Source of the DNA: Parabacteroides sp.
Lineage (GTDB): Bacteria > Bacteroidota > Bacteroidia > Bacteroidales > Tannerellaceae
Assembly (NCBI GenBank): GCA_017481945.1
Contig: JAFUOJ010000018.1
Span: forward strand, 1 to 58,743
Direction of reading: 5' to 3'
Length of the DNA stretch: 58,743 nucleotides
This document shows positions 1-58,743 of this stretch, one piece after another. Below the pieces are notes generated by a model that saw only the letters and a program-made list of their open reading frames with translations, had not been told where the DNA came from and made no database searches. Numbering within the stretch: position 1 is the stretch's first letter; each line of letters starts with the position of its first letter. A program made the position numbers and the translations under genes.

Positions 1-79
1 TAGTCCTTGGAGAACTAAGTAAAAAGTTAACTTAATATCTGAACAATTTTTTTATGTTTTACTAATACCTGAATTTAAA

Positions 80-3000
80 ATGCGAAAGAAAGATTTAAAA
101 TTATTGAGAATCAATTTGATCGCCATTTTTATGGGTTTATTTATTATTCATTTATCTGCCCAAAATGCGACGATCTCTGGTGTTGTGAAAGATCAATGGG
201 GAGAACCCTTGATTGGTGTGAATGTGATGGAGTTGGGAACAACGAACGGAACCATCACGGAGGCAAATGGTTATTACAAACTCTCGACGAGAGGAAATAA
301 ACCGATCTTAGTCTTCTCTTATATTGGGTGTTTGACTCAGGAAATTCAGGTGGCTGGGCAAACAGTTATTAATGTAACAATGAAGGAAGACACAGAGAGT
401 TTAGAGGAAGTAGTTGTAATTGGTTATGGTACGGCAAAAAAGAAAGACTTGACCGGGGCTATTTCAACTGTAAAAACAGATAAGTTAGAAAAGGAGAGTC
501 CTCGCTCTGTACAGGATCTTTTACGAGCCAATGCCGCCGGTCTTTCTATTAAAATGTCTACTAATGCGGCTGGTAGTAGTGATGTTCAGATTCGTGGGAA
601 AAACACATTGTCCGCAGGTTCTAGTCCTTTGTATGTATTAGATGGAGTTATTTTTAATGGAAGTCTTAATGATATTAATCCAATGGATATTCAGTCTGTG
701 GATGTATTGAAAGACGCCAGCTCTGTAGCAGTTTATGGTGCGAAAGCGGCCAATGGTGTTATCGCCATTACGACTAAGAAAGGTAAAACAGGAAAACCAA
801 CTGTTAATTTCAATACAAATATAGGTATGGTATCACCTTCTCATCTGCCAGCAGTAGTAGATGGTGCCGGTTTTATTAAATTCCGTCAAGAATATTCTGA
901 AAGTTTATTGACCCAGGAAGAGATGGCAGCCAGACCCGGTATGTATTCTGATCCTCGTAAATTAAGTGAAGCCGGAATAGATTTGTTGTCTTGGTATAAT
1001 TATGACCAGAAAACACCTGCTACTGTATTACCTGATGAAAATACATTGGTTACTACTTGGCTTTCTCGTTTGAATTTCTCAAACATTGAAGTACAGAATT
1101 ACTTGAATGGTATTGAGACAGATTGGGATGATATTATTTTTCAAACAGGTTTGCAGCAGGATTATACAGCCAGTATTTCAAATCGGACAGATGATTTCTC
1201 TTATTATTGGTCTTTAGGTTATGCAGATCGTGAAGGCATTCAGACCGGAGATCGTTATAAAACTTTCCGTACTCGTTTGAATATGGAGTCTAAAATAACG
1301 AAGTTTTTAACGATTGGTTTAACTTCCTCTTTTACTACAAAAGATGAAAGTGCCTTAGCTGCTGATGCAGACCAACGAGAACATAATTCTCCTTACACGA
1401 CTAATGATATTGACGACCCTGATAGTCCTTATCGTATGTATCCTTCTGGAGATAATAATTCAAAGAACCCATTCTTTGATAATCTTTATATAGATCGTAA
1501 AAAAATGACTCATACCTTGAATGCAAATATTTATGGTATAGTTAAATTACCATTTGGTTTGGAATATCAGATGAACTTCACACCGACTTATAAATGGTAT
1601 GAATATTATAACCATCAATCTTCAGAACATCCGGAATGGTCTGGTAAGGGAGGTGAGACAGAAAGAACAAATCAAAAGACATTTGGTTGGTTGTTGGATA
1701 ATATTGTTCGCTGGAAGATGGAATTTGGTAAAGATCATCGTGTAGAAGCTACTTTCTTAGCAAATGCTGAAAAGGAACAATATTGGAGTACTACTGCTAA
1801 TAATTATCAATATACGCCGAGTGATGTATTGAGTTATCATAATATCGGTGCAGGAACAGTACCAACAGTCTCCAGTAATGATACTTATAGAACCGGTGAC
1901 GCATTGATGGGGCGTTTGTTCTATTCATTTAAAGATAGATATATGTTGACAGCCTCTGTCCGTCGAGATGGTTACTCTGCTTTCGGACAACGTAATCCAC
2001 GTGCTACTTTCCCAGCAGTCGCTTTAGGATGGGTCTTTACTTCCGAAAAGTTTATGGAAAAGACACAGAGCTGGTTAAATTATGGAAAGTTACGTCTTTC
2101 TTGGGGTGAAAATGGTAACCGTGACATCGGTCAGTACGAAGCTTTGGCTTCTTTGAATTCAAGTTTACATCCTTATATAGATCAGAATGGTAATATCTAT
2201 TTGACCTCTCAGATTTATGTAAATCGTATGGCGAATGCTAATTTGAAGTGGGAACGAACCGCTTCTTATAATATAGGTTTAGATTTTGCTTTGTTGAATG
2301 ACCGTTTACGTGGATCTGTAGAGACTTACGTATCTGAGACACAAGATTTGTTAGTTGACCGTTCTTTGCCTTCTATCCTTGGTTTCTCAAGTGTGAAAGC
2401 TAATTTAGGTAAGTTAGGTAATAAAGGTTTTGAACTTTCTTTGAATGGAGATGTGATTACAGGTCGTGATTTTAATTGGACTTCATCCGGTACATTCTCC
2501 TTTAACCGCCGTAAACTAAAGAAGCTTTATGGGGATATGGAAGACATTTTAGATGAAAATGGAAATGTAATAGGACAGAAAGAGGTCGATGATTCAAGTA
2601 ATGGCTGGTTTATCGGTCATGACCCGGATCAGATCTGGAATTATGAAGGAGATGGTGTTTGGCAATTGGGCGAAGAAGAAGAGGCTGCTAAATATGGTTG
2701 TAAACCGGGTGACTTCAAGTATATTGACCAGAATAATGATGGTGTGATGAATAATGATGATAAAGTGTTCCAAGGATACACAACACCTCGTTTCTATTGG
2801 TCATGGCGTAATGAATTTACCTATAAAGATTTTAGTCTTTCTTTCATGATGTATTCACAGATTGGACAGTATGGAACGTTTAATCGTGCTGCTAATACCG
2901 GTGGTATGTATGACCGTTATACAATTGTGGATATCCCTCGTTGGACTGTCGATAATCCGACTAACGATTATGCTCGTATCGGTTCCTACAATAGAGGCAA

Positions 3001-3214
3001 TCATTATGTGAAGAAGTCATTTGCCCGTATGGAAAATATTACATTGTCTTATAATGTTCCGAAGTCATTCTTGAAGAAATTCTCTGTACAGAACATGCGT
3101 CTTTCAGTCAGTGCCCGTAATCCATTTGTTATTACAGGATGGGATTTTGGCGATGTTGAAGGCGGTGACTATACGATGAAGTCTTATAATCTTAGTGTTA
3201 ATTTTACTCTTTAA
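80..3214 (+). CDS. SusC/RagA-family TonB-dependent outer-membrane transporter
   Basis: This is a 1044-residue outer-membrane importer that works with a SusD-type lipoprotein to take up oligosaccharides or peptides, powered by TonB. A signal peptide covers about residues 1-28 and ends in LSAQ. A carboxypeptidase-regulatory-like domain follows (about 30-105), then the SusC-type TonB box region EEVVVIGYGTAKKKDLTGAI (about 109-128), a plug domain containing LYVLDGV and AVYGAKAANGVIAITTKKGK, and a long beta-barrel ending in the strand YNLSVNFTL. The length is typical of the family. The SusD partner starts 15 bases downstream, so the two are surely co-transcribed. The substrate cannot be read from the sequence, and no glycosidase or sulfatase sits directly beside the pair. 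Only 79 bases upstream are visible and they hold no regulator or clear promoter. Confidence 0.96.
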   Translation: MRKKDLKLLRINLIAIFMGLFIIHLSAQNATISGVVKDQWGEPLIGVNVMELGTTNGTITEANGYYKLSTRGNKPILVFSYIGCLTQEIQVAGQTVINVTMKEDTESLEEVVVIGYGTAKKKDLTGAISTVKTDKLEKESPRSVQDLLRANAAGLSIKMSTNAAGSSDVQIRGKNTLSAGSSPLYVLDGVIFNGSLNDINPMDIQSVDVLKDASSVAVYGAKAANGVIAITTKKGKTGKPTVNFNTNIGMVSPSHLPAVVDGAGFIKFRQEYSESLLTQEEMAARPGMYSDPRKLSEAGIDLLSWYNYDQKTPATVLPDENTLVTTWLSRLNFSNIEVQNYLNGIETDWDDIIFQTGLQQDYTASISNRTDDFSYYWSLGYADREGIQTGDRYKTFRTRLNMESKITKFLTIGLTSSFTTKDESALAADADQREHNSPYTTNDIDDPDSPYRMYPSGDNNSKNPFFDNLYIDRKKMTHTLNANIYGIVKLPFGLEYQMNFTPTYKWYEYYNHQSSEHPEWSGKGGETERTNQKTFGWLLDNIVRWKMEFGKDHRVEATFLANAEKEQYWSTTANNYQYTPSDVLSYHNIGAGTVPTVSSNDTYRTGDALMGRLFYSFKDRYMLTASVRRDGYSAFGQRNPRATFPAVALGWVFTSEKFMEKTQSWLNYGKLRLSWGENGNRDIGQYEALASLNSSLHPYIDQNGNIYLTSQIYVNRMANANLKWERTASYNIGLDFALLNDRLRGSVETYVSETQDLLVDRSLPSILGFSSVKANLGKLGNKGFELSLNGDVITGRDFNWTSSGTFSFNRRKLKKLYGDMEDILDENGNVIGQKEVDDSSNGWFIGHDPDQIWNYEGDGVWQLGEEEEAAKYGCKPGDFKYIDQNNDGVMNNDDKVFQGYTTPRFYWSWRNEFTYKDFSLSFMMYSQIGQYGTFNRAANTGGMYDRYTIVDIPRWTVDNPTNDYARIGSYNRGNHYVKKSFARMENITLSYNVPKSFLKKFSVQNMRLSVSARNPFVITGWDFGDVEGGDYTMKSYNLSVNFTL

Positions 3215-3229
3215 TAAAGGATTAAGAAT

Positions 3230-5119
3230 ATGAATAAGCAGAAAAAAATATATGCTATAGGGATAATCACATCATTGTCTCTATTGACAACAGCTTGTAA
3301 TGATAGTTGGTTGGAACCAAAGCCATTATCATTCTATACACCGGAAAATACGTATGTTGATGCGGATGGTATGTATTCGGCTATTGTTGCCTGTGAACGT
3401 AATATGCGTCATGAATATGCTGCGGAATATGCTCCTATCTTGACAGAGATATTTACTTCTGATGTTGCAGTACATGGTAAGACAGATGAAAGCGGATCTC
3501 TTGTCGACTTTGATAACTACATGTTACCCACTCAAGTATTGAGTAATGCCAAGAATAAGTTGGGATGGTATTGGGATGAAGGTTTCAAAGGAATCAAATA
3601 TGCCAATATTGTATTGAGCCGTATTGATAATGGTAAATACAAAGATGAAGCCGAGCGTAATGCCGTTTTGGGAGCTGCCTATTTCCAACGTGCTTATCGC
3701 TATTATAAATTGACTCATCAGTTTGGAGATGTTCCTTTCTTGGATGCAGAGATAACCTCCCCGAAGTTGGATTTTTATTCACATGACCGTTGGAGTATTC
3801 TTGAACAGCTTCAGGAAGATTTGGAGTTTGCTTATCAATGGGTAAATGACGAAGTGGATAGAGGTAAGACGTCAAAGTCTGCTTGTGGAGTACTTCTCAT
3901 GAAGGTTTGTATGTGTTTAGGTGACTTTGATCGTGCCATAGAGGTCGGTAAAGAGATTGTTGCTAAACATCCTTTGATGACAGAGCGTTTTACAACCAAT
4001 AAAACGAAACCTTCTACCAACTTAATGCATGATTTGCATAGTGTGGAGGCTAAGATGGATATGTCAAATACGGAAGGACTTATGTATGTTGTTTCTTACC
4101 CGGAGACTGAAGGTTCGGAAAAGATGTTTACAATGCGTAACGCACTTCCTTATTGGGCTAAAGGAGCTGCTATTAAAACTCCGGATGGTAAAACCGGTAC
4201 GGCAATCACTCCGCATAAGGATGATAAATACTCTGAAATCGATAATGACTATAATGTAGGTCGTGGTATCGGCGTATTACGTCCAACCAATTATTATCAG
4301 TATGAGATTTGGACAGAGAAGGAGAAGAACGACTTACGTGGGCCGTTCAATCATGAGAGCTGGCGTCGCATGGAAGACCTCTATTATAATGAGTCTTCTT
4401 TGAAGAATAAGGGATCTGAATGGTATGGCAAGCATTTGGTTCGTCCGACAGGAATTAGCGTTTCCGACTCCGTTCGCTGTTGGTATATGTGGCCTCACTA
4501 TAAACTGTTTGTTCCGGACCCAGAGGTAACACAAGACTTTAAAGGTGGAAAGTCTCCTTGGTATATCTATCGTTCGGCTGAAGTGTATTTGTTGATGGGA
4601 GAATGTTATTATTGGAAGAATGACGCTGCCAACGCTGCCGCTATGTTGAATGTGGTTCGTCAGCGTGCAGGAGCAGATCCTTTAACCGCTTCTGACATCA
4701 ATATCGGTGAAATCTTGGCAGAACGTGCTCGTGAATTATATTATGAAGAGAACCGCCACGTAGAGTTGGTTCGTATCTCTTACATCTTTGCTAAGACAGG
4801 TAAACCTTGTGAAGTATTTAACGGTCACGTCTACAAGTTAGACAACTTCTCAGGTCCCGGTGGTACAGGTGCCAACGTAAAGGAGAAGGGATATAACTTC
4901 TGGTACGATTGGGTGATTACACATAATAACTTCTTCCGCGATAATGTGACTATCGCTTACGGTACGTACCGGATAAGTGTTCATCACGTATTGTGGCCGG
5001 TACCGAATAGTGCTATCACCACTAATACTATGGGAGTTATCAATCAGAACATCGGTTACCCGGGTGCAGAGAACAACATTACTCCTCTGAAGATTGGCGA
5101 AGAGGCTCCTGTGAAGTAA
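3230..5119 (+). CDS. SusD/RagB-family nutrient-binding lipoprotein
   Basis: This 629-residue lipoprotein is the surface substrate-binding partner of the SusC transporter just upstream. The N-terminus is a lipoprotein signal peptide with lipobox LTTAC, so Cys23 is the lipidation site. The first half has the TPR-like helices of the SusD fold (for example AVLGAAYFQRAYRYYKL). The C-terminal part has family hallmarks: SPWYIYRSAEVYLLMGE, then AAAMLNVVRQRAGA, then ILAERARELYYEENRHVELVR. It is somewhat longer than a typical SusD (about 500-600 residues). The ligand is unknown. A terminator lies about 30 bases after the stop, so SusC-SusD form a two-gene transcript. Confidence 0.95.
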   Translation: MNKQKKIYAIGIITSLSLLTTACNDSWLEPKPLSFYTPENTYVDADGMYSAIVACERNMRHEYAAEYAPILTEIFTSDVAVHGKTDESGSLVDFDNYMLPTQVLSNAKNKLGWYWDEGFKGIKYANIVLSRIDNGKYKDEAERNAVLGAAYFQRAYRYYKLTHQFGDVPFLDAEITSPKLDFYSHDRWSILEQLQEDLEFAYQWVNDEVDRGKTSKSACGVLLMKVCMCLGDFDRAIEVGKEIVAKHPLMTERFTTNKTKPSTNLMHDLHSVEAKMDMSNTEGLMYVVSYPETEGSEKMFTMRNALPYWAKGAAIKTPDGKTGTAITPHKDDKYSEIDNDYNVGRGIGVLRPTNYYQYEIWTEKEKNDLRGPFNHESWRRMEDLYYNESSLKNKGSEWYGKHLVRPTGISVSDSVRCWYMWPHYKLFVPDPEVTQDFKGGKSPWYIYRSAEVYLLMGECYYWKNDAANAAAMLNVVRQRAGADPLTASDINIGEILAERARELYYEENRHVELVRISYIFAKTGKPCEVFNGHVYKLDNFSGPGGTGANVKEKGYNFWYDWVITHNNFFRDNVTIAYGTYRISVHHVLWPVPNSAITTNTMGVINQNIGYPGAENNITPLKIGEEAPVK

Positions 5120-5147
5120 AGAGTAAATATTCATGTACGGTAGGAAG

Positions 5148-5192
5148 AGCAGCCAAATGGAGAGAATCCGACTCTCCGTTGGCTGCTTTTTT
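5148..5192 (+). terminator. Rho-independent terminator after susCD
   Basis: An inverted repeat AGCAGCCAA..GGAGAG / CTCTCC..TTGGCTGCT with a 7-base loop is followed by a run of six T. It separates the susCD transcript from the M3 peptidase gene. Confidence 0.85.
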
Positions 5193-5258
5193 ATGCTCTT
5201 TGATAGGAATCTTATGGAACTGTTCATATCAAAGGTGCAGAAATTGAGCATATTTGCT

Positions 5259-5266
5259 TACCTTTG
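5259..5266 (+). promoter_or_regulatory. Bacteroidales -7 box (TACCTTTG) for the M3 peptidase gene
   Basis: TACCTTTG matches the TAnnTTTG consensus 46 bases before the chosen ATG at 5313. No convincing TTTG -33 box is seen at the expected distance. Its place between a terminator and the gene supports it, and it also argues against the longer open frame that begins upstream at 5133. Confidence 0.6.
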
Positions 5267-5312
5267 CCGCTCAGAATTAAGTTGTTTAATAATCTACATA
5301 AAAAACAAAAGA

Positions 5313-7418
5313 ATGAAGAAAGCTTTTATTGTAGCCGGTTTGGCTGTTATGTTGGGTGCATGTAACTCATCAGAGACAGGTAAGGTAGGAAATCCTTTCT
5401 TAGCTGAGTACACTACACCGTTTGAGGTTCCTCCATTTGATCAGATCACTTTGGAAGATTACAAGCCTGCCTTCTTACAAGGTATGGAAGAACAGAAAAA
5501 GGAGATTGAAGCCATCGTTAATCAGAGTGAAGAACCGAACTTTGAGAATACTATTTTAGCTCTTGACCAGAGCGGTCGCCTGTTGAGCAAAGTAAGTTCT
5601 GTCTTCTTTGGTCAGAACAGTGCCAATACAAGCGACGAAATGCAGGCATTGAGCCGCGAACTCTCTCCGCTATTGTCTAAGCATGGGGATGACATCAGTT
5701 TGAACCCAGCCCTTTTCGCTCGTGTGAAGAAGGTATATGAAAACCAAGATAAGCTGAACCTGAACAAGGAACAGAAGAAGTTATTGGAAGAGACCTATAA
5801 AGACTTCGTTCGTGGTGGTGCTAATCTGCCGGCTGACAAGCAGGAACAGTTGCGCAAGTTGAATAGCGAGATTTCTATGCTTCAACTTACTTTCGGCCAG
5901 AACATGTTGAAAGAGACCAACGCTTTCCAATTGGTTATCGAAAAGAAAGAAGACCTTTCCGGTCTGCCGGAAAGCCTGATCGCCAATGCCGCTATCGCAG
6001 CTAAAGAAGCCGGCATGGAGGGCAAATGGTTGTTCACGTTGCATAACCCAAGCGTAATGCCTTTCCTTCAGTATGCTGACAACCGCGCTTTGCGTGAGAA
6101 GATCTTCAAAGGCTATATCAATCGTGGTAACAACGGTAATGACGCTGACAACAACAAGGTTGTACGTGACTTGATCACAAAACGTTTGGAGAAAGCCAAA
6201 TTGATGGGCTACGAAGACTATGCCTCTTTCGTCTTGGAAGACCGTATGGCTAAGACCTCAAAGAATGTCTATGACCTCTTGGATGAAGTCTGGACTCCTG
6301 CTTTGGCAAAGGCTAAAGAAGAGTTAGCCGACATCAACGCTGAGATCAAGAAGGAGGGGGGTAATTTCGAAGCTGAAGGCTGGGACTGGCGTTACTACTT
6401 CGAGAAAGCAAAGAAAGCGAAGTTCGACTTAGACGAAAACCAGTTACGTCCCTACTTGAAGTTAGACAACGTGCGTGACGGTGCTTTCTATGTTGCCAAC
6501 AAACTATACGGTATCACATTCACTCCGATTGCAAACATCCCATTGCCTCATCCGGAAGCACAAGCCTTTGAATGTAAGGACAAAGACGGTACGCACTTAG
6601 GCGTGATCTACTTTGACTTCTTCCCACGTGCCAGCAAGCGCGGCGGTGCATGGTGTGGCGGCTATCGCTCACAGACCTACAAAGACGGCAAGCGTGTCGC
6701 TCCGGTCGTAACCATCGTCTGCAACTTCACACAGCCTGCAGAAGGCCAGCCTGCTCTTTTGAGTGCTGACGAAGCTGAAACCCTCTTCCACGAGTTTGGT
6801 CATGGCTTGCATAGCCTCTTCAGAGATGTTCACTACTACGGTATCTCAGGCGTGCCTCGCGACTTCGTTGAGCTGCCTTCTCAGATCATGGAACACTGGG
6901 TGTTTGAACCGGAAGTATTGAAGGTATATGCGAAACATTATCAGACAGGCGAAGTCATGCCGACTGAATTAATCGACAAGTTGGACAAGAGCGGCAAGTA
7001 CGGACAGGGCTTCGCTACGACTGAATACTTGGCAGCTTCTCTGTTGGATATGGACTTCCATGTCTTGAAAGAAATCCCGGCTGATTTGGACGTTATGAAG
7101 TTTGAACAGGAAACCTTAGGCAAACGCGGCTTGCTTCGCCAGATTCCTTCTCGTTACCGCACGACTTACTTCAACCACACGATGGGTGGCGGCTATACAG
7201 CAGGTTACTATAGCTACATCTGGGCTGAAGTGTTGGACTCTGACGCGTATGAAGCTTTCCAGGAAACAGGTGACATCTTCCATCAGGAAGTAGCCTCTAA
7301 GTTCCGCACTTACGTATTGACTCCGGGAGGTATCGATGACGCGATGGATATGTATAAGAACTTCCGCGGTAAGGAACCGAACACAGAGCCGTTGTTGAAG
7401 AACAGAGGTTTGAAATAA
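5313..7418 (+). CDS. dcp: M3-family peptidyl-dipeptidase (Dcp-like) lipoprotein
   Basis: This is a 701-residue zinc metallopeptidase of family M3, most like bacterial dipeptidyl carboxypeptidase, which removes C-terminal dipeptides from oligopeptides. The zinc motif is HEFGH (His493, Glu494, His497), and the third ligand is Glu520 in DFVELPSQ, as in thimet oligopeptidase. Later family motifs such as GGGYTAGYYSYIWAEVLD are present. The start at 5313 gives a lipoprotein signal peptide with lipobox LGAC, so the enzyme is probably anchored in the envelope. The frame is open back to 5133, but that stretch contains the susCD terminator and the -7 promoter box, so it was left out. Length fits the family. 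It likely completes digestion of imported peptides. A tandem palindrome array begins 22 bases after the stop. Confidence 0.93.
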   Translation: MKKAFIVAGLAVMLGACNSSETGKVGNPFLAEYTTPFEVPPFDQITLEDYKPAFLQGMEEQKKEIEAIVNQSEEPNFENTILALDQSGRLLSKVSSVFFGQNSANTSDEMQALSRELSPLLSKHGDDISLNPALFARVKKVYENQDKLNLNKEQKKLLEETYKDFVRGGANLPADKQEQLRKLNSEISMLQLTFGQNMLKETNAFQLVIEKKEDLSGLPESLIANAAIAAKEAGMEGKWLFTLHNPSVMPFLQYADNRALREKIFKGYINRGNNGNDADNNKVVRDLITKRLEKAKLMGYEDYASFVLEDRMAKTSKNVYDLLDEVWTPALAKAKEELADINAEIKKEGGNFEAEGWDWRYYFEKAKKAKFDLDENQLRPYLKLDNVRDGAFYVANKLYGITFTPIANIPLPHPEAQAFECKDKDGTHLGVIYFDFFPRASKRGGAWCGGYRSQTYKDGKRVAPVVTIVCNFTQPAEGQPALLSADEAETLFHEFGHGLHSLFRDVHYYGISGVPRDFVELPSQIMEHWVFEPEVLKVYAKHYQTGEVMPTELIDKLDKSGKYGQGFATTEYLAASLLDMDFHVLKEIPADLDVMKFEQETLGKRGLLRQIPSRYRTTYFNHTMGGGYTAGYYSYIWAEVLDSDAYEAFQETGDIFHQEVASKFRTYVLTPGGIDDAMDMYKNFRGKEPNTEPLLKNRGLK

Positions 7419-7439
7419 CCCCTTTTTCAACTTAAAAAA

Positions 7440-7568
7440 GACATTCCAATGTCTCCTCGATTTACATATAGATGTCACCCCTGACGACATACCGATGTCC
7501 CTGCCGCCGACATACCGATGTCCCCATTGCCGACATACCGATGTCGAGGCGGTCGACATACCGATGTC
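7440..7568. repeat. 23-bp tandem array of six palindromic units (GACAT-ACCG-ATGTC)
   Basis: Six 14-bp units start at 7440, 7463, 7486, 7509, 7532 and 7555, exactly 23 bases apart. The last four are identical, GACATACCGATGTC, a 5-bp dyad around ACCG. The first is GACATTCCAATGTC and the second TACATATAGATGTC. The 9-base spacers differ from one another and are not repeats. The array fills the gap between the M3 peptidase stop and the GH2 gene. A 23-base period cannot keep a reading frame, so it is not coding. Function unknown: it could be a protein-binding array or a series of small RNA hairpins. Confidence 0.9.
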
Positions 7569-7601
7569 GTTTTGAGGGTGATTTCACCTCCTGAAAAGGA
7601 G

Positions 7602-7639
7602 ACAAAGGCGAGACGCTTGAAAGAGGGTCCCGCCTTTGT
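7602..7639. other. Inverted repeat with 9-bp arms upstream of the GH2 gene
   Basis: ACAAAGGCG (7602-7610) and CGCCTTTGT (7631-7639) are perfect inverted arms around a 20-base loop. There is no T-run, so it is not a typical terminator. It lies 80 bases before the GH2 start and could be a leader hairpin or operator. Confidence 0.45.
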
Positions 7640-7720
7640 TCGTATTATGAGGCTTTTACTTGTACATCTCAGGATTTATTGCGAATATTGCGACAAAGAT
7701 TAGTTATAAAAGATGTTATT

Positions 7721-10700
7721 ATGAAAAAGAGGAAGAGTCGATACGGGGTCATGATGGCCCTCTGTCTGCTGGCAGGACAGGTCATGCAGGCACAAGACAA
7801 ACGGGAAGAAAAGGATTTCTACACAGCGATAGCCAGCAACAAGCAGGTAGTTGAGGGAGACCGACCTTTGGAGAAGATCCAAGAGAAGGAGCTGCCTGCC
7901 GACCAACGATTGAACTGGGCAGACTCGAAGAAGTATCGCTTTACACCGATGAAGAAAATCACCTCTAAGCAGGAGATGGAACAGGCGTTGGGCGATTTGA
8001 AACAACAATATGCCCCCTTCTTGCAGGACGTGGCACCGGCCTTTCAGGCGGTACGCCGGACGATTCGCATAGACAGCATGCAGTTCCGCTACGAGACGAA
8101 GGAGGACTGTCAGGACTTCAGCCGTCTCTCCCAAGGCGGTGGCGAGTGGGAGCAGGTGGCCATGCCTTACTATCATGGGCCGCATGGGGTGGCGACAGCC
8201 TGGTATCGGAAGGAGTTTGAACTGCCTGCCGAACTGATGGCGATGCCGGCGGTCATGCTGCATTTCAATGGGTCAGACTACTATACAGACGCCTATATCA
8301 ATGGACATCACGTAGGGTACCACGAAGGGATGTTGGATGAGTTTGAGTTCAACATCAAGAAGTACCTGCGCCCGGGGAAGAACACGCTCTTGGTGAAGGT
8401 GCGTAACGACTATTCCATGTTAGGAGGCGAGGCGACCCCACGCCGTTGGGGGAATAAGTTGGCAGCAAGTAATAGCGCCGGTTGGGACGACCCACATTCC
8501 GGCTGGATTTGCTGTCCGGCAGGCTTCGGAATCTATCAAGACCTCTATATCGAAGGACGCGGTATGCCCTACATCGCGGATATGTTCTGCCGTCCGCTGT
8601 TAGACCAATCGGCTGTAGAGCTGTGGGTCGAAGTCGAGTTGGAGAATGGCGATGACGCAGACCACTTCCAGTTGGAGTACAGCTTGTATGGACAGAACTT
8701 CCGGGCGACAGTCGTGAAGAGTCAGCAGAAGGAGATCCGCGTAGAGGGCGGCCGGGTACTGAATAAGACTGTGGTATCTATCCCGGAAGAACAGCTGAAG
8801 CTCTGGGAACCGAGTGCCCCCTGGCTCTACCAAATGCAAGTACGTCTGTTGGACAAGCAGGGGCAGGCGTTGGACGGACGAAAGCAGCAGTTCGGTATGC
8901 GCCAGTTTACCATCAGTACGACCAGTCTGCCGAAAGGACGCTTCTATCTGAATGGAAAAGAGGTACGGTTGAGAGGGACGAACACGATGGGCTTCTTGCA
9001 GAAAAGTGTGATGGCGCATGATTGGGAACGCTTGACGGACGACCTGCTGTTGGCGAAGCTGACGAATATCAACTTTATCCGCACGACACAACGCATTGTC
9101 CCGAAGGAGGTGTACGAATATGCAGACCGCGTAGGTATGATGATGCAAGCCGACCTACCGCTGTTTGCCTATATCAACCAGAAGCAGTACACCGAGATTC
9201 TGAAGCAGGCAGGAAACATCGAACGAGTGTTGCGCAACCATCCCTCTGTGATCCTGATGAGCTACTTGAATGAGTCGATGGCAGAAAAGCAGGCACATGC
9301 GATTAGCCGATATGCCTACGAGCGGCTGTTCGACGCGCTGGATGTGGTAGTACATAATGAGAATCCGGAGCGGGCAGTGAAGTATGTCGATGGAGACTAT
9401 CAGGCACCGAATAATGGCTATCCGGATAATCATTGCTATAATATATGGTATGATAAGCATGGAATCGGGTTGCCGGAGATGGGCCGGGGAGCCTGGATGA
9501 AGGTAAGTAAAGGCTGGATGTATGGCTGTGGTGAGTTTGGAGCAGAAGGATTGGACTTCCCGGAGCTGATGAAACGGCGTTACCCGGCAGACTGGTTGAA
9601 GAAGGAGGCGGACGGTTCTTGGAATCCGCAATATATGTTTGGTATTTATACCGGAGCACAGACTTGGAAAATGCACTGGAACTGGTTCGAGACACAATAT
9701 ACGATGGAGGACTGGGTACGTGAGAGCCATCAACATCAGGCTTGGGGTATCGGTTTGGTATCGCGTGCATTCAGACGTATGCCGAGGATGAATTCTTTTG
9801 CCATCCATCTCTTTATAGACGCTTGGCCGAACTGTTGGATGAAGGCAATTATGGATTGCGAACGGACTCCGAAGCCGGCTTGGTTTGTCTATCGGGACGC
9901 ACTGACGCCGCTGTCTGTACAGGTGGAGAGTGAACGTACAGCCTTCTTTGGCGGACAGGAGTATCCGGTGAAGGTCTGGGTATGTAACGATACACATGAG
10001 ACACCGGAAGCGGTTCTGAAATATACCTTGGAGCTGAATGGTCGCGTGGTGAATAGCGGTTCAGTACCGGCTGTCGTCCCAACGATTCAGGAGGCGGTCT
10101 CTTTCCAAGGTTATTTGCCGGTAGAGGTACCAACAGTGAAGCAGAAATCAACAATGGTTGTTCGTGTCGGCCTCTTCGACAAAGCGACAGGTAAGGCTAT
10201 CCACGAAGATAAGATGGAGAGCGTAGTTTATCCGACAGAGAAATGCAGCAAACAGCCACGTGTTTATGTCGTAGGAGAGAGCGATGATACGAAAGCGATT
10301 CTTGAACAGTTTGGTTTGACAGAGGTGGTCCGTTCTGGCGAGATCCTGCCGACTGATTTGGTGATCGTGGCAGATAGTATGTTGGAGACAGCTATGCAGA
10401 GTAAGATTGCGACGGCAGTCAAGGCGGGAGCTCGTGCCCTATTGCTGAAAGAGGCGATGAGTAGTAAGTCTTCGTTGTTTGACCTAAATCTATCAGTGGA
10501 TGTTGCGGATAAAGATAGTTGGATTGTCTTCCGTAATGTATCCCATCGTTGGTTAGCCGGGTCGGAGTCAACAGACTTGAAGTATAACTACTCTTCTGCA
10601 TTGCAGGCTCCGGAACGACATTACTACCGTCTGTTTACTGCTCCGGAAATGACACCGGTATTGACGTATAGAGAACAAATGGTAGTCGGAGAGAAGCAGG

Positions 10701-10804
10701 AGGGAAAAGGTAGTTGGGTGATTTGCTCATTAAAGCTGCAGGGCAAGTTGGATACGACACCGACCTTGAGTAGGATGGTACGAAAGATCGTAGAAGGAAA
10801 GTAG
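7721..10804 (+). CDS. Glycoside hydrolase family 2 enzyme, exported
   Basis: This 1027-residue enzyme has the GH2 layout: signal peptide (LLAGQVMQAQ, about 1-25), a jelly-roll sugar-binding domain with VMLHFNGSDYYTDAYINGHHVGYHEG, an immunoglobulin-like domain, a TIM barrel, and an extra C-terminal region of about 300 residues. The likely acid/base is Glu518 in SYLNES and the likely nucleophile Glu605 in GCGEFG. GH2 includes beta-galactosidases, beta-mannosidases and beta-glucuronidases, and I cannot tell which applies. I start at 7721 rather than the in-frame ATG at 7679 because 7721 gives a clean signal peptide. Its base composition is visibly more GC-rich than its neighbours, which produces long antisense open frames and may indicate transfer. 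It is followed by a strong two-way terminator. Confidence 0.88.
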   Translation: MKKRKSRYGVMMALCLLAGQVMQAQDKREEKDFYTAIASNKQVVEGDRPLEKIQEKELPADQRLNWADSKKYRFTPMKKITSKQEMEQALGDLKQQYAPFLQDVAPAFQAVRRTIRIDSMQFRYETKEDCQDFSRLSQGGGEWEQVAMPYYHGPHGVATAWYRKEFELPAELMAMPAVMLHFNGSDYYTDAYINGHHVGYHEGMLDEFEFNIKKYLRPGKNTLLVKVRNDYSMLGGEATPRRWGNKLAASNSAGWDDPHSGWICCPAGFGIYQDLYIEGRGMPYIADMFCRPLLDQSAVELWVEVELENGDDADHFQLEYSLYGQNFRATVVKSQQKEIRVEGGRVLNKTVVSIPEEQLKLWEPSAPWLYQMQVRLLDKQGQALDGRKQQFGMRQFTISTTSLPKGRFYLNGKEVRLRGTNTMGFLQKSVMAHDWERLTDDLLLAKLTNINFIRTTQRIVPKEVYEYADRVGMMMQADLPLFAYINQKQYTEILKQAGNIERVLRNHPSVILMSYLNESMAEKQAHAISRYAYERLFDALDVVVHNENPERAVKYVDGDYQAPNNGYPDNHCYNIWYDKHGIGLPEMGRGAWMKVSKGWMYGCGEFGAEGLDFPELMKRRYPADWLKKEADGSWNPQYMFGIYTGAQTWKMHWNWFETQYTMEDWVRESHQHQAWGIGLVSRAFRRMPRMNSFAIHLFIDAWPNCWMKAIMDCERTPKPAWFVYRDALTPLSVQVESERTAFFGGQEYPVKVWVCNDTHETPEAVLKYTLELNGRVVNSGSVPAVVPTIQEAVSFQGYLPVEVPTVKQKSTMVVRVGLFDKATGKAIHEDKMESVVYPTEKCSKQPRVYVVGESDDTKAILEQFGLTEVVRSGEILPTDLVIVADSMLETAMQSKIATAVKAGARALLLKEAMSSKSSLFDLNLSVDVADKDSWIVFRNVSHRWLAGSESTDLKYNYSSALQAPERHYYRLFTAPEMTPVLTYREQMVVGEKQEGKGSWVICSLKLQGKLDTTPTLSRMVRKIVEGK

Positions 10805-10827
10805 GAGATACTTCACTACAAATGATA

Positions 10828-10868
10828 AAATGGGATATTTCTCAGCCTCGATGAGAAATATCCCATTT
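10828..10868. terminator. Bidirectional terminator, 17-bp perfect stem
   Basis: The arms at 10828-10844 and 10852-10868 are perfectly complementary over 17 bp, with a 7-base loop and A/T-rich ends. It lies between the converging GH2 and DUF5723 genes and can serve both. Confidence 0.88.
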
Positions 10869-10889
10869 CTTTATGCGTAAAGAGAGATT

Positions 10890-12317
10890 TTAAATTTCGT
10901 TACTCTTCTTTTTCCCTAATGGGATGGAAAGTCCGATGTAAGCATTTAAGTTCTTTGTGTTGTTCTTGCCTAAGAACATATAGTCGGTACCAATGAAAAG
11001 AGGACCTAATTTGGCTGCAACACCGAAGCTCTTACCAGCACTTTGTATCACAGAATAACTGATAGCGCAGTTGAAAGCATTAGAAGGACGAACATTGGCA
11101 GAGAATGTCAATTCGTTTAATGTTTTCGGATTGGTAAAACGAGCGGTGTATAAAGCACCTACTACTAACCAATTGTTTAGTAGAGCGTATTCGGCTCCTA
11201 CAACGACAGAAGAGGTAAGTCCTGTGCTTCTGCTCTCTTTGGCTGATTCGTTCACCTCCATCTGTAGCAAGTCATAATTCAAGACCTCTCCGCTGCTTAC
11301 CATATCCACGAATTCATATCTGTCCGATTCGTCTCTTAGGTTATAGTTGTGGTTTGCTTTTGCAGTGGCAATACTTGTATGGCTTTCAGACCACTTGATG
11401 AATCCTAAGTCAAGAACAGAAGCAGAAAGAGTTAAGTTGTTCAGGAGTTTATAGGAAACACCTAAATCGACACCGGCTCCATATCCTGCAAAACCGAAAG
11501 AACCAAAATCAATGTCGTCGATGTAATCATTCTCTTGGGTAAGCTCTAAAAGTTTGGATGAACTTTCAAGAGTCGCGTCCACATTGATATTCGCTTCTCC
11601 GCGAAGATTTTGTAGTTGTTCGTAAGTAGGATTGTTAAAGTCAATGTTTTCATATCCGCTAAGATTACTGCTTACGCTGATGTTGTTGATGTTCATTTTT
11701 AGGTTTCCAACTCCTAATAAAACTTTTACTTTACCACCAACGGTCAAACGATCGTTTATATCTCTGGCATAGCCGACACCCGTTTCGATGTAGGAATTGA
11801 TTTCGAGAGATTGGGCTCCTACTTGTTCATTAATATGAGCTAATCGACTCCAGTCATCGATGTTTAATCCGTCCATGTTACGCATGAATTGAAACATAGA
11901 CTTAGGAATAGAGGCTCCGATATCATTACGTACCCCGATGTTGATAGACCAGAAGTTTTTCCCTTTATACCATCCTGCGGAGATGATGTCTGTGTTTAGG
12001 TTGACATTTAAATTATTGGTTACGTCCAGACGATTAATGAAATCGTTACTCATGAAATAGTTTCCGTCTTCACTATTTTCAATAATGTCCATCACATCTT
12101 GAAAACTTAAAGAGGAAGAATTAACACTGGCATTGAGTGAACCGATAGCCGGTATATTAATATAGCCTCGATCTGGTGTCAATGCCGGATTTAGTTGTTG
12201 ACGGTAATGACTACCTTCCATAAAATAGGAAGTTCTTAAGAATTGTGCATACCCTGGTATGGAAACCAAGAACAATAGTACTAAAGATAGATTTCTTTTA
12301 ATATTAGAAAGTTTCAT
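10890..12317 (-). CDS. DUF5723-family outer-membrane beta-barrel protein
   Basis: This is a 475-residue secreted protein with a signal peptide ending GYAQ, followed by FLRTSYFMEGSHYRQQLNPA. The rest is mainly amphipathic strands (NLNVNLNTDIISAGWYKG, TVGGKVKVLLGVGNLKMNIN) and ends YIGLSIPLGKKKS, as expected for an outer-membrane barrel of the DUF5723 type common in Bacteroidales. The molecular function of this family is not known. It appears to be a single-gene transcript, with its own -7 box 17 bases before the start and the shared terminator after it. Identification rests on the N-terminal pattern and overall barrel character. Confidence 0.75.
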   Translation of the reverse strand: MKLSNIKRNLSLVLLFLVSIPGYAQFLRTSYFMEGSHYRQQLNPALTPDRGYINIPAIGSLNASVNSSSLSFQDVMDIIENSEDGNYFMSNDFINRLDVTNNLNVNLNTDIISAGWYKGKNFWSINIGVRNDIGASIPKSMFQFMRNMDGLNIDDWSRLAHINEQVGAQSLEINSYIETGVGYARDINDRLTVGGKVKVLLGVGNLKMNINNISVSSNLSGYENIDFNNPTYEQLQNLRGEANINVDATLESSSKLLELTQENDYIDDIDFGSFGFAGYGAGVDLGVSYKLLNNLTLSASVLDLGFIKWSESHTSIATAKANHNYNLRDESDRYEFVDMVSSGEVLNYDLLQMEVNESAKESRSTGLTSSVVVGAEYALLNNWLVVGALYTARFTNPKTLNELTFSANVRPSNAFNCAISYSVIQSAGKSFGVAAKLGPLFIGTDYMFLGKNNTKNLNAYIGLSIPLGKKKSNEI

Positions 12318-12333
12318 AATGTAATATTTTTTG

Positions 12334-12341
12334 CAAAAGTA
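12334..12341 (-). promoter_or_regulatory. -7 box (TACTTTTG) for the DUF5723 gene
   Basis: On the minus strand TACTTTTG fits TAnnTTTG, with TTGT 19 bases further upstream as a weak -33 box. It leaves a very short leader before the ATG at 12317. Confidence 0.65.
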
Positions 12342-12383
12342 TGAATATTATACAATTTTGACAATTAATAGAAGGAGAAAAGA

Positions 12384-12421
12384 AAAGGAGGTAATCTCTA
12401 TGCAAAATGATTACCTCCTTT
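12384..12421 (-). terminator. Terminator after the DUF4861 gene, 13-bp stem
   Basis: AAAGGAGGTAATC and GATTACCTCCTTT pair perfectly around a 12-base loop. On the minus strand the stem is followed by a T-rich stretch. It isolates the DUF4861 gene from the DUF5723 gene downstream. Confidence 0.85.
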
Positions 12422-12443
12422 TTCTTTGTTATTTGTCGGATTG

Positions 12444-13652
12444 TTATTGAATCGTGATTTTTAAAGGTTCTTTGAGGTTCTGCGCGAATTGTTGCACGTA
12501 TTTGTACCATTCTTCCGAGTTGGTGAATCCCCATTTACTCCAGCCGGCACCGCTATAATAGGTGTATGTCTTGCCTGGAGCGTAGGTGCTGTAGGCTAAT
12601 ACGTGGCCATTGGCACCTCGTTCAGCTTTTTCTTTGTCGGAGAATCTTACGACTTTAGTTTCATTGGGTTTCTCCGGGAATACAGCGGCAATATAGGTTT
12701 GTCCGTTGTCACCGTCTACAGGGTCTGCGTAAGCGATATAACCTTTATTCGCTTCTGCCTGATAATCTTCGCTTGGCTCGTGTAAGACAATACCTGTTAC
12801 GACCGAAGTAGCCGCAGATAGATTATCGTAAGTAACGGTTATCTTGTTCAATTGTGAACCGGCGTCCAAAGAAATTGTGCGGGTTTCAATCACGTTGTTG
12901 TCTGCGTTTATAGTTAATGGATTGTAGACCAATTTAGCAGTGAAGCGTAATGGACCATTGTCTAAGATCTGATAATCTTTGTAGCAGTATGGATAAACAA
13001 TCGAATCATTTACTAAAAGAGCAGAGGTACCGGCTCCTAATGTTGGACCTACCTTATAATTATCTAATCCGTTGCCATGATCAATGTGGTAAGAGACTGA
13101 ATTGGATAGTTCTTTTGCAGCCTTTGGATCTGTTTTACGCAGTTCTGCAATCTTAGCCTTTGTTTCAGGGTTAAGTTCCGTATTGTAACGGGCTTCGACA
13201 ACAGGTTCGGCTACCCGTTTTACCCAAATATCACAACCGTACGCTTTTTCACCCGTCGCCTGTAAAGCCGGTCCGTAGGTGCGGAAAGCAATACGGTCAT
13301 TTTCCCAGGCGATATCATCTACCCGTTCAGGATAATGTCTTCCGCAAGTGATCGTTTTAAACTCGTTCGGTGTTCCTGCGGCTATTTTGTAGGTATATGT
13401 CTCTCCGGCTTTTATAGAAACAGGAAAAATGATTTTGTTATCGTATGTGATTTGATAAGGAATCTGTGAACCGTTGCTATCTAAAATGACGAAAGAGTTG
13501 CTTTCTAACTTCGTAATGACATCCGAGTTGATTTCTGTAATCTCATTTGTACGATCTGTTGCAGAAGGATTACTGATGGTTATTTCAACTACTTTTTCTT
13601 GGGTACATGCGAATGCACATACGGCAAGTAATGAATAAAATATCTTTCTCAT
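12444..13652 (-). CDS. DUF4861-family lipoprotein
   Basis: This 402-residue protein has a lipoprotein signal peptide with lipobox AFAC (Cys16). The body matches the DUF4861 pattern: ITISNPSATDRTNEI near the start, then ENDRIAFRTYGPALQATG, CDIWVKRV, and DHGNGLDNYKVGPTLGAGTS. DUF4861 proteins are often found in polysaccharide-use loci of Bacteroidetes, where an enzyme role on sugars has been suggested; I do not assign one. It stands alone between its own -7 box and terminator, and no polysaccharide locus is adjacent. Confidence 0.8.
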   Translation of the reverse strand: MRKIFYSLLAVCAFACTQEKVVEITISNPSATDRTNEITEINSDVITKLESNSFVILDSNGSQIPYQITYDNKIIFPVSIKAGETYTYKIAAGTPNEFKTITCGRHYPERVDDIAWENDRIAFRTYGPALQATGEKAYGCDIWVKRVAEPVVEARYNTELNPETKAKIAELRKTDPKAAKELSNSVSYHIDHGNGLDNYKVGPTLGAGTSALLVNDSIVYPYCYKDYQILDNGPLRFTAKLVYNPLTINADNNVIETRTISLDAGSQLNKITVTYDNLSAATSVVTGIVLHEPSEDYQAEANKGYIAYADPVDGDNGQTYIAAVFPEKPNETKVVRFSDKEKAERGANGHVLAYSTYAPGKTYTYYSGAGWSKWGFTNSEEWYKYVQQFAQNLKEPLKITIQ

Positions 13653-13704
13653 AAATTGTTTATGTGTTTGATGTATTAATTACTCTTTAAATTTACTTGA
13701 TTTG

Positions 13705-13712
13705 CAAAAATA
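13705..13712 (-). promoter_or_regulatory. -7 box (TATTTTTG) for the DUF4861 gene
   Basis: TATTTTTG on the minus strand fits TAnnTTTG about 53 bases upstream of the ATG at 13652. The -33 region is not convincing. Confidence 0.55.
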
Positions 13713-13850
13713 CATAATTTATATAAACCTTCGAGGCATTGGTAAAAAAAGTGGGATTATTGGTCTATTTGCACTTTTTCTGTTTAGGAAAGGAATAACT
13801 ATGTCAGAAATATTTCTAACTTTAGAGCACAATCATTAAATCGAAAGATC

Positions 13851-15176
13851 ATGGGAGCAAAGAAAAATTTTGTGTTGGATACCAATGTTATTCTTCACGA
13901 CTACAAGTGTATTGAGAACTTTCAGGAGAATGATATTTATCTTCCTATCGTTGTGTTGGAAGAGTTGGACAAATTCAAAAAAGGAAATGACCAAATCAAT
14001 TACAATGCACGGGAGTTCGTTCGCGAGTTGGACACGCTGACCAGTAATGATCTCTTTTTAAAAGGCGCTTCTTTGGGACCGGGAAAAGGAACACTGCATG
14101 TGGTCACAGGAGATAAGTATCAAGAAAAGATTTATCAGTCGTTTCCTGAACGAACACCGGATCATCGGATTTTATCATGTACCCTTTCTGTGGCAGAGTC
14201 CGAGAAAGACAAACGGGTAAAGACGATTCTTGTGACGAAGGACGTTAATCTACGTATGAAGGCACGCTCTTTAGGAATCGAGGTAGAGGATTACATCAAT
14301 GACAAGGTTATAAATGTAAACATCTTCGAGCGAGCACAAGATACTTATGAGAATATTGATCCCGAGTTGATTGACCAGATGTACGCCAACCCAGCCGGAT
14401 TAGACGCCGAGTTGTTTGATATTAAGTTGGAACCGAATGAATGTTTTATCTTGAAGAGCCAACGAAATTCCATATTGGCTCGTTATAATCCGTTCACGAA
14501 TAAGTTTAAACGCGTTGAGAAGAGCAGTAATTATGGTATCCAACCACGTAATGCCGAGCAAAGCTTTGCTTTTGAGGTGTTGAACGACCCTGAAGTGAAG
14601 TTGATAGGCTTAACCGGAAAGGCGGGTACAGGTAAAACCTTATTGGCATTAGCTTCAGCCTTGAAGCAAGCAAATGTCTACAAGCAAATCCTTTTAGCTC
14701 GTCCGATTGTTGCTTTGGCCAACAAGGATTTGGGTTTCCTACCGGGGGATGAGAAACAAAAGGTCGCTCCGTATATGCAACCGTTGTTCGATAATTTGAA
14801 TGTTATTAAGGGGCAATTTGCTCCGGGCAGCGCTGACGCACGTAAAGTCGATGATTTGCAAAAAAGCGGTCAGTTGGTAATAGAAGCATTAGCTTTCATT
14901 CGCGGTCGAAGCTTGTCGGAGACATTCTGTATCATTGATGAGGCGCAAAATTTAACGCCACACGAGATTAAAACTATTATTACACGTGCCGGGGAGGGAA
15001 CAAAGATGGTCTTTACCGGAGATATTCAACAAATCGACTCTCCTTATTTGGATGCACAGAGTAATGGTTTAGCCTACATGGTCGATAAGATGAAGGGGCA
15101 GGATCTGTTTGCTCATATCAACCTCATTAAAGGAGAACGTAGCCAGCTCTCTGAATTGGCGTCAAATTTGCTATAG
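13851..15176 (+). CDS. phoH: PhoH2-type protein: PIN nuclease domain fused to PhoH ATPase
   Basis: This 441-residue cytoplasmic protein has two parts. The N-terminal part (about 5-150) is a PIN-like RNase domain starting KNFVLDTNVILHD, with LEELD and TKDVNLRMKA as further acidic-site segments. The C-terminal part (about 230-441) is the PhoH ATPase, with Walker A GLTGKAGTGKT (residues 253-263), Walker B CIIDEAQN and GDIQQID. PhoH2 proteins studied in actinobacteria are ATP-driven RNA helicases with RNase activity. The length is normal. The gene stands alone; the box TAACTTTA at 13817-13824 is one mismatch from the -7 consensus. Confidence 0.93.
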   Translation: MGAKKNFVLDTNVILHDYKCIENFQENDIYLPIVVLEELDKFKKGNDQINYNAREFVRELDTLTSNDLFLKGASLGPGKGTLHVVTGDKYQEKIYQSFPERTPDHRILSCTLSVAESEKDKRVKTILVTKDVNLRMKARSLGIEVEDYINDKVINVNIFERAQDTYENIDPELIDQMYANPAGLDAELFDIKLEPNECFILKSQRNSILARYNPFTNKFKRVEKSSNYGIQPRNAEQSFAFEVLNDPEVKLIGLTGKAGTGKTLLALASALKQANVYKQILLARPIVALANKDLGFLPGDEKQKVAPYMQPLFDNLNVIKGQFAPGSADARKVDDLQKSGQLVIEALAFIRGRSLSETFCIIDEAQNLTPHEIKTIITRAGEGTKMVFTGDIQQIDSPYLDAQSNGLAYMVDKMKGQDLFAHINLIKGERSQLSELASNLL

Positions 15177-15374
15177 CTATCTATAAAGTTCAGGCTTCTT
15201 TACTAAAGGAGTCGATTTAAATTTCCTCGGCAGGCTGTTTGATTTGTATAGTTAGGAAAATCAAGCAGCTTATCGAAGAAATTTTTATTCTCGATGAAAG
15301 AAAAGTATGCTTAATTCGTATATCGTAAAATGTTTTCGTGTATTTGCGAGAAATAAAACAATAAATAATCTAAT

Positions 15375-15931
15375 ATGAAGAAGGTATTACCCATTCTATT
15401 ACTTCTCCTTATTGGGGGATGTGCTAAGGATTCTGGTACGGAAAAACATCAAGGTAAGCGTGACAATGTAGTAAAGGTACGCGACAAGGTCAAAGAGGTT
15501 ACATTTGGAGATCTTTTGATTGGACGAATCGCCCGTTCCTATATTTTTGAGGATTATCTGATAATAACTGACTATGAAACTCCGGATGAATTAATTCATG
15601 TCTTTCGAAAGGACGATTTCAGCCATGTTACAAGCTTTGCTTTTCGTGGACAAGGGCCCGGAGAAATTGCAAATTTAGGGAACTGTTCTGTGGCGATAAA
15701 ATACTTGCGACTTGTGGATTGGGGAAGACTGCCTTTATAAAAACTCCTCCTATTAAAGCCTTTTATCCGGATGCTATTCTTGTCTTTGACTTAGAGGAAA
15801 ATTATCAGAAGACAATAGAAGTTGGATATAACATAGTGAAAATGGTTTATGACGAAAAGAATTACCGCCTATTCCTGACTTGTGAAGATGAAATCCAATT
15901 TGCTGCTTTAGATTTGAAAGGCCTTGTATAA
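15375..15931 (+). pseudogene. Frameshifted, shortened six-bladed beta-propeller lipoprotein
   Basis: The first frame (15375-15740) starts with a lipoprotein signal peptide (lipobox IGGC) and reaches the family-typical stretch HVTSFAFRGQGPGEIANLG, then runs into an unrelated tail and stops. The third frame takes over around 15680-15720 and reads CGDKILATCGLGKTAFIK and later AILVFDLEENYQ, which looks like the last propeller blade. Together they encode only about 185 residues, about half the usual 330-400, so the copy is both frameshifted and internally shortened. Compare the intact relative at 18462-19604. It is followed at once by a strong terminator. Family membership is inferred from motif pattern. 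Confidence 0.65.
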
Positions 15932-15936
15932 AAAGT

Positions 15937-15967
15937 AAAGGGATCTACCGACCAAGTAGATCCCTTT
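15937..15967. terminator. Bidirectional terminator (GGGATCTAC/GTAGATCCC)
   Basis: A 9-bp GC-rich stem, extended by A/T pairs, encloses a 7-base loop and is followed by seven T. It ends the propeller remnant and the converging hydrolase gene. Confidence 0.9.
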
Positions 15968-15985
15968 TTTTATGAAGCGTATGCT

Positions 15986-17893
15986 TTATTTCTTAACCAC
16001 CGGAAGAATTAATCGCGTTGCTGCATTTTCTTGATGGAAGACCTTGATGTTTTGTTTCATGACAAAATCTTCGATTGTGCAGTGGTATGTGTCGATAAAC
16101 TTCTGCGGGTTACGGTCGATGATCGGGAACCAAGAGCTTTGGATCTGGATCATTAAGCGGTGGCCCGGCAAGAAAGAGTGAGCGACATCGTATAACGTAT
16201 AATTTACCGGTGTGATTTCATTCGGTGTGAACGGCTGAGGATTGTCGAAGCCGGTACGGAAACGTCCACGGAACAATTCACCACGAACCAACTGCTGGAA
16301 ACCGCTCATCGGATAGGTATGATTCTTCAGATAGTCCTTTGCCTCTTTTGGATAGGAGAACTTTTCCGGATAAACGTCGATTACCTTCACCATGAAGTCC
16401 GCGTCCGTACTTTCAATTGCCGTTTTTAACTCTACTTCGATAGGTCCAGCCAAAGTCAACGTGTCAGTCAAAGGTTCTGTCACGAAGGTAATCACATCGG
16501 GGCGAGCCGTTGCGAATCGCTGGTCGTCCAACATATATTCTTTGGTACGCGCAGCAGTCGGATTGGCTGTGTAAGGTACCGGGTGGGACATATCTGAAAC
16601 ATATTCCGTATAAGAACTCTTTTCCTTCGGTGCTTCTGTGGATACTGAGCCGTTGGCATGAATGTAATAGGGAGTCGGCTTCATGTTAGCGATAGGCCAT
16701 TCATCATAAACCTCCCACTGATTCTTTCCGGAGTAGAAGATATTGACATGCTCCTTCGGTTTTTCACCTTCGTTCTCCAAATAATAACGGAAGAAGGGGT
16801 ATTGGATGTTATCCAAGTAGTGTGCAGAGGTATTTTCCCCGAAATAGACATTTCCGAAGCCCTGATATTCGCGGCGAGTCCATGCACCATGCCACCACGG
16901 ACCGAATGTCAAATACAATTCTGTCTCCGGAGACTGTTCCTTAATGGCTTTATAAAGTCCCCACGCCCCGTAGCAGTCTTCTGAGTCATACAAACCACCT
17001 ACGACCAAAACCGCCGGCTTCAAATTGTAGCATGAAGTACGTGCGTCACGCTCCTGCCAGAAGGTATCGAATGTCGGATGATTCTTGATGTTGTTCCACA
17101 TCGTTTCGGTAGTATCCTGAACCAAGTCGTCTGCATTCTTGAAAGTTCCCAAGGCCAAGAAATCGGTATAAACGTCGTTCTTTACGATTTGGCGGATGAC
17201 GCCTCTACCATAATTACGCCCTTCCAATCCCGGCAAGAAGTTGGTGGTCTGAAGGAACGTGAACGCTCCGTTGTGATGGCGGTCGTCACCTCGGAACCAG
17301 TCGGTCACCGGTGCTTGCGGAGAGACAGCCTTTAGAGCGGGGTGGTTGCTTGACGCTGTCATGGTCGCGTAGAAACCGTCGTAGCTGATTCCCCATGTTC
17401 CAACGTTGCCGTTACTATAGGTATTCTTGATCAACCATTCGATTGTGTCATACGTATCAGTAGCTTCGTCGATGTTTTTCTTGTCTTTCTTCCCTTTCTT
17501 GTTTTTATTCAACGGACGAACCTGTTCGAACTGCCCTTCACTCTTATGACGACCGCGTACATCTTGGAATACAAGGATATAATTCTTTTCGACATAAGTA
17601 CTTTGACTGGTCAGCATGGAACGTACAAAGTTATCCCCGTATGGAGCACAAGAGTAGGGGGTACGTCTCATCAAAATAGGATGACGTTTGCTGTTGTTCT
17701 TCGGTTCATAAATCGCTGTGTACAGTTTGACACCGTCACGCATAGGAATCATTACTTCCCGTTTCGTGTAAGCTTCTCTCAATTTCAGTTCTGCACTGTC
17801 CGGTTTTGCTTCCGCTTTTCCTTGAGCGTATGCCGCTGTTCCTAACGTGCAACAGAAAGAGATCAGCAGGATAAAAGGTACTAATCTTTTCAT
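15986..17893 (-). CDS. CocE/NonD-family alpha/beta hydrolase (S15-like), exported
   Basis: This 635-residue protein has a signal peptide ending AYAQ. Next come the CocE/S15 start VMIPMRDGVKLYTAIYEP, the nucleophile elbow GTWGISYDGF (Ser170), and the C-terminal jelly-roll domain with LTLAGPIEVELKTAIESTDADFMVKV and LPGHRLMIQIQSSWFP. Relatives are X-Pro dipeptidyl-peptidases, cocaine esterase and glutaryl-7-ACA acylase. Annotation as a peptidase or esterase acting in the periplasm is reasonable, but the substrate is unknown. A lysine-rich stretch (about residues 129-139) sits just before the catalytic domain core. The long gap upstream holds a 42-bp repeat array rather than an obvious promoter. 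Confidence 0.9.
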   Translation of the reverse strand: MKRLVPFILLISFCCTLGTAAYAQGKAEAKPDSAELKLREAYTKREVMIPMRDGVKLYTAIYEPKNNSKRHPILMRRTPYSCAPYGDNFVRSMLTSQSTYVEKNYILVFQDVRGRHKSEGQFEQVRPLNKNKKGKKDKKNIDEATDTYDTIEWLIKNTYSNGNVGTWGISYDGFYATMTASSNHPALKAVSPQAPVTDWFRGDDRHHNGAFTFLQTTNFLPGLEGRNYGRGVIRQIVKNDVYTDFLALGTFKNADDLVQDTTETMWNNIKNHPTFDTFWQERDARTSCYNLKPAVLVVGGLYDSEDCYGAWGLYKAIKEQSPETELYLTFGPWWHGAWTRREYQGFGNVYFGENTSAHYLDNIQYPFFRYYLENEGEKPKEHVNIFYSGKNQWEVYDEWPIANMKPTPYYIHANGSVSTEAPKEKSSYTEYVSDMSHPVPYTANPTAARTKEYMLDDQRFATARPDVITFVTEPLTDTLTLAGPIEVELKTAIESTDADFMVKVIDVYPEKFSYPKEAKDYLKNHTYPMSGFQQLVRGELFRGRFRTGFDNPQPFTPNEITPVNYTLYDVAHSFLPGHRLMIQIQSSWFPIIDRNPQKFIDTYHCTIEDFVMKQNIKVFHQENAATRLILPVVKK

Positions 17894-18029
17894 TTATATT
17901 TAATTTAAGTTTGTTTCTACGGGCAAAGGTACGCACATTCTGGAAAAGAATCCGCTATGTCCGATTAAAAAACAAGTTGTTCCGGAATAGAAAGCGTATG
18001 ATTCTTTCAAAAACCTGCGTCGAAATGAG

Positions 18030-18407
18030 TAGCAAGTGGTTAAAAATATCATCCACCGCCTCCGATTCTATTTTCAAGCGCTTAAAAATAGAATCGGAGG
18101 CGGTGGAAAGTACTTTCAAGCACTTAAAAATAGAATCGTAGGGCTCCGAAAGTATTTTCAACCACTTGAAAATAGAATCGTAGGCGGTAGAAGGTATAAA
18201 AAAGTGCTTGATACTAAAATCTACCGCCTCCGATGATATAAAAAAGCACTTGATAGTCCCATCGTAGGCCTACGGAGGTCGGAAATAGTGCTTCGGAATG
18301 GTTCCGTAGGCCTACGGAGATAGGAAATAGCGGTAGAAAGTCATTTCGTAGGGCTACGGAGTGAGAAAATTGTACTTGGAACGGTAGGAAATGTAAAAAA
18401 ACTGTAA
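18030..18407. repeat. 42-bp tandem array, about nine units, with dyads every 21 bp
   Basis: Units begin at 18030 and recur every 42 bases to about 18407, the last one diverged. Each unit carries two dyads about 21 bases apart: one around AAGCGCTT/AAGCACTT, the other around TACCGCCTCCGAT or CGTAGGCCTACGG. In the 18240 unit the dyad centres are at 18247.5 and 18268.5, and the next is at 18289.5. The first units form a perfect 22-bp inverted repeat (18053-18074 with 18085-18106). Because 42 is a multiple of three, frames stay open on both strands and give spurious 14-residue repeat peptides. The array fills the gap between the divergent hydrolase and propeller genes. Function unknown. Confidence 0.88.
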
Positions 18408-18461
18408 CTTGCTAGACTTTCTTGCGTCAAAGAGGGAAAGAATATAAAGAAAGAAGTGCGT

Positions 18462-19604
18462 ATGCGTTGGATTGGTTTTGTCTTTTGTGGATTCCTGTCG
18501 GTCTCTTGTGTGGAGAACTCAGTAGTCAAACAGGAAAAGGAGCTTCGGATTGAAGCAGCTTTGCGAAGTGATAAGCATTTGGAGTTGGGTGATTTGACGG
18601 ACTCTATAGATTGTGTGCTTTTGGAGACGACTGATTCTTCTCTGTTGGCAAACAGATCCTATTTACTTTATGGAGATGAGAAAGATTTGTTTGTGCGTTC
18701 GGGGGATCTGCTTTTCCGTTTCCGGGCGGATGGACGTTTCTTGAATAAGATAGGAGAAGTGGGAAATGGTCCCGGAGAATATGAACTCTTGTATTCCGTA
18801 TCGGTAGACCCGAAGGAGGAACGGTTGGTTTTCTATGTCGGACAAAGGCGGGTACAGTTTTGGAACTATGCGGGACGCTTGGAGAAGGAATTGACGCTGT
18901 CGGGCAAGGGGGAGATAACAAACGTACAGCTTTTGGGGCAGGACAAACTGGTGGCAGAGCAACGCCTCTATTCAGACAAGGGGGTAGAGACAACGATTCA
19001 GCTCTTTGACCTCTCCGGAAAATGCGTGAAAGAGATTCCGATTCATCGGGATGAGGAGTCGGTGAATAGGACGATGATGACAGTCCCCTTGATGTACAGT
19101 CGGGAGGGGAACGTGAAGTATAAAGATATACATGAGAAGTCGCTGTATGCCTTTTCGGGAACTGACGGGGCGGTGGAATGGACCTTCGAGTTGGGAGAAT
19201 ATGCTCCGTCGAGGGAGTTATTGGAAGATGTGAATAAAAAAGAGACGCTGTTGAGGGAGTTTGCACAGCTGGTCGATGTACGGGAGAGTGAGAACTGCTT
19301 CTATCTTTTGATGGTCTATGCCAAAACGTTAAGAGGGATGATTGTGGATAAAAAGACGGGAGCAGTTCTGTTTAGCGAGTCCATCGCAATGCCTCAAAGA
19401 GGGGGTGGCTTGAAAAATAACTTCATACAAAATACGGCTTTCTGGCCTACCTATATTTCGGATCAGAATGTAGCCTATGCGTTGCTGTCAGTTGATAGGT
19501 TAAGCCCTACCGGAAAGGAGGAACTTCGTACTTATTTGTCTCCAAGTAACTTCCCAATCCCTGAGGATTCGAATCCTGTTGTAATTAAAGCCTATGTAAA
19601 GTGA
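18462..19604 (+). CDS. Six-bladed beta-propeller lipoprotein (BF3164/DUF4934-like)
   Basis: This 380-residue protein is probably a surface or periplasmic lipoprotein of the six-bladed propeller group that is abundant in Bacteroidales. The signal peptide has lipobox SVSC. Propeller-like segments include LFRFRADGRFLNKIGEVGNG followed by PGEYELL, VEWTFELGEYAPS, and a C-terminal end with PSNFPIPEDSNPVVIKAYVK. The GNGPGEY pattern is typical of the group. I start at the ATG at 18462; a GTG six bases upstream is also possible. Two decayed or shortened relatives lie at 15375 and 30857. Function in this group is not established. It is followed by a short stem that also ends tspO. Confidence 0.75.
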   Translation: MRWIGFVFCGFLSVSCVENSVVKQEKELRIEAALRSDKHLELGDLTDSIDCVLLETTDSSLLANRSYLLYGDEKDLFVRSGDLLFRFRADGRFLNKIGEVGNGPGEYELLYSVSVDPKEERLVFYVGQRRVQFWNYAGRLEKELTLSGKGEITNVQLLGQDKLVAEQRLYSDKGVETTIQLFDLSGKCVKEIPIHRDEESVNRTMMTVPLMYSREGNVKYKDIHEKSLYAFSGTDGAVEWTFELGEYAPSRELLEDVNKKETLLREFAQLVDVRESENCFYLLMVYAKTLRGMIVDKKTGAVLFSESIAMPQRGGGLKNNFIQNTAFWPTYISDQNVAYALLSVDRLSPTGKEELRTYLSPSNFPIPEDSNPVVIKAYVK

Positions 19605-19612
19605 TAGGAGGG

Positions 19613-19637
19613 CCCCAGAGTCGAAAGGTATCTGGGG
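19613..19637. terminator. Hairpin between converging propeller and tspO genes
   Basis: CCCCAGA and TCTGGGG pair around an 11-base loop immediately between the two stops. The T-run is weak, so it is a probable rather than certain terminator. Confidence 0.6.
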
Positions 19638-20102
19638 TTAATTGTATAGAACAATGTATCCGTTTAGATAAGTGGCCAGACAGAGCCAGAGGAGGTAGGG
19701 GAAGAAGAGATAGGCGCTGACCTTTTTGATTGGGAAGCTTTTGAGGATATATAACAGGACGTAGATGTCGAGTAAAAGGATGTTGATGAAACCGAATAGG
19801 GGATTTTGCTGATGAAAAAATAGGATACTCCAGGTAAAATTGAGAAACAACTGAATCCCGAAGAGTTGGAGGAGATCTCTTTTCTTCTCTGTCTCTGATA
19901 TTAGGATGAGGCCGATAGAAAGTCCCATACAGAGATAGAGAAAACTCCAGACGATTGGGAATAGGTAGTTTGGAGGTGTCAATGTAGATTTATAGAGAAG
20001 AGGATACCAGTTTGTCAGAGAGTTCTCCTGAAAATGGCCGGCCGTTCCTCCGACAAGGAAACAGATAAAAATAGGGAGAATGAGTTTAATTGCTTTTTTC
20101 AT
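19638..20102 (-). CDS. tspO: TspO/MBR-family membrane protein
   Basis: This 154-residue inner-membrane protein has five hydrophobic segments and the TspO signature residues: TPPNYLFPIVWSFLYLCMG in the second helix region, LNFTWSILFF, and PYLLWLCLATYLN near the end. TspO proteins bind tetrapyrroles such as haem and protoporphyrin and affect stress responses; the exact role varies among bacteria. The length matches the family. It is transcribed alone, opposite to the V-ATPase operon; no clear -7 box was found in front of it. Confidence 0.92.
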   Translation of the reverse strand: MKKAIKLILPIFICFLVGGTAGHFQENSLTNWYPLLYKSTLTPPNYLFPIVWSFLYLCMGLSIGLILISETEKKRDLLQLFGIQLFLNFTWSILFFHQQNPLFGFINILLLDIYVLLYILKSFPIKKVSAYLFFPYLLWLCLATYLNGYIVLYN

Positions 20103-20303
20103 ATTCTTTGACCTTTGAAAATTTGATTTTGAGATATAACAAAGAGAAGGGCTTCTTGGTTTATGGGAGGAATGGGGGATTGATATTGTTATATTTACCT
20201 CTGTTTTTATGGAATAAGGACATCTTTTTCGTCTTTTGGGATAACAGAGGTGAGAAAAATCAGAATATCTTTGTTTGTGCTTACTTTAATTCATAAAAAA
20301 GAA

Positions 20304-20311
20304 TAACTTTG
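20304..20311 (+). promoter_or_regulatory. -7 box (TAACTTTG) for the V-ATPase operon
   Basis: TAACTTTG is a perfect TAnnTTTG match 50 bases before the first operon gene. TTTG copies lie 26 and 30 bases upstream, wider than the usual 19-21, so the -33 element is uncertain. Confidence 0.65.
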
Positions 20312-20361
20312 TAGGCAGTTTAATACAGTTACATGGGAAACAATTTAAAAAATATATAGAA

Positions 20362-20952
20362 ATGGATATCAAGATTCAGGAACTGACTGACAAAATCTAC
20401 AAAGAAGGTGTAGAGAAAGGTAACGAAGAAGCAGGGCGAATCATTGCCGAAGCAAACGCTCAGAAACAAGCCATTTTGAGTGAAGCGGAAGCAGAAGCAA
20501 AGCGAATCGTAGCTGCTGCGGAAAAACAGGCAACAGAGCTGAAGAAGAATACGGAGGCTGAATTGAAGTTGTTTGCGTCCCAATCGGTAGAAGCACTGAA
20601 AAGTGAAGTGGTAAATCTGATTACAGGAAAGATCACATCCTCTAATGTAAAGGCAATCGTTTCTGATACTGCTTTTATGCAGAAGGTTGTTTTGGAAATG
20701 GCCAAAGAATGGGTTAAGAAAGAGGCTCTTATTATCCAGACTGCTGAAGCAGATTCGTTGACTAAATATTTTGAAGCAAATGCTAAAAATCTATTGAATA
20801 ACGGAGTGAAGATAGAAAAAGTCAATGGTCATGACGCTTCATTCACGATCCTTCCGTCTGATGGTTCTTATAAAGTAAGCTTTGGGGAAGAGGAATTTAT
20901 TGCTTTCTTCAAAGAATTTCTTCGTCCGCAACTCGTAGAAATGTTGTTCTGA
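20362..20952 (+). CDS. atpE: V-type ATP synthase/ATPase subunit E
   Basis: This 196-residue subunit forms the peripheral stalk that holds the catalytic head against rotation. The first 70 residues are a long charged helix rich in alanine, glutamate and lysine (AEANAQKQAILSEAEAEAKR), typical of subunit E. The C-terminal half is the globular domain, ending FLRPQLVEMLF. It is the first gene of a seven-gene operon (E, DUF2764, A, B, D, I, K), and the next gene starts 1 base after its stop. Confidence 0.85.
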   Translation: MDIKIQELTDKIYKEGVEKGNEEAGRIIAEANAQKQAILSEAEAEAKRIVAAAEKQATELKKNTEAELKLFASQSVEALKSEVVNLITGKITSSNVKAIVSDTAFMQKVVLEMAKEWVKKEALIIQTAEADSLTKYFEANAKNLLNNGVKIEKVNGHDASFTILPSDGSYKVSFGEEEFIAFFKEFLRPQLVEMLF

Positions 20953-20953
20953 T

Positions 20954-21823
20954 ATGGGGAAATATTATTGCTTGATAGCAGGACTCCCCGATATTACGCT
21001 CGATGACAGTAAGCTGACCTATTCAGTCGCTGAATTTAGGGAAGAATTGGCGGGTATACTGACTGAAGCGGATAAAAAGTTGATAGATCTCTTTTATCTG
21101 AAGTATGATAATAAGAATCTAATGGCTTATATAAAGCATTCAGAGGTAAATCCTGAGTCTCGGGGACGTATTACCTACGATGAAATAGATGCTTTATTTA
21201 AAGCATTGCGGGAGGAAGAAAATCCGCCTAAGAATAATCAGATACCACCCTATTTTAAAGAGTTTTTCAAACTTTATCTTGAGAACGAGGATAGAGAAAG
21301 CAAGCAGGAGGTCTCTTGGGAAGATCGTTTAGCGGCTCTTTATTATGCGTATGCAATGGGAAACTCAAATAAGTTCGTGGTAGATTGGTTTGAGTTGAAT
21401 TTGAACATTAACAACATGTTGACAGCGATTACTTGTCGTAAACATGGGTTGGACAAGGCTGAATATATTGTTGGAGACAATGAGGTAGCGAAGGCGCTTC
21501 GAACATCTAATGCTCGTGACTTCGGGTTGGGAGATTTGGTGGACTATTTACCCGAATTGCAACGCATTGCAGAAGAATCCGACTTGATGGTTCGAGAAAA
21601 GAAGGTAGACCTACTCAAATGGAGATGGTTGGAAGAACAGACTTTCTTTAAAACATTTGATATAGAAAGCGTTTATGCTTATCTGTTGAAGTTGGAAATG
21701 ATTGAACGCTGGGTGACTTTAGATAAGGAAACGGGGGACAAGACATTCCGCGAGATTGTGGGAGCAATGAAGAAAGGTAGCGTGAATGCCTTGAATGAAT
21801 TTAAAAAAAATAACAATAAATAA
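20954..21823 (+). CDS. DUF2764 protein of the V-type ATPase operon
   Basis: This 289-residue cytoplasmic protein begins MGKYYCLIAGLPDITLDD, as DUF2764 proteins do. It always sits between subunits E and A in Bacteroidales V-ATPase operons. Its position matches that of subunit C in other V/A-type operons, and no other C-like gene is present, so it may fill the role of the socket that joins the rotor to the ring. That is an inference from gene order. Spacing to the genes on both sides is 1-2 bases. Confidence 0.82.
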   Translation: MGKYYCLIAGLPDITLDDSKLTYSVAEFREELAGILTEADKKLIDLFYLKYDNKNLMAYIKHSEVNPESRGRITYDEIDALFKALREEENPPKNNQIPPYFKEFFKLYLENEDRESKQEVSWEDRLAALYYAYAMGNSNKFVVDWFELNLNINNMLTAITCRKHGLDKAEYIVGDNEVAKALRTSNARDFGLGDLVDYLPELQRIAEESDLMVREKKVDLLKWRWLEEQTFFKTFDIESVYAYLLKLEMIERWVTLDKETGDKTFREIVGAMKKGSVNALNEFKKNNNK

Positions 21824-21825
21824 TT

Positions 21826-23589
21826 ATGGCTACGAAAGGAATTGTAAAAGGGATCGTTTCCAACCTTGTGACTGTAGAGGTTGATGGACCGGTTTCTCAA
21901 AATGAAATCTGTTACATTTCTGTAGGAGGCGTGAAGCTGATGGCGGAAGTTATTAAGGTAATAGGTAAAAATGCTTTTGTACAGGTTTTTGAAAGCACTC
22001 GTGGTATGCGAGTAGGGGATGAGGCAGAGTTTGAAGGACACATGTTAGAGGTGACGTTGGGACCAGGTATGTTGTCTCGCAACTACGACGGTTTGCAGAA
22101 CGACCTTGATAAAATGGAAGGCGTTTTCTTGAAACGAGGTGAATATACATTCCCTTTGGATAATGATAAATTATGGGATTTTAAACCATTGGCAAAGGTT
22201 GGCGATAAAGTCGGAGCCGGAGATTGGTTAGGTGAAGTTGATGAAAACTATCAACCTCATAAGATTATGGTCCCATTCACTTTTAAAGGAGAATATACGG
22301 TTAAAAGTTTAGTAGAAGCCGGACAATATACTATTAATAAGGTAATAGCTGTTTTAACAGATGAGGCAGGCAAAGATTGGGAAGTAAATATGATACAACG
22401 CTGGCCTGTAAAACGTGCGATTACTTGTTATAAAGAAAAACCACGTCCTTATAAATTATTAGAGACAGGTGTTCGTACGATTGATACCGTGAATCCAATT
22501 GTAGAAGGTGGTACAGGGTTTATTCCAGGTCCTTTCGGAACAGGAAAAACGGTGCTTCAGCATGCTATTTCCAAACAGGCGGAAGCGGATATCGTAATTA
22601 TTGCAGCTTGTGGTGAACGTGCGAATGAGGTAGTTGAAATTTTTACAGAGTTCCCTGAATTGGTAGATCCACATACTGGTCGTAAGTTGATGGAACGTAC
22701 TATTATTATTGCAAATACATCTAACATGCCGGTAGCTGCTCGTGAAGCTTCTGTCTATACTGCAATGACTATTGCTGAATACTATCGTAGTATGGGATTA
22801 AAGGTATTGTTAATGGCAGACTCTACTTCTCGTTGGGCACAGGCGCTACGTGAAATGTCTAACCGTCTGGAAGAACTTCCCGGACCTGACGCGTTCCCGA
22901 TGGACTTGTCTGCTATCGTGGCAAACTTTTATGCACGTGCAGGTTTTGTCTATTTGAATAATGGCCAGACCGGTTCTGTAACATTTATTGGTACTGTTTC
23001 TCCTGCGGGTGGTAACTTAAAAGAGCCTGTGACAGAAAATACCAAGAAGGTGGCTCGTTGTTTCTATGCGTTGGAACAGGAACGTGCTGACCGCAAACGT
23101 TATCCGGCAGTGAATCCGATTGATAGTTATTCTAAATACTTAGAGTATCCAGAATTTCAGGAATATATTGCGCAACATATTTCTCCGACTTGGATTGAGA
23201 AGGTTAATGAGATTAAAACTCGAATGTTGCGTGGTAAGGAGATCGCAGAACAGATTAATATCTTGGGTGATGATGGTGTGCCAGTTGAATATCATGTGAC
23301 TTTCTGGAAATCTGAGTTGATTGACTTTGTGATTTTACAACAGGATGCATTTGATACGATTGACGCAGTAACCCCATTGGAACGTCAGGAGTTTATGTTG
23401 GATAAAGTAGTTAAGATCTGTCATACTGAATTCAATTTTGATTCTTTCCTTGAGGTAATGGATTATTTTAAGAAGATGATCAATATATTCAAGCAGATGA
23501 ACTATTCAGAATATAAGAGCGAACAGTTTAAGAAGTTTAATGAACAACTTGAGGAACTGTTAGCAAGTAAGGGATCATTGGAAGGTTAA
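21826..23589 (+). CDS. atpA: V-type ATPase catalytic subunit A
   Basis: This 587-residue protein is the catalytic subunit. It has the P-loop GPFGTGKT (residues 235-242), the long non-homologous insertion typical of V-type A subunits before it, and the segments ADSTSRWAQALREMSNRLEE and PGPDAFP. The length fits A subunits. It hydrolyses or makes ATP at the interface with subunit B. It is translationally close to its neighbours (2 bases after DUF2764, and 37 bases before the ATG of subunit B). Confidence 0.97.
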   Translation: MATKGIVKGIVSNLVTVEVDGPVSQNEICYISVGGVKLMAEVIKVIGKNAFVQVFESTRGMRVGDEAEFEGHMLEVTLGPGMLSRNYDGLQNDLDKMEGVFLKRGEYTFPLDNDKLWDFKPLAKVGDKVGAGDWLGEVDENYQPHKIMVPFTFKGEYTVKSLVEAGQYTINKVIAVLTDEAGKDWEVNMIQRWPVKRAITCYKEKPRPYKLLETGVRTIDTVNPIVEGGTGFIPGPFGTGKTVLQHAISKQAEADIVIIAACGERANEVVEIFTEFPELVDPHTGRKLMERTIIIANTSNMPVAAREASVYTAMTIAEYYRSMGLKVLLMADSTSRWAQALREMSNRLEELPGPDAFPMDLSAIVANFYARAGFVYLNNGQTGSVTFIGTVSPAGGNLKEPVTENTKKVARCFYALEQERADRKRYPAVNPIDSYSKYLEYPEFQEYIAQHISPTWIEKVNEIKTRMLRGKEIAEQINILGDDGVPVEYHVTFWKSELIDFVILQQDAFDTIDAVTPLERQEFMLDKVVKICHTEFNFDSFLEVMDYFKKMINIFKQMNYSEYKSEQFKKFNEQLEELLASKGSLEG

Positions 23590-23626
23590 CAATTCGTTGT
23601 TATCGATTAAAAACAAAGTTTTTTAT

Positions 23627-24940
23627 ATGAAAGCATTTCAAAAGATATATACAAAGATTACCCAGATTACAAAGGCAACTTGTTCGTTGAAAGCGACAGG
23701 AGTAGGGTATGATGAGTTGGCTTCTGTGGATGGAAAGTTGGCTCAGGTAGTAAAAATTATCGGTGACGAAGTGACCTTACAGGTTTTCTCTGGGACAGAA
23801 GGTATTCGTACGAATGCCGAAGTTGTATTTATGGGAAAAGCTCCTTCTTTGAAAGTGGGAGATCAATTGGCCGGACGTTTCTTTAATGCGTATGGAGAAC
23901 CTATTGATGGGGGTCCAATTCCAGAAGGAAAAGATGTGGAAATTGGAGGACCTTCAGTAAACCCAGTTCGTCGTCAGCAACCTTCGGAATTGATTGCAAC
24001 CGGTATTGCTGGTATTGACTTGAATAATACATTGGTAACCGGACAGAAGATTCCATTCTTTGCGGATCCAGACCAACCATTTAACCAAGTAATGGCTATG
24101 GTTGCGTTACGAGCTCAATCAGATAAGATTATTTTGGGTGGTATGGGTATGACAAATGATGATTACCTGTTCTTTAAGAATACGTTTAGTAATGCCGGAG
24201 CATTGGATCGTATCGTTAGTTTCATCAATACCACAGAAGACCCTTCTGTTGAACGTATTTTGATTCCGGACATGGCTTTATGTGCAGCTGAATATTTTGC
24301 TGTAGAAAAGAATGAAAAGGTTTTGGTACTTTTGACTGACATGACGAACTATGCGGACGCTTTGGCTATTGTGTCTAACCGTATGGATCAGATTCCTTCT
24401 AAAGACTCAATGCCAGGTTCTTTATATTCAGATCTGGCTAAGATTTATGAAAAAGCGGTACAATTCCCTTCAGGTGGTTCTATTACAATCATTGCTGTGA
24501 CTACTTTGTCAGGTGGTGATATTACACATGCTGTACCTGATAATACAGGATATATTACAGAAGGTCAGTTGTATTTACGTAAAGATAGTGACGTTGGTAA
24601 GGTTATTGTGGACCCATTCCGCAGTTTGTCTCGTTTGAAACAGTTAGTAACTGGTAAGAAGACACGTGAAGATCATCCTCAAGTAATGAATGCAGCTGTT
24701 CGTTTGTATGCTGATGCTGCAAATGCGAAGACGAAGATGGAAAATGGTTTTGATTTGACCGATTATGATAATCGAGCATTGGCTTTTGCTAAAGATTATT
24801 CAAGTAAACTATTGGCTATTGATGTAAACTTAGATACGACCGAAATGCTTGATGTTGCATGGGGATTATTCTCTGAATATTTCCAGCCTGCTGAGGTAAA
24901 TATTAAGCAAGCGTTGGTTGATAAATATTGGAAGAATTGA
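23627..24940 (+). CDS. atpB: V-type ATPase non-catalytic subunit B
   Basis: This 437-residue protein is the regulatory B subunit. It has the B-type sequence GREPIDGG-like AYGEPIDGGPIPEGKDV, GIDLNNTLVTGQKIPFF, and LLTDMTNYADALAIVSNRMD, and lacks a canonical P-loop as B subunits do. I start at ATG 23627, which gives the usual N-terminus MKAFQKIYTKIT; the open frame upstream to 23597 lies between the genes and uses a poor start. It pairs with subunit A in the hexameric head. Confidence 0.96.
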   Translation: MKAFQKIYTKITQITKATCSLKATGVGYDELASVDGKLAQVVKIIGDEVTLQVFSGTEGIRTNAEVVFMGKAPSLKVGDQLAGRFFNAYGEPIDGGPIPEGKDVEIGGPSVNPVRRQQPSELIATGIAGIDLNNTLVTGQKIPFFADPDQPFNQVMAMVALRAQSDKIILGGMGMTNDDYLFFKNTFSNAGALDRIVSFINTTEDPSVERILIPDMALCAAEYFAVEKNEKVLVLLTDMTNYADALAIVSNRMDQIPSKDSMPGSLYSDLAKIYEKAVQFPSGGSITIIAVTTLSGGDITHAVPDNTGYITEGQLYLRKDSDVGKVIVDPFRSLSRLKQLVTGKKTREDHPQVMNAAVRLYADAANAKTKMENGFDLTDYDNRALAFAKDYSSKLLAIDVNLDTTEMLDVAWGLFSEYFQPAEVNIKQALVDKYWKN

Positions 24941-24954
24941 CAATCTGATAAAAT

Positions 24955-25578
24955 ATGGCAATAAAGTTTCAATATAATAAAACCTCTCTTCAGCAATTAG
25001 AGAAGCAACTGAAAATGCGTGAACGTTCTTTACCTACAATTAAAAGTAAAGAAAGTGCTTTACGTATTGAGGTGAAGCGAACTAAAGACGAGGTGGTTAA
25101 TTTGGAACTTCAGCTTGAACAGGAGATACAGAGCTATGAAAGTATGGTCGCATTGTGGAATGAGTTTAATCCTGAATTGATCGCAGTTAAGGATGTCTCT
25201 CTTTCTACAAGAAAGATTGCTGGAGTAATAGTTCCTGTATTGAATGAGGTCCAATTTGAGATTGGGCGTTATAGTTTGTTTAATGCCCCTGCTTGGTTTA
25301 CCGATGGTATTGAGCTGTTGAAGAAATTGGCTCGTACCGGTATTGAAGCTGAGTTCTCAGAAATGAAGCTGGAGTTATTGGAGCATGCGCGGAAAAAGAC
25401 TACTCAGAAAGTAAATCTTTTTGAGAAAGTTCAGATACCGGGTTATAAAGATGCAATCCGCAAGGTAAAACGGTTTATGGAAGATGAAGAGAGTCTTTCC
25501 AAGTCTTCACAGAAAATCATGCGGGCAAATCAGGAAAAGCGAAAAGCAAAAGAAGTAGTAGAGGAGGCTGAAGTATGA
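24955..25578 (+). CDS. atpD: V-type ATPase subunit D (central stalk)
   Basis: This 207-residue protein is the central rotor shaft. It begins MAIKFQYNKTSLQQLEKQLK and is mostly two long coiled-coil helices, one near each end, as in other D subunits. The stop overlaps the start of the subunit I gene (ATGA), so translation of the two is coupled. Confidence 0.92.
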   Translation: MAIKFQYNKTSLQQLEKQLKMRERSLPTIKSKESALRIEVKRTKDEVVNLELQLEQEIQSYESMVALWNEFNPELIAVKDVSLSTRKIAGVIVPVLNEVQFEIGRYSLFNAPAWFTDGIELLKKLARTGIEAEFSEMKLELLEHARKKTTQKVNLFEKVQIPGYKDAIRKVKRFMEDEESLSKSSQKIMRANQEKRKAKEVVEEAEV

Positions 25579-27422
25579 TCGCAAAAATGAATAAGTATTC
25601 GTTTCTTATTTATCATAAGGAATATGAAACGTTTTTGGAAAAACTTCGTGAGTTAGGTGTTGTTCATGTTGAAATACGCCAAACAGGCGAGATGGAGAAT
25701 GAAAATCTACAGTCTCTTTTGCAGAAACATACTTTTTATAAGAACTTGTTTAAAGAAATGTCTGCTCAGAGTGTTTTGTGTGAAAACAAACCCTCTTCTG
25801 AGTCGAATAGTACAATTGAACAGGTGATAGAAAAGTATGAAGACTCTAAAGATACTTTGCAGACACTTAATCAACAACTTCCGACTCTTGATAAAGAGAT
25901 TGCCCAGATGGAGATTTGGGGAGAGTTTGATTGGAAGGTGATTGAGGATTTAAAGGACAATGGCTGGCAATTGCAATTCTTCTGTTGTCCTGAGAGAGCT
26001 TTTGATGAGGCTTGGATTGAAGAATACAATGCGACTGTGATTAATAAGAAAGGGGGACAGTGTTATTTTGTCACTGTGAACCATGATTTAGTAAAAATTG
26101 AAGCAGAAACAGTTCGTTTACCACAGTACAAGTTGTCAGATTTAAAAGCGAAGCAATCATCTTTGTTGGTTGAGATTGAAGAAGCAAAGAAACAATTAAG
26201 TATGTATTGTGCTTCTCATTTATTCATTGTAGAGGTTGCAATGAATCAGCTACAAGGAGAAATTGATCTGTTGGAAGTCAAATTAGGCGGAGAAAAGAAA
26301 GCAGACGGTTCACTTGTTCTTTTGGAAGGTTGGGCTCCTGTAGAAAATGATGAAGCTCTTCGTGCGATGTTGGAAAAGAGTGGAGTTTATTATGAATCTC
26401 GTCCAGCAGAGAAAGAAGATAATGCTCCGATTAAACTAAAGAACAATAAGCTTACTCGTGCATTTGAAATGCTTACCAAGATGTATGGTATGCCTGATTA
26501 TGGTGAATTTGATCCGACTCCATTGTTGGCTCCTTTTTATGCCTTGTTCTTTGGTATGTGCGTAGGCGATGCTGGTTATGGGTTGTTACTTGTTCTTTTG
26601 GGATTGTACCTCAAAAAGAAGTTGAGTAAATCTATGTCTGGGCTAATGAATTTGCTTATCACATTAGGGGCTGCTACTACAATTGTAGGAGCAGTGTTCA
26701 ACACGTTCTTTGGGGCAACGCTTACCTGCTTTGACCTGCCGGCTTGGATGAAATCACTCATCATAACAGGTGACTGGGAAGGTACAACCTATAATAAGAC
26801 CATGGTCATAGCTCTTCTTGTCGGTATGTTCCACATCTGTTTTGCCATGACGGTGAAAGCTATTGGATCAACTGTACGCTATGGTTTTAAGAACTCTCTC
26901 TCCGATTGGGGATGGTGGCTTTTTGTAGGCGGTTCGGTAGTTGTAGCTACTTTGAACTATTTAGGTGTAATTGATATGGAAATGTCCAAGATGGCCTTTA
27001 TCGGCATTGGAGGAGTATCGGCCATTGGTATTTATTTGTTGAACAACATCCGACGCAATGTATTTATGAACATTGGGGCAGGACTTTGGGATACTTATAA
27101 TATGGCTACAGGCTTGATGGGTGACCTTTTGTCCTATCTCCGTTTGTATGCTCTTGGCTTGGCAGGTGGAATGCTTGGAGGTGTTTTCAACGACTTGGGT
27201 ATGCAGTTACGTGATTCTATGAGCGATTTTCTATTTGGAATCCCAGGTTGGATATGCTTTGCTTTGATATTCGTTGCCGGACATTCCTTGAATATTGCTC
27301 TCTCTTGTTTGAGTGGTTATGTACATTCCATTCGTCTTACATTTGTAGAATATTTTAAAAATTCAGGATACAATGGAAAGGGAACAAGCTATAAACCTTT
27401 TTCATTCATTCAAAATAAGTAG
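25575..27422 (+). CDS. atpI: V-type ATPase membrane subunit I (a subunit)
   Basis: This 615-residue protein is the stator membrane subunit. Residues 1 to about 300 form the cytoplasmic arm with coiled coils. The rest has seven or eight membrane segments, beginning at PFYALFFGMCVGDAGYGLLL, and including the ion-channel helix LSYLRLYALGLAGGML with the essential arginine. It carries ions past the K ring. It starts within the stop of subunit D. Confidence 0.95.
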   Translation: MIAKMNKYSFLIYHKEYETFLEKLRELGVVHVEIRQTGEMENENLQSLLQKHTFYKNLFKEMSAQSVLCENKPSSESNSTIEQVIEKYEDSKDTLQTLNQQLPTLDKEIAQMEIWGEFDWKVIEDLKDNGWQLQFFCCPERAFDEAWIEEYNATVINKKGGQCYFVTVNHDLVKIEAETVRLPQYKLSDLKAKQSSLLVEIEEAKKQLSMYCASHLFIVEVAMNQLQGEIDLLEVKLGGEKKADGSLVLLEGWAPVENDEALRAMLEKSGVYYESRPAEKEDNAPIKLKNNKLTRAFEMLTKMYGMPDYGEFDPTPLLAPFYALFFGMCVGDAGYGLLLVLLGLYLKKKLSKSMSGLMNLLITLGAATTIVGAVFNTFFGATLTCFDLPAWMKSLIITGDWEGTTYNKTMVIALLVGMFHICFAMTVKAIGSTVRYGFKNSLSDWGWWLFVGGSVVVATLNYLGVIDMEMSKMAFIGIGGVSAIGIYLLNNIRRNVFMNIGAGLWDTYNMATGLMGDLLSYLRLYALGLAGGMLGGVFNDLGMQLRDSMSDFLFGIPGWICFALIFVAGHSLNIALSCLSGYVHSIRLTFVEYFKNSGYNGKGTSYKPFSFIQNK

Positions 27423-27449
27423 TAAAAAAATAATTCAATAACAATTTAA

Positions 27450-27887
<438 letters not shown>

Positions 27888-27908
27888 TAATTGATTAAAT
27901 AACAAGTA

Positions 27909-27942
27909 AGGGGTCATGTCAGTATTGGCACGACCTCTTTTT
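27909..27942 (+). terminator. Terminator at the end of the V-ATPase operon
   Basis: AGGGGTC.TG pairs with CA.GACCTCT (one G-T pair and one mismatch) around a 10-base loop, followed by five T. It lies 22 bases after the K stop. Confidence 0.7.
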
Positions 27943-27971
27943 CATTGTTTGACAAACTCTTTAATAGATTT

Positions 27972-30413
27972 ATGAAACGACAAATCTTTTCTTTATTGCT
28001 CTGCACTGCTTTGACATCAGGGATTCAGGTGCAGGCTCAAATGTCAGAACGTTTGCCGGGCTATCTTCAAGCGGAACGTTTTACGAAGGAAAAACTGAAC
28101 ACCATGTTGTTCTCTACAACTGTTGATCCGCACTGGTTTCAAAAAGGAAATTGCTTCTGGTATGAATATAAAACAAGCAATGGCAATGCCTGGTATGTAG
28201 TTGACCCTACGGCTAAAACCAAACGTCCTCTTTTCGATTTGGATGATGTAGCAGCGCAGATTACTGAAATCGTTAAGGACCCGTTCACTGCGCAACAATT
28301 ACCCATTCAAAAATTGGAAGCACAAGAGGATGGACGTACTTTCACTTTCCATATTGTTTCTTCAAAGGACGCAAAGAAAGATTCAACCGACAAGAAAGCT
28401 CCAAAGAACAAGAAAGAGACCTTTTACTTCTCTTACGATTATCCGACAAAGAAGCTGACTTGGTTACAGGATAAAAAAGAGGAAACAAAATACCCCGATT
28501 GGGCCTCCTTCTCTCCGGACGGAAAGACTGTAGTCTATGCGAAAGATTTAAATCTATATCGCATGTCTCGCGAAGATTATGAGAAACTGAAAAAGGATGA
28601 CAAAGACAGCACCGTTGTCGATATTCAATTAACGACTTTTGGCGAGAAGGATTTTGGTTTTGGACAACCTTACAGTCTGTTGAACACAGATACCCTTTGC
28701 AACGGAAAGCGGAAAGGTGTCTGGGGTATCGTATGGTCACCGGATTCACGCTACTTTGCCGTTACCGTGGAAGATGAACGAAAAGTAAAAGAACTCTGGG
28801 TAATTAACTCAATGGCTTCTCCTCGTCCGACGTTAGAAACCTATAAATATCAAATGCCGGGTGAAAAAGAGGCTCCGGTTCAACACCTGCTTCTATTTGA
28901 TATGAGCAATAACACTTATAAGGAGATTGGAACTTCTGCCTTTAAAGATCAGACATTGCGTCTGGCTCGAAAACCACGTTTACAAAAAGAACGGGATAAA
29001 AAAGAGATGGCGAATGTATGGTTAGGAGATAACAACCGCTTCTTCGTCACTCGCTCCAGCCGCGATTTACACCGTATAGATATTTGCTCATACACGATTG
29101 GGCAGGATACGCTTTGTCCGATTATTGAAGAGCGCATGAACACCTATCAAGAGGTACGTCCATTGGCGGCAGTGAACAACGGAAAAGAATTGGTACATTG
29201 GAGCGAACGTGACGGCTGGGCACACCTTTATTTATACGATGACAAAGGAAACCTGAAGAATCGCATTACGCGCGGTCCTTGGCATGTCGATCAGATTGTC
29301 AAAGTAGACGAAGCGAAACGCGTAGTCTATTTCTTGGCTAATGGAAAAGAGAAAGACGAGAATCCGTACTATGAACATCTCTATCGCGCGAATTTAGACG
29401 GCAGTAACCTTCAGCTGGTCACTTCCGGCGATTATTTCCACATGGCAAGTGTAGATGATGACGCTGCCTTTGTTGTAAACAACTATTCTCGTGTGAATAC
29501 GATTCCTCGCACAGATCTTTTGGATTGCAACGGACGTAAAATTATGACATTAGAGGAGAGCGACTTCTCTCAACTCTTGGCAGCCGGCTATCAGTTCCCG
29601 GAACCTTTCAAAGTAAAAGCGGCAGACGGTGTAACAGACCTTTACGGTGTCATGTATAAACCTTTTGACTTTGATTCGACTCAAGTCTATCCGGTGATTG
29701 ATTATGTCTATCCGGGACCACAAGTCGAAGCAACTGTCTATCCGTTTACACGCATGAGTGTTCGTACCGACCGTTTAGCACAAGCCGGCTTTATCGTCGT
29801 GACTGTCGGTAACCGAGGCGGACACCCCAGTCGCTCTAAATGGTATCACAACTACAGTTACGGCAATTTGCGCGACTATGGTTTAGCAGACCAAAAGGCG
29901 GCAATCATTCAGTTGGCGGACAAATATAAATTCATTGATATTGACCGTGTTGGAATTCATGGACACTCCGGCGGTGGTTTTATGTCTACAGCAGCCATCC
30001 TGCAATATCCGGACTTCTTCAAAGTAGCTGTTTCATGTGCAGGAAACCATGATAACCGCATTTACAACCGTTGGTGGAGCGAAACTCATCATGGCGTAAA
30101 AGAGGTAGTCAGCGAAAAGGGAGATACGACTTTCGTTTATAGCATTAAGTCCAATCCGGAGATTGCCAAACAGTTGAAAGGTCATTTGATGTTGATCCAC
30201 GGCGATATTGATAACAACGTACATCCGGGAAACACGTTGCGTGTCGTAGAAGCCCTGATCAATGCCGGCAAACGTTTCGACATGTTGATGTTGCCTCAAC
30301 AGCGTCACCATTTTGGTAATATGGACGAATATTTCTACTGGCGTTTGGTTGACTACTTCTCTCAACACCTGAAAGGAGAGCAGGAGACCTCGGTAGATAT
30401 TCCCAAGCGGTAA
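27972..30413 (+). CDS. S9-family prolyl dipeptidyl peptidase (DPP IV type), exported
   Basis: This 813-residue exported serine peptidase cleaves dipeptides, often X-Pro, from peptide N-termini. A signal peptide ends VQAQ. The N-terminal half is the eight-bladed propeller domain, containing WASFSPDGKTVVYAKDLNLY and GIVWSPDSRYFAV. The catalytic domain has Ser666 in GIHGHSGGG, Asp747 in HGDIDNNVHPG, and the His at 779/780 in QRHHFG. I start at ATG 27972, because the frame upstream begins with TTG within the operon terminator region. It is followed by a 41-bp repeat array, starting 28 bases after the stop. It probably works with the M3 and M28 peptidases of this window. Confidence 0.94.
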   Translation: MKRQIFSLLLCTALTSGIQVQAQMSERLPGYLQAERFTKEKLNTMLFSTTVDPHWFQKGNCFWYEYKTSNGNAWYVVDPTAKTKRPLFDLDDVAAQITEIVKDPFTAQQLPIQKLEAQEDGRTFTFHIVSSKDAKKDSTDKKAPKNKKETFYFSYDYPTKKLTWLQDKKEETKYPDWASFSPDGKTVVYAKDLNLYRMSREDYEKLKKDDKDSTVVDIQLTTFGEKDFGFGQPYSLLNTDTLCNGKRKGVWGIVWSPDSRYFAVTVEDERKVKELWVINSMASPRPTLETYKYQMPGEKEAPVQHLLLFDMSNNTYKEIGTSAFKDQTLRLARKPRLQKERDKKEMANVWLGDNNRFFVTRSSRDLHRIDICSYTIGQDTLCPIIEERMNTYQEVRPLAAVNNGKELVHWSERDGWAHLYLYDDKGNLKNRITRGPWHVDQIVKVDEAKRVVYFLANGKEKDENPYYEHLYRANLDGSNLQLVTSGDYFHMASVDDDAAFVVNNYSRVNTIPRTDLLDCNGRKIMTLEESDFSQLLAAGYQFPEPFKVKAADGVTDLYGVMYKPFDFDSTQVYPVIDYVYPGPQVEATVYPFTRMSVRTDRLAQAGFIVVTVGNRGGHPSRSKWYHNYSYGNLRDYGLADQKAAIIQLADKYKFIDIDRVGIHGHSGGGFMSTAAILQYPDFFKVAVSCAGNHDNRIYNRWWSETHHGVKEVVSEKGDTTFVYSIKSNPEIAKQLKGHLMLIHGDIDNNVHPGNTLRVVEALINAGKRFDMLMLPQQRHHFGNMDEYFYWRLVDYFSQHLKGEQETSVDIPKR

Positions 30414-30440
30414 TGAGTTTGACAAATGACTTTTCAAGTG

Positions 30441-30660
30441 TTCCAGCCTCTGGAAAACTTGGAGAGAATAGGAAAAGCCAATTCCAGCTGCTGGAATTGG
30501 CTTTTCTGTATTCAAAAATGATTTCCAGCTCCTGGAAATCATTTTTTTGTTTTCAAAAGTCTTTTCCAGCAGCTGGAAAACATTTTTGAATTGTGAAAAA
30601 GAAATTCCAGGAGCTGGAAAAGACTTTTGAATCGTTGAAAACCTTTTCAGGATGGCTGAA
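30441..30660. repeat. 41-bp tandem array of six palindromic cores (TTCCAG-N3-CTGGAA)
   Basis: Cores start at 30441, 30482, 30523, 30564, 30605 and 30646, exactly 41 bases apart. Five read TTCCAG-N3-CTGGAA with centres CCT, CTG, CTC, CAG and GAG; the sixth is a diverged TTCAGGATGGCTGAA. Flanks extend some dyads: the second has perfect 17-bp arms (30472-30488 with 30490-30506). The fourth unit's left flank instead pairs with the fifth unit's right flank over 19 bp. Weaker T4/A4 dyads lie about midway between cores. The array occupies half of the 443-base gap between the DPP gene and the small lipoprotein gene. The rest of the gap (30661-30856) is AT-rich with no recognised feature. Confidence 0.9.
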
Positions 30661-30856
30661 AAATGAAAATAACGGACTTTAAACGATTCTTTTTGCTTTC
30701 TTAACAGTAAAGATGGGTTTACAAATTAAAATAATGAGTTTTTTTACGAAAAAAGAGAGAGATAGGTAGGAAACGGTTGAGAACAAGGGAAAAGGAAATC
30801 AGGAGTTTTTTGGGACCAACAGCTTTCACTGCCGTACATTTAAAAAGAAAATTACT

Positions 30857-31459
30857 ATGATGTTAAAAGAAAAATCAAACCCGTTGAGACTGTTCAAGTA
30901 TCTGTATGTGTTTGCCGCGGCTCTTTTCCTTGGTTCCTGCGGAGAGAAGAAGGTGACACAGGGCGATCTGGAGGTGATTCCGGTGGGAATGGCTTTGGAT
31001 CAGCAGACGAATTTAAAAGTGTCCAGAGAAAAGGGATTGGAACCGATTCGTGTCTTGGATTTGGGTACTCACGGCTGGACGTTTGAAGAACGTCTGGTAG
31101 ATAAGAAGGACGCGATTTATCCGCTTGCTTTTATGGAGAATCAGGAGGTGATATTGTTCCGCTTTGTGACAAATCTGTATAATAAGAAGCGAAAGAATTA
31201 CAATGCGCTGTATAGAAAGTCAGACGGGAGAGTCCTTGTTTCTCCTTTCGATAATAAAATCATTGATGATAAAAACGGATTCCTTCCTTTGCAACCCCTG
31301 TCTGTTTCAGTGAAAGGGGAGTTCGCAGCATTACTCCCTGCGGAGGATGTCTTTAATTGGTTTGAAGGAAACGGAGTAGACGCTACGCTTCCTGCCGAGA
31401 TTGCCGCCTTGAAAAAGGTAGGCGAAGAGGATAATCCTGTGGTCGCAATCATGGAATAA
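30857..31459 (+). CDS. Short propeller-type lipoprotein, probably internally deleted
   Basis: This 200-residue protein starts with a lipoprotein signal peptide (lipobox GSC in ALFLGSCGEKK). Its C-terminal half, including LYRKSDGRVLVSPFDNKIID and LPAEIAALKKVGEEDNPVVA, looks like the last blade and tail of six-bladed propeller lipoproteins. The middle blades are missing, so it may be an in-frame deletion of a gene once about twice this length. The reading frame is intact and may still be expressed. A strong terminator follows. Family membership is inferred from pattern only. Confidence 0.6.
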   Translation: MMLKEKSNPLRLFKYLYVFAAALFLGSCGEKKVTQGDLEVIPVGMALDQQTNLKVSREKGLEPIRVLDLGTHGWTFEERLVDKKDAIYPLAFMENQEVILFRFVTNLYNKKRKNYNALYRKSDGRVLVSPFDNKIIDDKNGFLPLQPLSVSVKGEFAALLPAEDVFNWFEGNGVDATLPAEIAALKKVGEEDNPVVAIME

Positions 31460-31485
31460 TTTAAAATCAGTGCTTACTCGTTTAG

Positions 31486-31527
31486 AATTCCCTGCCTATC
31501 CATTTTCAGCTGGATGGGCAGGGAATT
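31486..31527. terminator. Terminator, 17-bp stem with one G-T pair
   Basis: The arms 31486-31502 and 31511-31527 (AATTCCCTGCC.. / ..GGCAGGGAATT) enclose an 8-base loop and are followed by a T-rich run. It ends the short lipoprotein gene before the oxidoreductase gene. Confidence 0.85.
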
Positions 31528-31605
31528 TTATTTTCATGGGCATTGAACAAATGGCGGGTGAAAGAGATTTTGTATATTTACGGGCTAATTAATGGAAAAA
31601 GACAC

Positions 31606-32595
31606 ATGGAAAAATTTAAGGTTGGAATTATAGGTGCTGGACATATTGCTTGTAAGATGGCGCAGACGTTGTGTGAGATGGAAGGTGTGGAGCCTTATGC
31701 GGTGGCTTCTCGCAACTATGAAAATGCGCAAGGATTTGCTGACGAATGGGGATTTACGCGGGCGTATGGTTCGTATGATGATTTGGTAAATGACCCGGAA
31801 GTGGAATTGATTTATATTGCAACGCCGCATTCTCATCATTATGAACAGGCACGAATGTGCTTGGAAAAGGGAAAACCTGTATTATGTGAAAAGGCTTTTA
31901 CGGCAAATGCTCGGGAGGCAGAGAGTTTATTTAAGTTGGCAAAAGAAAAACAGGTCTTTATTACGGAAGCTATTTGGACACGCTATATGCCTTTCTCGCA
32001 AACACTGCGTGAATTGGTGAACAGCGGAATTTTAGGACGGGTTATGATGTTGACGGCCAGTATCGGCTATCCGGTTTCCGGGAAAGAGCGAATCTATAAT
32101 TTAAATTTATGCGGCGGTGCTTTACTGGATATAGGAGTGTATCCGATTAATTTCGCACTCATGCTTTTTGGCAATGAGATTACCGGAATAACTTCTGCTT
32201 GTGTGAAGGGAACAACCGGAGTAGATTTGCAGAACAGTATTACTTTCGTTTATAAAAACCATCGGATGGCAGCGTTGCAGATGACAGCTTTCTGTTCGAA
32301 TGATCGTCAGGGAATTATTTCAGGTGATAAGGGATACATCATCGTGGATAACATAAATAATCCGCAGGAAGCAGTCGTGTATTCTGCGAATCATGAAGAA
32401 ATCTCTCGTCATTATTGCCCATCACAGATTACCGGATTCGAATATCAGGTACAAGCTTCTATAGACGCAATTCGTCAGGGAAAGATAGAAACACCTTATA
32501 TGCCGCATTCAGAAACATTGCGTGTTATGCGTTTGTTGGATGATTTACGGTATGAGTGGGGGATACGGTTTCCGGCTGATGATAAAGAAGTTTAG
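31606..32595 (+). CDS. Gfo/Idh/MocA-family oxidoreductase
   Basis: This 329-residue cytoplasmic NAD(P)-dependent dehydrogenase has the Rossmann motif GIIGAGHIA (about residues 7-15), the family segment IATPHSHHYEQARMCLEKGK, and the substrate-pocket lysine in CEKAFT. The C-terminal half is the mixed-sheet domain (GGALLDIGVYPINFALMLFG). Members act on sugars, inositols or related diols, and a dihydrodiol dehydrogenase-like role is possible. The start at 31606 gives MEKFKVGIIGAG; the open frame upstream overlaps the terminator region. TATATTTA at 31573-31580 is one base off the -7 consensus. Single gene. Confidence 0.9.
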   Translation: MEKFKVGIIGAGHIACKMAQTLCEMEGVEPYAVASRNYENAQGFADEWGFTRAYGSYDDLVNDPEVELIYIATPHSHHYEQARMCLEKGKPVLCEKAFTANAREAESLFKLAKEKQVFITEAIWTRYMPFSQTLRELVNSGILGRVMMLTASIGYPVSGKERIYNLNLCGGALLDIGVYPINFALMLFGNEITGITSACVKGTTGVDLQNSITFVYKNHRMAALQMTAFCSNDRQGIISGDKGYIIVDNINNPQEAVVYSANHEEISRHYCPSQITGFEYQVQASIDAIRQGKIETPYMPHSETLRVMRLLDDLRYEWGIRFPADDKEV

Positions 32596-32605
32596 TTTTA
32601 AAATG

Positions 32606-32650
32606 ATAGCAAGAGGGAGGCTTATTTTAGATAAACCTCCCTCTTGCTAT
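32606..32650. terminator. Bidirectional terminator, 15-bp stem
   Basis: ATAGCAAGAGGGAGG and CCTCCCTCTTGCTAT are perfectly complementary, with a short inner TTAT/ATAA stem. It lies between the converging oxidoreductase gene and the end of the men cluster. Confidence 0.85.
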
Positions 32651-32667
32651 AAATGAATCTCCTTTCT

Positions 32668-34362
32668 TTATTGAACGGAGAATAATAAAGTTTTTCCGCT
32701 TATATTATTCCATTCTGTCAGGAGTAAACGCAAATCCTTATATTCTGCGGGAGTATAAAGTTGTTTGTTTAGTTTCAGACTCCGAGTGATGGTTGCGCTT
32801 TGTCCAGTTTTCTTTACAGAGAAAGTGAATGAACCGGCAGTGTTCTGATAACTTTTGCTGGTTTCAGGAGTTTGCAGTTTCATGTTGGTCGGACACTCTA
32901 CGGTATATGTATAGCTTTCGTCTACCAAACGAGGAATGGAAAGATTCTCTTTTCGTTCACTGTTTAGGCGAGTGTAAGGAAGATGAGAGATACCCTGTTT
33001 CGCGTCTGGCAATAGGAGTGTTGTATATCCGTTTTGAATCGTCAGAGGTTCAGTTGTATTGCTCTCCTGTTTTCCTTCGGTAAAATAGGGAAGTAAATCC
33101 TTTCCAACAGATTCTTTGACAGCAGTTGTAACTTTTCCCTCCTTAATTGTGATTGTAATATCACTCTTGATTTTAGAATCTTTTGAAGGAGAGAAGGAGA
33201 GAGGAGCTCCAGTCGATAAACAGAAAAGTGGTGTCTGCTCTGTTCCTACTATTTGAGGACGGCGTGTAGAAGTCACTGAAAGCAGATAATTCTCTCCATT
33301 TACCTGGCAAGAAACAAAGAACTGCGAAATAGCTTTCAATGCTAATCCTTTTTCTGCGTCTGTAGCATACAGAGTTACCGGTTCAGCAGTAAATCCGGCT
33401 CCATTGAGGAGTCCTGTCAATAGATTCACCTTTTCGATTTCTGTTCCATACGCTGTATTTAGAATTGCGTTTGCCGAACGAAGTCGAAAAGCAGCGTGTT
33501 CTAAAGAAACTCGACTGTTGTCAAATTGACGAGATACGTATTCGTGAATAGCTTTCAGCTTGTCTTCATCCTTATCTATGTTTTCAGTCAAACTTTCAGC
33601 AATTGTGACTAATTGTAAATCGTCTGCTGTATTAAATTGTTTGAATAGAGCAGCCAATGCTTCTTCTTTAGTTGCATACGTTGTCGCAGCTAAGAAAGGA
33701 ACATCTCCGTTTGCTACGGAAATAAAAGAATTACGTGAGGAAGCAGGTAAGTTGCGTAAAGTCCAGGTTGTTGTACGTGTACCGTTCGACAATTGGACAG
33801 AAGTTTTTGCTTTGTTGTTGGCTAATGAATAGACTACCTCTTTGTTTTCGGGAGTAATAATTGTTAGTACGTATTCTTTTACCGGCGAAGTCTGAAGTAT
33901 TTTTTCAAAAATGTCTATTTCTGGGGAGTAACCTGCTTTGGAAGTAATAGTATAGTCCAAATAGATGGTTGCTCCCAGTTCTAATCCTGTGTGGACAACA
34001 ACCATTTCTTTTAAATGATTGTAAGCAGGTGCATTTTCTGCACTATAGGGAAGACACTCAACGAAAGCATTGTCTGGTGTTTGAATGATTGTTCCGTCTT
34101 TTTGTTGGGTATAAGAGGAATTGATTTTGAGTACTTGGTACTCTGGATTGTAGATAATGAAACTTTCTCCATACGTGCTATTCATTGCTGTATGAGTAAA
34201 GAGAGTCAATTCCATTTGATAGCGGAATTCTTGGCTGCCATCGCTGTTTAATGTCCACGTTTTAGCCAACTTTTTATATTCGGCTTCTGACGCTGCAAAA
34301 ACGGATACGTTTAGACAAAGCAGGCAGAGCAGAAGAATAAGTTTATTTATTTTAGTCATCAT
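32668..34362 (-). CDS. DUF3857/transglutaminase-fold protein lacking the catalytic cysteine
   Basis: This 564-residue exported protein has a signal peptide ending SVFAAS. Next comes a DUF3857-like region (SYTQQKDGTIIQTP, HTGLELGATIYLDYTI) and a transglutaminase-like region starting DKLKAIHEYVSRQFDN. Where active relatives have an R-C-G-x-C-K-D motif, this protein reads NTAYGTEIEKVNLLTGLLNG, with no cysteine, and the His and Asp positions are not recognisable either. It is probably a non-enzymatic relative. It is the last gene of the minus-strand cluster, 12 bases after an apparently active paralogue, which suggests a working pair. The function is unknown. Confidence 0.78.
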   Translation of the reverse strand: MMTKINKLILLLCLLCLNVSVFAASEAEYKKLAKTWTLNSDGSQEFRYQMELTLFTHTAMNSTYGESFIIYNPEYQVLKINSSYTQQKDGTIIQTPDNAFVECLPYSAENAPAYNHLKEMVVVHTGLELGATIYLDYTITSKAGYSPEIDIFEKILQTSPVKEYVLTIITPENKEVVYSLANNKAKTSVQLSNGTRTTTWTLRNLPASSRNSFISVANGDVPFLAATTYATKEEALAALFKQFNTADDLQLVTIAESLTENIDKDEDKLKAIHEYVSRQFDNSRVSLEHAAFRLRSANAILNTAYGTEIEKVNLLTGLLNGAGFTAEPVTLYATDAEKGLALKAISQFFVSCQVNGENYLLSVTSTRRPQIVGTEQTPLFCLSTGAPLSFSPSKDSKIKSDITITIKEGKVTTAVKESVGKDLLPYFTEGKQESNTTEPLTIQNGYTTLLLPDAKQGISHLPYTRLNSERKENLSIPRLVDESYTYTVECPTNMKLQTPETSKSYQNTAGSFTFSVKKTGQSATITRSLKLNKQLYTPAEYKDLRLLLTEWNNISGKTLLFSVQ

Positions 34363-34374
34363 AATCTTAAGTGT

Positions 34375-36339
34375 TTATTTTTTAATGATTAGATAATCGG
34401 CAAATGATTTATGAGCATTGACTGCTTCACGGAATCCCTCCCAATCGCTTGCTTCATATATGCGTTTCTTTAGAGATAACTTTTGGTGTAATTTTATTTT
34501 TTGATCCTCTTGGCGGACATATCCTTCGAAGTCTGCAGCGTTACTTTGTTTGTATGCTTCCTTAGCTTCACTAAGCAGTTGGTATCCGGCCGGTAGTTGG
34601 ATTGTTTCGTCTAATTCTACTAAGCGTGAACAACCGTCTTTGAATCCATATTGACGTTCTTCTAAGTCGGTGTTTATGCGTAGGTAACTTTTTACTTGAT
34701 TATAGAGGTTATTCATTACCATTGGCTTTAGTAACATTTCATTTTCACCGGGAACTGCGTATTCAGGAATCTCATAACGGAATGTAATTTTTATGGGGGC
34801 AGCTTGGTAATCCTTTGGATTCTTACCATAGTCCACGCTTAATAAGCGAGCTTTGGGTGATACAGCCAATAGTTGATTCTCCATAGAATTTTTCCATTGA
34901 GACTGCCAACCTTCTGTAAAGATCCGGCGGATATTACTATCGGATTGTCCTTCTGCCGTGATTGTGAACTGACCGGTTAATGTCCCTTTGGTATCTAAAC
35001 GGTTATCAGCTTTAATACGAACATAATGGTTTTCGGGAGCGGAAATGGGTGTAATGCAAAGATCAGAGCCTTCAGGAACACCGGGAAGGTAGTTTTGCTG
35101 TTGCTCGGCACTACTCCATAGTTCGCGACAGAATGGAACCCAAGTGGGGTCAAGTGGTAAATAGGTCCCGTTAGAAAGTTTTACAACCGTAACACAATGG
35201 TTAAAATGGTCAGCAGGAATACTTTCAACACGGCTACCTGCCATAGTCATAGCTGGGTAGGCTTCAAAACCTGCCATACGAAGAAAAGCAATTAAAGTAC
35301 CAGCAATATCTTTACATACTCCGCAACGATCTGTATAGTTCATCTTAAGATTATGCAAAGTGTAGCCTTCTCCTTTACCCATTGAAATACCAGAGTAACG
35401 GATATTATCTGCGACCCAGTGAGTAAGAACCGCGATCTTTTCCATTTCTGTCTTCTTACCTTTAATTAATTCATCCACTTTCTTTTGAGCTTCAGGTATA
35501 GGGGTAAAACTTCCATAGTCTTCATTGACCTTGTTAAACCAAAGGGATTTATCTTTCCAATGTGGAGTCGAAGACATCATTAACTTAGGGGCAGCGTCAA
35601 ATAGATCTACCATGTTGGGTTCATGCTTGGTAGGCATAATATCTGTGCTTACGAACGTATAGGCTTTTTTACCGTCTTCGTATCGCATAGAAGAGCTACA
35701 TTCTCCTTGGTAGAACTGGAACTGCATTTCCTTTTCCATAGGGATTGTTACTTTATAGACTTTGCGAACTGTAGGTTCCGTTGCCCAAAAAGGAACAATG
35801 TCATAGAATTGTCCTTGCATAGGAGGTATGAATCGAGACTCATCTTCTTGTGTACTGGCTAATAGGGCATAGGTGAATCCCTTCTTGTTGATTCGGTAGT
35901 CAATAATATCTCCTGGCTCTAAACGTCCAACTTCCATCATAATTTGTCGGGCACCCCAATAGATCATACGGGCTGGTGCAACGTAATCCTGTTGTTGGGT
36001 GATGTCTAAGTTTACTACGTCGCCATTGGCTTTGTAAACAGTTACCCGGTAAAACTCAGCATGTGCAGTCAAAGGATCGTAATCATACTTTAATACTCGG
36101 TTAGCTAAAGCTCCTTGAGTATTCAGTACTTTGATAATTTTGCGAATAACAAAAGACCCGGAACCTGTTGATTGTACTGTTACATCAGTACTATCCAGTA
36201 AGGTTACAAAATCATAGCCTGCATATAGTTCCGGCTTTTGAATCGTCGGATCGGCTGCAATCTGGTAGCTTTCTCTGTTTTGTCCCTGTGAAGACATTGT
36301 CGCGAGAAAGAGAGAGGCGAAGATTAATAAGTACTTCAT
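34375..36339 (-). CDS. DUF3857 and transglutaminase-domain protein with intact triad
   Basis: This is a 654-residue exported protein (657 from the ATG at 36348; I prefer 36339, which gives MKYLLIFASLFLATMSSQGQ as a normal signal peptide). It has a DUF3857 domain (about 50-230), then a transglutaminase-like core with the Cys-His-Asp triad visible in DRCGVCKDIAG, ADHFNHCVTVV and YLPLDPTW. A DUF3858-like C-terminal region follows. Such proteins are thought to act as periplasmic proteases or cross-linking enzymes, but their substrates are unknown. It begins only 18 bases after menE, so it is in the men transcript, which is an odd partner for a quinone pathway. Confidence 0.85.
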   Translation of the reverse strand: MKYLLIFASLFLATMSSQGQNRESYQIAADPTIQKPELYAGYDFVTLLDSTDVTVQSTGSGSFVIRKIIKVLNTQGALANRVLKYDYDPLTAHAEFYRVTVYKANGDVVNLDITQQQDYVAPARMIYWGARQIMMEVGRLEPGDIIDYRINKKGFTYALLASTQEDESRFIPPMQGQFYDIVPFWATEPTVRKVYKVTIPMEKEMQFQFYQGECSSSMRYEDGKKAYTFVSTDIMPTKHEPNMVDLFDAAPKLMMSSTPHWKDKSLWFNKVNEDYGSFTPIPEAQKKVDELIKGKKTEMEKIAVLTHWVADNIRYSGISMGKGEGYTLHNLKMNYTDRCGVCKDIAGTLIAFLRMAGFEAYPAMTMAGSRVESIPADHFNHCVTVVKLSNGTYLPLDPTWVPFCRELWSSAEQQQNYLPGVPEGSDLCITPISAPENHYVRIKADNRLDTKGTLTGQFTITAEGQSDSNIRRIFTEGWQSQWKNSMENQLLAVSPKARLLSVDYGKNPKDYQAAPIKITFRYEIPEYAVPGENEMLLKPMVMNNLYNQVKSYLRINTDLEERQYGFKDGCSRLVELDETIQLPAGYQLLSEAKEAYKQSNAADFEGYVRQEDQKIKLHQKLSLKKRIYEASDWEGFREAVNAHKSFADYLIIKK

Positions 36340-36357
36340 ATAAATCATGTTTTGTAG

Positions 36358-37377
36358 TTATATTTTTGTTTTGTATTGACTATTTGATTCAAAAGCGTGT
36401 ATAGCCAGTCTTTTACAAGCTGCTCGGTCTATCTTTCCTGTTCCGGTCAAAGGAATGGAATCGACAGAGAATAGATGTTTAGGACGTTGGTATTTGGGTA
36501 AAACTTCAATTTGCTTTTGAACCTGTATGAGATTATTATCTGTAACTAATAGAACTATTACTTCTCCAAATTTAGGATCAGGAATAGCAGTGATTGCGAA
36601 GTTAGCAGAAAGTTTGGGACGCAAAGCTGCTTCTACACTTTCTGTCTGCACTTTTATACCTCCACTATTAATGATATTATCTTTTCTTCCTAAGATACGA
36701 AAACGTCCATCAGGGAGTAATTCGGCCACATCATTAGTAATTAAGATGTCATTTGTAACCTGTGGTGCGTCTATTACCAATGTATGATCTGGAGAGAGAG
36801 ATAATTTAACGGTAGGAAAAGGCGTATAATAGGGAGAAGCTTCGGAACCATTCAAACGGCGAAGGGCAATATGTGAAAGTGTTTCCGTCATGCCATACGT
36901 AGAGTAGACTTGGTTGGGTAACATTTGTATTTGCTCTTCCAATTCCTTATCTATAGATCCGCCACCTATAATTAAGATGTCTGTTTGACAAAGCCGTTCT
37001 CGTTCAGTCGGAATTTGTAGCGTATTATAAACCTGTAAAGGTATCATCGCAGCAAATCGAAGTGGAGTATCAATCTCTGCCATAGGATGACCGGATGGTT
37101 CACGAACGATTAAATCTAATCCGGCGACTAAAGAACGAACTACCATCATCTTACCAGCAATGTATTGAAGAGGCATACACAATAAAGCTTTATCCCCTTG
37201 TTGTAATCCTAAGTAATCACAGGTGAGACGAGCACTGTTTACCATCTGCTCTTTGCGGACTGTGATTTGCTTAGGAGTTCCGGTAGAACCGGATGTTTGT
37301 ACCTTTAGGAATGGAGATGGATTGTGCCACTCTGTTAAAAAGGTTTGTAAATCTTCTGCTATTGTTTCCATAAGCAT
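36358..37377 (-). CDS. menE: o-Succinylbenzoate--CoA ligase (MenE), short form
   Basis: This 339-residue AMP-forming ligase activates o-succinylbenzoate with CoA in menaquinone synthesis. It has the P-loop-like TSGSTGTPKQI (about residues 28-38), YGMTETLSHIALR, the D of GRFRILGRKDNIINSGG, and the C-terminal catalytic lysine in LTGTGKIDR. It is shorter than proteobacterial or Bacillus MenE (about 450-490) because the N-terminal portion is reduced; this short form is usual in Bacteroidetes. A second ATG two codons in is an alternative start. It lies 32 bases after menC in the order menD-menB-menC-menE. Confidence 0.92.
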   Translation of the reverse strand: MLMETIAEDLQTFLTEWHNPSPFLKVQTSGSTGTPKQITVRKEQMVNSARLTCDYLGLQQGDKALLCMPLQYIAGKMMVVRSLVAGLDLIVREPSGHPMAEIDTPLRFAAMIPLQVYNTLQIPTERERLCQTDILIIGGGSIDKELEEQIQMLPNQVYSTYGMTETLSHIALRRLNGSEASPYYTPFPTVKLSLSPDHTLVIDAPQVTNDILITNDVAELLPDGRFRILGRKDNIINSGGIKVQTESVEAALRPKLSANFAITAIPDPKFGEVIVLLVTDNNLIQVQKQIEVLPKYQRPKHLFSVDSIPLTGTGKIDRAACKRLAIHAFESNSQYKTKI

Positions 37378-37409
37378 TGGCCTTTAAATAAAACCAGACG
37401 AGAGAATAA

Positions 37410-38432
37410 TTAAACGTTATACCAAAGGCTGTCCTTTCGTACTTCTAATGGCATATCAATATTATCGGTAAAGAGCGCTCCGGTTCCCAATCCTTGTGGC
37501 AATGGGTTCTTGAATGTTGCACACCATTGGGCAATAGCATTTAATCCGATATTAGATTCTAACGCTGAAGTAATCCACCATCCGATATGTTGCTTTTCTG
37601 CCTCTTGTATCCATTCGTTTCCTCCATGTATTCCTCCGTGTAAAGAGGGTTTAAGGATGATATATTGTGGATGAATCATTGAGAGTAGTTTCTTTTTCTT
37701 TTGAGGGTCATTACAACCTATCAGCTCTTCGTCCAATGCAATAGGCAGCGGGGTTGAGGTAGTCAGCCGTGCCATCTCTTCCCATTGCCCGGAACGAATC
37801 GGTTGCTCTATTGAATGTAAATCCAATTCGGCTAATCGATTGAGCTTATCCATTGCGTCTGTTGGTGAAAAAGCTCCGTTGGCGTCAACCCGAAGTTCTA
37901 TGTCTCGAGCAGAAAATTGCTGGCGAATCATACGTAGAATCTTTAGCTCTTCTTCAAAATCGATTGCTCCAATTTTTAATTTGATACAACGAAAGCCCGC
38001 CTCTATTTTCGTCTTTACTTGTTCGGTCATCTCTTTGTAACTTCCCATCCAGATAAGACCGTTGATAGGAATACCGACTTCTCCTCGGGAAAAAGGTGTA
38101 TTCCATAGGGCAAAACTCTGTTTTTGGAAGTGTAAGAGGGCAGTTTCAAAACCAAATAGAATTGAGGGATAATTACGTAACCCCTCAATATCAATTTCTC
38201 CGGTTTCTTGGAATCGCTGACAAGCATTAGCTAATACATCTTCGTATGCTGGTATATCGTCACAACTGAGGTTCGGTAGTGGAGCACATTCTCCTATACC
38301 ACAACGTTCCGGTTGCTCCGCAGAGGTTAGATAAAGAAACCAACTCTTCCGTTCGGTGTATGTACCCCGTGAAGTCCCTGCTGGTTTCTTAAAATGTAGG
38401 ATACGGGGATGAACTTCTATTTGGTAAGACAT
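37410..38432 (-). CDS. menC: o-Succinylbenzoate synthase (MenC)
   Basis: This 340-residue enolase-superfamily enzyme dehydrates SHCHC to o-succinylbenzoate. It has the general base KLKIG, the metal ligands in RVDANGAF, SIEQPI and ALDEEL, and the second lysine in YIILKPSLHGG. These are the residues expected for the OSBS/muconate-lactonizing group. It overlaps no neighbour: 12 bases separate it from menB upstream. Confidence 0.94.
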   Translation of the reverse strand: MSYQIEVHPRILHFKKPAGTSRGTYTERKSWFLYLTSAEQPERCGIGECAPLPNLSCDDIPAYEDVLANACQRFQETGEIDIEGLRNYPSILFGFETALLHFQKQSFALWNTPFSRGEVGIPINGLIWMGSYKEMTEQVKTKIEAGFRCIKLKIGAIDFEEELKILRMIRQQFSARDIELRVDANGAFSPTDAMDKLNRLAELDLHSIEQPIRSGQWEEMARLTTSTPLPIALDEELIGCNDPQKKKKLLSMIHPQYIILKPSLHGGIHGGNEWIQEAEKQHIGWWITSALESNIGLNAIAQWCATFKNPLPQGLGTGALFTDNIDMPLEVRKDSLWYNV

Positions 38433-38444
38433 ATGTTTATTTCT

Positions 38445-39269
38445 TTATGGGAATTTGGGATAATCTTCAAAGCGAGGACGACGTTTTTCGAGGAACGCTT
38501 TTCCTCCTTCTTGTGCCTCTTCAGTCATGTAATATAACATAGTTGCGTCACCAGCCAATTCCTGAATACCTGCTTGTCCGTCCAATTCTGCATTCAAACC
38601 AGCCTTAATCATTCGAAGAGCCAGAGGGCTATGTAACATCATTTCCTCTGCCCATTGTACATATTCATCTTCCAATTGGTCTAAAGGAACTACTTTATTG
38701 ACCAATCCCATGTCCAGTGCTTCTTGAGCATTGTACTTACGGCAGAGGAACCAAATCTCTCGAGCTTTCTTTTGACCGACGATACGAGCTAAATAAGAGG
38801 ATCCGAATCCGGCGTCAAAACTACCTACACGCGGACCTGTTTGTCCGAAGATTGCATTTTCGGAAGCAATAGTTAAGTCGCAAACAACATGTAATACGTG
38901 TCCACCTCCGATGGCGAAGCCATTTACAGCAGCAATTACCGGTTTGGGTAAAGAACGAATTTGTTTTTGAACGTCTAATACATTAAGACGAGCAACACCA
39001 TCTTTTCCAATGTAACCGCCATGACCTTTCACGTTCATGTCTCCTCCGGCACAAAAAGCTACATTGCCAGCTCCAGTTAAAACCACTACATTGATGTCCT
39101 GACGTTCCCGACAAATGTATAGAGCGTCACTTATTTCTGTTGTTGTCGTTGGAGTAAAGGCATTGCGGTAACGTTCACGATTGATTGTGATACGAGCAAT
39201 TCCGTTATAGAAATCGAATAAGATGTCTTCGTATTGTTTAATGGGAGTCCATTCTCTTTTTGTGTTCAT
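38445..39269 (-). CDS. menB: 1,4-Dihydroxy-2-naphthoyl-CoA synthase (MenB)
   Basis: This 274-residue crotonase-fold enzyme closes the second ring of the naphthoquinone. The family segments are [35 protein letters not shown], and the MenB-specific [20 protein letters not shown] followed by [17 protein letters not shown]. The length is normal. It lies 26 bases after menD. Confidence 0.96.
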
Positions 39270-39295
39270 AACTGAATTTATAATAAGTGAATTAT

Positions 39296-40966
39296 TTATT
39301 GATCATTCTTTAGTTGTTGATAATAGGCCTTAAGGAGCCGTATATCTTCGTCGGCATCGGTGAATACTTCCATAAGCATGGGTTGATTGTGCGGTGCCGA
39401 CTGAGTAAACATTCCCAGGGCATCGGTTAATTCCTCCATGTTATGTACCTGTAAATAGGTAAAGCCTCGCTCTTCTGCCCATCCTTTTGCCGAGGTTTTG
39501 TGGCTGGCTGTTACGAAACAATGTGTCTTGCTTCCCATTTCTAATCCAGGCAATGTTTGGAAAATCTCGCCGCCACCATTGTTCAGTAGCATAATGCGCA
39601 AATTACAACCGAAGTTTGTATTCCATAGTGCATTCATGTCATAAAAGAAACTTAGATCACCTAATACGACAAAATTTAGTTTATCTGAACAAACTGAATA
39701 ACCGATAGCCGTTGAAAGAGACCCCTCAATACCGCTTGTCCCTCGATTACAACAAACTTCTATCTCTTCAGGAAGCGAATAAAGTTGTGCATAACGTACA
39801 GCAGAACTGTTTCCTAAATGAAGAGCAGCAGGAGTTGGGAGCGATTTAATAAGCGTCCCAATAGCTGCCATTTCTGAATAGGGGAATTTCGGTTCTGGAA
39901 GACTACGTGTGTTATTCTCCCAAATGCGTGGAAACTCTATTGTTCGATTGTCTAACAGATAAGCGATCTTTTCTAAGAACTCAAACGGATCCATTTCAAT
40001 TACAGTTGTAAGTGAACCGAACAAATCTGCGACCTCACCATCCAAAGAAACATGCCAATGTTCACGAGGTGGATGGTTGCGTAGAAATTGTTTGAGACGT
40101 TTGGACACAATATGACCTCCGTAAGTAATCACCAGATCAGGAACCATTTTTGCTAATTTCTCTTCCGGTAATGTACAGAGTGCCGTATCAAAGTTCTTTA
40201 CAGGAATACCCGGAACCGTTTTGTTTCCAATATGCTCCGTAAGCCAAGCGAAATGTTTGTAAAGTAATTTTGAGTACTTTTTCTCAAATAAATAGATGAG
40301 ATTCATTTGACCGGCGATAATCATGCGCCGATTGTATTTATTTAATCGGTCGATTAGGCTGTTGTATTCCCGGTCATATACATTCAAACCTTGGTAACGA
40401 GTAATTACGCGAACTTTAGGAAGTTCTTCGGTTGTGAAGTTAAACAGAGGCTCGGCAATTGGAACATTGATATGCACTGGCCCTTTTCCGTGATGGTTTA
40501 GTTCCAATAATGCCTCATTAATGAGTCGATTACAAAACCACATTTCTTCCTCTGTATGTATTTCTGGCAGATTAACCGACTTCTTAACTAATGATCCGAA
40601 GACGCCCGGTTGAGGAAGTGTTTGTCCATCCATCTGTCCAATCCAAGCCCCAGGACGGTCTGCTGAGATAACTACTAAGGGTACTTGCTGGTAGAAAGCC
40701 TCGGAAACGGCAGGGTGAATGTTTAATAACGCACTGCCAGATGTACAACATACTGCTGCAGGTTGCCCACCATGTAACGCCAATCCAATAGCAAAGTAGG
40801 CAGCACTCCGTTCATCTGTTATTGAATAACAAGAAAAAAACGAGTGATTAGCAATGGTATGTACCAAAGGCGAATTGCGACTTCCGGGACATAGGACGAT
40901 TTTCTTTACGTTATGTTCTATCAGCAAAGCCACAAGTTGCAATATGTTTTTTTTATCTGAATACAT
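39296..40966 (-). CDS. menD: SEPHCHC synthase (MenD), thiamine-diphosphate enzyme
   Basis: This 556-residue enzyme joins 2-oxoglutarate and isochorismate in the first committed step of menaquinone synthesis. It has the MenD start [16 protein letters not shown], the thiamine-binding glutamate region [20 protein letters not shown], and the cofactor domain with [16 protein letters not shown] and [14 protein letters not shown]. The length is typical. No menF (isochorismate synthase) or menH gene is found in the window, so the isochorismate supply must be encoded elsewhere. It lies 17 bases after the acyl-CoA synthetase gene. Confidence 0.96.
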
Positions 40967-40983
40967 AGTTGTACACTAATGAT

Positions 40984-42888
40984 TTAAATCAAAGACTTCT
41001 TGTTTTCATCATTGAATGGATTCTTTCCTTCCGGAGTATAAAGGTGTTCAATACGAGAAGCGTATGCCTTTTCAATTTTACCGCGGACGATTTTCATGGT
41101 ACTGTTGACCATTCCATTTTGTTCAGTGAAAGGCTCCGGCAATATTGCAAATGCAGAAGGCAACCAACGATCAGGGAATAACGTTGATAAGTCACCGCCT
41201 TTACGAAAACGATCAATCTGAGATTGGATGATTCGGATTGCCTCTTCGCGTCCTTTTTCAGAGGAAAGATCCAAGCTTTGATGTGCTAAATGTCTTTTTA
41301 GCTGTTCCTTATTAGGAACTAATAAAGCGACAGTATATGGATTCTGATTGTTATATAGAATCAATTGGTCAATACAAGAAGAATGTTCAACCAATGCCTC
41401 TTCAATACCTTCCGGACTATATTTCTCGCCATCGCTACCGATAAGTAGGCTTTTAAAGCGACCTAATACATATAGTAAACCATCATGTCCCATGTATCCC
41501 ATGTCGCCAGTATATAGCCATCCGTCTCGTACTGTTTCAGCAGTAGAAGTTGGATTCTTCCAATACCCGGCCATTACATTCTCTCCATGTATTACGATTT
41601 CCCCTTTTTCTCCGGTAGGCAATTCTTTTCCGTCAGAGTCACATATCTTTAAATCCAAAGGCTGAACCAAGACACCGCTACTACCGAACGTATGACGTTT
41701 CGGTCCGTTGGTTGAGATTACCGGAGTAGCTTCGCTTAATCCATAGCCTTGATACATCGGTAATCCGATGGCATAATAGAACTTCTGCAGGTCTTTATCC
41801 AATAATGCTCCTCCACCAATAAAGAACTTCATCTCTCCACCGAAGTTTTCTCTTACCTTAGTAAATAAGATATTGTCGAAAAGACTTATTAATGGTTTCA
41901 ATAGGCAACGGAAACCACGTCCTTTATCTTCTCCGCCATCTCCATTGTAAATATAGGCAACCTTCAGTGCTGTGTTGAACAGACGGACAATATTTTTCCC
42001 TTGTGCCCGAATACCTTGTTCGATATTCTTCTTAAAGTTCTTAGCCAATGCGGGAACACTTAAGATTAGGTGAGGCTTGAATTCTTTTATATTAATAGGT
42101 ATGTTCTTTAGAGTTTCCAGACCGGTACGTCCGACTTGTACAGTTGCCACTGAAGCTCCTTTGGACATAAAGATGTAGAAACCGACAACATGAGCGAAAC
42201 AGTGATCCAAAGGAAGTATGACTAATGTACGCCAAGTATCGTCTATATCAACACAGGAAAGAGATTGTTCGACGTTGGCAGTATAGTTACGGTGAGTTAA
42301 GATAACACCTTTAGGATCTGCTGTTGTTCCTGAAGTATAAGTGATAGTCGCATAATCATCGTTCTGCAAAGACTGACCAACTGCCAAGAACTCTTCTAAT
42401 GAATGAGAAGCCAAGTATTCTTTTCCCAATTGGAATACCTGGGACAATACGATCTCTTTCTCTTGATATTCTTTCTGCTCATCAATAATAATAACCTTCT
42501 CTACGAGAGGAAGCTGACCAATGATTGAACGAATTTTCTTTAATTGATTACCTGAAACAATGATATATTTTACGTCTGCATGTACGAGGCGGAATAGTAA
42601 ATCGTTGGCTTCTTCCAATTTAATGGAAAGGGGAACATTGGTTGCTCCTGCGTAGAACATAGCCAATTCTCCTATGATCCAAGCATTGCGTCCTTCGGAT
42701 AGAAGAGCCATGTTGTCACCTTTCTTTACCCCAAGAGCCATTAATCCGGCTCCTAAAGTATAGACTTGTTGTTGAACTTCTTTATATGTGGTCGGTTCAA
42801 ATTTAGTAGTTGTCTTTTCCCATAAAAAGGGATTATTAGGATATAACTTTACTGAGTTCTCAAAAAGATCAATAATCGTTTTCTTCAT
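40984..42888 (-). CDS. Long-chain fatty-acid--CoA ligase (AMP-binding)
   Basis: This 634-residue cytoplasmic AMP-forming ligase is of the FadD15/ACSL type. It has the ATP-binding TYTSGTTADPKGVILTHRNY, QGYGLSEATPV, and YTGDMGYMGHDGLLYVLGRF. The length and the GGGALLDKDLQKFYYAIGLP stretch fit long-chain acyl-CoA synthetases. It sits between mfd and menD in the same direction with short gaps, where other Bacteroidales often have menF, so its link to the quinone genes is by position only. Confidence 0.9.
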   Translation of the reverse strand: MKKTIIDLFENSVKLYPNNPFLWEKTTTKFEPTTYKEVQQQVYTLGAGLMALGVKKGDNMALLSEGRNAWIIGELAMFYAGATNVPLSIKLEEANDLLFRLVHADVKYIIVSGNQLKKIRSIIGQLPLVEKVIIIDEQKEYQEKEIVLSQVFQLGKEYLASHSLEEFLAVGQSLQNDDYATITYTSGTTADPKGVILTHRNYTANVEQSLSCVDIDDTWRTLVILPLDHCFAHVVGFYIFMSKGASVATVQVGRTGLETLKNIPINIKEFKPHLILSVPALAKNFKKNIEQGIRAQGKNIVRLFNTALKVAYIYNGDGGEDKGRGFRCLLKPLISLFDNILFTKVRENFGGEMKFFIGGGALLDKDLQKFYYAIGLPMYQGYGLSEATPVISTNGPKRHTFGSSGVLVQPLDLKICDSDGKELPTGEKGEIVIHGENVMAGYWKNPTSTAETVRDGWLYTGDMGYMGHDGLLYVLGRFKSLLIGSDGEKYSPEGIEEALVEHSSCIDQLILYNNQNPYTVALLVPNKEQLKRHLAHQSLDLSSEKGREEAIRIIQSQIDRFRKGGDLSTLFPDRWLPSAFAILPEPFTEQNGMVNSTMKIVRGKIEKAYASRIEHLYTPEGKNPFNDENKKSLI

Positions 42889-42931
42889 ATATGATTTGTT
42901 TAAAATAGTTACTTATAAGTTCGTTTGTTAT

Positions 42932-45900
42932 TTATCGAGCAGGTATCTCCGTTTTCTCTATCTCTTGTATGTACATACATGCAGTTTCTACGGTTCGTAC
43001 CTCTTTAATAATAATACTTCTTTTCCCGTTTTGTTCCCGAAGATTACATTCACGCGGGTGTTTTTGAATGAAACCTAATAGTTTATCAAACGCCTCACTT
43101 TCGTAATAAGGACTTTCAGGATTGGAAACTAAATGAAGACTCATCTGTCCTTTCTTCAATATAACCTTTTCCATTCCTAACTTTTTAGCCATACGACGTA
43201 GGCGAACCACCCGAATTAACTCTTTTCCCTCTTTGGGTATTTTTCCGAAACGGTCTTTTAAACGTTCGGTAAAAGCAAGAATATCATGTTCCTCTTCCAT
43301 CTTATCTAATTCCCGATAGAGAGATACTCGTTCGGAATCATTCGGTATATAAGTAGGAGGAAACATTAATTCCAAATCGCTTTCAATGTATGTTTCTCGG
43401 ATATATTCACTACCACTATCCGGGCGTTTATTTGTTGCGTTAGAATAAAGATCGGTGAACTCTTCTGCTTTTAGTTCATCTACGGCTTCTTCTAAAATCT
43501 TTTGGTAAGTCTCATAACCTAAGTCTGCGATGAAACCACTTTGTTCAGCTCCTAACATATTCCCTGCTCCTCGGATGTCTAAATCTTGCATAGCGATGTG
43601 AATACCACTTCCTAATTCTGAAAAGTTTTCAATTGCTTGCAAACGACGTCTTGCCTCTTGTGTCAGCGTAGATAGGGGAGGAGAAAGCAGATAACAAAAT
43701 GCTTTTCGGTTACTTCGTCCTACACGTCCGCGCAATTGATGTAAATCTGATAGACCAAACTGCTGGGCATTGTTGATGATAATCGTATTAGCATTCGGTA
43801 CATCAATACCACTTTCTACAATACTTGTTGCGATTAATACATCATATTCATAATTGACAAAGTCAAGAACTATCTTTTCTAATTTGTCAGGTTCCATCTG
43901 TCCATGACCGACAGCAATACGAGCATCGGGTATTTCTCTCTTAACAAGCGCCTCCATTTCATAAATGTTTTGGATACGATTGTTAATAAAAAACACCTGT
44001 CCGTTTCGACTCATTTCAAAATTAATAGCTTCGCGGATGATGTCCGGATTGAAGCGTTCCACTTCTGTTTGTACCGGATAACGGTTAGGCGGAGGCGTTG
44101 TAATGCTGGAAAGATCCCGGGCTCCCATCAGTGAAAATTGCAAAGTTCGGGGAATCGGAGTGGCTGTCATTGTCAATGTATCTACATTGGCTTTTAGTTG
44201 ACGTAACTTCTCTTTGACTGAAACACCAAACTTTTGCTCTTCGTCAATGATTAGTAAACCGAGATCTTTAAATGTGACATCTTTACCCACGATACGGTGT
44301 GTACCGATAAGAATGTTGACTTGTCCCTCTTTAAGATCCTTTAATGTCGCTTTTATCTCTTTGGTACTACGCGCACGACTGATGTATTCAATGTGGCAAG
44401 GAAAGTTCTTTAGTCGTTCGGAAAACGTCTGATAATGTTGAAAAGCTAATACAGTTGTCGGTACTAATACGGCTACTTGCTTATTATCCGAAACCGCTTT
44501 GAACGCCGCACGAATAGCAACTTCTGTTTTACCAAACCCAACATCTCCACAAATCAAGCGGTCCATTGGACGCTCACTTTCCATATCTGCTTTAACATCT
44601 GCGGTAGCTTTCATCTGGTCAGGAGTATCTTCATAGATGAAACTTGCTTCTAATTCATGTTGCATGAAGCTATCCGGGCTGTAAGCAAATCCCTTTTCCT
44701 GTTTCCGTTTAGAATAAAGAAGAATCAAATCACGAGCAATATCTTTTACTTTAGACTTGGTTCTCTCCTTCATTTTTTCCCAAGCTCCGGTACCTAATTT
44801 ACTAAGTTTAGGAGGCTCTCCGCTGTCTTTCCCTTTGTATTTAGATAACTTATGCAAGGAATGAATACTAACAAAAATGATATCATTGTTTTGATAAATG
44901 AGTTTTATAGCTTCTTGCATTTTCCCATTTACCTCTGTTCGTACCAATCCTCCAAATTGACCGACACCATGATCTATATGTACGATGTAATCTCCTGCCG
45001 TAAATTGGTTCAATTCTTTAAGAGATAAAGAAATTTTTCCACTACGTGCTTTATCACTTTTAAGATTAAACTTATGGAAACGATCGAATAACTGGTGATC
45101 TGTGAAAAGACAAATATGAAGTGTTTCGTCAGCAAAACCTTCGTGAATGGTTTTATTGACAAACGTGAAAGGAATATCTTCCCCACGATCTTCAAAGATT
45201 GCCCGTATACGAGTTGCCTGTTTTTCTACGTCACTAAGTAGATAAATGGTATAGCCCTCTTCCAAATATTTACGGAAAGATTCACTAACCAAATCAAAGT
45301 TTTTATGATAAATCGGTTGTATTTCTGTTACGAATGTTAGCGTTGAATCTGCAACTCCGACAGCTCGTGAACCGATATGTAAGCGTTTAAAATTAAGAAC
45401 AGTATGCAAGAAATCCGCTCCGGAGATTAGCTTTGATTGCATTTGTTCGCGGCTTGTGAATGATTCTTCATCTCCGATGATTGGATCTTCGTTCCAAATA
45501 CTCTCTATCCGTTCCTTGGCCCATTCTAAATCTTTACATACCAACAAGGTACTTGATGGGACTGAATCCAGTAGAGAAGAATTGGAACGATTCCCTTTTG
45601 ACATTTCAGGAACAATATAAATATGCTCTAACTTCTCTTTGGATAATTGTGTTTCTACATCAAAAGAACGAATTGTTTCTACTTCATTTCCAAAAAAGTC
45701 AATACGATAGGGGAACTCATACGAGAAAGAGAAAACATCTAAGATACTACCTCGTATCGCATATTGCCCCGGTTCGTAGACATAATCAACCTGTTCGAAT
45801 CCGTATTCATCTAATACATCCGAAACAAAAAGATTGTCAACTTTTTCTCCAACACTTATTTTCAGTGTGTTTTCTTTTAGTAGTTCACGTGAAATAACTT

Positions 45901-46294
45901 TCTCTGCCAATGCGTCAGGATAGGTTACTATGACAAAAGGAGCTGTCGGATCTTGTAAAAGACTGAGTACTTCCGTTCGTAAAATCTCATTAGCCGGATC
46001 AATATGTCCATATTTAATCGCCCGCCGATAAGCAGATGGAAAGAAATAAATACCATCGCCATTGGTGAGTTGTATTAAGTCATGATAAAAATAGCCTGCT
46101 TCTTCCAGGTCATTTAATATACAAACGTAGTTTCCCCTTCTTTTTGAAAAAAGAGAAGCTATCGTCATGGCTGCCCCGGAACCACTTAACCCTTTTACAT
46201 ATATATTACGGGATGTTTTATCTTTTAGTAGGGCATTTAATGCTGTCACTTGTGGATGGGCAGCATATTGTTTGAGTAAATCTTGTACCTCCAA
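42932..46294 (-). CDS. mfd: Transcription-repair coupling factor Mfd
   Basis: This 1120-residue translocase removes RNA polymerase stalled at DNA lesions and recruits the excision machinery. It has the UvrB-like N-terminal domain (about 1-350), the RNA-polymerase-interacting CarD-like domain (about 440-510, starting FTAGDYIVHIDHGVGQFGGL), the helicase core with Walker A GDVGFGKTEVA and Walker B IIDEEQKFGV, TATPIPRTL, the TRG segment, and the TRCF C-terminal domain (YIPNDSERVSLYRELDKMEE). The length is normal. It is first in the minus-strand cluster and has its own -7 box just upstream. Confidence 0.97.
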   Translation of the reverse strand: MEVQDLLKQYAAHPQVTALNALLKDKTSRNIYVKGLSGSGAAMTIASLFSKRRGNYVCILNDLEEAGYFYHDLIQLTNGDGIYFFPSAYRRAIKYGHIDPANEILRTEVLSLLQDPTAPFVIVTYPDALAEKVISRELLKENTLKISVGEKVDNLFVSDVLDEYGFEQVDYVYEPGQYAIRGSILDVFSFSYEFPYRIDFFGNEVETIRSFDVETQLSKEKLEHIYIVPEMSKGNRSNSSLLDSVPSSTLLVCKDLEWAKERIESIWNEDPIIGDEESFTSREQMQSKLISGADFLHTVLNFKRLHIGSRAVGVADSTLTFVTEIQPIYHKNFDLVSESFRKYLEEGYTIYLLSDVEKQATRIRAIFEDRGEDIPFTFVNKTIHEGFADETLHICLFTDHQLFDRFHKFNLKSDKARSGKISLSLKELNQFTAGDYIVHIDHGVGQFGGLVRTEVNGKMQEAIKLIYQNNDIIFVSIHSLHKLSKYKGKDSGEPPKLSKLGTGAWEKMKERTKSKVKDIARDLILLYSKRKQEKGFAYSPDSFMQHELEASFIYEDTPDQMKATADVKADMESERPMDRLICGDVGFGKTEVAIRAAFKAVSDNKQVAVLVPTTVLAFQHYQTFSERLKNFPCHIEYISRARSTKEIKATLKDLKEGQVNILIGTHRIVGKDVTFKDLGLLIIDEEQKFGVSVKEKLRQLKANVDTLTMTATPIPRTLQFSLMGARDLSSITTPPPNRYPVQTEVERFNPDIIREAINFEMSRNGQVFFINNRIQNIYEMEALVKREIPDARIAVGHGQMEPDKLEKIVLDFVNYEYDVLIATSIVESGIDVPNANTIIINNAQQFGLSDLHQLRGRVGRSNRKAFCYLLSPPLSTLTQEARRRLQAIENFSELGSGIHIAMQDLDIRGAGNMLGAEQSGFIADLGYETYQKILEEAVDELKAEEFTDLYSNATNKRPDSGSEYIRETYIESDLELMFPPTYIPNDSERVSLYRELDKMEEEHDILAFTERLKDRFGKIPKEGKELIRVVRLRRMAKKLGMEKVILKKGQMSLHLVSNPESPYYESEAFDKLLGFIQKHPRECNLREQNGKRSIIIKEVRTVETACMYIQEIEKTEIPAR

Positions 46295-46312
46295 TGTAGT
46301 ATGTAATTTCTA

Positions 46313-46320
46313 CAAAGGTA
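46313..46320 (-). promoter_or_regulatory. -7 box (TACCTTTG) for mfd
   Basis: TACCTTTG on the minus strand is a perfect TAnnTTTG match 19 bases before the mfd ATG, giving a very short leader. The -33 box is weak. Confidence 0.65.
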
Positions 46321-46452
46321 GAGTTTTTGTTTAAAATATATCACAGCCAAAGTAATTTTCGTCTTTATGGCTAAGTTTTTTTAGGAATAGTCTGTTTATA
46401 GAGAATATTTGTCGAATCGTCGATTTGTATTCTTTTTTTGAATTTTCCAATC

Positions 46453-46460
46453 TATATTTG
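46453..46460 (+). promoter_or_regulatory. -7 box (TATATTTG) for the broken secreted-protein gene
   Basis: TATATTTG fits the consensus 44 bases before the ATG at 46504. TTTG copies lie 12 and 25 bases upstream, neither at the usual spacing. Confidence 0.5.
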
Positions 46461-46503
46461 TCGAAAATATTTGGTTTTTTGTTCTGAATTTGGGATTTAA
46501 GAG

Positions 46504-47014
46504 ATGAAGAAAAGTAATAGATGTAGACCGGTTTTAATCAGAAGTCTACTGATCGGTATGTCCATTTTTGTCCTTTCTGTAACGGGTTTTGCGCAGAAAA
46601 GAGCAGGAGGAAAAACGGTAGTTACCGTAAATACGGAGATGGTTACCAACATGGAGTATGAGACGTTCCTTCAAGATCAATTGGTCGAAAATGGAAGTAT
46701 TCAGAATGTAAGTAAAACTAATCTTCAATTATCAAGCCCCGTATTTTCCAACAATCATTTAAGATGTTCTCTTGGAGGATAAACCAAATAATACCTCTTT
46801 ACCTGAAACTTGTTTGTATAGTAGGAGTCTAATGCGTCCGGAATTGAAGTATGAAACCAGTTTAAGTAAAGAACTAAAGCTCTGCTTTCGGCACGGAGGT
46901 TATCATGTTATTAATAGTAAATTGTATAGAAAGAATAGTCATTCGGAATTAATAGATATGGATACTTCGACAGGAGCTTATTGGACTGTTCAATTAGTGG
47001 CTAATATATTCTAA
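46504..47014 (+). pseudogene. Broken gene for a small secreted protein of unknown family
   Basis: The first frame (46504-46782) encodes a signal peptide (RSLLIGMSIFVLSVTGFAQ) and a mature part reaching SSPVFSNNHL, then stops. A second frame runs from about 46763 to 47014 and ends ELIDMDTSTGAYWTVQLVAN. Removing one A from the TTTAAG at about 46759-46764 would join them into one protein of about 170 residues (HLDVLLEDKPNN at the join). This suggests a one-base insertion in what was a single gene. I do not recognise the family. A 22-bp repeat array begins three bases after the second stop. Confidence 0.5.
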
Positions 47015-47016
47015 AA

Positions 47017-47098
47017 GTTTCACCGGATGAAACTCAAAGTTTCTTACCATGAAACTCGGAGTTTCTTATGTGAAACTTTTAGTTTCATGGTAAGAAAC
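47017..47098. repeat. 22-bp tandem array of four dyads (GTTTC-N-GAAAC)
   Basis: Dyads GTTTC..GAAAC start at 47017, 47039, 47061 and 47082, 22, 22 and 21 bases apart. The inner sequences are ACCGGAT, TTACCAT, TTATGT and ATGGTAA. The fourth unit is the exact reverse complement of the second, and together they form a 19-bp inverted repeat. The array starts three bases after the broken gene and ends 33 bases before the M28 peptidase -7 box. Confidence 0.85.
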
Positions 47099-47131
47099 TA
47101 AAAATATACGTTCGGAGTGAATAGAAATCTT

Positions 47132-47139
47132 TAACTTTG
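47132..47139 (+). promoter_or_regulatory. -7 box (TAACTTTG) for the M28 peptidase gene
   Basis: TAACTTTG fits TAnnTTTG 41 bases before the ATG at 47181. TTCG about 17 bases upstream is a poor -33 box. The repeat array lies immediately upstream. Confidence 0.65.
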
Positions 47140-47180
47140 TGCTTCAATAATAGTAACGACAAATAATTCGATAGAGTATT

Positions 47181-48782
47181 ATGTATAAGAAAATGGTTCT
47201 TTCGCTTTTTGTAGCGATTATGGCGAGTTCTTCTGTAATAGCGCAAAGTTATGAACAGGAAGTCGCGTTTTTCAAAGAGAAAATTAAGACTTTAAGCTCA
47301 GATGAGTTTGGTGGACGTAAACCTTTAACGGAGTATGAAACAAAAACAATCCATTATATCGCGGATGAATTCAAGAAGTTAGGCTTACAACCTGCCAATA
47401 ATGGAAGTTATTTCCAGCCAGTTAAAGAGATTGCAACCTATTCACGTCCGGAGAAAAATCGGATTCGTGTGAAATGTGCAAAGGGAAATGTGGATTTACA
47501 GTTCTCGGATGATATTGTTGTTTGGACGAATCGGGGGACGGAAAAAGTAGTCATTCCGACTACAGACATTGTTTTTTGTGGTTTTGGTATCAATGCTCCT
47601 GAATATGGATGGAATGATTATGAAGGGATAGATGTAAAGGGAAAGATTGTCATTACGATGGTAAATGATCCCGGTTTTTATGATTCTTCTCTTTTCCGAG
47701 GACGAAATATGACCTATTATGGCCGGTGGACTTATAAGTTTGAAGAGGCAAAACGACAGGGAGCTGCCGGTGTTTGGGTGCTACATAATAAGCCTGCTGC
47801 CTCTTATGGTTGGGAAGTTTGCCAGTCTTCTCACGTACAAACGAATATAGCTCTTTGCTCTGAGGATATGAATAAAGAGGAGTTAGGCATGGAAGCTTGG
47901 CTACATGAAAATGCTTGTCGTAAGATTTTTGAACTGAGTGGAGTAGATTTTGACCAGACAATCGCTGCTGCCAAGAAGCCGGAATTTAAAAGTTTTGTGA
48001 TGAAAGCTAAGAGTAAAGTGGTACTGGATGTGAAGATGAAGGTCGGAGAATCTCATAATGTGGCAGCCATTCTTCCGGGAACCGATTTAAAAGATGAGTA
48101 TGTTGTATGTACAGCTCATTGGGATCATTTGGGTATTGGTAAGCCAATAAATGGAGATAGTATCTATAATGGGGCAGCAGATAACGCTTCCGGAGTGGCT
48201 GCTTTAATGCTTTTGGCGAAGAAATATCAGGAGTTGCCTATCAAACCACGCCGTTCGTTTGTCTTTGTTGCGGTTACTTCTGAAGAATGCGGTCTGTTAG
48301 GTTCAGAGTATTATTGTGAACATCCGTTGTATCCATTATCTAAAACAGCAGCCAATTTAAACTTTGATGGTGCAGCTCCGGCGGAAAGAACGCGCGATGT
48401 TTCTTTGCGTGCTGCGGGAAAAACTGATACAGACGCATTGGTAATTGCCTTAGCTGCAGCACAAGGACGCAAGGTAAAAGTCATCACAGAAGACCCTGCT
48501 GGCGGCTATTTCCGTTCAGATCATTTCAACTTTGTAAAGAAAGGTGTACCGTCAATTTTAGTAGGTGGGGGCGGAGAGTTTGTGGATCAAGCCAAACATG
48601 ACGCAAAACCAAAAATCTTTAGTTATCACCAGCCGAATGATGAATATAATGAATCTTGGTGGGATTTCGATGGAGCGATGGAAAACCTGAATTTAATGTT
48701 CAGTATTGGTTTGGTAATTGCAAATAATGATGAAATGCCTAAGTGGACTAAAAATGCAGACTTTCAACGAAAGAAAGATTAG
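47181..48782 (+). CDS. M28-family zinc aminopeptidase with PA domain, exported
   Basis: This is a 533-residue exported peptidase. The signal peptide ends SVIAQ. A PA-type insert domain (about 120-230) carries DIVFCGFGINAPEYGWNDYE. The M28 catalytic domain has the zinc and catalytic residues in AHWDHLG (His313), NGAADNASGVA, TSEECGLLGS, YFRSDHFNF and YHQPNDEY. M28 enzymes remove N-terminal residues from peptides. The length is typical of PA-containing members. It is a single gene with its own promoter. Confidence 0.93.
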   Translation: MYKKMVLSLFVAIMASSSVIAQSYEQEVAFFKEKIKTLSSDEFGGRKPLTEYETKTIHYIADEFKKLGLQPANNGSYFQPVKEIATYSRPEKNRIRVKCAKGNVDLQFSDDIVVWTNRGTEKVVIPTTDIVFCGFGINAPEYGWNDYEGIDVKGKIVITMVNDPGFYDSSLFRGRNMTYYGRWTYKFEEAKRQGAAGVWVLHNKPAASYGWEVCQSSHVQTNIALCSEDMNKEELGMEAWLHENACRKIFELSGVDFDQTIAAAKKPEFKSFVMKAKSKVVLDVKMKVGESHNVAAILPGTDLKDEYVVCTAHWDHLGIGKPINGDSIYNGAADNASGVAALMLLAKKYQELPIKPRRSFVFVAVTSEECGLLGSEYYCEHPLYPLSKTAANLNFDGAAPAERTRDVSLRAAGKTDTDALVIALAAAQGRKVKVITEDPAGGYFRSDHFNFVKKGVPSILVGGGGEFVDQAKHDAKPKIFSYHQPNDEYNESWWDFDGAMENLNLMFSIGLVIANNDEMPKWTKNADFQRKKD

Positions 48783-48804
48783 TTGATTTACACAGAAAAA
48801 AGTG

Positions 48805-48812
48805 TAACTTTG
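48805..48812 (+). promoter_or_regulatory. -7 box (TAACTTTG) for the glycosyltransferase gene
   Basis: TAACTTTG is a perfect -7 match 66 bases before the ATG at 48878, with TTGA 18 bases upstream as a partial -33 box. Confidence 0.65.
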
Positions 48813-48877
48813 AGCAGTAGTTTTAGAGATAAGCTAAATAGCAACATAAAAGAGATAAAGAATTAATTGATTAGGAT

Positions 48878-49630
48878 ATGTCAGACAGTATTGTTATTAT
48901 ACCTACATACAACGAAAAGGAGAATATAGAAAGTATTATCCGCGCAGTATTTGGGTTAGAAAAAGAATTTCATATTTTGATTATAGATGATGGATCGCCT
49001 GATGGAACGGCTGATATTGTAAAACAGTTGCAGAAGGAATTTCCCGAACGCCTTTTTATGGTAGAAAGAAAAGGAAAGTTAGGATTGGGAACTGCCTACA
49101 TTTGTGGCTTTAAATGGGCGATAGAACATAAATATGATTTCGTCTTTGAAATGGATGCTGATTTCAGTCATAATCCGAATGATCTTCCAAAGTTATATGC
49201 AGCATGTACGGAACAGGGAGGAGATGTTGCGGTAGGATCTCGCTATTGTAATGGAGTTAATGTGGTGAATTGGCCCTTAGGACGCGTGTTAATGTCTTAC
49301 TATGCTTCTGTATATGTTCGCTTTGTAACGGGAATGAAGGTACAAGATACAACTGCTGGCTTTAAATGTTATCGCCGCGAAGTACTTGAAACAATTGATT
49401 TGGATAATATTCATTTCAAAGGATATGCTTTTCAAATTGAGATGAAGTTTACGGCATATAAATGTGGATTTAAAATCGTAGAGGTACCAATTATCTTTAT
49501 TAATCGTGTGTTGGGAACATCAAAGATGAATTCTTCTATATTTGGAGAGGCTTTGTTTGGCGTATTAAAATTGAAATGGTGGAGCTTATTCCGGAAATAT
49601 CCGCAAAAGCAGAAGGCAATAACGGCATAA
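48878..49630 (+). CDS. GT2 polyprenol-phosphate mannosyltransferase (Dpm1-like)
   Basis: This 250-residue glycosyltransferase family 2 enzyme resembles dolichyl-phosphate mannose synthase. It moves a sugar from a nucleotide donor to a polyprenyl phosphate at the inner membrane. It has IIPTYNEKENIESIIRAVFG at the start, IIDDGSPDGTA, the metal-binding EMDADFSHNP, and the acceptor-side DTTAGFKCYRREVLE. There is no C-terminal membrane domain, as in the soluble Dpm1 form. Such enzymes supply lipid-linked sugar for protein or envelope glycosylation. Single gene with its own -7 box and terminator. Confidence 0.9.
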   Translation: MSDSIVIIPTYNEKENIESIIRAVFGLEKEFHILIIDDGSPDGTADIVKQLQKEFPERLFMVERKGKLGLGTAYICGFKWAIEHKYDFVFEMDADFSHNPNDLPKLYAACTEQGGDVAVGSRYCNGVNVVNWPLGRVLMSYYASVYVRFVTGMKVQDTTAGFKCYRREVLETIDLDNIHFKGYAFQIEMKFTAYKCGFKIVEVPIIFINRVLGTSKMNSSIFGEALFGVLKLKWWSLFRKYPQKQKAITA

Positions 49631-49649
49631 GATTCTAAGGAAACAAAAT

Positions 49650-49700
49650 AAAAATCCTCCTAAATTCAACTCTATAAAGAATGAATTTAGGAGGATTTTT
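49650..49700. terminator. Bidirectional terminator, perfect 19-bp stem
   Basis: The arms 49650-49668 and 49682-49700 are perfectly complementary over 19 bp, with AAAAA/TTTTT at the outer ends. It separates the converging glycosyltransferase and rpiB genes. Confidence 0.92.
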
Positions 49701-49710
49701 AGTTGTTTTA

Positions 49711-50142
49711 TTATAAAGGTATTTTCTCGATCCTACGTTGATGGCGACCACCTTCAAAAGGAGTTGTAAAGAAAGCATTTACAACACGAGTTGCTTCTTC
49801 TTGACTAATACATCTACCTGGCATGACAAGTATATTGGCATTGTTGTGAGCACGTGCCAAACGTGCCAACTCTTCTTGCCAACATAATGCAGCACGTATT
49901 CCTTGATGTTTATTAAGAGTCATTGCAATACCATTACCAGTACCGCAAATTGCAATACCCGGATAGACATCTCCTGCTTCTATAGCTTTCGCAAGCGGAT
50001 GTGCATAATCTGAATAATCACAACTGTCTGTTGAATAAGTTCCAAAATCTTTGTAAGCAATTCCTTTGGAGTCAAGTAACTGTTTTATGAATTCTTTCAA
50101 TTCAAATCCAGCATGGTCACTACATAAACCGATTGTTTCCAT
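49711..50142 (-). CDS. rpiB: Ribose-5-phosphate isomerase B
   Basis: This 143-residue enzyme interconverts ribulose-5-phosphate and ribose-5-phosphate. It has the RpiB residues in CSDHAGFELK (Asp9, His10), the catalytic ICGTGNGIAM (Cys66, Thr68), and NNANILVMPGR. The length is normal. It lies 48 bases downstream of transketolase and in the same direction, so both non-oxidative pentose-phosphate enzymes probably share a transcript, with a hairpin between them. Confidence 0.94.
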   Translation of the reverse strand: METIGLCSDHAGFELKEFIKQLLDSKGIAYKDFGTYSTDSCDYSDYAHPLAKAIEAGDVYPGIAICGTGNGIAMTLNKHQGIRAALCWQEELARLARAHNNANILVMPGRCISQEEATRVVNAFFTTPFEGGRHQRRIEKIPL

Positions 50143-50156
50143 ATATATTCATTAAA

Positions 50157-50185
50157 AAATGGGACACGAGAACCGTGCCCCATTT
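50157..50185 (-). terminator. Hairpin between transketolase and rpiB
   Basis: AAATGGG pairs with CCCATTT, with an inner CACG/CGTG stem. It lies between the transketolase stop and the rpiB start on the minus strand. It has no strong T-run and may only partly stop transcription or stabilise the upstream message. Confidence 0.5.
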
Positions 50186-50190
50186 ATATT

Positions 50191-52218
50191 TTATGCTAAT
50201 AATTCTTTTACTTGCTTATAAACATTCTTACCTGTGAAACCTAATTTCTCATCTAATACCTTGTAAGGAGCAGAGAAACCGAAAGATTCAAGTCCCCAAA
50301 CTTTACCATTTGCACCGACTAAACCTTCCAAATTGACAGGTAATCCGGCGGTAAGTCCAAATACTTTACTTCCTGTAGGTATAACAGATTCTTGATATTC
50401 TTTACTTTGGCTACGGAACAAACCTTCAGAAGGAACAGATACAATACGTACTTTTATTCCGTCAGCACGAAGTAATGCAGCACCTTCAACCAAAGTTGAT
50501 ACTTCAGAACCGGAAGCAACCATGATTACATCTGGATTTTCATCTCCTTCAACAATGTAAGCTCCTTTGTTCGCTTGCAAAGCTTCTTCATAACGACTTT
50601 CTTTAGCTGGAAGGTCAGTTATGTTTTGACGAGAAAGAATTAAAGCAGTTGGTGTTGTCGTATTTTCCATTGCCATCTTCCAAGCAACAGTTGTTTCAAC
50701 AACATCTGCAGGACGAAGAACTAACATTGAGTTATGTCCTTTGTGATTCTTTAATTTTTCCATCAAACGAATTTGTGCCTCTTGTTCTACAGGTTCATGA
50801 GTTGGACCGTCTTCACCTACTCGGAATGCGTCGTGTGTCCAAATGAATTTAACCGGTTGTTCCATTAAGGCAGCCATACGAACCGCTGGTTTCATATAAT
50901 CAGAAAAAACAAAGAACGTTCCACAAGCTGCAATTACACCGCCATGTAATGACATACCAATACAAATACACGCCATTGTTAATTCAGCTACACCTGCCTG
51001 GAAAAATGCACCTGAGAAATCTCCTTTAATGAATGCATGAGTTTTCTTTAAGAAACCATCTGTCTTATCAGAATTAGAAAGGTCTGCTGAAGCCACAATC
51101 ATATTTTCTACTTGAGTAGCTAAAGCTCCTAATACAGTTGCAGAAGCTGCACGAGTCGCTTGATTTGGCTTTTGTTCAATTGCTTTCCAATCAATAACTG
51201 GGGCTTTTCCTGAGAACCAGTTTTGCATTTTAGCTGCTAATTCAGGATTTGCCTTTGCCCATTCTTCTTTTGCTTGGTATCGTTCTGCTACAATTGCCTC
51301 TAACTCTTTAGCACGCTTTGCATATAGTTCTGCGACTTCTGGGAATATTTGGAAAGGATCTTCTGGATTTCCTCCTAAATTCTTAATAGTTTCAGCGAAA
51401 GAAGCACCCGCAGCTGAAATCGGTTGTCCGTGTGTCGATACTTTGTCTTCATAACTGCTGTTATCTGATCCAACAGCTCCTTTGCCCATAATAGTGCGAC
51501 CGATGATTAATGTCGGACGGGAAGTCTCTGCTTTTGCTTCTGTTAGTGCTTGACGAATTTCTGTAACATCATTTCCATTGATTGAAATTACTTTCCAACC
51601 CCAAGCTTCATATTTCATAGCAACATTTTCGATTGTCACTTCTTCTACTTTGGTGGAAAGTTGAATGTTATTAGAATCATAGAACATAATCAAGTTGTCC
51701 AAACCTAATGTTCCCGCAATACGTCCAGCTCCTTGAGAAATCTCTTCTTGAATACCTCCATCTGAAATATAAGCATAGATGGTTTGATTCATAAGATCTC
51801 CTAATCGTGCTTTAAGAAATTTTGCAGCAATGGCAGCACCTACTGCAAATGTATGACCTTGACCTAATGGTCCGGATGTATTTTCTATTCCTCGCATCAC
51901 ATCAATTTCAGGATGTCCTGGCGTAACGCTTCCCCACTGACGGAACTCTTTCAGTTCGTCCATAGTGTATTTACCTGTAAGCGCAAGTATAGAGTAAAGC
52001 ATTGGAGACATATGTCCCGGATCTTGGAAATAACGGTCTCTACCTTCCCATGTAGGATTTTTAGGGTCATACACAAGAAACTCTGAAAACAGTACATTGA
52101 TAAAATCTGCTCCACCCATAGCACCTCCCGGGTGACCTGATTTTGCTTTTTCGACCATAGATGCAGACAGAATACGGATGTTGTCTGCTGCTTTGTTCAT
52201 TAATTTAATATCGTTCAT
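50191..52218 (-). CDS. tkt: Transketolase
   Basis: This 675-residue thiamine-diphosphate enzyme moves two-carbon units between sugar phosphates. It has the N-terminal active-site KSGHPGGAMGGADF, the PLGQGHTFAVGAAIAAKFL stretch, the cofactor-binding segment from YISDGGIQEE to YDSNNIQLS, and the DAFRVGEDGPTHEPVEQ signature of the pyrimidine domain. The length is normal. ATG 52218 fits the -7 box 27 bases upstream. It is first in a two-gene unit with rpiB. Confidence 0.97.
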   Translation of the reverse strand: MNDIKLMNKAADNIRILSASMVEKAKSGHPGGAMGGADFINVLFSEFLVYDPKNPTWEGRDRYFQDPGHMSPMLYSILALTGKYTMDELKEFRQWGSVTPGHPEIDVMRGIENTSGPLGQGHTFAVGAAIAAKFLKARLGDLMNQTIYAYISDGGIQEEISQGAGRIAGTLGLDNLIMFYDSNNIQLSTKVEEVTIENVAMKYEAWGWKVISINGNDVTEIRQALTEAKAETSRPTLIIGRTIMGKGAVGSDNSSYEDKVSTHGQPISAAGASFAETIKNLGGNPEDPFQIFPEVAELYAKRAKELEAIVAERYQAKEEWAKANPELAAKMQNWFSGKAPVIDWKAIEQKPNQATRAASATVLGALATQVENMIVASADLSNSDKTDGFLKKTHAFIKGDFSGAFFQAGVAELTMACICIGMSLHGGVIAACGTFFVFSDYMKPAVRMAALMEQPVKFIWTHDAFRVGEDGPTHEPVEQEAQIRLMEKLKNHKGHNSMLVLRPADVVETTVAWKMAMENTTTPTALILSRQNITDLPAKESRYEEALQANKGAYIVEGDENPDVIMVASGSEVSTLVEGAALLRADGIKVRIVSVPSEGLFRSQSKEYQESVIPTGSKVFGLTAGLPVNLEGLVGANGKVWGLESFGFSAPYKVLDEKLGFTGKNVYKQVKELLA

Positions 52219-52244
52219 TGTGTGATGGATTTTTAATATTTTTG

Positions 52245-52252
52245 CAAATATA
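52245..52252 (-). promoter_or_regulatory. -7 box (TATATTTG) for tkt-rpiB
   Basis: TATATTTG on the minus strand fits TAnnTTTG, with TTTA 18 bases upstream as a near -33 box. It overlaps the gap just after the SDR stop. Confidence 0.7.
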
Positions 52253-52257
52253 CAATT

Positions 52258-53097
52258 TTATTCTTCCCAATAAATCATTTTCTTAGTCATTCCCCCATCA
52301 ATCGTAATATTTTCTCCGTTGATAAAATCATTTTCTTCTTGACAAAGGAATAAACACATACGGGCTATATCTTCCGGTTTCCCAACTCGGCCGGATGGAT
52401 GTTGGGCATGATCTTCCGGTCGGAGGGATTCATAATCGTGTGTTTGTATCCAACCGGGAGAGATTGAATTCACTGTGATGTGCCATTGAGCGAGTGATAA
52501 GGATAGGGCATGCGTCAGAGAATAGATACCTCCTTTGGAAGCCGCGTACCCCTCGCTTCCCGGTTCACTCATCAGATACCGAGTCGAACAAATATTGATA
52601 ATTCTTCCGAAAACATTTGGCGTCTCTTTCGTTTGGAGGCGATGAAGAGCAAGTTGTCGGGAAGTAATGAAAACAGGACGCAAATTAACAGATAGAACAT
52701 GATCAAAATCCTCAACTTCCGTCTCCGTAATAGGAGCAAATTGACCGATACCCGCATTGTTGATTAGAATATCAATGTCACCCCACTCATTAAACAACTG
52801 CTGCATACAATTTTCTAAAGCGACTTTATCACTAACGTCTACCGGATAAAAGGTCGTACCCGTCTTTAAAGCCGTATCTTTTCCTGCCACTTCGTCTTGG
52901 TCACAAAACGCTACACGATGTCCTGCAGAACGAAAGAGTTTGACAATCGCTTTCCCGATTCCCTTGGCTCCACCGGTGATAAATACGCGTCTGGTCTTGT
53001 GAATAACCCCAGCCTTTTTCCCGGATCCGTTTTTGGCTTTTGATATTTTGTGAGCCTGATACTCCTCGTATTTCCTTTCCAAATAGTTGTCTGCCAT
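52258..53097 (-). CDS. Short-chain dehydrogenase/reductase (SDR)
   Basis: This 279-residue NAD(P)-dependent SDR has the cofactor motif TGGAKGIG (residues 41-48), LINNAGIG, a serine in NICSTRY and the catalytic GYAASKG (Tyr-x-x-x-Lys). It ends with the usual GENITIDGGMTKK. An unusual 36-residue lysine-rich N-terminal extension precedes the fold. I start at 53097 and not at the in-frame ATG at 53124, because the -7 box at 53122-53129 covers that ATG and a transcript could not include it. Substrate unknown. It has its own promoter on the minus strand. Confidence 0.88.
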   Translation of the reverse strand: MADNYLERKYEEYQAHKISKAKNGSGKKAGVIHKTRRVFITGGAKGIGKAIVKLFRSAGHRVAFCDQDEVAGKDTALKTGTTFYPVDVSDKVALENCMQQLFNEWGDIDILINNAGIGQFAPITETEVEDFDHVLSVNLRPVFITSRQLALHRLQTKETPNVFGRIINICSTRYLMSEPGSEGYAASKGGIYSLTHALSLSLAQWHITVNSISPGWIQTHDYESLRPEDHAQHPSGRVGKPEDIARMCLFLCQEENDFINGENITIDGGMTKKMIYWEE

Positions 53098-53121
53098 AAT
53101 GATTCTAACTTTTGATGTTGG

Positions 53122-53129
53122 CAAAGATA
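53122..53129 (-). promoter_or_regulatory. -7 box (TATCTTTG) for the SDR gene
   Basis: TATCTTTG on the minus strand is a perfect -7 match and overlaps the upstream ATG at 53124, so it decides the true start at 53097. Confidence 0.68.
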
Positions 53130-53192
53130 CATAATATTGAAGTAAGGAATAAATCTTTTCACCTTACCTCATAAAACAAAATACACCTTTGT

Positions 53193-53789
53193 CTATTTCA
53201 AATTTGATAACTTATTAGCCCATTCTTCAGTCAGTTTATAACGTTGCAAATCGTTTTGAAGACGAGTACGTTCACGATGATCTGTCGGTGTATAATTCCG
53301 TTCACGTTGATAACAGATGTACAAGTTGGTACGGCTTCCAATGCCTGATAAACGGGCAATCTGCGTAGTCGTAAGATTCGTATAACGCAACAACAGGTCA
53401 GCCGTCCGCATCATCCAGTCAGTACGGAACTGCAATCCTTCTACTCCGGTCAACAGAAAAGTCATTACGTTCAAATCACTAATACGAATCCCATGCCGTT
53501 TACAAAAAGCCTCTTGGCTCGTCTTTCCCAACCAAAGCCATTGTAGATACTCGTCAAAAATATGAATACCGGTAGGAGTGAGGTTGGGCTTTATATCTAC
53601 ATAACCCGTAAATCCCCGTTCATCAGTCACCTGCTCCTTGCCGAAAGGCGAAATGTAGAGGCTGTCCAATGAAAATTGTGGCTCGCTAAGTAAAGGCGCC
53701 CTCTTTGTTTTAGGAGCATTGCTTCTCCATTCCTTTCGCCATGACGACCGAGCCATCACCTTAGCCCTGTTCCCATCTTTGTAGTGCAT
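53193..53789 (-). CDS. AraC-like helix-turn-helix protein of unknown role
   Basis: This 198-residue protein has a C-terminal half (about 90-180) resembling the paired AraC-type HTH: a first helix-turn-helix around KTSQEAFCKRHGIRISDLN, and a second with NLTTTQIARLSGIGSRTNLY followed by NYTPTDHRER, close to the AraC ending. The N-terminal 90 residues are charged and not recognised. I start at ATG 53789, because the in-frame start at 53885 lies upstream of a -7 box at 53820-53827. A 42-bp palindrome array lies directly upstream and could be an operator for this gene. It marks the left edge of an accessory-looking region. Confidence 0.6.
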   Translation of the reverse strand: MHYKDGNRAKVMARSSWRKEWRSNAPKTKRAPLLSEPQFSLDSLYISPFGKEQVTDERGFTGYVDIKPNLTPTGIHIFDEYLQWLWLGKTSQEAFCKRHGIRISDLNVMTFLLTGVEGLQFRTDWMMRTADLLLRYTNLTTTQIARLSGIGSRTNLYICYQRERNYTPTDHRERTRLQNDLQRYKLTEEWANKLSNLK

Positions 53790-53819
53790 AGTTTCTATTA
53801 TTAACCATTTAAAACTCTT

Positions 53820-53827
53820 CAAATATA
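53820..53827 (-). promoter_or_regulatory. -7 box (TATATTTG) for the AraC-like gene
   Basis: TATATTTG on the minus strand fits TAnnTTTG 31 bases before the chosen start. The repeat array begins 23 bases upstream of it, so its first unit covers the -33 region. Confidence 0.6.
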
Positions 53828-53849
53828 AGAAATATATTATCATTAAAAC

Positions 53850-54002
53850 TTTAGAGTAAACATTATTTTTGTAATTTATTATCACTAAATTTTTAGAGAT
53901 AATAAATTCATTAGATTTTATTTACTTTAAATATTTAGCGATAACAAAATACATCAATTGTGTAAACTCTAAATTTTTAGAGTTTACACAATTGATGTAT
54001 TT
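53850..54002. repeat. 42-bp tandem array with CTAAA/TTTAG dyads and a 27-bp perfect palindrome
   Basis: TTTAGAG or TTTAGCG occurs at 53850, 53892, 53934 and 53976, exactly 42 bases apart. Three copies are centred on a dyad of the form CTAAA-TT-TTTAG. The last forms a perfect inverted repeat of 27-bp arms (53947-53973 with 53976-54002) with a 2-base loop; the second has an 11-bp stem with one mismatch. The array covers the region just upstream of the AraC-like gene's -7 box. Confidence 0.85.
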
Positions 54003-54108
54003 ATAAATTGAAGATTTTGTTGAAGTTGATGTTTGGAGAGGTTATTTGCCGATGCAGCATATTATGCTAATTGACTATCAATATTTTATGGCTTAAAAGA
54101 TAGAAGGC

Positions 54109-54426
54109 TCAAAAATTTACTTGTTTTTTCGCCGAAAATCGAAGATTTAACGATTTTAACCTTAGTTTGTCTTCAAACGAAGGGAAAAAGAGGAAAATGG
54201 CTCTCTTTTGTTCCGAAACCTCCGGTTCGCAAAGATAAGGCATATCGGTGATTATTTCGCCGATTGTGGCTGTAAAATCAGAGATGGATTCACAGATTTT
54301 CTGGTTGTCTTTTGTAGCTTGACAAGGGCTCGAATCATATCTGTTTTGTGAGCAGGATTTCTGTGTATTTTGCAACCAAAAGAGAAAGTCGGCAGATATG
54401 GTTCGGTTCGGCTTTAGCGAAGTCAT
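54109..54426 (-). CDS. Possible small protein, unrecognised
   Basis: This open frame of 105 codons starts with ATG preceded by GGGAGA at a good ribosome-binding distance, and encodes a basic, cysteine-containing peptide with stretches such as ADFLFWLQNTQKSCSQNRYD. There is no signal peptide or domain I recognise. It lies in a 1062-base gap (53790-54851) otherwise filled with repeats and hairpins and has no clear promoter, so it could equally be a chance frame or a remnant. Confidence 0.3.
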   Translation of the reverse strand: MTSLKPNRTISADFLFWLQNTQKSCSQNRYDSSPCQATKDNQKICESISDFTATIGEIITDMPYLCEPEVSEQKRAIFLFFPSFEDKLRLKSLNLRFSAKKQVNF

Positions 54427-54446
54427 CTCTTTTCTCCCTTTGTTAG

Positions 54447-54491
54447 CTTTACTTTAATGCACGTATACATGAATACGAGGATAAAGTAAAG
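54447..54491. other. Inverted repeat, 10-bp arms with inner CGTAT/ATACG
   Basis: CTTTACTTTA (54447-54456) and TAAAGTAAAG (54482-54491) are perfect inverted arms, with a second small stem CGTAT/ATACG inside. It lies just upstream of the possible small minus-strand gene. No T-run. Confidence 0.5.
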
Positions 54492-54551
54492 TTAGTTTTC
54501 ATTTTGAATAGCCAATCTAATCTTGAGATTTGTGTTTATGTAACGAATAAT

Positions 54552-54594
54552 ATATTGTTTGTTATATGGGTGTATTGGCACTTACAAACAATAT
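54552..54594. other. Inverted repeat, 11-bp arms
   Basis: ATATTGTTTGT (54552-54562) and ACAAACAATAT (54584-54594) are perfect inverted arms around a 21-base loop, immediately left of the 33-bp array. It could be an operator or an end of a decayed element. Confidence 0.5.
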
Positions 54595-54608
54595 GATAAC
54601 ATTTACAT

Positions 54609-54736
54609 TTTTCCAAAGCAAAATCACCTTGTCTTTCGCACTTTTCCAAAAATGCTTCTCGGAATCTGCTGCAAAGACATTGGATTCGCTTGGAAAAGTG
54701 TTGTATAATGGTTGTGATTCGTTTGAAAAAGTGTAG
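54609..54736. repeat. Four-unit mirrored array, 33-bp spacing within each pair
   Basis: Related units built on GATTCG-(C/T)TTGGAAAAGTG occur twice on the minus strand (cores at about 54611 and 54644) and twice on the plus strand (54690 and 54723). Spacing is 33, 46 and 33 bases, so the block is symmetric about 54670. The two plus units (54683 and 54716) are closest to each other. It lies about 85 bases before the XRE-gene -7 box. Confidence 0.65.
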
Positions 54737-54821
54737 AACTGTTATATTGTACTTGTTTTAGCCATCTCTTCTAGTTTTGAGATTTTCCCTTTTAATACAT
54801 CATTAAATAGATAGAAAGTAA

Positions 54822-54829
54822 TATCTTTG
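54822..54829 (+). promoter_or_regulatory. -7 box (TATCTTTG) for the XRE-type gene
   Basis: TATCTTTG is a perfect match 23 bases before the ATG at 54852. This fits a transcript that begins just ahead of that ATG, supporting 54852 as the ancestral start of the frameshifted gene. Confidence 0.62.
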
Positions 54830-54894
54830 CATATTATATGATAGGTTGACTATGGCTAAAAATACAATGGGGGACTAAGCTGCCCCGAAAATTG

Positions 54895-55254
54895 ATGCAG
54901 AAGATGTCGATTGTGGGAGAACAGATTAAACTAGCTCGTTTGCGCAGGAATTTGAGTGTGGCTCAGATTGCGGAACGCGCTACTTGCTCTCCTTTGACTG
55001 TGTCCCGAATAGAGAAAGGTGCATCAACAGTAGCAATCGGAATCTACTTGCGTGTGCTGTATGCTTTGCAACTTGACGATGATATTCTGTGGTTGGCCAA
55101 AGAAGACAAATTGGGAAAAGCTTTGCAGGATTTGAGTTTGAAGACAAGGAAACGAGCTTCAAAAAAAGGTATAGATGCGTATGTTCTCCTATACATTAAT
55201 TGTAATTTGTTCTGTTGGGATAAAAAACATGGTTTTAAATTTTGTGTTATGTAG
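54895..55254 (+). CDS. XRE-family HTH regulator, frameshifted near its start
   Basis: The downstream frame encodes a 119-residue Cro/C1-type DNA-binding protein: GEQIKLARLRRNLSVAQIAE and TCSPLTVSRIEKGASTV form the helix-turn-helix. Such proteins often pair with HipA-type kinases as antitoxins. The natural start is probably ATG 54852 (MAKNTMG, 23 bases after the -7 box). That frame stops after eight codons at a run of five G (54869-54873). Removing one G would join it to the main frame as MAKNTMGTKLPRKLMQKMS. As it stands, translation would have to restart at ATG 54895 or 54904. The tail after RKRASKKG looks unrelated to the family, and no hipA follows, so the locus may be a remnant. Confidence 0.65.
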   Translation: MQKMSIVGEQIKLARLRRNLSVAQIAERATCSPLTVSRIEKGASTVAIGIYLRVLYALQLDDDILWLAKEDKLGKALQDLSLKTRKRASKKGIDAYVLLYINCNLFCWDKKHGFKFCVM

Positions 55255-55271
55255 TAAAAACATTATGTTTG
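55241..55271 (+). promoter_or_regulatory. Full Bacteroidales promoter for the DUF234-type ATPase gene
   Basis: TTTG at 55241-55244, a 19-base spacer and TATGTTTG at 55264-55271 make the only textbook -33/-7 pair I found in the window. It overlaps the last codons of the XRE gene and lies 22 bases before ATG 55294. Confidence 0.8.
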
Positions 55272-55293
55272 CAATGCATAATAAATAAGGCGT

Positions 55294-56667
55294 ATGAAAT
55301 TCGTTGATAGAATAGATGAAGCAGCACGACTGAAAGATGCTCTTGCGAGAGAGAAATCCTCGTTAGTCGTGATGTACGGTCGCAGACGGCTGGGTAAGTC
55401 AACGCTCATTAAAAGGGTGTTGTCAGAAAATGATGTTTACTTCCTTGCTGACCGTTCTGAAGGGCAACATCAGAGAGTATTGCTAGCAAAAGTAATAGCA
55501 CAAGTGTTCCCGGATTTCGACAAACTGACATATCCGGATTGGGAATCTATGTTTCGCGCGGTCAATTATCGAACAGACAAGCGTTTTACTTTATGTTTGG
55601 ATGAGTTTCCGTATCTTGTAGAGCAATCTTCTGAACTGCCGTCTGTGCTGCAAAAACTGGTTGATGAAAAGCAGTTGAAGTATAATCTTGTGCTTTGCGG
55701 TTCGTCACAAAATATGATGTATGGATTGTTTCTTGATTCTACTGCACCTCTCTATGGTCGTGCTGATGAGATCATGAAACTTGCACCGATACGTTTGCCA
55801 TATATTCAAGAGGCTTTGAGCCTTGATGCGATGAATGCCATTGAAGAATATGCTGTTTGGGGAGGTGTGCCGCGTTATTGGGAACTAAGGGAAAACCAAA
55901 ATTCACTTAATGATGCTTTGTGGCACAATATCCTTTCTGTAAATGGGACTCTTTACGAAGAACCGATAAAATTGTTTCAGGACGATGTAAAGGATATTGT
56001 TAAGACTTCGACGATAATGTCTTATATCGGTACTGGCGCAAATCGGCTTTCTGAGATTGCCGCAAGATGCAATGAGCCTGCAACCAACCTGTCGCGTCCA
56101 TTGAAGAAACTTATTGATCTCGGATTTTTGGAGAAAGATGTTCCGTTTGGGATTGATGAAAAGAATGCGAAAAAGAGTCTTTACAAGATAGCCGATCCGT
56201 TTATGGCGTTCTACTATCAGTTTGTTGTTCCTAATCGTTCGTTCATTGAACTTGGTCGTCGTTTACCCATAGAACAGGCTCTGACTGCTCATTTCTCTGA
56301 GTATGTGAGTATGCAGTGGGAAAAACTGTGTCGGGATGCTGTCACAGGAAATCTTGTTAATGGAGTAGTTTATGGAAAAGCAAAACGTTGGTGGGGCTCT
56401 GTTCTCAATGAGGATAAGAAGCCGGAACAGGTCGAGTTCGATGTAATGGCTGAATCGCTTGATAAAAAGTCTCTGTTGGTCGGAGAATGCAAATGGACAA
56501 CAGGAGAGAATGACAAACAGCTAACTGCTGCACTTCTCCGCAAAGCTAATCTGCTGCCGTTTGCTAAGAACTACACCATCGTTCCGGTGCTGTTCCTTAA
56601 GAACGCTCCGAAAGATGATGCTGGGAATGCAATGTTGCCGGAAGATGTTGTTGAGTTAATGAAATAA
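55294..56667 (+). CDS. DUF234/AAA ATPase with PD-(D/E)XK nuclease-like domain
   Basis: This 457-residue protein starts with an AAA/STAND-like ATPase domain, with Walker A GRRRLGKST (residues 29-37) and a Walker B at FTLCLDEFPYL. A winged-helix segment follows (GANRLSEIAARCNEPATNLS, then RPLKKLIDLGFLEK). The C-terminal DUF234 region has the restriction-nuclease-like triad Asp383 (EFDVM) ... Glu398-Cys-Lys400 (GECKW). This architecture is found in many bacteria and archaea. Function is not settled; roles in mobile elements or defence have been suggested. It has its own near-ideal promoter, and a type I modification gene begins 36 bases after its stop. Confidence 0.85.
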   Translation: MKFVDRIDEAARLKDALAREKSSLVVMYGRRRLGKSTLIKRVLSENDVYFLADRSEGQHQRVLLAKVIAQVFPDFDKLTYPDWESMFRAVNYRTDKRFTLCLDEFPYLVEQSSELPSVLQKLVDEKQLKYNLVLCGSSQNMMYGLFLDSTAPLYGRADEIMKLAPIRLPYIQEALSLDAMNAIEEYAVWGGVPRYWELRENQNSLNDALWHNILSVNGTLYEEPIKLFQDDVKDIVKTSTIMSYIGTGANRLSEIAARCNEPATNLSRPLKKLIDLGFLEKDVPFGIDEKNAKKSLYKIADPFMAFYYQFVVPNRSFIELGRRLPIEQALTAHFSEYVSMQWEKLCRDAVTGNLVNGVVYGKAKRWWGSVLNEDKKPEQVEFDVMAESLDKKSLLVGECKWTTGENDKQLTAALLRKANLLPFAKNYTIVPVLFLKNAPKDDAGNAMLPEDVVELMK

Positions 56668-56703
56668 AGGAATCTCAAATCCACTATTTGACAGAGTTAT
56701 TAG

Positions 56704-58194
56704 ATGGCAAAAAAAACAATAAATAAAGAACTTACAGGTGCACAGGACTTATATAATTTTTTGTTTGAGGCCTGTAATATAATACGCGGTCCTGTAAGCC
56801 AAGATAATTTTAAGGATTATATCACGCCTTTGCTTTATTACAAGCGGATATCTGATGTCTATGATGAAGAAACAGAAGAAGCTTTAATATCAAGTGGTGG
56901 TGATAAGGAGTATGCATCTCTGCCAGAGCAACATCGTTTTGTTATTCCTGATGGTTGTCATTGGCAAGAAGTCCGAGAGCGTACAGAAAATTTTGGAGCT
57001 GCCATAGTCGGTGCTATGAGGCAGATAGAGATAGCAAACCCAGATACATTGTATGGGGTGCTATCTATGTTTTCATCTCAGAAATGGACTAACAAAGCAA
57101 TTCTCAATGATAGCAAGATTCGTGACCTGATAGAACATCTATCAAAACGAAAACTTGGTAATAAGGATTACCCTGCGGACTTAATGGGTGATGCTTATGA
57201 AATATTATTGAAGAAGTTTGCCGATGATAGTAAGGCTCAAGCTGGAGAGTTTTATACTCCTCGTTCTGTTGTGAGATTATTAGTGCATATTCTCGATCCG
57301 CAACCGGGGGAAACTGTATATGATCCTGCTTGTGGTAGTGGAGGAATGCTTATCGAAGCTATACGATATATGCACGATGATTCTCTTTGCTGTGGAAGTA
57401 TATTCGGACAAGAGAAGAATGTCGTGAATGCGGCCATTGCTAAAATGAATCTATTCCTTCATGGTGCATCTGATTTTAATGTAATGCAAGGCGACACATT
57501 GAGGGACCCAAAAATTCTTCAAGGTGGTAATATCGCCAAATTCGATTGTGTTATAGCAAATCCTCCATTTTCTCTTGAAAATTGGGGAGCAACAGAATGG
57601 AGTTCAGATAAATATAAGCGCAATATATACGGTACACCGAGTGATAGTTGTGGCGATTATGCATGGATTCAGCACATGATATGTTCTATGGTTTCAGGGC
57701 AAGGTCGTATGGCTGTTGTAATGCCACAAGGAATTTTGTTCCGAAATCAAGAAACTGAAATACGAAAGCAGTTAGTCGAAAGTGATTTGATTGAAGCTGT
57801 TGTGACTTTAGGAGATAAATTGTTTTATGGTACTGGACTTTCACCGTGCTTTTTGATAATACGAAGAATGAAACCGGCTCATCATTCCGGACGGATTTTG
57901 ATGATAGATGGTTCCAAAATTCTAACTCAAAAGAGAGCGCAGAATATTTTAGAAGAGAATGATATAGATAGGTTATATTCACTTTATCAAAATTACTCCG
58001 ATGAAGAGGACTATTCTCGAATCGTTACATTGCAGGAGATAAGAGATAAAGAGTATAATCTTTCGCCCAATCGCTATGTGGTTTACCACAAGGAGGAAAT
58101 TCGTCCTTATGCGGAAGTGTTGGCTGAGTTCAAGCACGCATATGAAGAGGTAAAGCGGTTGGAGGAAGAATTTTCATTACTCATTAACGCATAA
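56704..58194 (+). CDS. hsdM: Type I restriction-modification M subunit (HsdM)
   Basis: This 496-residue N6-adenine methyltransferase subunit of a type I system has the N-terminal HsdM helical domain (about 10-155, with FKDYITPLLYYKRISDVYDE), the AdoMet motif YDPACGSGGML (residues 206-216) and the catalytic NPPF (residues 286-289). The length is typical. A second hsdM starts 5 bases after its stop, which is unusual, since a specificity gene (hsdS) is expected next. It is 36 bases after the ATPase gene, so the two may be co-transcribed. Confidence 0.94.
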   Translation: MAKKTINKELTGAQDLYNFLFEACNIIRGPVSQDNFKDYITPLLYYKRISDVYDEETEEALISSGGDKEYASLPEQHRFVIPDGCHWQEVRERTENFGAAIVGAMRQIEIANPDTLYGVLSMFSSQKWTNKAILNDSKIRDLIEHLSKRKLGNKDYPADLMGDAYEILLKKFADDSKAQAGEFYTPRSVVRLLVHILDPQPGETVYDPACGSGGMLIEAIRYMHDDSLCCGSIFGQEKNVVNAAIAKMNLFLHGASDFNVMQGDTLRDPKILQGGNIAKFDCVIANPPFSLENWGATEWSSDKYKRNIYGTPSDSCGDYAWIQHMICSMVSGQGRMAVVMPQGILFRNQETEIRKQLVESDLIEAVVTLGDKLFYGTGLSPCFLIIRRMKPAHHSGRILMIDGSKILTQKRAQNILEENDIDRLYSLYQNYSDEEDYSRIVTLQEIRDKEYNLSPNRYVVYHKEEIRPYAEVLAEFKHAYEEVKRLEEEFSLLINA

Positions 58195-58199
58195 TCAAT

Positions 58200-58743
58200 A
58201 TGGCAGAAAAAGTAAAACAATATCGTCATCCGGACGACCCTATTACGCTCGATGAACTTAAAGGTTTTCTTTGGGCAGCTGCCACTCATTTGCGTGGCCA
58301 GATTGATGCGGCTGGATATAAAGAGTATATTTTCCCTTTGCTTTTTTTCAAACGCATTTCCGATGTTTATGATGAACAGTTTGAAGGTTTTGTGTGTGAA
58401 GGAGGAGTTGAGTATGCAGGTATGCAAGTAGAAGATCTCCCCATCCGTATTCCTGATGGTGCGCACTGGAGAGATGTTCGTGAGGTGACGGAAAATGTTG
58501 GTAATAAATTAGTCGAAGCATTTATTGCCATTGAGCAAGCCAATCCTGCTAAGGAAATGGATGGTAGAAAAATCGGAGGATTAGAAGGTATTTTCGGACC
58601 TAAGGATGGCTGGACCAATAAGGCGAAGATGCCTGATAATATCATTACTTCGTTGATTGAGGATTTTTCTAAATATACGTTGAGCCTAAAGGCTTGTCCT
58701 GCCGATGAGATGGGGCAGGCATACGAATACCTTGTTGGAAAGT
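58200..58743 (+). CDS. Second HsdM, N-terminal part; runs off the window
   Basis: The visible 181 codons encode the N-terminal HsdM domain, with LKGFLWAAATHLRGQIDAAG, IFPLLFFKRISDVYDEQFEG and DGAHWRDVREVTENV. It is clearly related to, but not a copy of, the HsdM just upstream. The start is ATG 58200. The methyltransferase domain lies beyond the right edge. Two adjacent, diverged M subunits suggest two overlapping systems or a two-M arrangement. Confidence 0.88.
   Translation, partial: MAEKVKQYRHPDDPITLDELKGFLWAAATHLRGQIDAAGYKEYIFPLLFFKRISDVYDEQFEGFVCEGGVEYAGMQVEDLPIRIPDGAHWRDVREVTENVGNKLVEAFIAIEQANPAKEMDGRKIGGLEGIFGPKDGWTNKAKMPDNIITSLIEDFSKYTLSLKACPADEMGQAYEYLVGK

Follow-up and report, generated by a model that had tools for sequence, protein, structure and literature searches.

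Phased palindrome arrays in intergenic gaps of Parabacteroides read as dispersed repeat families with a fixed core and spacing

Dyad arrays in the window

The window, a stretch of 58,743 nucleotides from Parabacteroides sp. (contig JAFUOJ010000018.1; its genome is referred to as G000 and other G numbers denote comparison genomes), carries tandem arrays of dyads in five intergenic gaps, and none of the features described here is assigned to a strand. Array 1 (7440..7568, family F1) consists of six units with an exact 23-bp period and 9-bp spacers, starting at 7440, 7463, 7486, 7509, 7532 and 7555; the last four contain the core GACATACCGATGTC and the first two are degenerate. Two arrays share the following gap, 2a (18040..18233), built on the dyad TTCAAGCGCTTAAA and starting with a unit that forms a long near-perfect inverted repeat, and 2b (18262..18361, family F2b), built on the core CGTAGGCCTACG, both with a period of 42 bp. 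Array 3 (30441..30660, family F3) contains five TTCCAGnnnCTGGAA cores exactly 41 bp apart as well as a degenerate sixth core at 30646, and a perfect inverted repeat with 17-bp arms is located in its region at 30472-30506. A and T runs were seen at the stem base of the array 3 units. Array 4 (47014..47101, family F4) opens with the half-core AAAGTTTC, continues with GAAACn5GTTTC cores at 47029, 47051 and 47072 and closes with the half-core GAAAC; because the last spacer is the exact reverse complement of the second, the bulk of the array folds into a single rod. Array 5 (53875..54002) repeats a dyad around CTAAATTTTTAG with a period of 42 bp and terminates in a palindrome (53947-54002), a perfect inverted repeat whose arms measure 27 bp.

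Tandem Repeats Finder reported period 23 (and 46) at 7464-7568, period 42 (and 84) within 18040-18361, period 41 at 30482-30587, period 22 at 47027-47068 and period 42 at 53875-53982. A dyad-array detector with a tolerance of 1 bp per step returned the same five gaps with six arrays (two at 18.0-18.4 kb) of 3-5 dyads each, the steps for arrays 1, 2a, 2b, 3, 4 and 5 being 23, 42, 42, 41, 22/21 and 42 bp, and a stricter version recovered four of the six. When the same 319 kb was dinucleotide-shuffled in three rounds, both versions returned 0 arrays. Folding relative to shuffles was strong, with z values of -6.3 (array 1), -11.6 (2a), -5.5 (2b), -10.3 (3), -9.5 (4) and -10.7 (5). An earlier sequence-only reading had placed such arrays in six gaps. 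While five of these were borne out by both programs, the sixth, near 54609, proved to be a weak nested inverted repeat (54590..54760) with no tandem dyad array: it gave neither a Tandem Repeats Finder row nor a detector match, and its fold z of -2.4 was similar to the values from gaps of this genome that lack arrays (median -2.9). Rfam returned 0 matches at gathering score within the window, and a scan of array 4 found 0 terminator-like sites. Intrinsic terminators are G-C-rich hairpins with a T run behind them at gene ends, whereas F4 also occupies divergent gaps. A plasmid origin of array 4 and a phage origin of array 3 are unsupported, as blastn of the former against plasmids and of the latter against phages produced no match.

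Core families and their spacing across genomes

The arrays are best read as members of dispersed repeat families, of which the intergenic DNA of Parabacteroides and other Tannerellaceae harbours a large number; each family combines a palindromic core of about 12-15 bp with a fixed centre-to-centre spacing close to two (21-24 bp) or four (40-42 bp) helical turns. The cores of arrays 1, 2b, 3 and 4 recur across Parabacteroides with unchanged period. The F1 core GACATn4ATGTC was found at 23 bp in three species, including two more gaps of G000 as well as G002 and G007. When the gap between cores was left free from 0 to 30 bp, which sets ceilings of 44 (F1), 45 (F4), 44 (F5) and 42 bp (F2b), all 14 F1 pairs from the 3 species were spaced by 23 bp, and the backwards-pattern control gave two matches per strand in G007. 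For the F4 core GAAACn5GTTTC, 44 of 46 pairs from 6 species were at 21, 22 or 23 bp and the remaining two at 44 and 45 bp. Similarly, the F5 core AAAGTCnnGACTTT occurred at 22 bp or double that distance in 4/4 pairs from 2 species. The F2b core CGTAGGnCTACG appeared only at 41-42 bp in four species, under a ceiling that makes longer steps invisible; its loci include C22:27774 in G000 as well as G027, G009 and G025, all at 41-42 bp.

The F3 core TTCCAGn3CTGGAA followed a spacing of 40-42 bp in three species, with one pair in a fourth. Its loci were collected by the core alone in G000, where seven more gaps with it were read, and by the 41-bp pair in G010 and G020; the cross-species query covered 41 bp only, and G010, G020 and G015 were found through such pairs. 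Distances between F3 cores were 41 bp (30 times), 40 bp (once) and 82 bp (once) in G000, 41 bp (12 times) and 20 bp (once) in G010, and 40 bp (four times), 41 bp (seven times) and 42 bp (four times) in G020. Spacer identity, computed on representative spacers, was 0.40 between species versus 0.34 when shuffled for F2b, 0.37 versus 0.29 for F3 and 0.50 versus 0.44 for F1, while the values within species were 0.67, 0.75 and 0.55, respectively. Judged by these sequence comparisons, spacers appear nearly unrelated between species, near the shuffled level. The families followed keep core and step across species while the intervening DNA changes, which points to a cellular factor that reads the core as well as the step.

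De novo scans revealed additional dyad cores, the majority spaced by 21-24 or 40-42 bp, and a dyad-free count of 8-mers in gaps peaked at 21-23, with another peak near 42 in G000 and in the Tannerellaceae panel. In the sampled Tannerellaceae DNA, array distances were present in 71 of 370 gaps of at least 150 bp compared to 16 for control distances; the signal was weaker in other Bacteroidales families, and E. coli showed 4 of 56 gaps versus 0. The detector found no dyad arrays of period 25-39 in the Tannerellaceae sample. Gaps also contain a 14-bp repeat class, which shows that spacings other than these two occur. The majority of the detected arrays (39 of 48) were positioned outside called reading frames, and the other nine fell into frames of just 81-127 aa that we take to be spurious. 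Whether the 41-42-bp units contain another dyad at half their period was considered as well; 2 of 17 spacers reached p<0.05 (Fisher p=0.027), a weak signal that was not adopted.

The sequence-only reading had proposed one geometry shared by unrelated units, and this is real in the genus and the family, exceeding both the shuffled and the control-distance expectation; the scan against shuffled controls, named by that reading as what could refute it, came out in its favour. The units are indeed unrelated among themselves, yet four of the arrays (1, 2b, 3 and 4) have cores that turn up again in further gaps of the genome and in other species; instead of isolated arrays without relatives the tested cores represent dispersed families with a fixed period. 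The proposal that all dyads face the same side of the DNA applies roughly at 21, 22, 41 and 42 bp but not at 23-24 bp: with 10.5 bp to the turn, successive dyads there are rotated by an additional 0.2-0.3 turn.

Array dynamics, neighbours and known systems

Arrays at the same gap differ between species in presence and length. One array was duplicated from another as a block (C16/C4), spacers were found inverted relative to neighbouring spacers, and an F4 array in one gap common to G000 and G023 keeps its cores while the spacers differ. By eye, G030 has an apparent single-hairpin remnant where G023 has F4. An ABC-transporter gap was considered as a hot spot. Among 30 loci, 29 include upstream DNA (L243 stops short of the gene start), and eight of these 29 contain arrays (mostly by eye): F4 in G000 and G023, a GAACGATCGTTC family in G031, G014 and G002, a AAGATATATCTT type in G015 and two further types in G007 and G025, with single-hairpin remnants in G013 and G030 (mostly by eye). 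Among these genomes the detector picked up G015 alone; the F4 pattern matched in G000 and G023, and a 7-mer rule was passed by G000, G023, G031, G014 and G007. Since the base rate of 71/370 gaps predicts about six, a count of eight gives no evidence for a privileged site and the candidate was dropped.

F4 gaps were divergent in seven, convergent in six and tandem in ten of the 23 cases. Among the two nearest frames of at least 100 aa on nine further F1/F3 arrays (2 of 18 without a Pfam family), neither a common regulator or transposase at E<=1e-5 nor a cognate protein was found. On the other hand, a 21-bp dyad array upstream of a repressor-like gene, which is of the BlaI type by Pfam in the two cases tested, is kept in eight Tannerellaceae loci and suggests that protein-read arrays with a 21-bp step exist in this family. 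This putative operator array resembles the repeat families in its dyads at 21 bp, kept cores and free spacers, but it is a single locus beside a presumed regulator, whereas the families are dispersed beside unrelated genes. The absence of a common Pfam function next to the nine further arrays argues against an operator array of one regulator.

Other known repeat systems match in part. REP/BIME elements are dispersed intergenic palindromes associated with RAYT; the arrays are likewise dispersed and intergenic, but phased at 21-24/40-42 bp. A search of ten genomes for Y1_Tnp gave matches in G021 only; the other nine, array-rich G000, G010 and G020 included, had 0, so a RAYT/REP origin was rejected. 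CRISPR arrays have repeats of about 23-47 bp and unique spacers, which fits neither the cores of 12-15 bp nor the within-species likeness of F2b and F3 spacers.

The closest parallels are in Porphyromonas gingivalis. According to the parts of PMC4596501 used here, this species has 23-nt (BrickBuilt) and 41-nt (MITE464/PgRS) elements as well as 22-nt direct repeats, so the earlier statement that no named family fits was too strong. As described in these parts, BrickBuilt is strictly intergenic, with about 10-20 copies per MITE type; the elements are predicted to form stem-loops, part of the 23-nt unit is less conserved, flanking segments have IS5-like ends, arrays contain 1 to 22.8 units, and default BLAST matches were restricted to P. 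gingivalis, with homologues in P. gulae (PMC4596501). Set side by side from these partial descriptions, both groups are intergenic imperfect tandem repeats of 22, 23 or 41 nt in Bacteroidales, F1 at 23 bp and F3 at 41 bp being of the kind that defines BrickBuilt and MITE464/PgRS. In contrast to the P. gingivalis elements as portrayed there, the arrays read here have 2-9 units and for the most part seem to lack a leader or tail, each genome contains many unrelated cores, and core and period are kept across species. Neisserial mosaic elements with dRS3, ATTCCC(N8)GGGAAT, also combine conserved dyad arms and a free centre in intergenic arrays with variable repeats, but the consulted passages of PMC3898611 describe a single dyad family that is a phage integrase target, the dRS3 copies being separated by RS repeats of 30-160 bp, and no fixed short period; compared by eye, the cores here differ from this dyad. 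In the literature searched, with slight coverage of subscription papers, no description of such arrays outside P. gingivalis was seen.

Explanations for the fixed core and spacing

One explanation, to which we give a low probability, is that the arrays are transcribed in untranslated regions and act as RNA, as rows of hairpins or a long rod setting the mRNA end, stability or protein binding. Their strong folding (z -5.5 to -11.6) points this way, as do seven of the 23 F4 copies that were folded (z -4.0 to -11.3), although these were picked largely for matching outer spacers. First and last spacers covary in 15 of 23 F4 copies (score 0.371 versus 0.156 shuffled, 0/500); another measure speaks against covariation, pairs changed on both sides numbering 5, with a shuffled mean of 4.2 (186/500). 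The long rod that three species form at an orthologous gap lies far above slid versions but not above letter shuffles (111/500). The orientations given above do not tie F4 to gene ends, and at one gap G023 (with F4) and G000 (without) each have their own terminator-like hairpin (by eye). F3 flanks lack significant covariation per unit, the F3 centre is paired in 13 of 32 (null 16.6), and a fixed linker length would be unneeded in an RNA. The ratio of G-T to A-C mismatches, an underpowered test, was 16:12 inside arrays in all orientations and 9:5 in tandem gaps, 19:10, 9:9 and 8:6 for array gaps as a whole and 12:6 for the three-species rod, while non-array gaps showed the bias expected for RNA (38:17 tandem, 17:5 convergent).

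Neutral mutation, in which template switching and slippage start from a chance palindrome and then build and homogenise arrays in tolerant gaps, is in our view also unlikely. It would account for spacer inversion, for long palindromes with unique flanks, for the apparent hairpin remnant in G030 and for the absence of arrays from long genes, but leaves unexplained why each core is readable at one period across species while spacers are not kept, and why periods of 25-39 are lacking in the Tannerellaceae sample. We consider still more improbable that the arrays are MITE-like mobile elements whose ends are acted on by a transposase, as proposed for BrickBuilt. F4 has matching short ends, 21 of 23 copies starting with AAAGTTTC and 19 ending with GAAACTTT (read by eye), with some common flanks in G023; several F3 copies of G010 have a common tail, and block copying of an array was observed. 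Against mobility, inspection of the F4 ends by eye revealed no target-site duplication, the three F1 and eight F3 arrays of G000 have no long common leader or tail (by eye), and the Y1 (REP-type) transposase is absent from array-rich genomes.

Our preferred explanation, held tentatively, is that core and spacing are both constrained and are probably read by a family-specific DNA-binding protein. The core would be a double-stranded recognition site for a dimeric protein of each family that requires adjacent sites at that family's spacing, and candidate roles are a nucleoid or repressor-like filament or a protein copying the array. Units may be gained and lost through exchange between cores, and the palindromic core could let a copying strand switch template, which would produce flipped spacers and long inverted repeats. 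Several observations count against a protein reading the arrays: the F4 gap orientations are unlike a regulon, the covariation of first and last F4 spacers is a pairing that independent protein sites would not need, and 23-24 bp is no whole number of helical turns. The lack of a cognate protein beside the nine further F1/F3 arrays, the 14-bp repeat class, the backwards-pattern matches in G007 and the E. coli gaps weigh on the same side. A broader and rather doubtful proposal is that every Tannerellaceae genome contains many core families of phased palindrome arrays, which together form a class so far without a name; each family would be read by its own protein from a related putative set that fixes the core and a two- or four-turn spacing, and the arrays would mark about one fifth of long gaps as a nucleoid-organising or copying system.

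While intergenic repeats are usually described family by family, many unrelated families of one bacterial family here have two fixed spacings in common. What is recognised, the core and the spacing, can thus be separated from what is free, the spacers, and this contrast makes a search for the putative reading protein practical. The 22-, 23- and 41-nt repeats of P. gingivalis thereby gain a wider setting.

Families of arrays defined by core and period

The sequence-only reading had placed tandem arrays of palindromic dyads (cores) in six gaps of the window, and this held for five of them, while the sixth site (54609) carries no such array. The centre-to-centre steps of the window arrays are, in order, 23, 42, 42, 41, 22/21 and 42 bp, with two arrays (2a and 2b) sharing the second gap. 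The arrays also stood out from shuffled DNA, as none appeared in three shuffle rounds of 319 kb of the same genome (G000). G000 is placed in the genus Parabacteroides, where its V-ATPase A-subunit gene has its nearest named relatives. Arrays 1, 2b, 3 and 4 are members of recurring families, named F1, F2b, F3 and F4. The F1 core was present in three gaps of G000 with exact 23-bp steps in each and differing 9-bp spacers, and the F3 core was read in eight, successive distances being 41 bp in 30 of 32 cases, 40 bp once and 82 bp once. Among 38 genomes of the genus, the F3 41-bp pair pattern was observed in four and the F4 pair pattern in six (16 close pairs in G000, 13 in G023, 12 in G005, two each in G030 and G002, and one in G015). 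G000 was the sole carrier of the F3 pattern among 158 genomes sampled across the order and of the F4 pattern among 60 sampled across the phylum. Paired F2b cores were found in G000 (two loci), G027, G009 and G025, and a further core, AAAGTCnnGACTTT, was paired three times in G000 and once in G022. Control searches with the patterns written backwards returned zero, save for F1 in G007 (two matches per strand).

Core and period travel together in the families followed. With the inter-core gap left free at 0-30 bp, all 14 F1 pairs, from three species, were spaced at 23 bp, and a hand count of 46 F4 pairs gave 21 bp in 19, 22 bp in 24, and 23, 44 and 45 bp in one each. F2b pairs were spaced at 41-42 bp only, 42 bp being the longest step visible to the search. 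F3 was queried across genomes at 41 bp alone; in loci picked for holding 41-bp pairs, the steps were 41 bp (12) and 20 bp (one) in G010, and 40 bp (four), 41 bp (seven) and 42 bp (four) in G020. Between species, spacers belonging to one family were barely closer to each other than shuffled ones (representative spacers; identity 0.40 vs 0.34 for F2b, 0.37 vs 0.29 for F3 and 0.50 vs 0.44 for F1); within species, identities were 0.67, 0.75 and 0.55, respectively. An F4 array in an orthologous gap of G000 and G023 has kept its cores with diverged spacers.

Period classes and their extent

De novo scans of other Parabacteroides and Tannerellaceae DNA revealed many more cores, among them ACCCATATATGGGT (24-bp step), CTCGACGCCGTCGAG (41 bp), AAAAAGATCTTTTT (42 bp), CAGTCGCTCGGCTG (22 bp) and GGAACAGGCTGTTCC (23 bp). 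Steps of dyad arrays fell at 21-24 and 40-42 bp, the exceptions being two at 14 bp and one at 33 bp (from another bacterial family); array densities for G010 and G020 are biased because some of their loci were chosen for holding F3. Independently of dyads, exact 8-mers recurring within gaps at 20-24 bp exceeded shuffles about 15-fold in G000, 16-fold in G013 and 37-fold in the Tannerellaceae panel, with a peak at 21-23 bp, and about 14-fold in other Bacteroidales families on smaller counts (25.0 vs 1.8 per distance). The 40-43 band was raised in G000 (11.2 vs 1.0 shuffled), the panel (66.2 vs 2.8) and the outgroups (5.8 vs 1.1), and not in G013 (1.8 vs 1.4). The 10-19 band was raised as well, with a 14-bp peak in G013 and the panel. 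An AT-rich repeat of 14-bp period, TTAATTGTCAATTGT, is common to two Tannerellaceae genomes (L052:6700-6741 and L123:13281-13322).

Gaps of at least 150 bp, between genes called by a simple longest-ORF rule, were scored for at least four 7-mers recurring at distances of 20-24 or 40-43 bp, and likewise at an equal number of control distances. Signal and control gaps numbered 12 and 2 of 50 in G000, 13 and 1 of 99 in G013, and 46 and 13 of 221 in the Tannerellaceae panel, whose gaps are not independent since it represents one region in 80 related genomes. The corresponding counts were 16 and 12 of 171 in other Bacteroidales families, 4 and 4 of 72 in other orders, and 4 and 0 of 56 in E. coli. 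Arrays were somewhat more frequent where the flanking genes converge (15/50 gaps) than in tandem (35/195) or divergent gaps (21/122). Some repeats spaced by 21-23 and 41-42 bp were seen in other Bacteroidales families (L172:3483-3794 and L271:7157-7721 in G062, L167:9601-9842 in G051, L176:4085-4572 in G109), so the geometry may reach past Tannerellaceae. Three F3 arrays of G010 (L061, L062 and L065) lie at or near contig ends; such arrays may therefore interrupt assembly from short reads, leaving draft genomes with too low a count.

Array structure and known relatives

Read by eye, F4 starts with AAAGTTTC in 21 of 23 copies and ends with GAAACTTT in 19 of 23. Its outer spacers covary (0.371 vs 0.156 shuffled, 0/500, exceeding slid versions) in the 15 of 23 copies with spacer lengths 7-6-7, although pairs with both sides changed were not unusual in these copies (5 vs 4.2 shuffled, 186/500). 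For 21 of the 23 copies, a permutation test gave p=0.0006 by one spacer alignment and 0/5000 by the other. The families differ in this respect: covariation of this kind was not seen in F3, whose centre also does not stay paired. By eye, F4 is present in G023 in the gap that precedes an ABC-transporter gene, where G030 has only an apparent remnant. The F4 element may be longer in G023. A GATGCCT(GTCGG) stretch lies beside several G023 copies (L202, L207, L212, L213 and L079).

Repeats described in P. gingivalis include BrickBuilt (23 nt), MITE464/PgRS (41 nt) and 22-nt direct repeats (PMC4596501), and Neisseria has dRS3/NIME arrays (PMC3898611); the sources also include a P. gingivalis resequencing paper (PMC5771137). 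A MITE review names BrickBuilt and, in the passages found, no related arrays (PMC10969869), and by term search the main text of a 2025 REP survey mentions neither Parabacteroides nor Porphyromonas (PMC12306157). The literature matches listed contained no account of arrays of this type from this group. From this comparison, in which the P. gingivalis units were taken by description, the arrays are classed as a kind of intergenic palindromic repeat rather than as members of a named family.

Possible readers of the arrays

With spacers and gene neighbourhood both unconserved, core and spacing must be the joint target of selection or copying. Neutral growth explains part of the pattern, accounting for the palindromes and for the inverted spacers seen in some units (C22:35762 of G000, 30564 in the window, and L068), but it leaves the fixed core-period pairs unexplained. 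Transposition of whole arrays is plausible as a means of dispersal, though no end duplications were recognised by eye; two F3 arrays of G000, in C16 and C4, are 83% alike across 206 bp. The arrays may also act as RNA. Seven F4 copies, picked largely for matching outer spacers, folded with z of -4.0 to -11.3, and a wobble test that distinguished hairpins of ordinary gaps (38:17 and 17:5) gave 16:12 over all orientations inside arrays, where it is underpowered.

The simplest reader would be a sequence-specific protein recognizing dyads at two or four turns. A partner protein for the dispersed families was not found, as the nearest ORFs of at least 100 aa beside nine further F1/F3 arrays had no common function. 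An F1 array at L020:5740-5960 immediately precedes a small ORF (MAISYKLVQKG...), which presumably resembles a Bacteroidetes HU-like protein. A 21-bp dyad array, TTAGTTnnnnAACTAA, is kept directly upstream of a repressor-like gene in eight Tannerellaceae loci (L086, at about 18865-18938, L083, L085, L087, L092, L104, L105 and L110), and this gene matched PF03965 (Penicillinase_R) in both loci tested (L086 and L087). In four of the eight, the gene preceding the gap ends like the one preceding window array 3. The TTAGTTnnnnAACTAA array is likely the operator of its adjoining gene, and its position suggests that protein reading of such arrays exists in Tannerellaceae.
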